In this document: positions 1 through 34,891 of the stretch, piece after piece
How the letters are laid out: the number at the start of each line of letters is the position of its first letter
Numbering within the stretch: position 1 is the first letter of the stretch
IMG/VR virus record: IMGVR_UViG_3300020457_000035
Span: 1-34,891 of that record
Source of the DNA: a virus
DNA length: 34,891 nucleotides
Strand: one strand, 5' to 3'
Notes under the pieces: model-generated
What the model was told of the DNA's origin: nothing
The model's database searches: none
Seen by the model: only the letters and a program-made list of their open reading frames with translations
Program-made: the position numbers and the translations under genes

Positions 1-43
1 TCGCTGAAAAAATTCTAAATTGATCAGTTAATAGGGCTGCCAT
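1..43 (-). CDS. Start of a virion structural gene, cut by the window edge
   Basis: Only the first 14 codons are visible, reading MAALLTDQFRIFSA from the ATG at 43. The start is supported by AGGA just before the ATG, though at short spacing, by a stronger GAGGA further upstream, and by a late promoter at the expected distance. From memory this N-terminus resembles a T4-like cyanophage structural protein, but too little is visible to name it. Confidence 0.6.
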   Translation of the reverse strand, partial: MAALLTDQFRIFSA

Positions 44-69
44 GTCCTAGGTACTATTGTCCTCTTGTT

Positions 70-77
70 TATTTATG
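70..77 (-). promoter_or_regulatory. T4-type late promoter octamer upstream of the edge gene
   Basis: The minus strand reads CATAAATA, identical to the site before the 406-aa gene. It lies 26 nt before the ATG at 43 and 4 nt after the stop of the 1523-aa gene. Confidence 0.68.
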
Positions 78-81
78 AAGG

Positions 82-3000
82 TTATGAGCGAACGCCAGTT
101 AAGTAGTCTATGCTCTTAATTCTATAGGATGCTCCACCAGTTCCATCTAGAAGTTCTCCACCCAATATTGCGTATGCAACTGCACCTGCTCCAGTGGTAT
201 CTCCACTAGCATTAGTAAATGTAACTGTTGGGTGTAAATTGTAGGTTCCATCAACAGTTTGAGTGATTCCATATCCACCATTATTAATGGTAATAGAAGC
301 AACTTGGTCACCTGCACCTGTCATAACAACTGTTCCTGTGCATTGAATGTCTCCGACATCTTCAATGGCAACTGTTGGGGTTCCTGTGTAATTCGTTCCC
401 GCACTTTGGATATAAAAATCAGTCACTGTGCTATTTTCAGAGAATTGATACAAGAAACCTCCCTCACCTTTAGCGACATTACCAGTATTAAATGGAACAA
501 TATTCTGTACCTGTAATACCTTATTTGTAGCATCCCAACCAACAACAGTTGCTTGAACTCCAGAAGATCCCCCAGTAACTACCTCGTTAACACTAAAGTT
601 TCCACCACTTCCACCCTCTAGATATATCTCAATAACTGCTGGATGATCTGTACCTTCATTAAGACCACCTGCAGTATCAACACCAGCAAACTTAAATGGT
701 ACACTAGCATCTTTAATTGCATCACCAACAGCAAATAGAGTTGTATTTGTTCCACCCTGAGTTGCTTCAATACCATAGAGAGAGTTGTAAATACCACCAT
801 CAAGATTAATTTGATTCTCGTAAAGAGTTCCTGTATTTACCAAATCTGGAATTCCATCACCAGCACCATCATTTTCATCATCATCTTCAAACTTTCTATT
901 TGTTACAGTTGAAATTGGTACAGTCAATAATGTGATAACATCAGTATCACTATCAGTTACCAACACTGGGTTTGGTGGAGTGCTTGTAGATGTGCTACTG
1001 TCTGCAACACCAGCATCAAATTGAACTGTGGCATCTTCTGTTGCTGCAATACCACCATCAATAAATGCCAATTCATCAATTTCAAAAGTTACTAATAGTT
1101 CTCTAGTAGCAGGATTCCAATCATAAACTTTTGAAATTTTGTTAGATGAATTTTCAACTCTACGAATAAGTCTATCACCAACATTAAATTTATATGTTGA
1201 TATACCTTCTCTATCATCCTGACTAGTGTCAAGAATAATTCTTTGATCATAATTAAAGTTTACACCACGAGTAAGACCAGAGAATTTCTCATCAGTTTTT
1301 GCGGTGTAGGATATAGTTTCATACCCAACAATAAAATTACCAGATCCAGGAAAAGAACTTGTAGATTTTACAAAAATTTCAGTGGCATCAGGAGTGATTG
1401 CTTTAGTTAATCCAGTAATATAAATGTTTGATGAATTATTTGCCTGACGAGCACCTGCTTTACGTTTTAAATCAACTAGTCTAGTGAAGATAACTTTTGG
1501 TGGTGATGTGTAACCTTCTCCTTCATCAGTAACAGTAATCGATACGATTTCTCCTTGATCAACAGCAGCAACTGCTTTTGCACCAATACCTCCTCCACCA
1601 GTAATTAAAATAAATGGTGCCTCTTGATAAAACTCTCCAGCATTAGCAATATCAATTCTTGTTACCTTTCCAGTAGTATCAATTTTTGCAGATCCTTGAG
1701 CATCCTGTCCACCACCACCTTCAAAGATAACTGTTGGAGCAGTAGCATAACTTCTACCAGCATTGAGTAAAGTTAGACCAGTAACAGTTTGAACAGTAGG
1801 AACACCAGTTGCACCAGATCCCTCACCACCTAATATTCTAGCTTTTGCAGGTCCGTAATAGTTATCACCATTTTTAGACATCTTAACATAAGATACTGTT
1901 CCTGAATCAGTCAAGACAATATCACCTGCAGCACCATCAGGAAAAAGATCTACAACATCAGGAACTACACTACCTTCAAATAAAGGAACTCCATACATTT
2001 TAGGACCAATAGCATATGGATATACAGGATTTGCACTGCTATCTTCACTCATAAAATATGCATAAGTTCCATTTGGATACTCAGGAGTTACGGCAAACTT
2101 ACCATTGAATTCATCTAATGTACCTACAGAAGTATCGTAGATATAGTCTTGTACTAAATCTCCTAAAATATAACCAACCTGAACAGTTCTAACACCTAAA
2201 CCAGAAGTGCTATATCCAAAGACATAGAGAGTAGTTGGTGCTGTAACAGGAACAGTAAATCTAATTTCTCTTGTGGTTGCTGTATTGAAGGCACTAAGAT
2301 ACGCAGCAAATCCAGACACAGCAGATCCATCAATATAATATTCAACTCCCAATTCATATAAGAATGAAGTTTGTCCTATATCAGATGGATTACCTGTACT
2401 ATGCCATCCATCATTAGTTGCACTGATTAGTAAAAAATTAGCATTATTTGATGCATCATTTTGATTGAATATAATTGTCTTACCTCTATCAAAAGATAAG
2501 AAATTTGGTCTAGATCCATCAAATAAAAACTCATTGTTAGAAACAGTTACTGCATATGTAACTGTACCTGCGGTAGTTACCTGAGGTCTTGTACCAGGAA
2601 GTTCTGCAGTAGTTTTAAGACGGAATGATGAAATTTCTCTTGTTACAACACCATTATCGTAAGTTACGTTAATTGACGCTCCCATATATCCATGTGCCTG
2701 ACATGCATAATACAAAGTGTTAGGTGCATCTGAAGCAACTGTAATACTCACACTACGATTTGTAGCAGTAGGATGACCAGCAGCATAAGTTGCATAGTCA
2801 ACATTACTTCCATCTAATGTATATACAACACCAGTTTCATATCTATCTACTCCTCCATATGCTGATTCTACTTCACTAAAGTATATCGCATGTGTGGTAT
2901 TAGATGCATCATTTTGATTAAATGTATATGTTGCTCCTCTAACAAATGTAAGAACTGGGGATTGAGTAATACCAGTAAACTGTCCACCATTAATATAATA

Positions 3001-4653
3001 TCCCTTTCCAGATCCTTGTCCAAAGAAAGGATGACTTGATGTTTTACTAGCAACAGTTACCGTGTAGGAAATTGTAAGACCGTCAGGACTTCTGTATCCA
3101 AAAGGTCCGTAAATAGGATAACCATCGAAAGACATACCAAGAACTTTAGAATGTCCGTCAATATGTCTTGAACGATCTATGGTTGAAGCATCGTTGGGTT
3201 GAAAGAAACCCTCAGCATAATAATTATTAGTTAAAGTCTCAGCACTGGTATCTGTACTGATGATGATATATCCTTCATCACCATCTTGACCAGACATATT
3301 TGGATGGTTCTTACAGTAATAATAAATTCTACTTGTCTCATCTTCATTCATCATGAATATTGGAGCATATTCATCTTCATAATCTGCTGCAGGTGCTGCA
3401 GATGCTCCAGTGCTTCTATAATAAAGAGTACCAGGATTATCGTTATGAGTACCGTCAGGAGTTATACTAAATCTAATCGGATGATTATTATTTGAAGAAT
3501 CGGATTGATTGAAGTTGATTATATAATTTCTTTTTACTGTAATATTTTCTGGAGCAAAATAATATGTACCTGGCGAGAAAGGACCAAATTTTGCAGCGTC
3601 AGGACCGAACTCAATATAATAAGCATTAAATGATATTGGATCGCTTTCAACAGTAAAAGAAAATCCTGTAGAACCTAAGCATCTATCATTTTCTTCAAAA
3701 CTATCACCATTAAGATTTCTAAGATAAATTCTGGTAGGTACGTTATTACCGTCTCTTACAACCTTTGTTATTTCTCCGTTAGCAGTACCTCCAATTTCAT
3801 CAACTGTTCTGCCAACTTCAAATGTACCAAGAGTTTCATCAGTATTAGTAATATTTAAAACTATATTTCCTTCAACCTTTGTAGTCCAAGTAAAATGTTT
3901 AAATTTACCCCATTCAAAAACACCATTACTTAAAGCAAACTCATTAATCAGTTTGCTAGATTGATAATATCTTACATTTCCATCAGTTACATCATCATAA
4001 ACACCATTGTTTTTGATGTAATTATATTTTACAGAATCAATAGCAAAATTAACAGGAGCACCACCTTCAGTTCCCCACTCTGGAGTATGAAAAAGACCTC
4101 CATTCGCAAGAATACCTATTGTTTTATTTGATTGTTCTACTCTAGTACCAGGATCAGGTACATCTTTACCACCACGATATATAAACGTTTGATCAAAAGT
4201 ACGATCAACTAAAGATCCACCACCAGGTGCTGCCTCTTCTTGAATCCAAGTGGGTTTTGGATGATTATCAGATTGAATTCTTATTCTATCAGTAATAGAA
4301 TCAAATATTCCTGTTGTAGGAGAATTTGGATGTCCTTGCCAAATTCTATTAAGATCAAATGAATCTATAACTGTTGGAGTTTCTTGTTCGGGAAAGAATT
4401 GTAAACGTAGAGGATCATAACCCTTACCTCTTTCAAGAACTCTTACATGAATAATTTTGCCAGAATCAGGATCAATAATTGGATACAGTAATGCTTCCTG
4501 ATCAGGTGTACCACAACCATCAACAGTCAATCTAGGTGGATCTGAAGGATCATAACCTTCACCACCGTTTTTAACTTTTATAGCACGAACACCGAAAATC
4601 TCATCAAAGATGGGTTCGATAACAGCACCAGATCCAGGAACAGTTCTTGTCAT
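82..4653 (-). CDS. Large fibre/virion protein with YHYH and cupredoxin-like domains (1523 aa)
   Basis: A mosaic virion protein, probably a tail fibre or baseplate appendage, encoded 5 nt after the 406-aa gene. In order: N-terminal GY unit (about 30-80); a region of unknown fold; cupredoxin-like module 1 (about 345-465; H391, C447, H450, M453); YHYH core (about 500-520, SFDGYPIYGPFGY); cupredoxin-like module 2 (about 560-670; H588, C651, H654, M657); a degenerate third module lacking the ligands (about 700-815); the second YHYH block (about 840-890, EFNGKFAVTPEYPNGTYAYF); GY units (about 912-1058); and an acidic DxDxDG-like stretch (1257-1270). Modules 2 and 3 therefore interrupt the YHYH domain. 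No clear ribosome site precedes the ATG, so reinitiation from the upstream gene is likely. Host or glycan contact is a plausible role but is not shown. Confidence 0.87.
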   Translation of the reverse strand: MTRTVPGSGAVIEPIFDEIFGVRAIKVKNGGEGYDPSDPPRLTVDGCGTPDQEALLYPIIDPDSGKIIHVRVLERGKGYDPLRLQFFPEQETPTVIDSFDLNRIWQGHPNSPTTGIFDSITDRIRIQSDNHPKPTWIQEEAAPGGGSLVDRTFDQTFIYRGGKDVPDPGTRVEQSNKTIGILANGGLFHTPEWGTEGGAPVNFAIDSVKYNYIKNNGVYDDVTDGNVRYYQSSKLINEFALSNGVFEWGKFKHFTWTTKVEGNIVLNITNTDETLGTFEVGRTVDEIGGTANGEITKVVRDGNNVPTRIYLRNLNGDSFEENDRCLGSTGFSFTVESDPISFNAYYIEFGPDAAKFGPFSPGTYYFAPENITVKRNYIINFNQSDSSNNNHPIRFSITPDGTHNDNPGTLYYRSTGASAAPAADYEDEYAPIFMMNEDETSRIYYYCKNHPNMSGQDGDEGYIIISTDTSAETLTNNYYAEGFFQPNDASTIDRSRHIDGHSKVLGMSFDGYPIYGPFGYRSPDGLTISYTVTVASKTSSHPFFGQGSGKGYYINGGQFTGITQSPVLTFVRGATYTFNQNDASNTTHAIYFSEVESAYGGVDRYETGVVYTLDGSNVDYATYAAGHPTATNRSVSITVASDAPNTLYYACQAHGYMGASINVTYDNGVVTREISSFRLKTTAELPGTRPQVTTAGTVTYAVTVSNNEFLFDGSRPNFLSFDRGKTIIFNQNDASNNANFLLISATNDGWHSTGNPSDIGQTSFLYELGVEYYIDGSAVSGFAAYLSAFNTATTREIRFTVPVTAPTTLYVFGYSTSGLGVRTVQVGYILGDLVQDYIYDTSVGTLDEFNGKFAVTPEYPNGTYAYFMSEDSSANPVYPYAIGPKMYGVPLFEGSVVPDVVDLFPDGAAGDIVLTDSGTVSYVKMSKNGDNYYGPAKARILGGEGSGATGVPTVQTVTGLTLLNAGRSYATAPTVIFEGGGGQDAQGSAKIDTTGKVTRIDIANAGEFYQEAPFILITGGGGIGAKAVAAVDQGEIVSITVTDEGEGYTSPPKVIFTRLVDLKRKAGARQANNSSNIYITGLTKAITPDATEIFVKSTSSFPGSGNFIVGYETISYTAKTDEKFSGLTRGVNFNYDQRIILDTSQDDREGISTYKFNVGDRLIRRVENSSNKISKVYDWNPATRELLVTFEIDELAFIDGGIAATEDATVQFDAGVADSSTSTSTPPNPVLVTDSDTDVITLLTVPISTVTNRKFEDDDENDGAGDGIPDLVNTGTLYENQINLDGGIYNSLYGIEATQGGTNTTLFAVGDAIKDASVPFKFAGVDTAGGLNEGTDHPAVIEIYLEGGSGGNFSVNEVVTGGSSGVQATVVGWDATNKVLQVQNIVPFNTGNVAKGEGGFLYQFSENSTVTDFYIQSAGTNYTGTPTVAIEDVGDIQCTGTVVMTGAGDQVASITINNGGYGITQTVDGTYNLHPTVTFTNASGDTTGAGAVAYAILGGELLDGTGGASYRIKSIDYLTGVRS
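1480..1925 (-). repeat. GY beta-repeat cluster in the 1523-aa protein
   Basis: Residues about 912-1058 hold four GY-type units (SKNGDNYYGPAKARILGGEG, NAGRSYATAPTVIFEGGGG, NAGEFYQEAPFILITGGGG, DEGEGYTSPPKVIF), the same repeat class found in the giant protein and the 974-aa protein. Confidence 0.78.
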
Positions 4654-4658
4654 TTATA

Positions 4659-5879
4659 TCAGATTAATACGTTGATAGTGCCATTCATAAGTGCATGAAT
4701 GGTGCATTGATAATAAAGAGTATTTGGAGAATCCATAGGAACTGTCCAATACAAAACATTAGTTCCGCTACCACTTTGACCTGCAGTATAAGCAGTTCCA
4801 GAAAGTCCTTGAGTACTTTGAATTCTAAATGGGTGAGTACCACCATTTGAACTATTATCAAATGCGTACGTCATACCTCTCATAACATAGATTGTTGGAT
4901 CACTAGTAGCAGAAGAGAAACCAGGACCATTAAATGTAAAATGACTTGCTCCATCTGCACCAAGTTCCCACCAAGTCATTGGACTCTTGGTAACCACCCA
5001 ATTAGTTCCATTCCAATACAAAGAATCACCCTGAACAATTCCTGTAACATCGGTATCGGTTAATGCAGAGAAAGTTGTAGTTAACGATCCACTAAAATTA
5101 ACAGTTAACGTATCACCAGTAATTGCAGTTGTAATGTTTGTACCACCTGCAATAGTGAGAGTATCAGATACACTATTCGCAGTAGTGGTGCCTGAATCAC
5201 CAACAATAGATGCAAAGGTATTAGATTGACCAGCACCAGCTACATCATCAGCAGGAACAAAATTAGTTCCATTCCATTTCAATACTTGGTTGGTAGTGGG
5301 TGCAACAGTTGTAATATCAACATCTGTTAGAGAATCAAGTCCTGAGTATTCTGTTAAAAGTTTTACTCTAGTATCACCAACACCACCAGCAGTGATGTTC
5401 ATATTTACATATGGGTTATCATCACCATCAACTGTAAAGAAATAACCAGGTGTAGACGCGGCAGTGGGAGCATTACCCAATGCAGTGTATTCATTTTTAT
5501 AAGAGATGGTAGATGCTACGGAAACATTTCCAGAAGTTCCATCAAAAATTGTTGTTTGAGATCCAGCAGTAATCCTTACATCACCAGTTCCGTTTGGAAC
5601 GAGAGTTATATCACCATTTGACGCGGAAACAATAGAGTTTCCAGAAACATCTAACGCAGAAGTAAGTGCATTAAAATTTGAAGGAGCAAAACTACTTCCA
5701 TTGTATCTCAAAACCTGACCCACTGCGGGGTTAGAAAGAGAAATACCTAGAGTAGTTCCATTACCAATGGCAGAATACACTTCATTAAAATTATCATTAA
5801 TCTTATCACCACCACTTCTTAAAGTATCACCTGTATTGTCATTAGCTGTAGTACCAATGTTTAGGGGTTGTTTAGCCAT
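4659..5879 (-). CDS. Tail-fibre-like protein with C-terminal cupredoxin-like domain (406 aa)
   Basis: The N-terminus (NIGTTANDNTGDTLRSGG, then KINDNFNEVYSAIG) is a motif I recall from many cyanophage fibre-like proteins. The body is low in charge and rich in Thr, Asn and Gly. Three copies of a QVLRYNGSSF / QVLKWNGTNF / DSLYWNGTNWV motif and a DITLVPNGTGDVRI segment point to an extended trimeric beta fibre. The last about 100 residues look like a small cupredoxin: a VMRGMTYAFDN strand, THPFRI with H349, and YYQCTIHALMNGTINV with C392, H395 and M398. This H...C-x2-H-x2-M set, with the closing strand, copies the type-1 copper loop of amicyanin. Whether copper is bound is unknown. A late promoter lies 20 nt upstream, and the ribosome site is weak (GCGAG). 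It probably acts at the fibre tip or attaches to the adjacent 1523-aa protein. Confidence 0.87.
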   Translation of the reverse strand: MAKQPLNIGTTANDNTGDTLRSGGDKINDNFNEVYSAIGNGTTLGISLSNPAVGQVLRYNGSSFAPSNFNALTSALDVSGNSIVSASNGDITLVPNGTGDVRITAGSQTTIFDGTSGNVSVASTISYKNEYTALGNAPTAASTPGYFFTVDGDDNPYVNMNITAGGVGDTRVKLLTEYSGLDSLTDVDITTVAPTTNQVLKWNGTNFVPADDVAGAGQSNTFASIVGDSGTTTANSVSDTLTIAGGTNITTAITGDTLTVNFSGSLTTTFSALTDTDVTGIVQGDSLYWNGTNWVVTKSPMTWWELGADGASHFTFNGPGFSSATSDPTIYVMRGMTYAFDNSSNGGTHPFRIQSTQGLSGTAYTAGQSGSGTNVLYWTVPMDSPNTLYYQCTIHALMNGTINVLI

Positions 5880-5899
5880 TACTCGCTACAATTTTTAAG

Positions 5900-5907
5900 T
5901 ATTTATG
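5900..5907 (-). promoter_or_regulatory. T4-type late promoter octamer upstream of the 406-aa fibre gene
   Basis: The minus strand reads CATAAATA, 20 nt before the ATG at 5879, and it overlaps the stop codon of the giant gene. The match to the late consensus NATAAATA and the similar placement to the two other sites support it. Confidence 0.7.
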
Positions 5908-8900
5908 GGTTTACTTCAGGGTCGATTAGTTCTTCACCATATAAGGAAAGGTCTGGAGCAGTCCAGTCATCAGGAACTTCTGTTTCAACAACAACATTTG
6001 GATTTTGATATCCAGTTCCACCATTAGTAACTGTGACACCAGCAACACCAATAAGTGCCTTAACTTGTCCATCAAATCCAGAGATAGAATCAAGTCTGAC
6101 AACAGGTCTGGATGTATATCCAGATCCACCAGAAGTGACGCTAACCCTCTCAATAAATCCATTGGTTAATACTGCTGTTGCGTCAGCATTTTGACCAAAG
6201 ACAGATCCAAGATAATCGAATGTAATTAATGAGTTTGAAGACTCAATAACAGCAACTTCACGATCACTTACCTCACCTTCAATATCAATAAAGTCACCCG
6301 CTTCAACAGGTGGTACAACCACATCAGCATCAACGTCTGCCTCAGAACCAACGTAAGAGAAGGCAACGAATGTGGATCCAAAACGAGGTATTTCTGAGAA
6401 GATAATTCTAGAACCAACAATCTCAAAACCAACACCAGGTTCCTGAAGAACACCATTAATAGAAACAATAATATTGTTTTCAGGTCTAATCACACTAGAC
6501 TGAACACCATCCGTGAGCGTAAGAGAATAGAAAATATCATCACGCTTGAGGTTAAATGACTGACGTAAAGAATCAAACTCAAATGAGATATCATCAAGTT
6601 GTCTTAGTTTACCAATATAGAAACCAGTAAAGGAAGATCCTAAATCAGGTGGTTCAGTAAACTGAATCTTATCGGAGAATGCGTTATAAGAATTAGCAGC
6701 ACCAGGAGGTTGAAGAACACCATTGATGAATATAAGCATATGTCCTTCAGGATCTGGAAGATATTGTGTACCATTATTAATGGATAGATCAAACGTGGTT
6801 TGAGTACCATCAAATCCTTTGAAGAAACGTTTAACTCTTGCTCTGAGAATTTCTCTAGTAACAATCGCAGAACGATAACCGTAAGAACCTCTAATACCAT
6901 CTCTTCCACTAAATGTTCCTGAGATGTTAGTGAGATATAATCTCTTATAAAGACCAGCATCACGAATATCTTGTATTAAACCTACAGCACCACCATCAAC
7001 CTCAAGTATATTACTAATAGTTGCAGATCCCTGTAATGTAACTCCGCTTAAACCATAATCTCCAACTGTGTTACCATTATTAATTGTTCCATTAACAGGA
7101 ACATAGTAGATGTAATTATTAGCAAGATCAACTTCAGTAATATATCCATAAACTGATGTATTCTGAGCAGTACCATTAACTTGATATAATTTATTACCAG
7201 GTTCAAATGTATTAAAGTTAGAATCAACAGTAACAGTCAAACGTCTGTGTCCAATGGATGCAACCTTTTGACCAACCTCAAGATCAAGACCTTCGTACTT
7301 AGTAACTTCTAGATATTCTCTAGAAGATTCTGGGAAGACAACAGAATTGACTTCAAGAGAACCCAATAAAGTTTCAGTATCAACAGTTAGTACTCCACCA
7401 CTGTTATCTGTTACTGCTGCTTGATTATTTTCAAAGACGACTGGTTTTGCGGTGTTAGCACTAGTATATCCTTTGAATGGTATATCAGTTTCAAAGGATC
7501 CTCTAATGTCAATGACATGTAAGCGATCTTCAATAGCACTAATTTGTGCGGTTGTATTATTTGTGGCACCAACAATGGTATCAAGAACTGAGAATGTTCC
7601 ACCAGTTATTGCAACATCAAGATACTTAAAGTTTGCATCTGTAGCAAATCCGTAAACTACACCAGTAACACTAGAGTCTCCTGATTTTTGAACAACTTCA
7701 TTCATTACAAAAGGACCATCTGTGATGTTACCATCAATCCTAAATCTCTTATAAACTTTAGCAATTTTTGCTTCGTTTAATCTTACAGTTTGAATTTCTG
7801 CATAGAGATCTCTATCATTAGAGTATATAAAGTCAGATCCAATAATTTCACCACTAATACCAACAGGAATATCACGCTCACCAAAGTCTTTAACTGCAAC
7901 AGTCAATCCATTGTTTTCACTAATAGTTGTGTAGTAAATATTAGACTTCAGTTGTTCCTTGATAATATCGATACTAGTTCTAACAAATGAATTTACAGTA
8001 TCTGCGTTGTAATTTGTAGCAGAGGTTGAATCAAAGAACTTAGAGAAACTAGCATTGGTTGAAGGACTTATCAACTCATTGCTCAACGCACGACCAACTT
8101 GATCTTGCATTAAGTCAAGAGCAAATTTCTTAATATTAAACTCTGCGTTAGCATAAAACTCTTGTCCACTAACAGCAATATATGTTGCTAATAGTTGATT
8201 TGTAAGTTTTGCACCCCAAGCAAATACACCAGCACCACCAGTGACATCAATAATATAGAAACCACCAACACCTGTAGTTGTGTTTCTTCTTGTTGCATAT
8301 GCAGCAGCATAAAGTTTTCCATCAAACAATTCTACTGCACTACCGAAAAATTCTCCATCCTGTGCATCAACAGCAGTTTCCTCAACCACATTAGTTCCAT
8401 CAAGATCGTAGACGTAAACAATACCTCTTTCATTACCAGCATCTTCATCTTGTTGTGCTCCAATCGCAATCTTGCCATTATCAACAGCAACAGAACTACC
8501 GTACATATCGGTTGAAGCACGTCTACCAACAGGTGCATACAGTTCAACTTCATTAGTTCCATCAAGGTCATAGATATTTGCCTTACCAGAACCTGTGATT
8601 CCGTTTCCATTTGCAAGATAAGAACCAACTACAATCTTGTTATCACCAACAGCAACCTTATTACCAAAACCACCTTGACCACCACCTTCAGGATTAGAAG
8701 ATGTAATTATAACTTCACCAGTTCCATCTAAGTTATAGACATAAACCTTTCCATTGCTTCCAGCACCTGGTACACCAACAACCAATTTACCGTTACCAGT
8801 ATCGATTGCCATTCCAAAGTTATCGTTAGATGCTTTATCTGATGCAGTAATGGTTCTTACGTAATTACCATTGAAATCAAATACAAAGACAGCACCTTGA

Positions 8901-11900
8901 TTAGAACCACCACTAGAAGTAAACTCAGGACATCCAACAAAAAGTTGACTGTTAGCAATGCTAACTTGCATACCAAAGAATTGACCACCAGAACCAAGTG
9001 AAGCACCAGTAACATCTGTTATGTCAATTTCAAGTTCTCCAGATCCATCTAAATCATAAAGATAAGCAGAACCAACATTTGCAACTCCATTTACTGTTGT
9101 TCCATAAGCACCAACGGCAATCTTGTTGTTTCCAATCGCAACATCATAACCATACTTCTGATTGTCATTAGCATTGTTAGATTCAAGTTCAATTTCATTG
9201 GTTCCATCTGCATCAAAGACACGAGCAGTTCCATTATTATTGAAACCAGAAGAACTATCATTATAACCACCAATAACAACCTTACCGTTTCCAACATCTA
9301 TAGATCCATTATATCCAAAGTAAGAATTTTGTTGAGTGCCAGTAGGACTAACTTTAGTATTTGTGGAAACTCCAGTAAAGTTATCAACCTGCGTGATGTT
9401 ATCTAGAACATTAAGTTTATTTTTAAGATTAGAGAAACCAAAACCAAACTCAGCAGTAATGTATAATCTATACCATCCATTACCAAATGGAATCGCACCA
9501 TGATCAATAACATTAAGACCAGGTTGAACAAATAGAGATCCTAATGTTCCTGTGTTTAAATCAACTTTAAATTTAGCATTTACAGTTCCACTATCCAAAA
9601 GAACTTGGAATTGAACATTATTATATTCAGATGCTTTAACAAACATAGATGATGTAAATGTTTGAGTAGCATTAGTAGCACCAGTGTCAAATGTTTCATT
9701 AGTGCTATCAAATGTAGTTGCTCCACTGTCAAAGGTATCAAAGGAACTTAGAGCATAAGTTCTTTCAATAAAATGTTCACCAGTTGTTTCAGTTACCGAT
9801 ACTTTATCGGAGGTAGTTGTAGCATCTGGAGAAATGCCTGTATTTGCAGTAACATTTACTAAAGTCTTAGACCAATTTTGATCAAATTGTTCTGGTAAAG
9901 TCCATAAGTTAGTGTTACTAATAGAACCTTCAATTAGAGAAGAAATTGCAGTAGCACTTTCAATGGTTTTAATATTACTAATATTGTTATACCACTCATG
10001 TGCTGGAGAAACACCGTCAACAGCAACTGTTCCTGTAGCACCATTAGATGTAAGACTAGCACCATCACCATATACACTTCCAGTTATAGCACCAATAATT
10101 AAAATTGGAGAAGAAACGTATAGAATTTCTGCAGTATTTGTACCATCTGTTATGGTATTACCTACAACAAAAGTTCCAGAGAAGGATTCAAGAGTTATAG
10201 TATATGCAGTTCTTGTGTCTCCAGTATCTGTTGTAAACAAGTCATACTGTAAATTATTAACAGTATCAGTAATAAAGGAATCATACTGCCAAGAATTTGT
10301 TCCAAACTGATTATTTACAGTAGAAGCAATTTCTGCTTTATAGTAATTTTCATTAAAGAGGATATTCTTAATTGCACTACGTGCCTCAACATCACCAGGA
10401 GCAATTGTTTCTAGAGCAATCTCAACAAGTTTTCTCATTCTAAATGCTACTTTAGTAATGTCTGTTGGAGTTTCAGTATCTCTATATGCTGAATCATTTG
10501 TATGAAGAGCAGCATATTGATCTCCAGTTACACTAGATCCTGCACTGTATAATAAATTTCTGATTGCTTTTTCAGCAAGCATCTTAATTTGCTCATGAGC
10601 AAAGTAGAAAGCAAATAATTGAGTATCGATATCATCAGAAATTCTAAGATCATTAGATAAGAATTTTTGCATTTGAGTGATCGTACTATTATCACCACCA
10701 GTTTGAAGATCAGAAATCATCGCAATGATGAAGTCTTTAATGTAAGTTGTGTATGTGGAACGGTCGTAAGTTAGTGCAGAGAAAGTACCATTATCAACTG
10801 TATATCTCAATTCTGCACCAAGTAATCCGTTCTGACTACCACTGTTGCGTCCTACGATTTCTTCAGCAATATATTTTCTATTGAAATATAATCTATCAGC
10901 AGCAATATTAAAATCATTATTAGTTGGAGCGATTATATCATTGATAGTTGCAATTAAATTATCAATCGCACTCTTAACATTTGCACATCCACCTGGATCA
11001 TTAGTGATTCCCCAATCACCAGTAATAATATTATTAGTATTAGTATAATCAAGATCACCAGTAATCGCTTGCTTCATGTAGAAACCTAATCTTTCATGTG
11101 CAAATACAGATTGCCATACTTGAAGTCTAACGTGTAGAATCTCATTATTAGTGTTTAGATAGAACTTAGCAGCAGTAACTGTGTTTGCATTACCACCAAA
11201 TTCAATATCTTTTGCAATTTCTCCAACAATGATTCCTAGGTCAGTTTTACAACGTTCAGTTCCAGCATCATTACCGCCAGAGTTTCTAGGCATTTCCAAG
11301 ATAAGATCTGGATATCTTGCAAGCATATCAGCAGATGCTTTGTCAACAATAACAGAACTATTCTCTCTTATTAATCTTGCTGCATCACGGAATCTATATT
11401 CATCTTTATTACCAAGAAGATTAGTATAAACATAATCGTTAGTACCATCATGATATGTTCCGACAAATTCTCCCTCTAAGAAAGCATCAACAGTCGCACC
11501 AACGAATTCAATTGCTGGAGTAATTCTAGAAACTACAGCAAGGTGATCAGCATTTTGATCATTAGAAGTTGTACCAATTGCTTCACTAATAGTATCTTCT
11601 ACAATATCTAAAAGATTATTAACTGTAGATACAACATCTGCACATCCCAACTTAGTGTAGTTAAGAACAAGAATGCCGTTTGGAGTAGAACTATTATAGG
11701 TATGAGCATACCTATCACCAACAGGAGATGCACCCACATTTACAGTAAATGTATTTGTTGTTACTGCAGTAACTTTTAAAACTTTATTGTAGAATGGATC
11801 TTTGTTCTTACGAGGATATGCGTGTGTAGTTTCATTATTATCTTTATCGCATGTGAATACTAATGATTCTTCATCGATCCTAATTAAACTATGAGTTGTA

Positions 11901-14900
11901 AGTCCATGACTATTAGATGTAATTACTAACTCACCTGTAGTAGAATTGTAAGTCGTACCTGCATCAGCAGTCAACGTTGTAAGTGTCTGATAAGATTGAT
12001 CGGTAACAGTTGCATCAGTAAATTGACTCAACCCATGACTACCCGCAACAGTAATAGGAATATAATTTACAATAGAACTCATTAAACCTTGAACTGTTTG
12101 TAAACCAGTTAATAATGAGTTATCATCGGTTGTTGTGTAACCAACAATACCACTGACACTAGCACCACTTCTATCTACAAGAGCAGCAGATGCATCCCAA
12201 ACATGACTGTTGCTACCATTACGCATATCTTGGACTAATGCTTCTAAAATTGTCTTATATGTGGAGGTGAAACTAATAGAAGTTAATTCTTGTGTATAAC
12301 TCCATAAGTATGCAGCACCAGCAGAAGAGTAATTTGAAGGATCAGCAAATTGAGCACCAAGTATAATTTTGTTAGAACCAACAGCTAATGCATTATTGAA
12401 ACCAGGATTATCAAATGCAACTGCAGGTGCCATGACCAAACTTTCTTCATTTGTACCATCAAGATCAAATGCATAAAGTTGACCAGAGTTTTGAATCGCA
12501 CCAGCATCCCAGTATGGAGATGCAGCAAAAATCTTTCCTTGAGCAACTGCTACTGCAGCACCAAAGTTATCTACAGAACCAATATCAGATGCTTCAATTT
12601 TAAATCCTCCAGTTCCATCTAAATTATAAACGAATACTGCTCCAGCGTTAGCTGTGTTACCTGTATTACCATCGTATCCAGCACATCCAACAACAACCTT
12701 GTTTTCACCAACGGCAACTGCACTACCAAAGTTATCAGTGGCGTTTACAGCAGAATCAGTAATCTTAACTTCATTAGTTCCATCTAAATTATAAACATAA
12801 ACTGCACCAGCATCTTGTGCAATTGTATCTTCTTTCATAGAACCAACTACAAGTCTATTGCTACCAACAGCAATACTCATTCCAAACTGATCTCCAGTAG
12901 AACCATCACTAGGTTCAATCTTGGTTTCATTAGCACCATTTAAATCATAACGATAAACAGATCCACGTTTTGAAGTATCTCCAGGTGCACCAACAAAGAT
13001 GTAGGTATCTGTCATTGCAACAGACCAACCGAAGTAATCCAAAGTTGCATCATCAGAAGCAACAATCTTTGCTTCACCTGTACCATCAACGTTGTAAACG
13101 TATACGCAACCAGAATCACTTCCACCATCATCAGTAAATGGAGCACCAACTACAACTTTGTTTCCATTTGTAGCAACAGAATATCCAAACTGATCATTTG
13201 CAGCAGCATCTGATGCGTTGATGACTACTTCACCACCACCGTTAAGGTTATATACATATGCTCTACCAGTGTAATTGTTGTATCTTGGAGCACCAATTAC
13301 AATCCTATCAGTAGTTCCATCATTAGAAACTGCAACTGCACCACCATAATATGAATCGTTTGTAATTGAAGATTGTGTTAATGTTGTTGGAGACTGTAGT
13401 GCATCAAATTGGAATGGAGATGCCTGAACTGCGGCATGGTTTCCTTCTTCAGCAATAAGATCGATATTTTTCTCTACTGAGTTTGCAGCATCATAATATC
13501 TGTGAGTTTTATATTCAGTTGTTTTAGCAGCAACACCAACACGAACAGTAATTGTTGTAGCAGTTACAGCGTTGATAGATAATGCTTTTCCAGATATAGG
13601 ATCAGTAGATCTTGGATAGGTGTGATAAGATGTATGATTATCAGCATCACAAGTAAAGGTAAGTCCGTTATCAGCAATAGTAATTCTATTACTTGTAGTC
13701 AAACTATGAGAACCAATTTCTAAGATAAGATCTCCCGTTGCATAGTCATAAAGTGTGCCAGATGCAGCAGTAAAGTTTCCACTAGCACCATTACTTGCAG
13801 TAAGGGCATTAGTAACACCACTTACAAAATTATGAACTCCACCACCAACGAAGGATGGTAACTGACCTTCAACTGCACCAACATTAACTGTAATGGTTGT
13901 AGCAGTTACAGCAGTTATAGCAATATTTGTTCCAGCTACAGGATCAGATGCTCTTGGGTATGAATGGTTGGTTGAATGACCATCTTTGTCACAAGTAAAT
14001 GTAACAGCACCAGTAGCGATCTGAACAGTATTGCTTGTAGTCAAACTATGAGAACCAATTTCTAATACAAGATCTCCAGTAAGAGCGTTGTATGTTGTTC
14101 CAGATCCTGCTGTCACAGCACTACCAGAATTAGGAGTAATACCTCCAGTAGTTCCACTTACGAATGTATGAACTCCACCAGTTATGATGGGTTTAGCACC
14201 TTTAACTGTTCCAACATTAACTGAAATAGTTGTTGCTGTTGTTGCGTTTACTCTCAATGCATTGTTAAACGCTGGATCAGTAGAACGTGGATATGAATGC
14301 TCTGTAGCAAAATTATCCTTATCACAACTGAATGTTAGTGAGTTAGCAGCAATTCTAATACTCTTTCCTATTGGTAATGAATGAGAACCAATAGTTAGAA
14401 CTAATACACCTGTATTAGCATCATACGTAGCATCAGTAACATTAAATGCTACAAGTGGAGATGTTCCAACATTAACTGTAAAGGTATTTGTAGTTACTGC
14501 AGTAATAGCAAGAGTTTGTCCTGATGCAGGATCACCAGGTCTAGGATATGGATGATGTGTAGTATTGCCATCCATAGCACACTTGAAGGTCAATGCATTA
14601 TCAGCAATCGTGATTGTATTCGAAGTTGATAAATTATGAGCATCAGATGTAATAACAAGATTACCTGTGTTGGGTGTGTATGCTGCGTTTGTTACAGGAT
14701 TTGGCAAATTACCAACATTTGATGTAACACCATTAGTTACAGCAGAAACAAATGTGTGACCGTAGTTTCCACCTGATTCAACTGCATTAGCAGTAGCACT
14801 TACAAACTTATGGAGTCCACCATACTGTCTATTAGTTTCAGTTATTGCACTATTGTTAAACTCTTCACCATCAGTAAAGGATTCTCCACCAGACCAATCT

Positions 14901-17900
14901 GCAGTGTATTTTTGACCATTAGTACCATCAAAGTGAAGAAGTAATTTAGTATTTGTATCACCATGGAACATACCTTTAGGTGCTACAAATGTTGTGGTGT
15001 AACGAGCGTTATTAGAAACTCTGAAATTATCAAAGTATCCAGTTACGACTTCAGAACCATCCCAGTCAGCACCGATTCTAATTGGATTTGTAGAACCATA
15101 GTTACTACTATCAGAGTATGTACCACCTTCTTGAGAACCATCTAAGAATATTTTAGTACTGGTTCCAGTTCTAGTAAGAGCAACATGATACCAAGTATCA
15201 ATTACAAGGTTTGTTGTACCAGTAATAGTAACAGAACCATTATTGTAATACTTAATATTAGCACCATCAATATACAAATAAGGAGCAAGTTCAGTTGCAC
15301 CAGATCTCATATCAAAGATGGTCTTATTACCAGAAGCAACACTGTTAAGTTTAATCCAAGTTTCAACAGTAAAGTCTCCAGTAGCAAATCCAAATTCACT
15401 AGAAGTTGGAATTGTTAGATATTCATCAATAGGAACTACGCCAACATTTACAGTAATTGTAGTTCCAGTTACTGCAGTGATAGTAAGAGCAGTGCCAGAA
15501 GCGGGATCTGTTGCACGAGGATATGCCTTGTTAGAATTGTTGCCATCTTGAGCACAGGTAAATACAACACCATCATTAGCGATAGTTACTTTATTTGAGG
15601 TGGTAAGAGTATGAGTACCAATTTCTAGTACCATATCACCTGTAAATGGATTATATGTAGTTCCTGTAGCAGCAGTAAATGATCCTGTAGCACCGTTACT
15701 AGCAACAATTGCATTAGTAACACCGCTTACAAAAGTATGTGCTGATGTACCAGCAGAAAGTCCTAGGCATGCACTACCAAATTTAGCATGATGAGTATTT
15801 AATTCAGCACCAGCAACAAATGTTGCTTGATGGAAATCTTGACCAGTAGATTGAGTTCTACCAATCTTACCAAGGTAAATTGTTTTTCTTGCTTGACTGT
15901 ATCCAACAATTTCTGCTTTAGTATCTTCAGTTCTAATAATTTGACCTTGAGAGAAGAATCCCTCTCCAACATCATCAGTAAGAGTAAGTTTCTTAACTCT
16001 AAAGTTTTCTCCTACAGCAAATTCTCCACTATTACTTCCATAACGAATTCTATAGTTACGAATAAACTCGTTGTCAACAAAGGCACCACCAACACCTACA
16101 TTAACTGTAATTGTTGTTGCAGATACAGCAGTAATTGCTAATGCAGTGTTATATGCTGGATCTCCTTCACGAGGATAGTAATGAACAGTAGAATTATTAT
16201 CTAAGTCACAAGTAAATGCTAGTTTATCTACACCAATAGTGACTGTATTTGAAGTTGTATAACTATGAGACCCAATTGTTAATACTAAGACACCAGTCTC
16301 ATTATTGTAGGTTGCATCAGTTACATCTTTTGTGCTGCTATCGTTAAAGGTAAGAGCATTAGTCGATGTTCCACCAACATAAGTATGATTGTTTGAACTA
16401 TCATAAGTTAGAATGTTGTTGCTGATTGACTCATTAGCAGGGAACTTAGAATCAAATGCACTAAGATTATCATCAAAGTCAACAATACTTACTTGAGATT
16501 TAGAGATATCATCAAGAATAATATTAGGATATGTGACTGAAGTCAATCTGTTAAAGAGAAGACCAAAGAAAGAAGAACCAGCAGATATATTAACCTGTTC
16601 AATAAACTCTAAAGTTTCTGGATCTTGATATGCACTGGTTGCTGTAACAAGAGCAACAACACCAGACTTAGCACCAATAATAGTGTCACCAGTCTGAATG
16701 TCATAAAGACCAGGTGTTGATTGATATGTACCAGTTGTCTTGCTAAGTGTTAGATTATTAGTTACTTCAATTTCAGTAGAATACAGAGGAGTATCTTCTT
16801 GATGAGAAATTGCTGCTGTACCAAGTAAACCTCTAGTTACAATAAGAGTAGTAGACTCAGTTCCATTTGATACAGAATCAACTCTGAAAATTTCAGAAGC
16901 AAGTTGATAATTTTCACCAATAGTAAATGTACCTGCAGTTACTGGAGCATCTGTTTCTGAAGAGGAAGATACAACTTCAATACTTGTTGATGCAGCACCA
17001 ATACTATAACGAAGATCAGCAATAGGAGTTTCTTGACCAGTTTCAAGGTTGATAGACTCAACGATTGCTGTATCACCAGTAAGGTTAGAAACAGTTTCAT
17101 TGAATCCAAATAAACCATTACTGGTAACATCTGTAATTTCTAAAAGTGCTCCAGAGAATCCAGTAGCACTAACTTGACATTGTTCACTAAGAAGGAATGT
17201 TCCTTGTGTAACAAAACCAGTAATAGTATCACCAGAAACAGAAGTTACGGTCAATCTTGCTGTAGAAGAAACACCAACCAACTCATTTCCGATACTTGGG
17301 AAGATACCACTGTTAGGAGGGAATCTAAGTGTCTTAGTTGACACTTGATTGATAACAACATTGACATACTTAACACTTGCTGGAGGTTGAGGTGGTTCAG
17401 CAAATACAATAGAATCTCCTTGCACCTCAAAAGCAGTATCTGGAGTTTGTGCAACACCATTAAGAACAATTAGAAGTTGGTTTGCATTAGCAATTACATT
17501 TTCACCATTAACTGTAATTGGGAATTGTGTTCTCTCACCATCAAAAAGTTGTGATATATTATCAAGTCTTTGAACAACAGAAGTTAGAATATTCTCTGAA
17601 GAAGTAAGACGTTTCTGACGGAAAAGAACTTCTGTATTGTTAAACTCACTGTAAATAGGTTCTGCAAGAGCAAAACTCTGAATATTAGGAACTGTTGCAT
17701 CTCTAGCAAGTTCAACAGATTTAGTAAGTTCAAAATCAATCTCTTTATTAGCAGTATATCCATATTCATCAATATTCAGTTCACCAAATACCTTGAACGA
17801 TGCAGGGTGAACATTCTTAATAAGAATATCTTTCCAATCATCGATGGATACAGAAGACTTAACAGCATAAGAGAAGTCCTGATAATAGTAGGAGTCTTGA

Positions 17901-20900
17901 ATCTTCTGAATGATTTCAGATGGTTTACCAACATCATCAATAAATTGACCTGTTGTTTTAGTAATAGGTCCAACTTCCAAAACACCCTTAGCAATCTTCA
18001 GATCACTAATTACACCAGATGACTTAGAAATAGCACCAGTAACGCTTTGACCTTGTGAGAAAGTTCCTACGTAATCAACAATCTTAAGAATTCTTGGTCC
18101 TACTTGCCAACCTTCGTTGGTAGAAACATAACCAGTTGCAGTTGCATTTGCAAGTGAGTCACCTTGATATACAAGTTCACCTTCTAAGAAAGTGGAAGTA
18201 ATTACATTTGCTGTAGCTTCAGCACCAAAAGATTCTGTTAATACTTGTTGTCTTCCTTCTCCAGCATTAGCAAATGTAATAGCATCACCTAAATCAGCGT
18301 TTGCTTTAGTAATCGCAAGTTTTAACTGATCGCTCTCAAGTGAGTTTGCTGTACCAGCAATTGCGTAATAAGTTGTATTACCATTCAATCTACCAATAGC
18401 ACCAGATGCTAGTGGGAATTCAATTCCTTGACCAGTATCAACAACATTCAAACTAACTTCAGCACCATTTTGAATACCATGTGGGAAAGCAAACTGTAAC
18501 AATCCTAAGTCAAGGTTTACAACATAGTTGAATGAAGATCTTAGAGATACTACAGGAGCAGATGAATAACCAGCACCAGGATCTTTAATGAAAATTTGTT
18601 CGATTCTTCCATTTCTAATTGCTGCTTCTGCAATAGCACCAGAACCACCACCGCCAGTAATAACTACTGCGGGTGCTTGAGAGTATCCAGAACCAGGATC
18701 ATTAACAGTTATACTATCCAGAATACTGGTAGAAGTTAACTGAGCATTAATTGGGAATGTAATTTCAGGACGTAATGTGTAATCATGTGGATAGTCATAT
18801 CCAAAGTTATTATTCTTAAGTTTCTTAATTTTACCAACATTAGTACCTTTAGCAAATACTACTGCACCAGTTCCAAATGGAGGAATAACAACATCTATCT
18901 CAGCACCAGAACCTGCTAATCCAGGTCCAAGAATACCATCAATTGACTCAATATCAATATTTGCCGTAGTATATCCTTTACCTGGAGAAGTAATAGTTAC
19001 AGATTGAATTTGACCAGGAATAGTATCTCCCTCATCATTAGTTCCATCTGCAACAACAATACTAACTAAACCACCTTCACCATCTCCACCAATAGGAATA
19101 CTATTATAAGTTCCAACAGCATATTCAGTTCCTGGTTCATTAATTTGAACTCTTTCAATTTTTCTGGAAGATTGAATACCTGTTACAACTGGTAATTTAG
19201 CATAGAATCCACCAGTGTTAATGAGTCTAATATCACCAATACTACCAACTGCTTTTTTGGAACTTGTTGTATAGGTTGCTCTATTAACATTTGCATTACC
19301 CTCTGGTTCGTTAATTAGAGGGAACTTAATAATTGTTGCACCTGTAGTAATAGTTGCACCATCAACTTCACTAACTGTAAATGTTCCGACATATGGAGAA
19401 TCAACAATATCTAAGTAACTATTTGGATCAATAGGAGATTCATCTCCAGTTCTAGATGGATCAAAGTAGTATGAAATATTAGTAACAATATCTTGATCAA
19501 TTTTTAATTTAACTGTCGGTGCTGCTTGATTCTCTCCTGTAATTCCAGGTGTTCCAATTCTTTCAATAGAGTTGAAAGAATATTCAAGTTTGTACAGATT
19601 ATCCTTAGAGAATGAAATATTTGCACCAACCATCGAAGAATGACTTAGATCAAACTGATATTGATGACCATAGTACATTTTCAAGACAGGAGACTTGACA
19701 AAAATATTAACATTTGCAGGAGTATCTGCAGGAGAAGTTATCGCAACAGAATCTAACTTATAGGTAAATTCTCTATTACTTACAACTGTCTCAACTGTAA
19801 ATGAACCATCATATTCATCATATGCAGTACCACCGTCAGTTCGGGTTGGATTTCCATCAACAAAAATATTATCACCAACAGACAAGTAATGTCTATTTCC
19901 AGTAATTACATATACTTGATCAGTATTAGCAACTGCTGTTGCTTGTAAAAGTTTATCTAGATTAGCAATAAGAGTAATCTTAGTAACTCCAGTTAGATTG
20001 GTAATCTGTGCTGTTGTTTTAGCAGTATTGAATGTAATATCACTTGCTGTAATCTGAACAACAGATCCAGTAATAAAGGATGAAGAACCAGAAATTTCAT
20101 CAATCCTAACACTATAAACATCTGCAGCAAAGGGTTTGAACTTAGCAAAATCATCAAGATTACCACTGCCAGTGCTTGCAGTTCTGTCTAAGTTCCAATC
20201 ATTTAAATCAATATCAAATGTTCCAGGAGTAGTGTTAATAACATTTAAGAAATTGTATTCTGAAATTATATTTTCATCTGAAACAAAAGGACCAGTAATA
20301 CCAAATGTATCTTGCTCATCAAATCTAGTTGTAGATAATAAACCAGTATTTAAATCATTAGACCAGTCATTATTATTAACAGCAAGATAAACCTTCTTAT
20401 TGGTTTTATCAACACTAAGAACATATCCACTATTAATAAAACTTCCAGAAGAATTGTTCAATACTAATTTTGATCCAATAGTAATATTAAAATCTTGATT
20501 AATTGTAAGTTCTTGAACGTTATCAATCTTCGATGTTGAAGTAGTCTTCATATAATAACGATTTTTCACTTTCGCATCAATTGAAAGTTTCTTAGAACCA
20601 GGAGAAGGAACAGTTGCAGTTCTAGCACTCCAAATATCACGACTATACGTTACAGAGGTATCAGTCGGATTTACAATCATAATGGTTGTAGCATCTTCAA
20701 AATCAAGTGCTTGTAATCCACCTCCACCTAAAGCAAATCCAGTATTAGAAGCAGTTAAACTTATTCCTGTTACTGGTGTAATAGCAGTTCTAGCAAAACC
20801 TACATTTGTGTTTACTTGAACTCCTTTATCACCTAATCTATCAGAATCTGAGTCTTTATCAGTTTTAATACCAAAACCAACATAATCAATGTAATCATAA

Positions 20901-23900
20901 CGATTAGTATAACTTGCAAACCATGCAGTATCAGCCCAAGCAAATGTTAATCCATAAGATGCTACTGGTGGAATTGTAGTAACATCAGATGGCATATCAG
21001 GAGTAATTGCCCTATTCTTAATTACTAAATTATCTACGTAGTACTGACCTTGTTCATTCTTTCTAAATTCTCCTGTAGTACCTGACCAACCAGGAATATT
21101 ACCAATATAAAGATCTTTATCCTCAAGATCCGTGTCACTAATAGTACCAGTAAGAATTTGTACACCATTTACATAAGCAGTAAAGGTATTACCTGATTTC
21201 TTCAATCCAATAAACTGCCAAGTATCATCAGCAAAGAGTGTGGTTTGTGTAGATTGAAGAGCACCACCAGCAGCACTAATAGCAGTGCTATTATTAGTAA
21301 CAACTAACTCTAATCTTCCACCAGCATCATAATAGAACCAAAGACCACCAGTGGCATCTGTAACATCTCCAATACCAACTAGAGTTTGTTGAGTTTGTGA
21401 GAGTGTTTGAGAGTTTGCAGCATCCTTATACAACATGAACTCAAGAGTCCAGTCATCACCAAGTTTTTCTTCTAATTGTGCTGCAGGAATTTTAATTGCA
21501 CCGTTAACCCAAGAAGAATTAGAACCTGCAGGATTATAACCATAGATCTTAGCAAGTCCACCTTCGTACTTAACAGAATCAGTAGCACTGAGTGTTGTTA
21601 ATGTATAATGTCCAGTAGTATCTGTTGCATCTGATGCAAATTCACAAACAACTTCATTTCTATTCCAAGAGGTTTGACCGAATGCATATACATCACCTGA
21701 ATTATCTACAGTAATTGCATTAACGGTTATACCCTCAATATTGTTTTTATTAAATTCTGTATTTGTATGTTTCTTTAACTTACCATCATATCCAATTTTA
21801 GCATTGTCAACTGTTCTATATCCATTGGTACTATCAATTCTAGTATAAGCAAGGTTTAGATCACCAAAGATATCAATTGTAGATCTAGTTGCAAGTTCAA
21901 TAGAGTTTCCTGTAGGAACTACATATCTGTAATTCCAAAGTAAATCTCCAGAAATATCGAATTTACCAACCCAGAAACTATCTTTAGTATTATTGTCAGT
22001 CTTAAGTGCTAACGTAGCAGTAACATAAAATTCGTTAAATTCATCAACTGCTAAACTGGTATTTCTAAATGAATATGCAGTATTGTTGATTTCTTTAATC
22101 CATTCAACAGTAATTTGAGAAGTTCCGATAAGAACCTTACCAAACGCCAATCTACTATCTGCATTTCCATCAGTAGTAGCAGTTTCCATAATAAAATATA
22201 CCGCATCATCTAAAACAATCAAATCAGTGATTTTTTCAGATCCAGAAGCAGATGCTAATTTTCTTTTAGCAGCAAAGGAACCTGCAGCATCAATAGAAGC
22301 AATAAAAGCGTCTTGTGGATTAGAGGAATTAGTATTAGTAAATCCACCGATAATGTAACGAGAATCAGAATATTTTTTGACTGTAGTAACATGGTCTGCT
22401 CTAGTAGAACCAGAAATACCTGAATAACCTTTTTGGAAATTAAGAGTTGCACTTAGTCCATCAATAGCCTGAGTGTATTTTACTAAGATAACATCTGGGT
22501 TGTAAGCAGTAAGAATTGAAGAATTTGGTTTATTATGACCAACTACCCAAATAATATCTCCACTAACGTCAAGTTTAATAAATTCGGTATATGTTTCACC
22601 ATCTTGACTTTCTAATGTTTCCTCCCACTCTTTTACACCAAGTTCTGAGAATTTTGATATGAATGCAACTTCATTACCATTCACATCAAGAGTTTTACCA
22701 CAGAAAAATACATCCTTCTCTTCATTTACAAAAACATCATTAACTTTGACGTAATCTTCATTTTTAATCAACGCAACATAGTAATCTGCCTTTTTAAAGA
22801 TTTGAGGATGACTTAAAATAACTCTAGGATCTTTAGTGTAGTCAACTCCTGAGTTTATAATGTTAACACCACTAATCGATCCTGTAGAACTTACAGTTGC
22901 ACTAAGTTCTGCAGATTGACCATCTCCATCAATAACAATTGTTGGTGGAATCTCAGAATCATATCCAGATCCAGATTGATTAACAACAATTTCTTCAATA
23001 CCTTTAAATTGTCTGACAAAATACTTTTTATTTGTCTCATCCATGATTGGATTGTAAGAGACAAATACTTGATCACCAGCAACAACGTTATGTGGTGTAC
23101 TTGTAGTAATTTTACCGATAAAGTCATCACCTTCAGTTTCAAAAGTAAATGAACTAATACTTTCACCTTTAATCTTTGAAATTCTAGCAGATACGCCTGT
23201 TCCATCAGTATTTTCATTATCAAAAACAAGAATATCATCAACCTGATAATTTTGACCAGAATCTTCAATGATGAATCCATTAACAGAAGCATCTTCAAAT
23301 TTAGTGGTTGTTTCAACTTCAATATCAACTTTAGAATCAAATCTTACTGATGGGAAGTAATCAAATAACTGTAATGGTGATTCTTCAAAAATTTGATCAG
23401 GATCATTTGCTTCTTCCTCGTCAATAACACCATCTCTGTTTTCGTCTTCTACTTCAAATAACAGAATATCTCCATTTTCAAGAGACAATGCATTTGTAGA
23501 AGCATTTGGTGCTCTATCAACGTCAATGTCAACATTTTCGTAAGGATCACGATATCTAACAACACCAGAGGGAATATTTTGTTGAACTGCGTCTTTGTTT
23601 AAATTCCAAGGATCTGCAATAGAATTGAAACTAGGACCAAGAACATAAGGGAATACTGCATTACCCGCTTCAGTAGTATCAATAGTAATAAAGTAACAAT
23701 ACCTACCTTCAGGGAAATCTGGAGTTTTACAGAAACGACCATTATACTGATCAAGATCTCCTAATCCGAAAGAATACTCATAGTCTTCAATAAATCTACC
23801 AGCTGCCTCATCAGAGAGTAGAGGACCAGATTGTCTAACTGGAGTTGGATTAGAAATCTCGTTATAAACTAAATTTTCCTTAAGTCTATAAGAAGTGTTC

Positions 23901-26900
23901 AAACGTACGATATTTGATGATTGATCTGTAGGATCATTGTATCCATAAGGACCATAAATTGGATTACCATCAAATGCCCAACCAATAATAGGAGAGTGCT
24001 CTAATTGTGAATCTTGTTCTAAGATAGCACCAGTAATACTTTCAAATAAATTATCACCAAGAATGTATCTTAATCTCTGAGGATTGGAAATGTGAGCGTA
24101 TTCACCACCATATTGGTTATTAAATCCAGCAAATACTGAACCTTTTGCAGTATCAACAGTTGTAGTCTCTTGTAAGTTATAAGTCCATTCAAATACAGTA
24201 GGTTCAAAGGTTGCATTAGAACCAGCAGAGGTAAGATTGATTATGGTCGTTCCTTGAACATAGTTAATACCACGATTAAGAATTTCAATATTTGTTACTC
24301 TTCCAGCATTCTCACCATCAGTATCAATAGTTGCTTTTGCAACAGCACCAAAACCATCACCTTGAATAGTTACTTCTGGTGCAGTGGTGTATCCAGTACC
24401 TGCAGAAATAATAGCAATAGAGATGATTCGACCGTTATTAACAATTGCCTGAGCAACGGCACCAGTACCAGAACTTAGTACAACACTAGGTTTAGTTGTA
24501 TAAGAATCACCACCATTAGTAACAGCGATTGATTGAATAGGACCACGAACAGAAGCAGTTGCTGTAGCACCAGTTCCACCGCCACCAACAACAGTAATAC
24601 TTGGTTTAGATGTATATCCAGTACCGCCGTTGTTTACAAGAATACTAGAAACCACTCCTTTAGTTACAATAGCAGTTGCTGATGCACCAGATCCATTACC
24701 ACCAACAATTGAAATCAATGGAGATGAAGTATATCCAGAACCACCAGAATCTACACTTATTTCTGTAATAGATCCATTAACAGTTACGGCACCAGTTGCT
24801 CCTTCTCCTCCACCTCCAGAAATGGTGATATTTGGAGGAGATGCAGCATCATAGTCAGAACCAGCATTAGTAATGTTGATTGATGTAACAGGACCAAAAG
24901 TTTTCCTAATACTAGACTTGTAAGACCAAACAGACGTACCATTAATCCAAGTTCCAATAGGACCAGGAATAATTGAGTCCTTAATTGAAATAGTTGAAGG
25001 TTGTAATGGGAATCTGTTTAATTTACGTTGGTTACCAGGTAAAAGTGCTGATCCTGGAAAAGGACCGATTTTATAGTTGGGAATACCAGTAGAAGCAACA
25101 TAAACGTAATTGTCATCAAAGAATGAGTTTTGGATATTTGTTGTATATGGTCCGATAGAGTTAAATACAGCACTATTATCAGACTTACCTTTATTAAGGT
25201 CAACAGATACAAGAATATTTCCTTGAGGTACTACTTCTGCTGTTTGTGGAAGTTCGTATTGGAATACTGTAGTACTATCTCTAGATGTTACTAAGAAAGT
25301 TCCGTTATAGATGATTGGGTTTGCACCATATACAGTAACCTGATCTCCAACCAACAAACCATGGTTATTAGCACAGGTAACTGTTGCAAATTTATTATCA
25401 ATACCACCAAAGGTGATACTATTGACAGTTAAGAGTTTTTTGACGTTATATAACCAAGTTTGCAATTCTGGTTTGTCAGAACTACCACCAAGTTTAGATA
25501 CAGAGAGTTTATCTCCTTTTAGGTAGTAAGATCCAGTATCAGTAAGAACAGTTTCTTGTGCATCAACAATACCAACAATATTTAAAACAACTTCTTGTGC
25601 AGTTCCTTTATTAACGAATACTTGAAGGTTGGAAGTAATTTCAGTTGCAGAATCCCAATCTTCTACAGTCCCATTTACAGAACGTGTACACTCAATAAAC
25701 TGGTTTAATGATTTTTCCTTATATTGAATAAGTTCTGTACCACCAATAATAAATTCACCGTTTCTTTCTGGCCAACCAATTGTAGAGTCTACAGTAATAA
25801 TACTATTAGTTGTATCTAAAGGTTCAGCAAGTTTTGTTTTATATGGTACTACGAAAGAACCATCAATAGTTTCTTCAGATAAAACAAGTTCGAATAATTC
25901 AACATCAGAAGTCTTAATAGAAATGTAATTTTCAATTAAAGCACTTGCTGCCCTAATATTTGGGTCTGCAATACTTTCTTCCTGAGTTAAGAGACCATCT
26001 TTAATATTTGTAGGATCTCCACTAACAAGAGTTGCTCTAAGAATAGTATCAATAGACCAAGTTGCTGCAGATGGTTTAGTAATTTGATCTTTTGGATAAG
26101 AAACTGTTACTTGCTCACCATACAGCAATTTAAACAAATATGCGATACTAAATGAAGTTCCTTTTGTAGAATAAAAATCTTTTACAGATTTAATAGCATT
26201 TCTTACATCAATCTTAGTAAAATCAAGTTCAGGAACATCAGGTAGGAATTGTTCTGTATACTTATCTAAAAGTCTCTTAACAAACAAAGAATCAAGACAT
26301 TTTACATTAGCATCCTCTTCTGCTACAGATGCTCTAGTATTATTTGAAAATACTGCGTTTCCATTTGAGGTATATTCAACAATACCACTAACTGCCCTTG
26401 CACAACCCTCAAATTTTGCTTTAGTGTAATTTTTTCCTTTTTTAGAGACTGAAAAACCAGTAACTTCATTTAATCCAATTTGTACAGAAGATCTTGCTTC
26501 TGGAGGATTTTGGATAATAACCTGAGGAGGATTTGAAGAAGAATATCCTGATCCAAAATTGGAAATGTTAATATCAGTAATTTTACCGTTAAAAACACTT
26601 GCTGTTGCTGTAGCACCAGTTCCACCATCTTCTGCAGTATCAACAATGTAGACAGATGGCACATCATCGTATCCACTACCACCATCTAACAATTCAACTG
26701 AAACAACTCTACCATCAGAGTCAACAAGAGTTTGTAATACTTGAGCACCAGTAGGATCGATAATTGCTACTCTAGGTGTTGTTTCATATCCTTGTCCATT
26801 ATTGATGATATTAATAGCAGTAACAACTCCATCAGTAACAATTGCTTTCAAAGTAGCTTTTACAGGATCTTGTCCTGTTGGTTCATCAACATATACCTCT

Positions 26901-28246
26901 GGTACAGTTGAATATCCCTGACCACCTTCTAATACTTCAATAGTTCCAGAAAGAGACCCTCCTGTAAGCGTAGCTGTTCCAATTTTTGCTCCGCCTGGTT
27001 GTTTAAACGTAACTCTAGGAACAAATGTATATCCACTACCAGAATTTTCAATTTCAATGTTAGAAACAGCACCGTTAGTAACAGTTGCCGTTAATTTAGG
27101 CAATTCAGCATCAACATTAACTGGATTTTGTACAATAACAGTAGGAGGGTTTGTATCACTGTATCCCTTTCCACCATCAAGTAAAATTGCTTCCTTAATA
27201 CCATTAACCAGAGCATTTGCTGAAGCACCAGAACCTTCTGGGTGATTTATAGAAACTCTTGGTGGATAAGTATACTCATATCCACTTCCAGTTTTACTAA
27301 TACTAATAGATGTAAGTTCACCATCATTATTAACACGTGCATATCCTACTGCAGCAGAACCAAATGTAGGAATAGGTGCTTCAATAGAATATAATGATAG
27401 AATTCTTCCATTTAAAGGTGCTTCATTAAAAATGAACAAATCACCATCAATGAAAAAGTCTACTTTTGGTATAAGGAGTTTATTATCGTAAACTGCTAAA
27501 ATATACTCATCTGCAACAGGTTCATACTTATTACCCCCACTTGTTAGTTTGAATTCAGTCTTACCATCTCCGAAAGTTGCCGAAATATCATCAATATTAA
27601 TAATACTGTTTTCAATAAAACCACTTAAGAATGTAATATAGGTATTGATACTGTCATCTCCAGTAACTCTAGTTCTTGGAGCAGTTGTAAAGACAATATC
27701 AGTTCCATCAACGTCATAATCAACATCAGGAATTAAAACTTCTCCATAAAGACTAACAATCAAGTGTTGGGGAGTAGGAGCAGCAATTGGAGACGATTGA
27801 GAAGTAAGAGGGAATCGAACTCGTACTCCATCAAACAAATCAATGATTTGAGCAAGTCCAGTCCACTTTAGTTTTACTTGATCATAAGAAATACCAGGAC
27901 TTAGTGCAATATTTGGTGCTGCTGTACTTGATTCATAGTAAATTACTTCATCACCAATTAAAATAGAACCATTTGTATCTAAAAAATTATCAACACTCTC
28001 AACAACGATTTCTTGACTATCTTCTGTAATTGCTTCTACAACTTTAGTTGCACCACCTAAGATGTTAATATCCAGTTTGTCAATATCAAGATATTGCAAA
28101 AAGTTATTAATAATATTTTGACCCAGACCCGTTTTTTCTTGAGATCTATAATAGTACTCAATAAACTTATTAAACAGTGGATAATCTGTCTTTAGAAACT
28201 CAGGAGCCTGAGAAGCAATAGACTGGGAGACCTTATTAATATTCAT
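5903..28246 (-). CDS. Giant modular virion/tail-fibre protein in the gp7 slot (7447 aa)
   Basis: One uninterrupted 22.3-kb frame encodes a protein of roughly 0.8 MDa (estimate). It starts 6 nt after gp6, where T4 has gp7. The N-terminus (DYPLFNKFIEYYYRSQEKTG near residue 21, KLLYGEQVTVSYPKDQITK near 710) and a later block (SYYYQDFSYAVKS near 3450, then HPASFKVFGEL near 3480) resemble segments I recall from cyanophage baseplate-associated structural proteins. Between and beyond lie, by approximate residue: GY repeats (306-615, 1116-1332, 1749-1815, 3026-3232, 7350-7440); YHYH domain (1410-1545); EF-hand-like loop (1601-1612); kelch/SBBP-like propeller (1818-2203); LamG folds (2260-2415, 4280-4440); seven unfamiliar 100-aa repeats (3950-5515); FG-GAP propellers (4958-5320, 6300-6678); and helical modules (5320-6010, 6685-6775). 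It is probably an exceptionally long fibre or arm for host contact. No good ribosome site precedes the ATG, so coupling to gp6 is likely. It may represent several fused structural genes. Confidence 0.9.
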   Translation of the reverse strand: MNINKVSQSIASQAPEFLKTDYPLFNKFIEYYYRSQEKTGLGQNIINNFLQYLDIDKLDINILGGATKVVEAITEDSQEIVVESVDNFLDTNGSILIGDEVIYYESSTAAPNIALSPGISYDQVKLKWTGLAQIIDLFDGVRVRFPLTSQSSPIAAPTPQHLIVSLYGEVLIPDVDYDVDGTDIVFTTAPRTRVTGDDSINTYITFLSGFIENSIINIDDISATFGDGKTEFKLTSGGNKYEPVADEYILAVYDNKLLIPKVDFFIDGDLFIFNEAPLNGRILSLYSIEAPIPTFGSAAVGYARVNNDGELTSISISKTGSGYEYTYPPRVSINHPEGSGASANALVNGIKEAILLDGGKGYSDTNPPTVIVQNPVNVDAELPKLTATVTNGAVSNIEIENSGSGYTFVPRVTFKQPGGAKIGTATLTGGSLSGTIEVLEGGQGYSTVPEVYVDEPTGQDPVKATLKAIVTDGVVTAINIINNGQGYETTPRVAIIDPTGAQVLQTLVDSDGRVVSVELLDGGSGYDDVPSVYIVDTAEDGGTGATATASVFNGKITDINISNFGSGYSSSNPPQVIIQNPPEARSSVQIGLNEVTGFSVSKKGKNYTKAKFEGCARAVSGIVEYTSNGNAVFSNNTRASVAEEDANVKCLDSLFVKRLLDKYTEQFLPDVPELDFTKIDVRNAIKSVKDFYSTKGTSFSIAYLFKLLYGEQVTVSYPKDQITKPSAATWSIDTILRATLVSGDPTNIKDGLLTQEESIADPNIRAASALIENYISIKTSDVELFELVLSEETIDGSFVVPYKTKLAEPLDTTNSIITVDSTIGWPERNGEFIIGGTELIQYKEKSLNQFIECTRSVNGTVEDWDSATEITSNLQVFVNKGTAQEVVLNIVGIVDAQETVLTDTGSYYLKGDKLSVSKLGGSSDKPELQTWLYNVKKLLTVNSITFGGIDNKFATVTCANNHGLLVGDQVTVYGANPIIYNGTFLVTSRDSTTVFQYELPQTAEVVPQGNILVSVDLNKGKSDNSAVFNSIGPYTTNIQNSFFDDNYVYVASTGIPNYKIGPFPGSALLPGNQRKLNRFPLQPSTISIKDSIIPGPIGTWINGTSVWSYKSSIRKTFGPVTSINITNAGSDYDAASPPNITISGGGGEGATGAVTVNGSITEISVDSGGSGYTSSPLISIVGGNGSGASATAIVTKGVVSSILVNNGGTGYTSKPSITVVGGGGTGATATASVRGPIQSIAVTNGGDSYTTKPSVVLSSGTGAVAQAIVNNGRIISIAIISAGTGYTTAPEVTIQGDGFGAVAKATIDTDGENAGRVTNIEILNRGINYVQGTTIINLTSAGSNATFEPTVFEWTYNLQETTTVDTAKGSVFAGFNNQYGGEYAHISNPQRLRYILGDNLFESITGAILEQDSQLEHSPIIGWAFDGNPIYGPYGYNDPTDQSSNIVRLNTSYRLKENLVYNEISNPTPVRQSGPLLSDEAAGRFIEDYEYSFGLGDLDQYNGRFCKTPDFPEGRYCYFITIDTTEAGNAVFPYVLGPSFNSIADPWNLNKDAVQQNIPSGVVRYRDPYENVDIDVDRAPNASTNALSLENGDILLFEVEDENRDGVIDEEEANDPDQIFEESPLQLFDYFPSVRFDSKVDIEVETTTKFEDASVNGFIIEDSGQNYQVDDILVFDNENTDGTGVSARISKIKGESISSFTFETEGDDFIGKITTSTPHNVVAGDQVFVSYNPIMDETNKKYFVRQFKGIEEIVVNQSGSGYDSEIPPTIVIDGDGQSAELSATVSSTGSISGVNIINSGVDYTKDPRVILSHPQIFKKADYYVALIKNEDYVKVNDVFVNEEKDVFFCGKTLDVNGNEVAFISKFSELGVKEWEETLESQDGETYTEFIKLDVSGDIIWVVGHNKPNSSILTAYNPDVILVKYTQAIDGLSATLNFQKGYSGISGSTRADHVTTVKKYSDSRYIIGGFTNTNSSNPQDAFIASIDAAGSFAAKRKLASASGSEKITDLIVLDDAVYFIMETATTDGNADSRLAFGKVLIGTSQITVEWIKEINNTAYSFRNTSLAVDEFNEFYVTATLALKTDNNTKDSFWVGKFDISGDLLWNYRYVVPTGNSIELATRSTIDIFGDLNLAYTRIDSTNGYRTVDNAKIGYDGKLKKHTNTEFNKNNIEGITVNAITVDNSGDVYAFGQTSWNRNEVVCEFASDATDTTGHYTLTTLSATDSVKYEGGLAKIYGYNPAGSNSSWVNGAIKIPAAQLEEKLGDDWTLEFMLYKDAANSQTLSQTQQTLVGIGDVTDATGGLWFYYDAGGRLELVVTNNSTAISAAGGALQSTQTTLFADDTWQFIGLKKSGNTFTAYVNGVQILTGTISDTDLEDKDLYIGNIPGWSGTTGEFRKNEQGQYYVDNLVIKNRAITPDMPSDVTTIPPVASYGLTFAWADTAWFASYTNRYDYIDYVGFGIKTDKDSDSDRLGDKGVQVNTNVGFARTAITPVTGISLTASNTGFALGGGGLQALDFEDATTIMIVNPTDTSVTYSRDIWSARTATVPSPGSKKLSIDAKVKNRYYMKTTSTSKIDNVQELTINQDFNITIGSKLVLNNSSGSFINSGYVLSVDKTNKKVYLAVNNNDWSNDLNTGLLSTTRFDEQDTFGITGPFVSDENIISEYNFLNVINTTPGTFDIDLNDWNLDRTASTGSGNLDDFAKFKPFAADVYSVRIDEISGSSSFITGSVVQITASDITFNTAKTTAQITNLTGVTKITLIANLDKLLQATAVANTDQVYVITGNRHYLSVGDNIFVDGNPTRTDGGTAYDEYDGSFTVETVVSNREFTYKLDSVAITSPADTPANVNIFVKSPVLKMYYGHQYQFDLSHSSMVGANISFSKDNLYKLEYSFNSIERIGTPGITGENQAAPTVKLKIDQDIVTNISYYFDPSRTGDESPIDPNSYLDIVDSPYVGTFTVSEVDGATITTGATIIKFPLINEPEGNANVNRATYTTSSKKAVGSIGDIRLINTGGFYAKLPVVTGIQSSRKIERVQINEPGTEYAVGTYNSIPIGGDGEGGLVSIVVADGTNDEGDTIPGQIQSVTITSPGKGYTTANIDIESIDGILGPGLAGSGAEIDVVIPPFGTGAVVFAKGTNVGKIKKLKNNNFGYDYPHDYTLRPEITFPINAQLTSTSILDSITVNDPGSGYSQAPAVVITGGGGSGAIAEAAIRNGRIEQIFIKDPGAGYSSAPVVSLRSSFNYVVNLDLGLLQFAFPHGIQNGAEVSLNVVDTGQGIEFPLASGAIGRLNGNTTYYAIAGTANSLESDQLKLAITKANADLGDAITFANAGEGRQQVLTESFGAEATANVITSTFLEGELVYQGDSLANATATGYVSTNEGWQVGPRILKIVDYVGTFSQGQSVTGAISKSSGVISDLKIAKGVLEVGPITKTTGQFIDDVGKPSEIIQKIQDSYYYQDFSYAVKSSVSIDDWKDILIKNVHPASFKVFGELNIDEYGYTANKEIDFELTKSVELARDATVPNIQSFALAEPIYSEFNNTEVLFRQKRLTSSENILTSVVQRLDNISQLFDGERTQFPITVNGENVIANANQLLIVLNGVAQTPDTAFEVQGDSIVFAEPPQPPASVKYVNVVINQVSTKTLRFPPNSGIFPSIGNELVGVSSTARLTVTSVSGDTITGFVTQGTFLLSEQCQVSATGFSGALLEITDVTSNGLFGFNETVSNLTGDTAIVESINLETGQETPIADLRYSIGAASTSIEVVSSSSETDAPVTAGTFTIGENYQLASEIFRVDSVSNGTESTTLIVTRGLLGTAAISHQEDTPLYSTEIEVTNNLTLSKTTGTYQSTPGLYDIQTGDTIIGAKSGVVALVTATSAYQDPETLEFIEQVNISAGSSFFGLLFNRLTSVTYPNIILDDISKSQVSIVDFDDNLSAFDSKFPANESISNNILTYDSSNNHTYVGGTSTNALTFNDSSTKDVTDATYNNETGVLVLTIGSHSYTTSNTVTIGVDKLAFTCDLDNNSTVHYYPREGDPAYNTALAITAVSATTITVNVGVGGAFVDNEFIRNYRIRYGSNSGEFAVGENFRVKKLTLTDDVGEGFFSQGQIIRTEDTKAEIVGYSQARKTIYLGKIGRTQSTGQDFHQATFVAGAELNTHHAKFGSACLGLSAGTSAHTFVSGVTNAIVASNGATGSFTAATGTTYNPFTGDMVLEIGTHTLTTSNKVTIANDGVVFTCAQDGNNSNKAYPRATDPASGTALTITAVTGTTITVNVGVVPIDEYLTIPTSSEFGFATGDFTVETWIKLNSVASGNKTIFDMRSGATELAPYLYIDGANIKYYNNGSVTITGTTNLVIDTWYHVALTRTGTSTKIFLDGSQEGGTYSDSSNYGSTNPIRIGADWDGSEVVTGYFDNFRVSNNARYTTTFVAPKGMFHGDTNTKLLLHFDGTNGQKYTADWSGGESFTDGEEFNNSAITETNRQYGGLHKFVSATANAVESGGNYGHTFVSAVTNGVTSNVGNLPNPVTNAAYTPNTGNLVITSDAHNLSTSNTITIADNALTFKCAMDGNTTHHPYPRPGDPASGQTLAITAVTTNTFTVNVGTSPLVAFNVTDATYDANTGVLVLTIGSHSLPIGKSIRIAANSLTFSCDKDNFATEHSYPRSTDPAFNNALRVNATTATTISVNVGTVKGAKPIITGGVHTFVSGTTGGITPNSGSAVTAGSGTTYNALTGDLVLEIGSHSLTTSNTVQIATGAVTFTCDKDGHSTNHSYPRASDPVAGTNIAITAVTATTITVNVGAVEGQLPSFVGGGVHNFVSGVTNALTASNGASGNFTAASGTLYDYATGDLILEIGSHSLTTSNRITIADNGLTFTCDADNHTSYHTYPRSTDPISGKALSINAVTATTITVRVGVAAKTTEYKTHRYYDAANSVEKNIDLIAEEGNHAAVQASPFQFDALQSPTTLTQSSITNDSYYGGAVAVSNDGTTDRIVIGAPRYNNYTGRAYVYNLNGGGEVVINASDAAANDQFGYSVATNGNKVVVGAPFTDDGGSDSGCVYVYNVDGTGEAKIVASDDATLDYFGWSVAMTDTYIFVGAPGDTSKRGSVYRYDLNGANETKIEPSDGSTGDQFGMSIAVGSNRLVVGSMKEDTIAQDAGAVYVYNLDGTNEVKITDSAVNATDNFGSAVAVGENKVVVGCAGYDGNTGNTANAGAVFVYNLDGTGGFKIEASDIGSVDNFGAAVAVAQGKIFAASPYWDAGAIQNSGQLYAFDLDGTNEESLVMAPAVAFDNPGFNNALAVGSNKIILGAQFADPSNYSSAGAAYLWSYTQELTSISFTSTYKTILEALVQDMRNGSNSHVWDASAALVDRSGASVSGIVGYTTTDDNSLLTGLQTVQGLMSSIVNYIPITVAGSHGLSQFTDATVTDQSYQTLTTLTADAGTTYNSTTGELVITSNSHGLTTHSLIRIDEESLVFTCDKDNNETTHAYPRKNKDPFYNKVLKVTAVTTNTFTVNVGASPVGDRYAHTYNSSTPNGILVLNYTKLGCADVVSTVNNLLDIVEDTISEAIGTTSNDQNADHLAVVSRITPAIEFVGATVDAFLEGEFVGTYHDGTNDYVYTNLLGNKDEYRFRDAARLIRENSSVIVDKASADMLARYPDLILEMPRNSGGNDAGTERCKTDLGIIVGEIAKDIEFGGNANTVTAAKFYLNTNNEILHVRLQVWQSVFAHERLGFYMKQAITGDLDYTNTNNIITGDWGITNDPGGCANVKSAIDNLIATINDIIAPTNNDFNIAADRLYFNRKYIAEEIVGRNSGSQNGLLGAELRYTVDNGTFSALTYDRSTYTTYIKDFIIAMISDLQTGGDNSTITQMQKFLSNDLRISDDIDTQLFAFYFAHEQIKMLAEKAIRNLLYSAGSSVTGDQYAALHTNDSAYRDTETPTDITKVAFRMRKLVEIALETIAPGDVEARSAIKNILFNENYYKAEIASTVNNQFGTNSWQYDSFITDTVNNLQYDLFTTDTGDTRTAYTITLESFSGTFVVGNTITDGTNTAEILYVSSPILIIGAITGSVYGDGASLTSNGATGTVAVDGVSPAHEWYNNISNIKTIESATAISSLIEGSISNTNLWTLPEQFDQNWSKTLVNVTANTGISPDATTTSDKVSVTETTGEHFIERTYALSSFDTFDSGATTFDSTNETFDTGATNATQTFTSSMFVKASEYNNVQFQVLLDSGTVNAKFKVDLNTGTLGSLFVQPGLNVIDHGAIPFGNGWYRLYITAEFGFGFSNLKNKLNVLDNITQVDNFTGVSTNTKVSPTGTQQNSYFGYNGSIDVGNGKVVIGGYNDSSSGFNNNGTARVFDADGTNEIELESNNANDNQKYGYDVAIGNNKIAVGAYGTTVNGVANVGSAYLYDLDGSGELEIDITDVTGASLGSGGQFFGMQVSIANSQLFVGCPEFTSSGGSNQGAVFVFDFNGNYVRTITASDKASNDNFGMAIDTGNGKLVVGVPGAGSNGKVYVYNLDGTGEVIITSSNPEGGGQGGFGNKVAVGDNKIVVGSYLANGNGITGSGKANIYDLDGTNEVELYAPVGRRASTDMYGSSVAVDNGKIAIGAQQDEDAGNERGIVYVYDLDGTNVVEETAVDAQDGEFFGSAVELFDGKLYAAAYATRRNTTTGVGGFYIIDVTGGAGVFAWGAKLTNQLLATYIAVSGQEFYANAEFNIKKFALDLMQDQVGRALSNELISPSTNASFSKFFDSTSATNYNADTVNSFVRTSIDIIKEQLKSNIYYTTISENNGLTVAVKDFGERDIPVGISGEIIGSDFIYSNDRDLYAEIQTVRLNEAKIAKVYKRFRIDGNITDGPFVMNEVVQKSGDSSVTGVVYGFATDANFKYLDVAITGGTFSVLDTIVGATNNTTAQISAIEDRLHVIDIRGSFETDIPFKGYTSANTAKPVVFENNQAAVTDNSGGVLTVDTETLLGSLEVNSVVFPESSREYLEVTKYEGLDLEVGQKVASIGHRRLTVTVDSNFNTFEPGNKLYQVNGTAQNTSVYGYITEVDLANNYIYYVPVNGTINNGNTVGDYGLSGVTLQGSATISNILEVDGGAVGLIQDIRDAGLYKRLYLTNISGTFSGRDGIRGSYGYRSAIVTREILRARVKRFFKGFDGTQTTFDLSINNGTQYLPDPEGHMLIFINGVLQPPGAANSYNAFSDKIQFTEPPDLGSSFTGFYIGKLRQLDDISFEFDSLRQSFNLKRDDIFYSLTLTDGVQSSVIRPENNIIVSINGVLQEPGVGFEIVGSRIIFSEIPRFGSTFVAFSYVGSEADVDADVVVPPVEAGDFIDIEGEVSDREVAVIESSNSLITFDYLGSVFGQNADATAVLTNGFIERVSVTSGGSGYTSRPVVRLDSISGFDGQVKALIGVAGVTVTNGGTGYQNPNVVVETEVPDDWTAPDLSLYGEELIDPEVNP
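5935..6840 (-). other. C-terminal tail of the giant protein: paired INGVLQ domains plus GY units
   Basis: The last about 300 residues hold two copies of a small beta domain (MLIFINGVLQPPG with IQFTEPPDLGSSFTGFYIG, and IIVSINGVLQEPG with IIFSEIPRFGSTFVAFSYVG) followed by GY units (SVTSGGSGYTSRPVVRLDSI and TNGGTGYQNPNVVVE). Related INGVLQ-type domains occur near the N-terminus (about 27400-27860) and in the middle (about 17330-17580). The stop codon overlaps a late promoter. Confidence 0.75.
8212..9350 (-). repeat. FG-GAP seven-bladed beta-propeller 2 in the giant protein
   Basis: Residues about 6300-6678 hold a second set of seven FG-GAP-like units, for example NQKYGYDVAIGNNKIAVGAY, DNFGMAIDTGNGKLVVGVPG and DMYGSSVAVDNGKIAIGAQQ, each ending with a YVYDLDGTxExx strand. 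The unit plan matches propeller 1, but the sequences are well diverged, so the two probably arose by an old duplication or separate acquisition. A helical island and a carbohydrate-binding-like stretch (about 6110-6280, with WTLPEQFDQNWSKTLV and FGNGWYRLYITAEF) lie between them. Confidence 0.83.
10240..12280 (-). other. Alpha-helical island in the giant protein
   Basis: In an otherwise beta-rich protein, residues about 5320-6005 (apart from the isolated repeat copy) are mostly helical and internally repetitive. Paired segments include GCADVVSTVNNLLDIVEDTI and GCANVKSAIDNLIATINDII. Others are YRFRDAARLIRENSSVIV, CKTDLGIIVGEIAKDIEFGG, FAHERLGFYMKQAI and FAHEQIKMLAEKAI. Similar helical modules (DAxxLIxxN, CxxDxGxIVxxIxxDIxxGGN) recur, as I remember, in tail proteins of marine T4-like phages. 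They may form a rigid or hinge segment in the fibre. Confidence 0.7.
11705..12010 (-). repeat. Seventh, isolated copy of the ~100-aa repeat
   Basis: Residues about 5412-5515 contain TTGELVITSNSHGLTTHSLI, LVFTCDKDNNETTHAYPRKN, then KVTAVTTNTFTVNVGASPVG. This is plainly the same domain as the main array. It is separated from the array by the first propeller and a short helical stretch, so the propeller may have been inserted within an older array. Confidence 0.8.
12285..13373 (-). repeat. FG-GAP seven-bladed beta-propeller 1 in the giant protein
   Basis: Residues about 4958-5320 contain seven consecutive units of about 50 residues with the FG-GAP pattern: DxFGxSVAVxxxKxVVGAP, a variable loop, GxVYVYNLDGTxExKI, then ASD. 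Examples are DQFGYSVATNGNKVVVGAPF and DNFGSAVAVGENKVVVGCAG. Seven units fit one closed integrin-alpha-type propeller. The loops are rich in Asp and Gly, but no classic DxDxDG calcium loop is evident. Confidence 0.85.
13530..16395 (-). repeat. Array of six unfamiliar ~100-aa repeats around LamG 2
   Basis: Units begin near 16395, 15745, 14765, 14460, 14185 and 13850. A full unit has an HTFVSGVTN-type lead, a TYNxxTGDLVLEIGSHxLTTSN strand region, an IxxxxxTFxCDxD segment, HxYPRxxDP, and an ALxITAVTxTTITVNVG end. The Cys, the following Asp, the His and the YPR-DP group are retained across units, with minor changes such as CAQD or KAYPR in one copy. I do not recognise a named family. Two units share near-identical DNA, suggesting recent duplication. 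A seventh copy lies further downstream, beyond the first FG-GAP propeller. Confidence 0.8.
14950..15430 (-). other. LamG-like lectin fold 2 in the giant protein
   Basis: Residues about 4280-4440 carry FTVETWIKLNSVASGNKTIF, LYIDGANIKYYNNG, TWYHVALTRTGTSTKIFLDG, RIGADWDGSEVVTGYFDNFR, and a final KLLLHFDG. This is a clear LamG_3/concanavalin-like domain, clearer than the first copy. It is inserted between two groups of the 100-aa repeats. Confidence 0.88.
18550..19170 (-). repeat. GY beta-repeat cluster C in the giant protein
   Basis: Residues about 3026-3232 hold further GY units, including QINEPGTEYAVGTYNSIPIG, SPGKGYTTANIDI, DPGSGYSQAPAVVITGGGG and DPGAGYSSAPVVSL. They are less regular than cluster B, and longer spacers separate the first units. 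Confidence 0.75.
21010..21470 (-). other. LamG-like lectin fold 1 in the giant protein
   Basis: Residues about 2260-2415 show the laminin-G/concanavalin-A-like order: WTLEFMLYKD, a strand with LWFYYDAGGRLELVV, DTWQFIGLKKSGNTFTAYVN (the 'W..vaL...g....YvnG' core), and YVDNLVIKNRAITPD at the end. Such folds often bind sugars and would suit contact with host surface polysaccharide. Confidence 0.75.
21640..22790 (-). repeat. Kelch/SBBP-like beta-propeller in the giant protein
   Basis: Residues about 1818-2203 contain about six or seven degenerate units of 50-60 residues. Each pairs a VxGxT-type strand with a D-x-x-G turn and an aromatic W: FFCGKTLDVNGNEVAFISKF, YIIGGFTNTNSSNPQDAFIA, DSFWVGKFDISGDLLWNY and DVYAFGQTSW. 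This is the pattern of SBBP-type seven-bladed propellers in bacterial surface proteins. Blade boundaries are approximate. Confidence 0.6.
23411..23446 (-). other. EF-hand-like calcium loop in the giant protein
   Basis: Residues 1601-1612 read DENRDGVIDEEE, which fits the canonical 12-residue EF-hand loop: acidic or Asn at positions 1, 3, 5 and 9, Gly at 6, Ile at 8 and Glu at 12. Only one such loop is obvious here, so it is more like a dockerin or isolated loop than a calmodulin pair. Confidence 0.6.
23620..24020 (-). other. YHYH domain in the giant protein
   Basis: Residues about 1410-1545 include HSPIIGWAFDGNPIYGPYGY and, further on, DLDQYNGRFCKTPDFPEGRY and NAVFPYVLGPSF. This matches the layout of the YHYH family (a GxAxDGxPIYGP core, then a YNGxxxxTPxxPxGxYxYF block). 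The family is widespread in marine bacteria and phage structural proteins and has no firmly known function. The same domain, interrupted by insertions, occurs in the 1523-aa protein of this window. Confidence 0.8.
24250..24900 (-). repeat. GY beta-repeat cluster B in the giant protein
   Basis: Residues about 1116-1332 contain six regular units of about 33-36 residues, such as DSGGSGYTSSPLISIVGGNG, NNGGTGYTSKPSITVVGGGG and SAGTGYTTAPEVTI. They are more uniform than cluster A, implying more recent duplication. The cluster ends shortly before the YHYH domain. Confidence 0.82.
26400..27330 (-). repeat. GY beta-repeat cluster A in the giant protein
   Basis: Residues about 306-615 hold some seven units built on the pattern GSGYxxxPxVxIxxPxGxGAxAxAxVxxGxIxxIxIxxxG, for example TGSGYEYTYPPRVSI, GGKGYSDTNPPTVIV and NSGSGYTFVPRVTF. 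The spacing of about 35-45 residues and the alternating hydrophobic pattern suggest a stacked beta solenoid or a string of small beta units. Similar units recur later in this protein and in the 974-aa and 1523-aa proteins. Confidence 0.8.
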
Positions 28247-28252
28247 CTAACT

Positions 28253-30286
28253 TTAGAAGCAACTAGAATCGTTGATTGCACCAGGATTACTGATGGTTGG
28301 GATGTCAAGTATAGCAGGCGTTACATTGAAATCCGTTGGTGTCAAACTATTTAGTGGGACTGTGGGAGGTACGACTGTTCCAACAGGAACAACTGTAATT
28401 ACAGGATTAATAATATTGATGATAGTTCCAGGTGTTGTTGCTGGAATAGTAGAGTTATTTGCAGGAATAAACTGAACTGGGATTTGAAGATCTACTGGTA
28501 ATAAGTTAGCATCTGCAACTTCTCCAATTCCAGTTGTGTCGTCAGTGATTGTAACGGCACCAGCAACAAACGCTGCTGAACCAGAGTTTATAACATTAAC
28601 AGGACCAAAACAAATTTGACCATTATCATAATTTACCGTTCCCGCATTATCACTGGTATAAATTTTACGAATACCAGTATTATAGAAAGTTCTTAAATTT
28701 CCATAACCATCATCTTCAAACTGCTGATCAACGCCAGGTCTATCAGCCGTTCTAAATGTACCAGATAAAATTACGGGTTCTTTTTTACAAACTCCATCAG
28801 TATCACCATCTCTACTAGGAGCACTATTATACAAATTAGATCCTGTAGCAACACAATATGTGTTAGTTGAGTTTGTATCTGGTTTGATATACTTCAAAAT
28901 GGTTGTTTGAAGTGATGTATCTGTAACACAACTATTAGCAAGTGAAATTGCTTTTTCAAGTTCTGTTGCCCTGAAGGTTGAGTTGAAATTATTGATCTTT
29001 GTTTGTAGTCCCCAATCAGTAATTGCTTTACTAATATCAGTCTCAATTTCAGATGGATTTGATCCGCAACCAGTATCATATAAAGTAAACACTTTTACAT
29101 TGATAAAGACATCATCAGGATCAGTTACAACAGGATCGATAGATGCCATAGCATATGGTCTTAAATCAGCAGCAATTTGCTTTTTAGTTGCATCATTAAG
29201 AGTTGAACCTGTTTTAGTCTTAATAACAACAAAAACCTTTCCGTAAACGGGAGGATTTAAAGAATCTCCACCGTATGCAACTACAGAATCTGCATTACTG
29301 TAGATATTTTTAGTAATAATCGCATAATCTTGTGCAGTTACTGCTCTATACTGTGCAGAGTAATATCTCGGTGCGTTATACTTAATTGACTCAATACTTT
29401 CTGCTTTATCTCCCTGTTGAGATTTTTGCTTAGTAACCAAATTAACGGTAGCAGCAGCATATGCCCTATCATTATTATCTACAATCCTTCCAACAAAACT
29501 AAAACTAGTAACTTGATTACCATCAGCACCTGATGTAACCAAATACTCAAGATCAACAACTTCTCCGTCTTTTACTGCCCTACCAACACTATCATCACCA
29601 AATCTAATCTCATACCTCATGTCCTCGGTCTCAGACAAGAAGTAAGAGCGAGTTGTTGGTGATACTGTCGCAACAGTCTCTGCACGACTGTAGAGGTCAA
29701 ACTGAGTGGATGATTCGTTTGGTCTTACCTTTACAACTAAAGTTGAAATATCCGCGTCTTCTGAAGCAACCTTATATGTTTGCTTTCCAAATGTGTTAAC
29801 AATGTATGAAAAAGTAACTATACTACCTTCACGAATGGTAACAGCGTCAAATATTGCCTCACCTGTGGTTTGATTAACTCCAACAGTGATATCACTCAAT
29901 ATATTCCACATGTATGCACCACCAGTCGCCACAGCACCCTTTTTAAGCGTTACTGACGTTGGATATGCACCATTTACTTGTTCAGTAGTTAAATTGAGTT
30001 TTATACATGCTTTAGATGCACTAATTGATCTAGGAACATAATTTAATAACTTAGCAAGATTAACTACGTTGTCTCTTACTGTTGCAGAAGGCAAAAATGC
30101 CTCATTCAATGCCATATTTGCATTAAACGAGGTATAGTATGTGTTATATGCTAGTAGATCAATCAAATATGATAATGATGATCCATCAAAATCATAATCA
30201 GTAAACTCAGTTCGAGTTCTTAGATATGATTTTATTGAAGATTTTACATCTTCAAAATCTAATGCTGTTAGGTTATTTGGTTGCAT
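28253..30286 (-). CDS. 6: Baseplate wedge subunit gp6 (677 aa, baseplate J-like)
   Basis: gp6 is the universal core wedge protein of T4-like baseplates. Six gp6 dimers form the inner ring that holds the wedges together and changes shape on contraction. The length is close to T4 gp6 (660 aa). The N-terminal third includes FEDVKSSIKSYLRTRTEFTD and a helical region with SYLIDLLAYNTYYTSFNANM, typical of gp6. The centre carries the J-like block with FRAV-type segment YRAVTAQDYAIITKNIYSNA, then VVAYGGDSLNPPVYGKVFV and DPVVTDPDDVFINVKV. The C-terminal tail is rich in Pro, Thr and Val and probably extended. The start codon overlaps the gp25 stop. A gap of only 6 nt separates it from the giant gene that follows, so both probably share a transcript. 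Confidence 0.93.
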   Translation of the reverse strand: MQPNNLTALDFEDVKSSIKSYLRTRTEFTDYDFDGSSLSYLIDLLAYNTYYTSFNANMALNEAFLPSATVRDNVVNLAKLLNYVPRSISASKACIKLNLTTEQVNGAYPTSVTLKKGAVATGGAYMWNILSDITVGVNQTTGEAIFDAVTIREGSIVTFSYIVNTFGKQTYKVASEDADISTLVVKVRPNESSTQFDLYSRAETVATVSPTTRSYFLSETEDMRYEIRFGDDSVGRAVKDGEVVDLEYLVTSGADGNQVTSFSFVGRIVDNNDRAYAAATVNLVTKQKSQQGDKAESIESIKYNAPRYYSAQYRAVTAQDYAIITKNIYSNADSVVAYGGDSLNPPVYGKVFVVIKTKTGSTLNDATKKQIAADLRPYAMASIDPVVTDPDDVFINVKVFTLYDTGCGSNPSEIETDISKAITDWGLQTKINNFNSTFRATELEKAISLANSCVTDTSLQTTILKYIKPDTNSTNTYCVATGSNLYNSAPSRDGDTDGVCKKEPVILSGTFRTADRPGVDQQFEDDGYGNLRTFYNTGIRKIYTSDNAGTVNYDNGQICFGPVNVINSGSAAFVAGAVTITDDTTGIGEVADANLLPVDLQIPVQFIPANNSTIPATTPGTIINIINPVITVVPVGTVVPPTVPLNSLTPTDFNVTPAILDIPTISNPGAINDSSCF

Positions 30287-30705
30287 TACTCTGGTCTCTG
30301 TAAAACAAATTCTATTGTTTCAACAATGGGTAAACCAACTATTTTATATTCAATTGATACATTTAATTTACTGCCCTCAAAGATTGGAGTGACATCTACA
30401 TTTGTAAGTCTCACCCTTGGTTCATATTGTTTGATTGTCGTTGTAATTTCTTCCGCAATGGTATCTGCAGTAAATGCATCCAAAGGTTCAAATAATAGTT
30501 GGGAAACTCTTGAACCAACCAAAGGTTGAAACGGTTTTTCTCCAGGAGCAGTCAAAATTATGTTTTTAACTGCCTGTTTGATGGAGTTGTCATTATTCAC
30601 GATAGAAAGATCGTCGGTAAATGGGTTTTTAGCAAAATTGACCGAGAAGTCCTTAAAACTTCTCGATCTTTTTAAGTCTTTTCCCCCTATTTTTTTTAAA
30701 GCCAT
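30286..30705 (-). CDS. 25: Baseplate wedge subunit gp25 (139 aa)
   Basis: gp25 is a small core component of the contractile-tail baseplate wedge. It binds gp6 and starts sheath assembly, and its family extends to type VI secretion TssE. The sequence shows the family signature: a conserved central block GEKPFQPLVGSRVSQLLFEP at residues 55-74, and the YEPRVRL segment at 94-100 carrying the EPR core-wedge motif (E95, P96, R97), followed by alternating beta strands to the C-terminus. The 139-residue length is close to the T4 protein (132 aa). The gene starts 27 nt after a late promoter octamer and overlaps gp6 by one nucleotide (TAATG), consistent with translational coupling of two proteins that assemble together. 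The ribosome site is weak (GTGAG directly before the ATG). Confidence 0.93.
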   Translation of the reverse strand: MALKKIGGKDLKRSRSFKDFSVNFAKNPFTDDLSIVNNDNSIKQAVKNIILTAPGEKPFQPLVGSRVSQLLFEPLDAFTADTIAEEITTTIKQYEPRVRLTNVDVTPIFEGSKLNVSIEYKIVGLPIVETIEFVLQRPE

Positions 30706-30731
30706 CTCACTATCAAGACTTTATACAATTG

Positions 30732-30739
30732 TATTTATC
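30732..30739 (-). promoter_or_regulatory. T4-type late promoter octamer upstream of gp25
   Basis: The minus strand reads GATAAATA, matching the NATAAATA late promoter used by T4-like phages with the gp55 sigma factor. It ends 27 nt before the gp25 start codon and overlaps the stop codon of the 48-aa gene. The same octamer form and a similar distance recur before two other genes in this window. Confidence 0.7.
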
Positions 30740-30881
30740 GCCCTTGACCTCGATAACGCTTTTTAGCACCATTTCTGCTTGTAGCAGAGTATTTTGAGTG
30801 CTTTCCTCTCCCTTGTCTAGATTTCTTCGGGATTGTCTCTACAAAAGACCCTCCAGAAAGACTTTGCTTCATTTTTGCCAT
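30735..30881 (-). CDS. Short, very basic conserved phage protein (48 aa)
   Basis: This gene is easily missed because of its size. It reads from the ATG at 30881, preceded by GAGG with 6 nt spacing, to a TAA at 30735, and encodes 48 residues beginning MAKMKQSLSGGSFVE and ending AKKRYRGQGR. About 14 residues are Lys or Arg, spread along the chain with Gly and Ser between them. It is predicted to be extended or disordered and likely to bind nucleic acid or an acidic protein surface. From memory, near-identical small proteins recur at this position in T4-like cyanophages, which supports real coding; I could not check this. The start lies 2 nt after the PAAR stop and the stop codon overlaps the late promoter of gp25. 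No function is assigned. Confidence 0.85.
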   Translation of the reverse strand: MAKMKQSLSGGSFVETIPKKSRQGRGKHSKYSATSRNGAKKRYRGQGR

Positions 30882-30883
30882 AA

Positions 30884-31450
30884 TTAACCTCGTGTCATTC
30901 CGATAAAAACATTTTTACTACATCCAGTAACTACAGAATTACATGGAAACGCTACGCTCTTGTCCCCAAAGGGATCACCAAACCTACCTGCTCGTCTTCC
31001 ATTGATAAAAACTGTTTTGCATGTAGCAAATAATTTGCGAGCATGCCCTTCGGCAGCTTCGCGTCCTCCACGTGTTCCAATTGTACACCAATAAGCAGGA
31101 TTAGGAGTACAACCTGGTGGACACCCTTTGGGAATACCAGTATAGCATGCTTTATGCACAGTTGGTGTAGGATGTGTAATTAATAAATCTTGATCTATAA
31201 TAGGAGCAATCTTATTGATTCTAACATTCCTAGTCAAAGCATTTAGTGAAGTCTGTGGAGTGGGTGGCCACATTGTAGTGGCATCCATAAGTTGTACAGA
31301 CTTTGGAACGATTTTTGGATCTTTTGGTGGTTTTATACAACCAGGAAGAGTTCCCCCTCCCAATCCAGGATGATGAGTAGACCCAGAACCTGTTCCGTGT
31401 CCACTGCAACTTCCCATGAATAGTGCTGCTGCACCTCCGCTAATTGGCAT
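30884..31450 (-). CDS. PAAR-type tail spike tip protein (188 aa; T4 gp5.4-like)
   Basis: PAAR proteins form a small sharp cone that caps the central spike of contractile tails and helps pierce the host envelope; T4 gp5.4 is the phage example. The recognisable part is the C-terminal half: an ITHPTPTV segment near residues 91-98, RGGREAAEGHARKLF near 127-141, VFINGRRAGRFGDPF near 147-161, then FPCNSVVTGCSKNVFIG ending at 184. This is the usual arrangement of a PAAR fold, with several His and Cys residues (H93, H99, H136, C144, C170, C177) available as metal ligands. The N-terminal 50 residues are Gly, His and Pro rich and look like a flexible extension; the total is about twice a minimal PAAR domain. 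A good ribosome site (GGAG, 7 nt before the ATG) supports the start. The next gene begins 2 nt after its stop codon. Confidence 0.85.
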   Translation of the reverse strand: MPISGGAAALFMGSCSGHGTGSGSTHHPGLGGGTLPGCIKPPKDPKIVPKSVQLMDATTMWPPTPQTSLNALTRNVRINKIAPIIDQDLLITHPTPTVHKACYTGIPKGCPPGCTPNPAYWCTIGTRGGREAAEGHARKLFATCKTVFINGRRAGRFGDPFGDKSVAFPCNSVVTGCSKNVFIGMTRG

Positions 31451-31464
31451 TATATTACTCCCGT

Positions 31465-34389
31465 TTATTCATCATATGGATTACCATATGCTTCTGTTGC
31501 TCTAACTACTGATCTGGCATCTCTACTAAGATCATGCCAAATAGTCATTGTACCCTGTGCTTCCCACGGTTGACAACCTGGACCCAATACCTGATTTCCA
31601 AAAGAAAATATGTGTATTTCTTGGGTAGTTGTCCCATCACCGTTGTCAATTACACCAGTATCAGTATTTGGTGTTGCTGTTGGTTGATTACACACAAAAT
31701 GTGACTTACCAACATTAACAGGTGTACAACTCAAACTTACTGTTAGAGTTTGAACTTTAGCAGGATCAGGTCGATACTGCCTCATGAGGTATTTAGTGTA
31801 ATTTGATGCCTGCGGTAATTCTGTAAAACTACCCGCATTAGTTTCTACCTTTGATTCAGGGATACGCACAAACTCAGGATACCTCTCTTGAGTGATATCA
31901 TCAATATCTTTTAAAACAGTATCCTGACTTGTTTTCTTACCATCTGTAATTACTTTCTTGTAATCTTCATCAATTGGAGTGTCACTTAGAAAATCTGTAT
32001 CATAATCTGGTACAATAAGAGATTTTAATGGATCTGTTTGGAACTTTTGTAATTTACGTTGAGATCTTTGTTCTAAACGATCTCTTTCTGGATCCATTTT
32101 AACTTCCATAGGAGGATTTTTGTACTTATTCTCCCTTGTTACGGGAACTTCAGCATAAGAATCGTCAATTGCCTGTAAATCAGCGGAAGATGCCTTTATA
32201 TCTCCCTCTGGAAGGTCTTTGAGTATGCCCTGAAACTCAGGAACCAAGGTATCTCTTTGTGCAGCGTTGTCAACAACCTCCGTTTCCTCTTCAAAAAAGT
32301 TAGTAATGATTAATTCGGGTCTTTTATCTACACTATATCCCTTTCCTGGTCTAATAATATCTACGGAAGTCAAAGATCCTCCAGTAAAATTGCCTTTTAC
32401 CTCTGCTGATTGATTATTTCCACCAGTTTCGGAGATAATTTCAACATCAGCACCACCATCCTTCGTAACAAGTTCTAATTTAAGTCCACTAGGACTAGTT
32501 GATAGCACAAATTCTGTATTTCCGTCATCTGTAGACGTTTGTGATACACCAGTATTACTATCTGCGGGACTAGTGATGTCCAAAATAGGATTATCTTGCA
32601 ATTTATCTAAATTTGCTCCGCCATTAGTGACTTCTGCGATTTGAATTACGGCAGAACCACCAGAAATAGTAATTTTATCACCTTCAGTGTATCCTGTACC
32701 AGGATTATTAATTTTTACAGTGGAAATACGATCAACTTGAGTGTTACTTTCATCGTCAAGTATGCTTCCAACCTCAATATCGACTGTTAATCCGCTTCCA
32801 GTTCCACCAGTAGTCGCAATATTCTCACCAGTAGAGTATCCAGTCAACTCATTTGTAGTATTAAGTTGATCAAAGTTAGTTAAATTGAACCTATACACAC
32901 CATTAGAGATGTTTATGTCGCTAATTCCTCCATTTTCGTCAAGAGAAATCCATGCAGACGGTGCTTCTACGGTATTAAAGATGTCTGGAGCGTTTTGATT
33001 AACGTCTCCCGTAACAAATTGCAGAGATTTATCTAAAAATTCAAATAAACCTACCATCATTGCACGATCTGCAACACCATAACCTGCTTTTACGGTAATA
33101 ACATGGTTTCTATCAGAGGTATATTGCGTATCTTTAGTAAAATTATTACCATTTCCGTCAAGATATGCCACATGATACGGAAATTTACCTATTTCAGTGT
33201 GAAACGTGCGGGTAATTGTGTGTCCGTTGATCTTATCACCCTTTCTCATGACATCTTCAACGTTACCGCCAGAGAGATTTTCAATAGGACCAACAGCAGT
33301 AATCTTTAAATTTAGTGTTAATGTCGTTAATGCCCCACTATCTAAACGAACTTGAACAGATAATGGGAAAATTTGACCTACACTATACCCTGTTCCATTA
33401 CTTAATATCTCAGTTGCAACCCATTTAGTACCAAGCATCACTACATTTGTACCAGAATCGTCAAATCTAGACTCAATTCTAAATTTTACTCTAAAATCTG
33501 ACGCAGTTGATGTCTCAAGATCAAAAATTTCAAAATCAGAGAATCCAGCATCAGCAACTGCCCATGGATTTTGACTTGAATTGAAGTCAATACCACTTAA
33601 TTCAGTAGAATTCCACCCATCAGAGTATGTTACACCATCAAAACTAACTTCAAAGTCTAAAACACCGTCAGGTAAAGTATTTGAGAACTGATCATAACTA
33701 AATCCGATCTTAAGTGAGTCAGTCCCAAAGGCAAACAACGTAGGATGTGGGCAATCTGGATCACCAGTTAGATCCTCACAACCTGTGTAACTTAACGTGG
33801 TTTTCGCGGCGGTACAATTAAAGTTAGTACAAGGCACACATATACTCTCACCAGAGAATGAACTTGAGGTACTACCTGGATCATAGTCTGGATCACCTTC
33901 TGTTCCAGTAGGAAGCACAGTAGTTATGACTTCCCCTTCATCGTCTTCTATCCAATATGCTGCCAAACCAATGTGACCTGCATCATCTGAGGTATCAAAG
34001 ATATAAGAAATCCAAGTATCAGAGTATTGAAAGTCAAATGACAACATAGTTGGGGTAAACCCTAAGGCAATAATACTTTCATCAAAGTCTTCTCTCCCAT
34101 AGTCATCAGTACAGTTATCGACCTTAGTTGCCATACCACAAATTGCGGCGGGTGGATTTGGGGCACGATATGAAGTGATATAGTATGGATGCATAATTGC
34201 ATCGTTATCTCTATCAGGAATATTGTAATTATGCTTCTGTTGTGGATCTCGGATGAATGAATGTGGATATTCCCTATATTCAAACGTCACGCCCACAGAA
34301 GTTCCTACCGTAGGAGGATTCGGTGCTGTGTAATTATAACAATGAACTGGTCCACATATATCAGTAAATTGATTAGTTTTGCATCCCAT
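31465..34389 (-). CDS. Probable virion structural protein with GY-type beta repeats (974 aa)
   Basis: This is a large protein of unknown exact role, placed directly before the PAAR tip gene and the gp25-gp6 wedge pair, so probably part of the baseplate or tail. The start at 34389 is supported by AGAGG about 9 nt upstream and overlaps the previous gene by 17 nt. Residues about 1-230 contain many cysteines (MGCK, DICGPVHC, CVPCTNFNC, GCEDLTGDPDC). The middle has scattered GY-type beta motifs (GTGYSVGQIFPL, NPGTGYTEGDKITISGG, PGKGYSVDKRPELII) like those in the giant gene downstream. Residues about 700-860 are strongly charged and probably extended or disordered (ERDRLEQRSQRKLQKFQ). A compact C-terminal region, about 865-974, ends FSFGNQVLGPGCQPWEAQGT and then a short charged tail. 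No lysozyme, protease or adhesin signature was seen. It could be a hub-associated or spike-associated protein; it does not look like T4 gp5. Confidence 0.88.
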   Translation of the reverse strand: MGCKTNQFTDICGPVHCYNYTAPNPPTVGTSVGVTFEYREYPHSFIRDPQQKHNYNIPDRDNDAIMHPYYITSYRAPNPPAAICGMATKVDNCTDDYGREDFDESIIALGFTPTMLSFDFQYSDTWISYIFDTSDDAGHIGLAAYWIEDDEGEVITTVLPTGTEGDPDYDPGSTSSSFSGESICVPCTNFNCTAAKTTLSYTGCEDLTGDPDCPHPTLFAFGTDSLKIGFSYDQFSNTLPDGVLDFEVSFDGVTYSDGWNSTELSGIDFNSSQNPWAVADAGFSDFEIFDLETSTASDFRVKFRIESRFDDSGTNVVMLGTKWVATEILSNGTGYSVGQIFPLSVQVRLDSGALTTLTLNLKITAVGPIENLSGGNVEDVMRKGDKINGHTITRTFHTEIGKFPYHVAYLDGNGNNFTKDTQYTSDRNHVITVKAGYGVADRAMMVGLFEFLDKSLQFVTGDVNQNAPDIFNTVEAPSAWISLDENGGISDINISNGVYRFNLTNFDQLNTTNELTGYSTGENIATTGGTGSGLTVDIEVGSILDDESNTQVDRISTVKINNPGTGYTEGDKITISGGSAVIQIAEVTNGGANLDKLQDNPILDITSPADSNTGVSQTSTDDGNTEFVLSTSPSGLKLELVTKDGGADVEIISETGGNNQSAEVKGNFTGGSLTSVDIIRPGKGYSVDKRPELIITNFFEEETEVVDNAAQRDTLVPEFQGILKDLPEGDIKASSADLQAIDDSYAEVPVTRENKYKNPPMEVKMDPERDRLEQRSQRKLQKFQTDPLKSLIVPDYDTDFLSDTPIDEDYKKVITDGKKTSQDTVLKDIDDITQERYPEFVRIPESKVETNAGSFTELPQASNYTKYLMRQYRPDPAKVQTLTVSLSCTPVNVGKSHFVCNQPTATPNTDTGVIDNGDGTTTQEIHIFSFGNQVLGPGCQPWEAQGTMTIWHDLSRDARSVVRATEAYGNPYDE

Positions 34390-34714
34390 TTACTTTTTCC
34401 TCTAAAGCAGTGAGTCGTTTTCCATGATTTGTGGACGGGGCGGGGTGTGCTTGCTCCTCAACTAACTTTACCCGACGATATAATTCATCAAAATTTTCTC
34501 GCAAGTTCTTATAGTCCTCATACCCCTCTGGTTTGTAGAAAGTCTTGTCTGGGGTAGGTAACTCGGAAACATACGTTTCTACGTCTTTGAGACGATTTCC
34601 AAGCACTCTGATACACTCATTAATGTTTCTTAGAGAGTCACCAATCTGATCAACTGTGACATTGACAGTTTCTACGTCTATCGGATCAGTAATCTTTGGT
34701 GTTTCATTAGTCAT
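34373..34714 (-). CDS. Hypothetical protein, probable coiled coil (113 aa)
   Basis: This encodes an acidic 113-residue protein that I do not recognise by function. Residues about 15-45 (VTVDQIGDSLRNINECIRVL and onward through NRLKDVETYVSEL) and about 70-112 (NFDELYRRVKLVEEQ, then KRLTALEEKVNGM) show heptad-like spacing of hydrophobic residues, typical of two coiled-coil or helical segments. A proline-rich link (TPDKTFYKPEG) separates them. There is no signal peptide or membrane segment. It overlaps the upstream 55-aa gene by 8 nt and the downstream 974-aa gene by 17 nt, so the three genes are probably translated together. The position just before a virion protein and the PAAR tip suggests a small structural or assembly partner such as an adaptor or chaperone, but that is inference from context only. 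Confidence 0.85.
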   Translation of the reverse strand: MTNETPKITDPIDVETVNVTVDQIGDSLRNINECIRVLGNRLKDVETYVSELPTPDKTFYKPEGYEDYKNLRENFDELYRRVKLVEEQAHPAPSTNHGKRLTALEEKVNGMQN

Positions 34715-34874
34715 TTGCTTTCTTCAGTGTAAATGCAGTACCATCTTCGGTAATATCATAGTCTAATTCGTCTTCAACCGTCCATCCCAGTTCTTCACAA
34801 ATTTCATATGGTATGGTGACAATTAAATCACCGAAATCATCTTCTTCGAGTTTGGTTGTGAATCTATGGGACAT
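34707..34874 (-). CDS. Small AbrB/SpoVT-like protein (55 aa), start uncertain
   Basis: The first visible gene in the direction of transcription encodes 55 residues from the ATG at 34874, beginning MSHRFTTKLEED. The middle, LIVTIPYEICEELGW followed by an acidic stretch and a final FTLKK, resembles the swapped-hairpin AbrB/SpoVT fold (a beta strand, then IPxEIxExLGW, then further strands), which in characterised families binds DNA as a dimer. This is a pattern match by eye. The reading frame stays open upstream to the window edge, and the sequence before the ATG (AGAGAT) is only a weak ribosome site, so the true start may lie outside the window. Its stop overlaps the start of the next gene by 8 nt (ATGACTAATG), which suggests translational coupling. 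It could be a small regulator carried among structural genes, or a virion or assembly protein using the same fold. That the frame is coding is more certain than the function. Confidence 0.7.
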   Translation of the reverse strand: MSHRFTTKLEEDDFGDLIVTIPYEICEELGWTVEDELDYDITEDGTAFTLKKAND

Positions 34875-34891
34875 ATCTCTATAGGCGGTTA

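Follow-up and report, generated by a model that had tools for sequence, protein, structure and literature searches.

A predicted cupredoxin domain with a putative type-1-like copper site in the gp9 baseplate protein of a marine cyanophage

The stretch of DNA analysed here, referred to as the window, is the whole of a virus record (G000) of 34,891 bases. Its first 25 kb matched 276 phage records, all named Synechococcus, Prochlorococcus or 'Cyanophage', with Prochlorococcus phage P-SSM7 as the best DNA match (68% query coverage, 77% identity); the matching region of P-SSM7 includes gp9. Most long genes of the window are T4-type baseplate genes (gp6-like, gp25-like, gp9 and wedge subunits), all of them on the minus strand. 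The gene at 4659–5879 (minus strand) encodes a 406-aa gp9-type baseplate wedge/tail-fibre connector, which carries a T4 gp9/10-like N-terminal domain at residues 3–69 (5673–5873; Pfam T4_gp9_10_N, E 1.8e-10, 41.6 bits against a cut-off of 25) and matches phrog_677, 'baseplate wedge tail fiber protein connector', at E 6e-188. Judged by these matches and by the DNA match to P-SSM7, the protein is gp9 of a marine T4-like cyanophage. An earlier, sequence-only reading had placed a cupredoxin-like module at the C-terminus of a phage fibre; the C-terminal position held, and the carrier is the gp9 connector and not strictly a fibre. Elsewhere in the window, a 7447-aa baseplate-cluster protein (5903–28246, minus strand) has many repeats, including 'VYNLDGTGE'-type repeats and a YHYH-like stretch seen by eye, and contains no C-x2-H-x2-M or C-x4-H-x2-M motif. 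A 188-aa protein at 30884–31450 (minus strand), with 9 Cys and 6 His, matches phrog_281 (PAAR motif).

The last ~107 residues of gp9 (residues 300–406; 4662–4982, minus strand) are predicted to adopt a cupredoxin fold. AlphaFold2, run on the last 111 residues with 56 aligned relatives of 24–78% identity to the query, returned a nine-stranded domain model with a mean pLDDT of 92.8 and a pTM of 0.85. A Foldseek search of this model against solved structures placed copper nitrite reductase (NirK), rusticyanin and amicyanin among the first ten matches at a probability of 1.00; the E-values were modest, with four matches at E ≤ 0.001. The best VIA-align match was the N-terminal domain of Hyphomicrobium NirK (Z 10.4, 2.3 Å over 94 residues), rusticyanin scored Z 9.3, and cupredoxin-fold proteins made up 50 of the 50 best VIA rows. 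The full-length gp9 monomer model, built from 30 gp9 sequences only (67–88% identity), was poor (mean pLDDT 62) except for residues 301–406, where block means were 89–94 (about 90 overall) and the same cupredoxin domains were matched with Z up to 10.5 over 92 residues. The Greek-key cupredoxin fold that the sequence-only reading had anticipated was thus recovered in two predictions with different alignments, by Foldseek and by VIA. An ordinary tail-fibre knob of another fold is ruled out by the two predictions and the fold searches. The closest predicted viral models by fold were cyanophage tail-fibre and baseplate proteins. Small 'beta-sandwich proteins' of pithovirus and marseillevirus records are more distant matches to the domain fold, with E about 1e-6 to 2e-5 (ranks 30, 42, 44 and 49).

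Four candidate copper ligands lie within this domain, all encoded on the minus strand: H349 as the first His (4833–4835), C392 (4704–4706), H395 as the second His (4695–4697) and M398 (4686–4688). C392 is the only Cys in the 406 residues, and H349 and H395 are two of just three His. The residues, their numbering and the amicyanin-type C-x2-H-x2-M-x-G loop with its upstream His were exactly as first described; the loop reads C-T-I-H-A-L-M-N-G and is identical in length to the C-x2-H-x2-M loop of amicyanin. The sequence signature of a type-1 copper site, a His and then Cys-x2..4-His-x2..4-Met in the appropriate strands, is present in gp9, with the strands as predicted. In the 80 loci collected by means of this domain, and in the window, all four ligands are present in 81/81 gp9 copies representing 55 distinct sequences, and further gp9-type proteins in named isolates carry the full set in 5/5. 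The ligand codons vary synonymously across gp9 (first His CAC/CAT, Cys TGC/TGT, second His CAT/CAC), and an HPY variant found at the first His in one of 60 first-His rows retains the His. Comparison of the gp9 copies demonstrates purifying selection on the ligand set.

The module in gp9 is not the sole copy in the window. The next gene (82–4653, minus strand) encodes a 1523-aa baseplate wedge protein, gp10-like by position (phrog_708, E 0), in which HMM comparisons located three more copies on the same strand. Copy 1 (3247–3600) has the full set H391, C447, H450 and M453, copy 2 (2635–3021) has the full set H588, C651, H654 and M657, and copy 3 (2149–2550) has zero ligands and serves as a natural negative control. 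Copies in relatives of this protein were assigned to whichever window copy they matched best in BLAST; in several loci copy 2 groups with copy 1, and hence only the sum of the two is used, giving a full set in 74/77 over the fetched relatives. The three misses are the copy-1 rows L070 and L072, which have the same loop without Met, and L062, which is cut off by the contig end. In the copy-3 class, by contrast, the loop was found in 0/68. Because copy 3 lacks every ligand while 74/77 of the others are complete, the ligands are not needed for the domain to be recognisable, and yet most copies keep them. The region 2035–3156 (minus strand) also contains a split YHYH domain (PF14240), whose first part (3073–3156, profile positions 92–119, E 1.8e-4, alone below the cut-off) precedes copies 2 and 3 and whose second part (2035–2175, profile positions 139–185) follows them, so that two cupredoxin-like copies appear to have been inserted between the parts of this domain.

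Most loci were collected by means of peptide patterns containing the loop, so that conservation is overestimated in copies other than gp9; the totals of the two viral-contig scans with alignments are lower bounds. The 56-copy alignment was hand-chosen from 87 copies; the 31 left out, ligand-less copies among them, were nearly all of the copy 1 and copy 3 types of the neighbouring protein. Across the 56 chosen copies, invariance is confined to the four ligand columns and that of the Tyr two residues before the Cys, whereas each loop spacer position holds 6–8 different residues; a Pro directly follows the first His in 54/56. A plain chance motif is ruled out by this conservation, given the invariant columns in the 56 copies and the retention in 81/81 gp9 copies.

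Because loci had partly been found by loop-containing patterns, a masked-ligand HMM and a named-phage sample were made as controls. The HMM, in which the ligand columns were blanked and the adjacent ones left as they were, recovered 424 copies from 257 sources: 348 have the full set and 76 have no loop. Applied to 26 named-phage loci, mostly picked at steps down the tblastn rankings, the same HMM gave 38 matches in 25/26 loci: 28 full sets (27 with C-x2-H-x2-M and one, in S-SKS1, with C-x4-H-x2-M) and 10 without the loop. These 10 matches correspond to 7 distinct copies, three being second halves of an insert-bearing copy. Clustering at 60% identity, with copies of <70 aligned residues left out beforehand, yielded 41 clusters: 28 with the exact set, 1 with the Met one residue later (29 full), 1 without the Met and 11 losses. 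All 11 loss clusters lack both His ligands and the Cys, and 9 of them are of the copy-3 type. In RN05-S the ligands are likewise lost jointly, while altered loop lengths in S-SKS1 and L230 (C-x2-H-x3-M) keep the full set. The exceptions to all-or-none loss are L070/L072, where the Met is gone, and three insert-bearing degenerate copies in named phages, which keep the first His and have no loop; one of them also keeps a Cys. Free loss of the H/C/H/M set among homologues, which the sequence-only reading had named as a ground for refuting its proposal, does not occur in gp9; particular other copies do lose ligands, mostly as the whole set. A joint loss of this kind is what a selected metal site would be expected to show. 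The degenerate second copies of L264, L265 and L266 and the copy in L296 carry a long insert within large structural proteins; they keep the first His, lack the Cys-His-Met loop and in some cases keep a Cys.

Of 50,697 phage records, 373 gave a tblastn match to the domain with an E-value of 10 or lower, and in 339 of these the match spans 80% of the domain or more. Cyanophages account for nearly all of them; a small number of Pelagibacter (SAR11) and Methylophilales phages also matched and turned up again with a second query, and of these Mosig, Baldr and Melnitz-3 have full sets. P-HM1 and P-HM2 have five module matches each and P-SSM2 has four; S-PM2 has one degenerate copy without the full set, and in podovirus P-GSP1 the module lies in a tail-region gene. 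The T4 and P-SSP7 genomes gave no match to the module, and neither did plasmids. Among genomes around a Bacteroidota bin, the module was found in 9/198 and 5/149 (G004 in both). Fourteen of 20 bacterial or MAG loci matched, with C-x2-H-x2-M in 15/15 copies, several of them behind export-signal-like N-termini; L256, L276, L278, L279, L283 and L285 gave no match at the threshold, and in L256 a full set is visible by eye. Two of five matches in genome contigs (L253 and L257) have a gp9-like N-terminus at their start, and here bacterial bins probably contain phage sequence. Taken together, the sequence matches demonstrate that the module is reused in many marine-phage proteins of the tail, baseplate and fibres, as well as in bacterial proteins that are exported.

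The relationship to known cupredoxins was assessed with sequence profiles. A profile of the 56 sequences finds solved nitrite reductases, plastocyanins, amicyanins and rusticyanins (best E 1.2e-6), and its ligand columns align with the ligands of plastocyanin 2plt. A control profile built from 25 of the 56 sequences, with ligand columns set to X, found no solved cupredoxin better than E 0.58. Because the match vanishes when the ligand columns are masked, sequence kinship to known cupredoxins hangs on the motif, and the matches of the 56-sequence profile are not counted as independent of it; the predicted fold provides a second, only partly independent line for kinship. Pfam Copper-bind (PF00127) matches 7/56 relatives at E ≤ 0.01 (best 8.6e-5) and has no match in the window protein. 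Classical cupredoxins (plastocyanin, azurin and amicyanin) often have Asn after the first His, whereas Pro takes this position here, and therefore the second shell of the site should differ. With amicyanin, rusticyanin and the NirK N-terminal domain, gp9 shares the predicted fold (VIA Z 8–10.5 for rusticyanin and NirK) and the ligand set; those proteins are periplasmic electron carriers, whereas gp9 is a virion protein with no redox partner identified among the window genes. The plastocyanin (PetE) loop is C-x2-H-x4-M, two residues longer between His and Met than the loop of gp9. T4 gp9 resembles the window protein in its T4_gp9_10_N N-terminal domain and its baseplate wedge gene neighbourhood; our genome search gave no match to the module anywhere in T4, while the gp9 C-terminus here is a predicted cupredoxin with a complete ligand set. 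Fold prediction and sequence together point to a known fold and a known type of site in a new place, the virion baseplate.

The best explanation of these results, to which we give a probability of about 0.6, is that the gp9 cupredoxin domain with its putative type-1-like copper site serves as a metal-clamped extracellular barrel. Marine cyanophage virions may carry copper, because the fold and the complete ligand set are kept across very different marine phages. Each site would bind a single copper ion, picked up from sea water or while the cell lyses, and the ion would clamp the strand of the first His to the C-terminal loop of a small barrel that is presumably exposed at the surface. With the loop clamped by the ion, the loop end would therefore form a rigid face, which could hold the fibre or touch the host surface. 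The most likely role is that of a metal-clamped adhesion or assembly domain, in which the cupredoxin is used mainly as an extracellular beta-barrel and not as a long-range electron carrier. In T4, gp9 and its neighbour are present in 18 copies each; if the same copy numbers apply, 18 + 36 = 54 sites would be carried per virion. The boldest reading adds to a ring of dozens of type-1 copper sites on the baseplate of marine T4-like phages a gating function, in which copper loading or redox state would control fibre holding, adsorption or contraction and infection would come to depend on copper or on redox conditions at the host surface; in our estimate this reading is distinctly unlikely.

An alternative that we consider unlikely holds that the copper is redox-active: the baseplate would sense reductant or light-driven electron export at the host surface, and a Cu(II)/Cu(I) switch would alter fibre holding by gp9 and its neighbour and gate adsorption or contraction. 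The type-1 set sits on the class of protein by which fibres are coupled to the baseplate in T4. Light-dependent adsorption has been reported for some cyanomyophages; P-HM2 is estimated hardly to adsorb in the dark, and no effect of light is described for P-SSP7 (PMC7112961, PMC2984593); to that extent the five module matches of P-HM2 and the absence of matches in P-SSP7 fit a redox trigger. Two phages compared make no correlation, however, and the module also occurs where no photosynthetic host is involved, in SAR11 and Methylophilales phages and in some Bacteroidota. S-PM2, a light-dependent phage, has only its one degenerate copy without a full set. A general link to light is disfavoured because of S-PM2 and the non-photosynthetic hosts, and light-dependent adsorption was rejected as a general explanation, since P-HM2 and P-SSP7 fit it and S-PM2 does not.

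It is also quite unlikely that the domain is a cupredoxin free of metal in the virion, with its four residues conserved because they pack or form hydrogen bonds and never bind copper. The detectable relatedness of copy 3 without any ligand and the modest Foldseek E-values are compatible with this explanation, but residues serving the fold alone would hardly be lost jointly in some copies (copy 3, RN05-S) and strictly retained in others, where spacers vary freely and loop lengths are altered. Binding of another soft or borderline metal, for stability only, is improbable. Zinc would fit, as Cys-His-His-Met can hold it in metal-exchanged cupredoxins; a Met ligand in a cupredoxin barrel nevertheless favours copper, and Cys, His or Asp are usually more numerous in structural zinc sites. 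Structural metals are described in phage tails (PMC11705849). The proposal that the module is a petE-like photosynthesis electron carrier merely fused to a tail protein and still carrying electrons draws on the PetE annotation of a relative in S-SCSM2R and is very improbable, given the C-x2-H-x2-M loop in place of that of plastocyanin, the lack of a Copper-bind match in the window, the adhesin-like and peptidase genes beside the S-SCSM2R gene and the tail proteins of phages with non-photosynthetic hosts that carry the module.

The S-SCSM2R gene annotated PetE (L083, 3794–4300) encodes a tail-type module beside adhesin-like and peptidase S8 genes and is possibly a false auxiliary metabolic gene. 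In the open-licence literature, outside which most subscription journals and preprints fall, we found no paper on the module. Should copper occupy the putative sites, a major group of marine viruses, the common phages of Prochlorococcus, Synechococcus and SAR11, would be copper proteins with a metal in the virion, and the cyanobacteria Prochlorococcus and Synechococcus are copper-sensitive. A metal-clamped gp9 domain would then represent a new testable factor in adsorption and, for the Trojan-horse idea, a second metal beside iron. It would also be a warning that phage genes labelled 'PetE' may encode parts of the tail and have no role in photosynthesis.

Two comparisons place the proposed copper site among other extracellular proteins. 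HxH sites of T4 gp37 are described as holding iron, metals in phage tails can be structural, and HxH iron sites in marine tail fibres underlie the Trojan-horse idea (PMC11705849). The likeness would be a metal on a marine phage tail with a possible trace-metal or host-receptor meaning; the gp37 iron is octahedral and lies between fibre strands, whereas the gp9 site is of copper type and lies within a predicted beta-barrel. Exported Bacteroidota proteins (L272, L273, L274, L280 and others) have the same HPF...YYxCxxHxxM module with the full set in an extracellular setting, but differ from gp9 as cellular secreted or lipoprotein-like proteins, some of them collagen-like. In L256 (367–6225) and L284, an exported-looking Bacteroidota protein carries the module with the full set in the middle of collagen-like repeats.

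Follow-up and report, generated by a model that had tools for sequence, protein, structure and literature searches.

A 7447-residue gp7-type baseplate protein with a three-segment core in a T4-like cyanophage gene cluster

The giant frame, its neighbours and its relatives

The window, a stretch of 34,891 nt comprising positions 1 to 34,891 of IMG/VR virus record IMGVR_UViG_3300020457_000035, carries a cluster of baseplate genes that includes one giant frame (Table 1). The frame runs on the minus strand from 28246 to 5903, with an ATG start and 7447 codons without an internal stop, and the gp6 frame ends at 28253; the first-pass annotation, which had described an unbroken 22.3-kb frame beginning 6 nt after gp6, was therefore confirmed. 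Window gp6 and T4 gp6 both matched phrog_219, so the gp6 assignment holds. The calculated mass and pI of the product were ~795 kDa and 4.4. The other five reading frames over the gene contained between 303 and 1141 stops, and codon position 3 was the most diverged relative to P-SSM7 in every 500-residue bin, which together exclude a long frame arising by chance. Tandem Repeats Finder detected no DNA repeats, so simple repeat expansion does not account for the frame.

Two further observations concern the neighbouring genes. A PAAR-motif protein (phrog_281, window 30884–31450), possibly a spike tip, adjoins the baseplate genes. Within the gene for the 1523-aa protein, 454 nt at window 2641–3094 are represented by 22 nt (7715–7736) in a 98 % identical contig; this in-frame difference of 432 nt (144 codons) suggests, from the two sequences, that a module was gained or lost between very close phages.

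Table 1. Positions of genes, core segments, growth sites and modules in the window
Feature	Window position	Strand	Remarks
Whole giant gene	5903..28246	-	7447 aa; phrog_701 family, baseplate wedge protein of gp7 type
gp6	28253..30286	-	expected gp7 partner in wedge
gp25-like wedge subunit	30286..30705	-	phrog_261
gp9/gp10-type connector	4659..5879	-	phrog_677
1523-aa baseplate protein	82..4653	-	phrog_708; S-CAM22 counterpart annotated gp7, tested: not gp7
Core segment 1, residues 1-70	28037..28246	-	helical N-terminus; shared by all gp6-adjacent orthologs compared other than T4
Growth site 1, residues 71-610	26417..28036	-	beta modules carrying GxGY repeats
Core segment 2, residues 611-760	25967..26416	-	contains FYSTKGTSFSIAYLFKLLYGE; homologous to T4 gp7 725-760
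Growth site 2, residues 761-3392	18071..25966	-	GxGY repeats, YHYH, laminin-G-like domain, others
Core segment 3, residues 3393-3500	17747..18070	-	YYQDFSY...HPASFKVFGEL; last core segment, aligns weakly with T4 gp7 848-889
Growth site 3, residues 3501-7447	5906..17746	-	C-terminal extension, 3947 aa
YHYH domain (PF14240), residues 1329-1525	23672..24262	-	
Laminin_G_3 / concanavalin-like domain (PF13385), residues 2249-2391	21074..21502	-	
Second Laminin_G_3 domain, residues 4275-4415	15002..15424	-	
FxCxxD...YPR module, seven copies, residues 4011-5479	11810..16216	-	variable part of extension
FG-GAP_2 repeats (PF14312), residues ~5009-5250	12497..13222	-	
GTA_spike_fiber domain (NF048003), residues 6181-6273	9428..9706	-	
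Second FG-GAP_2 repeat set, residues 6353-6613	8408..9190	-	
Conserved C-terminal region, residues 6661-7447	5906..8266	-	61-87 % identity across most relatives

All pieces of the 7447-aa protein matched phrog_701, a giant cyanophage virion structural protein (profile length 6136), with successive pieces reaching profile positions 1 to 6135 of 6136 and gaps in the variable part. The protein comes from a T4-like marine cyanophage and is a typical, slightly long member of a known family; since members of this family reach ~7,100–7,750 residues, a chain of this length is not exceptional. The giant gene lies directly after gp25–gp6 in the orthologs examined and, in isolates, sits between gp6 and gp9 or gp8; its product has 7124 aa in P-SSM7, 7312 in P-SSM4 and P-RSM3, 7351 in P-TIM40, 6273 in S-CAM22, 6180 in S-SM1 and 6076 in Syn9. 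An earlier description of the protein as one of the longest phage proteins was fair, but the 7312-aa gp7 of P-SSM4 had already been deposited and one IMG/VR contig holds a longer unbroken ortholog (7752 aa). A literature search on the longest phage proteins found nothing relevant. Annotations of the gene differ, being 'gp7' in P-SSM4 and P-SSM2 and 'putative fiber' in Syn9.

P-SSM7 PSSM7_090 (YP_004324921) shares the gene order of the window, has 82 % identity over residues 1–1100 and has 6661 codons alignable to the window gene, but is 323 residues shorter and only ~43 % identical over residues 4501–5500. The P-SSM4 protein (AAX46881, annotated baseplate wedge initiator) occupies the same position and has its three core segments placed almost as in the window protein, whereas much of residues 3900–6650 aligns poorly. 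The S-SM1 ortholog, SSM1_102, has an extension of 2674 aa compared with 3947 in the window protein; it is the same gene as T4-GC969, whose product was detected in purified virions by mass spectrometry (PMC3037559).

Core segments, growth sites and origin of the extension

Core segments were compared among orthologs from OC (631 aa), phiN3 (1006), S-B68 (1915), S-H34 (1942), S-PM2 (3048), P-HM1 (4446), P-SSM2 (5195) and others of 6076–7447 aa. The three segments occurred in the same order across orthologs of 631 to 7447 aa, and the match of segment 2 to Pfam PF23786 exceeded the cut-off of that family. OC and phiN3 have no spacer between segments 1 and 2, which overlap in these two; the spacer is ~40 aa long in several other distant orthologs and reaches 540–549 aa in the clade that unites Syn9, P-TIM40 and the window (540 in the window protein); this growth site 1 insertion is confined to a single clade of the gp6 tree with 100/100 support. 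The spacer between segments 2 and 3 increases from 36–41 aa (OC, T4) through 746 and ~1500 to 2150–2730 aa, and the tail after segment 3 from 10 (S-B68), 11 (phiN3) and 41 aa (S-H34) through 1173 and 1787 to 3947 aa. The ortholog series shows a small gp7 core enlarged at three sites. Attachment had been proposed to reside in the N-terminal part, with residues 1–900 singled out for a separate search; the core does begin there, but comprises residues 1–70, 611–760 and 3393–3500. The proposal that the block with SYYYQDFSYAVKS (located at residue 3452) and HPASFKVFGEL (at residue 3480) marks the core end was borne out, as the phiN3, S-B68 and S-H34 proteins stop 10–41 residues beyond it.

The adhesion-type modules anticipated by the first-pass annotation were recovered as matches to Laminin_G_3 (twice), FG-GAP_2, YHYH and GTA_spike_fiber, and by sequence these modules look adhesive. 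Ochrobactrum phage OC p050 and Sinorhizobium phage phiN3 gp105 have the three core segments and lie directly after gp6, but are far shorter and have no YHYH, laminin-G or FG-GAP matches, all of which are present in the window protein. Conservation along the chain was assessed against P-SSM7, S-CAM22, S-SM1, P-SSM4 and Syn9. Residues 1–3900 mostly had 50–90 % identity to these five relatives, residues 3900–6650 had low identity or were partly unalignable between two conserved flanks, and identity was back up to 41–94 % from residue ~6750 to the end. A blank for P-SSM7 at the C-terminal end was an effect of the collinearity filter, with a separate search giving 71 % identity. One 208-residue stretch of the tail was 68 % identical to a P-HM1-type contig while the core was ~35 % identical to P-HM1, a discrepancy that fits exchange of modules.

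The conserved C-terminal region bears on how the extension arose. The first-pass annotation had suggested that residues beyond ~3500 may come from a gene fusion; in the form considered here, gp7 would have been joined to a once separate fibre gene, and the ends of the phiN3, S-B68 and S-H34 proteins just past core segment 3 are in keeping with such a junction. The last 787 residues were matched in 308 phage records. Among the 60 matches listed out of these 308, 59 lay inside the giant gene, the remaining record had no annotation there, and none had the region as a separate gene, leaving a recent fusion unsupported. Extension lengths are also graded (346, 1173, 1787, ~2600 and ~3700), which suggests that the C-terminal extension grew by stepwise accretion. 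Fusion with a separate gene is rated as rather unlikely. On the gp6 tree, the short forms may either have lost the tail or never had it.

An alternative in which the giant chain is made and then cut into several virion proteins would be compatible with the conserved C-terminal region and with one frameshifted isolate. A check for relatives that divide the protein into separate genes found one split copy among those examined: in ACG-2014a C33 a frameshift (record positions 14424–14890) splits the giant gene, while the sister isolate C38 has an intact frame of 6064 aa. The C33 split may be a sequencing error or a real lesion. Apart from this isolate, split genes were absent in close relatives, and seven other contigs carried an unbroken ortholog of 6545–7752 aa, making a cut chain improbable.

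Identity of the giant protein and support for the assembly

Profiles were built from nine or ten orthologs with T4 left out. They were scored against T4 baseplate proteins and the proteins of the window, with 2000 shuffles of the gp7 sequence for comparison. When the profile of residues 611–760 (KGT profile) was searched against the whole PDB, the only matches with E≤1 were two T4-type gp7 chains (E=3.9e-6 and 8.6e-6, at T4-type gp7 residues 731–759), in agreement with the earlier reading of the protein in the gp7 position as gp7. This profile gave T4 gp7 29.9 bits compared with 9.1 for the best of the 2000 shuffles, and in hhalign gp7 reached 92.5 %, compared with 0.2 % for the remaining T4 proteins shown. 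The profile of residues 3393–3500 (block C) ranked gp7 first and second in the PDB, weakly (E=0.064 and 0.44), and gave 66.6 % for gp7 and <2 % for all others by hhalign, with one shuffled gp7 sequence scoring about as high as gp7 itself. The KGT segment precedes block C in both the window protein and T4 gp7. Profile scoring did not detect core segment 1 in T4 gp7. These profile comparisons support the conclusion that the giant protein is the gp7 ortholog.

T4 gp7 (1032 aa) follows gp6, as does the window protein, and the two have the KGT segment in common, followed in both by what is probably block C. T4 gp7 differs in having N-terminal domains, ~640 residues in all, for which no counterpart was found in the window protein and in lacking adhesion-type modules, and it is seven times shorter. 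Pfam domain V of T4 gp7 lies mainly between the KGT segment and block C, the place of growth site 2, and domain VI lies after block C, the place of growth site 3.

Structure prediction for the N-terminal part was good for the beta modules and poor for the core helices; core segment 1 was modelled as helices at low confidence. A Foldseek search of the PDB with the N-terminal 960-residue model gave no significant match, T4 gp7 chains ranking 7th and 19th, and the same model found mainly cyanophage structural and baseplate proteins among viral models. The AlphaFold model of residues 6661–7447 had a mean pLDDT of 49, and a PDB search with this region returned nothing meaningful. Residues 7140–7350 (window 6197–6829) are the most conserved C-terminal stretch, yet had a pLDDT of ~25; going by the model, they perhaps fold only within an oligomer or together with a partner. 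In the literature library searched, no paper on a solved cyanomyovirus baseplate was found.

The giant protein could instead be a tail fibre or an accessory structural protein in its own right, with the 1523-aa product of 82–4653 as the true gp7. The names given in two isolates agree with this arrangement: in S-CAM22 'baseplate wedge initiator gp7' is the later 1523-aa-type gene and not the giant, and the giant of Syn9 is called a putative fibre. However, the KGT and block-C matches lie in the giant protein and neither was found in the 1523-aa protein by profile scoring or hhalign; the giant gene directly follows gp6; and orthologs of intermediate size link it to the 1006-aa and 631-aa proteins in the same place. 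This assignment is very unlikely, and the S-CAM22 annotation is probably wrong.

As an IMG/VR record, the window derives from a metagenome, and a join inside the frame had been named as an outcome that would overturn the first reading. Independent IMG/VR contigs matched the window at 3088–12546 (99.98 % identity), 6947–18515 (99.96 %) and 23612–31446 (99.4 %), and coverage at >99.9 % identity excludes an assembly join within 3088–18515. The sole stretch without a near-identical independent contig, 18515–23612, was backed by collinear homologs at 84–86 % identity. With near-identical contigs spanning most of the gene, the same giant gene in isolate genomes and a reading frame under selection in every 500-residue bin, an assembly artefact over the whole frame is unlikely on this sequence evidence, and as an explanation of its length can largely be dismissed.

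Proposed role in the baseplate wedge

T4 gp7 is a monomer present in six copies, each attached to a gp6 dimer, and a domain of gp7 moves outwards when the baseplate switches (PMC3004832). In Vibrio phage XM1, receptor spikes are held by gp17 (242 aa), a gp7 ortholog by structure, at two sites, an internal loop and the C-terminus, and a pull on these spikes has been proposed to reach the sheath via the wedge (PMC10457771). The XM1 spikes are separate proteins, whereas the adhesion-type modules in the window belong to the same chain as the wedge protein. According to a review, marine cyanomyoviruses lack the T4 genes wac, 10, 11, 12, 34, 35 and 37, for which unassigned structural proteins are suggested as possible replacements (PMC2984593).

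Taken together, the frame is likely to encode the cyanophage ortholog of T4 gp7, with a three-segment docking core and adhesion-type modules at three sites. The small core would dock the giant protein in each of six wedges, where it would pair with two gp6 subunits like T4 gp7, and the modules would have been added between segments 1 and 2, between segments 2 and 3 and after segment 3. Each wedge would then carry a covalently built-in arm able to touch the cell surface, and a pull on this arm could be passed to the gp6/gp7/gp25 wedge. The frame, its orthology, the core segments, the growth sites, the alternation of conserved and variable parts and the presence of an ortholog in virions are established by the comparisons above; here we infer docking geometry, copy number, receptor binding and signal transfer, the docking and copy number from T4 and XM1. 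More tentatively, and with rather less than even confidence, the six ~795 kDa chains may form a receptor-binding apparatus built into the wedge scaffold, with modules placed where simpler phages bind spikes, and residues 3900–6650 may be an exchangeable host-range cassette held between the conserved core and the conserved C-terminus.

The observation itself concerns a known family, and the useful result is the places of module insertion together with a clear gp7 assignment. With orthologs ranging from 631 to >7000 aa, this family illustrates clearly how a scaffold protein can grow at three fixed sites. If the enlarged gp7 carries functions of the missing T4 genes, residues 3900–6650 would be a concrete candidate host-range determinant in abundant ocean viruses.

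Follow-up and report, generated by a model that had tools for sequence, protein, structure and literature searches.

An open frame of 7447 codons in the gp7 position

The locus described here raises the question of what is encoded by an unbroken reading frame of 22.3 kb that occupies, in a cluster of T4-like baseplate genes, the place of gp7, a protein of 1032 aa in T4. The frame was found in an IMG/VR metagenome contig, from which alone this phage is known to us and whose whole stretch of 34,891 nucleotides is hereafter called the window. It runs on the minus strand, like its parts and the gp25, gp6 and gp9 genes given below, from an ATG at 28246 to a stop codon at 5903-5905 (5903..28246), and its 7447 codons, with zero internal stops, specify a protein of about 795 kDa with a pI of 4.4. 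The gene sits between those of the baseplate wedge protein gp6 (28253..30286; phrog_219, PF21379), which is itself preceded by the sheath initiator gp25 (30286..30705; PF04965), and of the tail-fibre connector gp9 (4659..5879; phrog_677, PF07880), yielding the cluster order 25/6/7/9. The end of gp6 at 28253 leaves a gap of 6 nt (6-12 nt in isolates), as announced in the original prediction, but with the genes read from 28246 down to 5903.

Several lines of evidence bear on the reality of this frame. In a set of 40 equally long dinucleotide-Markov windows, stop-free stretches reached 187 aa at most, as compared with 7447 codons here. Over 10,769 nt of the gene, an independent metagenome contig from another sample (L017) shows 99.95% identity. 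Among 80 related viral contigs, L051 is the only one in which the frame stops anywhere but at the fetched edge, the common start or the natural stop; 46 of the 47 starts are found between 3297 and 3327 aa upstream of the anchor. Using the Nei-Gojobori method to compare three parts of the protein between the window and six relatives, we obtained dN/dS values of 0.10-0.20 (residues 1-3500), 0.21-0.25 (3501-6669) and 0.15-0.35 (6670-7447), i.e. purifying selection along the whole length. Neither a frameshift nor an assembly join was found in the window frame, with which the relatives are collinear, and the frame is confirmed as genuine. The gene of L051 carries one frameshift (3660-3703) and is otherwise intact.

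Relatives in marine cyanophages

About 290 phage records, nearly all of them from marine cyanophages, have matches over most of the N-terminal 700 residues, of residues 3301-3700 and of the C-terminal 800 residues; when searched separately, the N-terminal, middle and end parts all had cyanophage relatives. The matches to phrog_701 are collinear from end to end, their pieces spanning positions 1 to 6135 of the 6136 of the model. A single gene stands after gp6, and is then followed by gp9, in the isolates P-SSM4 (7312 aa), P-SSM7 (7124 aa), S-CAM22 (6273 aa) and S-SSM5 (6171 aa); the ACG-2014d homologue (6817 aa) has one additional gene before gp9. P-SSM4 gp7 (YP_214641), P-SSM7 PSSM7_090 and the S-CAM22 protein (phrog_701) share the place, the core and the constant ends of the window protein, and P-SSM7 is 78% identical to it over residues 1-3950. 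The window protein differs from these three by its two FG-GAP propellers, another copy number of the HTFVS repeats in its middle part and a slightly greater length. It is an unusually large representative of a family that was known before from phages of marine cyanobacteria. The original prediction saw in it one of the longest phage proteins; it is long, but the 7312-aa protein of P-SSM4 was already in GenBank, under the name gp7, so that the gp7 identification is not new either.

The orthologue from S-SZBM1 (S-SZBM1_208, 'baseplate wedge initiator', 6619 aa, 724 kDa) is 45% identical to the window protein in its first third and, unlike it, has no HTFVS or FG-GAP modules that we could find. 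The virion mass spectrometry called for in the original prediction is published for this orthologue: LC-MS/MS of purified virions detected it with 71 peptides and 13.5% coverage (PMC9146016), the 71 peptides being a count without positions along the chain, which may be cleaved. No long tail fibres were visible on S-SZBM1 (PMC9146016).

A gp7 core in three pieces

Short gp7 families were gathered from viral contigs, and HMMs built from these short proteins alone were used to search 1841 ORFs. They matched three separate pieces of the window ORF, namely N1 (residues 4-57; 28076..28237; iE 6e-7), N2 (residues 659-737; 26036..26272; iE 4e-20) and CC (residues 3419-3489; 17780..17992; iE 1e-19). 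The HMM matches themselves covered residues 4-57, 658-737 and 3424-3489. In each cyanophage expected to have gp7, the same three pieces were matched in the ORF that follows gp6, and in no other ORF of the cyanophage stretches searched; N2 was also recognized in T4 gp7. No match was obtained in S-CBWM1, which belongs to a different lineage. S-CBWM1 gp116, considered as a gp7 homologue, was rejected: it has an NGV module in common with the window protein and lacks the gp7 core.

The three pieces are collinear with the core of gp7s of 700-1000 residues. The short gp7s of Caulobacter phage Cr30 (767 aa) and Melnitz-3 (896 aa), encoded behind gp6, contain the same core in the same order, and they align with the separated pieces of the window protein. 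N1 is a helical piece, probably the counterpart of the gp7 core-bundle helices. It strongly matches short gp7s (hhalign prob 98 with the Cr30 family), and the Cr30 model shows it as helical, whereas its placement on T4 gp7 at about 665-690 is weak and below significance (prob 0.3). N2 aligned with T4 gp7 748-774 (prob 94; score 63.5 versus 23.5 for the best of 40 shuffles) and CC with T4 gp7 826-908 (prob 83; score 48.8 versus 20.4 for the best shuffle), column shuffles and reversals scoring less than half in both cases. N2 holds DFYSTKGTSFSIAYLFKLLYGEQVTV, equivalent to DFYSTKGIEASYKFLFKVLYNEEVEI in T4 gp7. Inside CC, the block formed by SYYYQDFSYAVKS and HPASFKVFGEL (residues of about 3453-3490) aligns with SYYVMKIKSNLPSSRWKSDVIRFVHPVGFGF of T4 gp7. 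On visual inspection, DFYSTKGTSFSIAYLFKLLYGEQV corresponds to DFYSTKGIEASYKFLFKVLYNEEV of T4 and SYAVKSSVSIDDWKDILIKNVHPASFKVFG to YVMKIKSNLPSSRWKSDVIRFVHPVGFGFI; the core segments in common with T4 gp7 can be written as KGxxxSxxFLFxxLxNexV and HPxG. The equivalent of the CC block lies 40 codons upstream of the stop in the Cr30 gene, which supports the earlier proposal that the sequence near residue 3480 ends an ancestral core.

Structure comparisons point to the same family. The short-gp7 profile retrieved T4-type gp7 from the PDB (1.4e-9 and 1.9e-6) with the HPxG motif correctly placed. The AlphaFold model of Cr30 gp7 is mediocre overall (mean pLDDT 51, higher in the core parts; pTM 0.38), with most of insertion 2 unfolded; in Foldseek it matched no PDB entries other than T4-type gp7s at E<=1e-3. 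With VIA, residues 67-729 of this model matched T4 gp7 702-896 (Z 8.8; rmsd 19.8 A across separately placed domains), and residues 64-736 matched the 189-aa wedge chain of phi812 (9euj_D), a fold relative of the gp7 core (Z 7.2; 3.5 A over 111 residues). The fold match to the trifurcation domain was thus made with the short homologue Cr30, N1 lying outside the matched range. As the VIA match spans residues 64-736 of the model, N2 and CC appear to form one domain interrupted by insertion 2.

The giant ORF is therefore a true gp7, with a core of about 200 residues in three pieces, two of which are collinear with T4 gp7 748-774 and 826-908. The original prediction had tentatively placed the gp7 function in the N-terminal part of the frame; the core is present, but it is spread over residues 4-3489 and does not lie in the N-terminal part alone. 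The layout of T4 gp7 is the reverse: about 640 residues precede the core and only about 140 follow it, whereas the extra mass of the window protein lies inside and after the core. In the literature searched, whose coverage is incomplete, we found no description of the three-piece core.

Modules inserted in, and added after, the core

The thousands of adhesion-type residues that had been anticipated in this gp7 are distributed in two insertions and a C-terminal extension. The modules of insertion 1 (601 aa; residues 58-658; 26273..28075) are two of the NGV type and about four of the GGxGY type. GGxGY modules, which already occupy insertion 2 of the short gp7s, recur in insertion 2 of the window protein (2681 aa; residues 738-3418; 17993..26035), together with a YHYH domain (residues about 1329-1525; 23672..24262; PF14240, E 3e-19), which runs into the next fragment, and a Laminin_G_3/ConA-like lectin domain (residues 2249-2391; 21074..21502; PF13385, E 3e-7). 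The C-terminal extension (3958 aa; residues 3490-7447; 5906..17779) has in its variable middle seven HTFVS repeats, each about 100 aa long (residues 3951-5505; 11732..16396), between which lie a second Laminin_G_3 domain (residues 4275-4415; 15002..15424; PF13385, E 3e-19) and the six-bladed FG-GAP propeller 1 (residues 4989-5314; 12305..13282; PF14312, E 3e-52). Further on are a stretch similar to the RcGTA head spike fibre Rcc01080 (residues 6106-6164; 9755..9931; PDB 6tb9, E 1.4e-8), the seven-bladed FG-GAP propeller 2 (residues 6289-6665; 8252..9382; PF14312, E 2e-27) and a conserved C-terminal block (residues 6670-7447; 5906..8239). Altogether, the protein has at least 10 GGxGY, 5 NGV and 7 HTFVS units, 2 LamG domains, 1 YHYH domain and 13 FG-GAP blades in two propellers. 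These repeat units were defined by iterated profiles; a BLAST self-comparison gave no rows, and no tandem repeats were found at the DNA level. A LamG-like stretch, 37% identical to window residues 4274-4423, also occurs inside a short gp7 ORF of the Cr30 type (L104, 6270-6710).

Residues 1-3900 and 6700-7447 are common to the relatives, and the stretch up to the end of the core is well conserved and nearly constant in length, whereas residues 3950-6650 are much more variable. In this middle part the homologues have from 0 to 13 HTFVS copies, and six large isolate homologues have no FG-GAP propeller. Relatives of propeller 1 occur in only 21 phage records; propeller 2 is an in-frame insertion relative to S-CAM22, which displays a clean empty site at homologue residues 5478|5479. 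The C-terminal block (778 aa in the window) measures 776-798 aa in 29 distinct relatives and is strongly conserved. Its residues 7201-7350, 84% identical to six isolates, are the most conserved part of the extension and match the conservation of the core. The model of this block is confident only at about 6829-6911 and 6977-7133; it had no PDB match at E<=1e-3, and its strong matches in BFVD were the same cyanophage proteins.

Growth of the gene and other readings of its identity

The three-piece core makes it possible to compare gp7s of very different lengths. The sizes of insertion 1, insertion 2 and the post-core tail are 2/519/40 in Cr30, 107/358/226 in Melnitz-3, 102/1770/968 in S-CAM3, 97/2315/1798 in P-HM1, 607/2681/2676 in S-SSM5 and 601/2681/3958 in the window (E-values attached to the insertion sizes derive from iterated HMMs and are optimistic, which those of the short-gp7 HMMs are not). 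The tail covers 968-3720 aa in the other cyanophages. P-HM1 gp7 (4446 aa), S-SM2 gp7 (4156 aa) and the S-CAM3 protein (3045 aa) have the same three-piece core as the window protein, from which they differ by an insertion 1 of only about 100 aa and a shorter extension.

These sizes bear on the suggestion, made in the original prediction, that residues beyond about 3500 may come from a gene fusion, in which gp7 would have merged with a gene downstream of it. It is true that the core ends near 3490 and that short gp7s stop 20-650 aa past it. Against such a fusion, the later part was never found as a gene of its own in the isolate homologues examined or in the short-gp7 contigs, where its single match lies inside a gp7 ORF, and the tail grows in steps (226, 968, 1653, 1798 and 2676-3958 aa). 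The only record with a split gene is metaG-MbCM1, a metagenome assembly in which the breaks lie near residues 1893 and 4463, and not near 3500. We regard a fusion as improbable, and stepwise gain of modules fits the data better. Two further readings call the gene itself into question. As the window is a metagenome contig, the frame could be an assembly chimera or could never be made as a single chain, an idea that retains hardly any credibility in view of the second contig (99.95% identity across 10.8 kb), the collinear isolates, the selection along the whole length and the 6619-aa orthologue present in virions. According to a published statement, cyano- and pelagimyophages lack T4 gp7 and have VrlC in its stead (PMC7029224), and PHROGs lists phrog_701 under head and packaging; the giant ORF would then be an unrelated adhesin. 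Our results contradict this replacement. The core HMMs, the T4 profile match and the PDB fold match locate the gp7 core in the post-gp6 ORF, and VrlC ORFs gave no short-gp7 HMM match in the stretches searched, so that we consider the adhesin reading very unlikely.

The annotation of metaG-MbCM1 (L284, 2679-22445) divides the giant gp7 into three genes, including a 'gp14 neck protein' and a 'YadA domain structural protein'. As the homology continues in the same frame, in-frame stops or gaps in the assembly seem to account for the splits.

A possible role as adhesive arms on the sheath trigger

It is known that gp7, which forms the trifurcation, joins two gp6 molecules in a core bundle below the sheath initiator gp25 (XM1, PMC10457771; T6SS papers), and that XM1 gp17, a minimal gp7 orthologue of 242 aa, holds the tail spikes, which are separate proteins, via its loop 80-106 and its C-terminal tail (PMC10457771). 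In the giant gp7 the insertions and the extension put adhesion-type modules on the same chain, in a manner that might correspond to the XM1 loop. We think it very probable that the ORF is the gp7 of the (gp6)2-gp7 wedge of a T4-like marine cyanophage (Kyanoviridae), and that its module strings would serve as adhesive arms on the sheath trigger. The N1 helices of the universal gp7 core would bundle with two gp6 helices, and N2 and CC would jointly form the trifurcation domain, with module strings spliced after N1, between N2 and CC, and from CC to the end. The strings would most likely leave the wedge as long arms with sugar- or protein-binding domains. Each virion would have six such arms, each in one chain with a sheath-triggering core (about 4.8 MDa for one copy per wedge), and contact with the host could pull directly on the core and thereby fire the contraction. 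This proposal builds on the gp7 membership, core layout, modular turnover and purifying selection observed here, and on the published presence of the orthologue in virions.

The LamG, FG-GAP and RcGTA-spike-like modules argue for adhesive arms, with which the absence of visible long tail fibres in S-SZBM1 is compatible without being a proof. The additions could instead be structural, gp7 remaining a wedge protein and its modules serving as a baseplate shell or spacer that stabilizes the plate. The near-constant length and conservation of the stretch up to the core end, the fixed length and high conservation of the C-terminal 778 aa and the GGxGY modules that fill insertion 2 even in short gp7s would suit such a role. 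We view it as rather unlikely, since the middle part (3950-6650) exchanges lectin, propeller and spike-like modules among relatives, as adhesins do. As for the adhesive arms, a more ambitious version, which we put forward tentatively, unites the wedge protein and the receptor-binding apparatus in one polypeptide: six gp7 arms of ~0.8 MDa would replace T4 gp10/11/12 and the fibre proteins, and in-frame exchange of cassettes in 3950-6650 would change the host range. Since gp9 and other wedge genes are still present, the main receptor binder could be a protein other than the giant gp7.

Giant 'virion structural proteins' are widespread in marine cyanophages under inconsistent labels (gp7, YadA protein, gp14 neck protein, hypothetical). 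The three-piece core locates gp7 among them, provides a simple ruler for insertions between 2 and 2,800 residues long, and singles out the variable part in which host specificity can be tested.

Other genes of the cluster

The window has no ORF of the size of a 2OG-Fe(II) oxygenase between the PAAR protein and gp25, where P-SSM7 and S-CAM22 have such a gene (L002 4830-5420, L003 3245-3835). After gp9, the window encodes a 1523-aa phrog_708 protein with a YHYH domain (82-4653). The phrog_708 protein is named 'baseplate wedge initiator gp7' in S-CAM22, which conflicts with the gp7 identified here. In phages with a gp7 of 3-4.4 kaa (P-HM1, S-SM2, S-CAM3; L006, L007, L013) gp8 directly follows gp7, and in those with a gp7 of >6 kaa, gp9 and/or more structural genes stand between gp7 and gp8.
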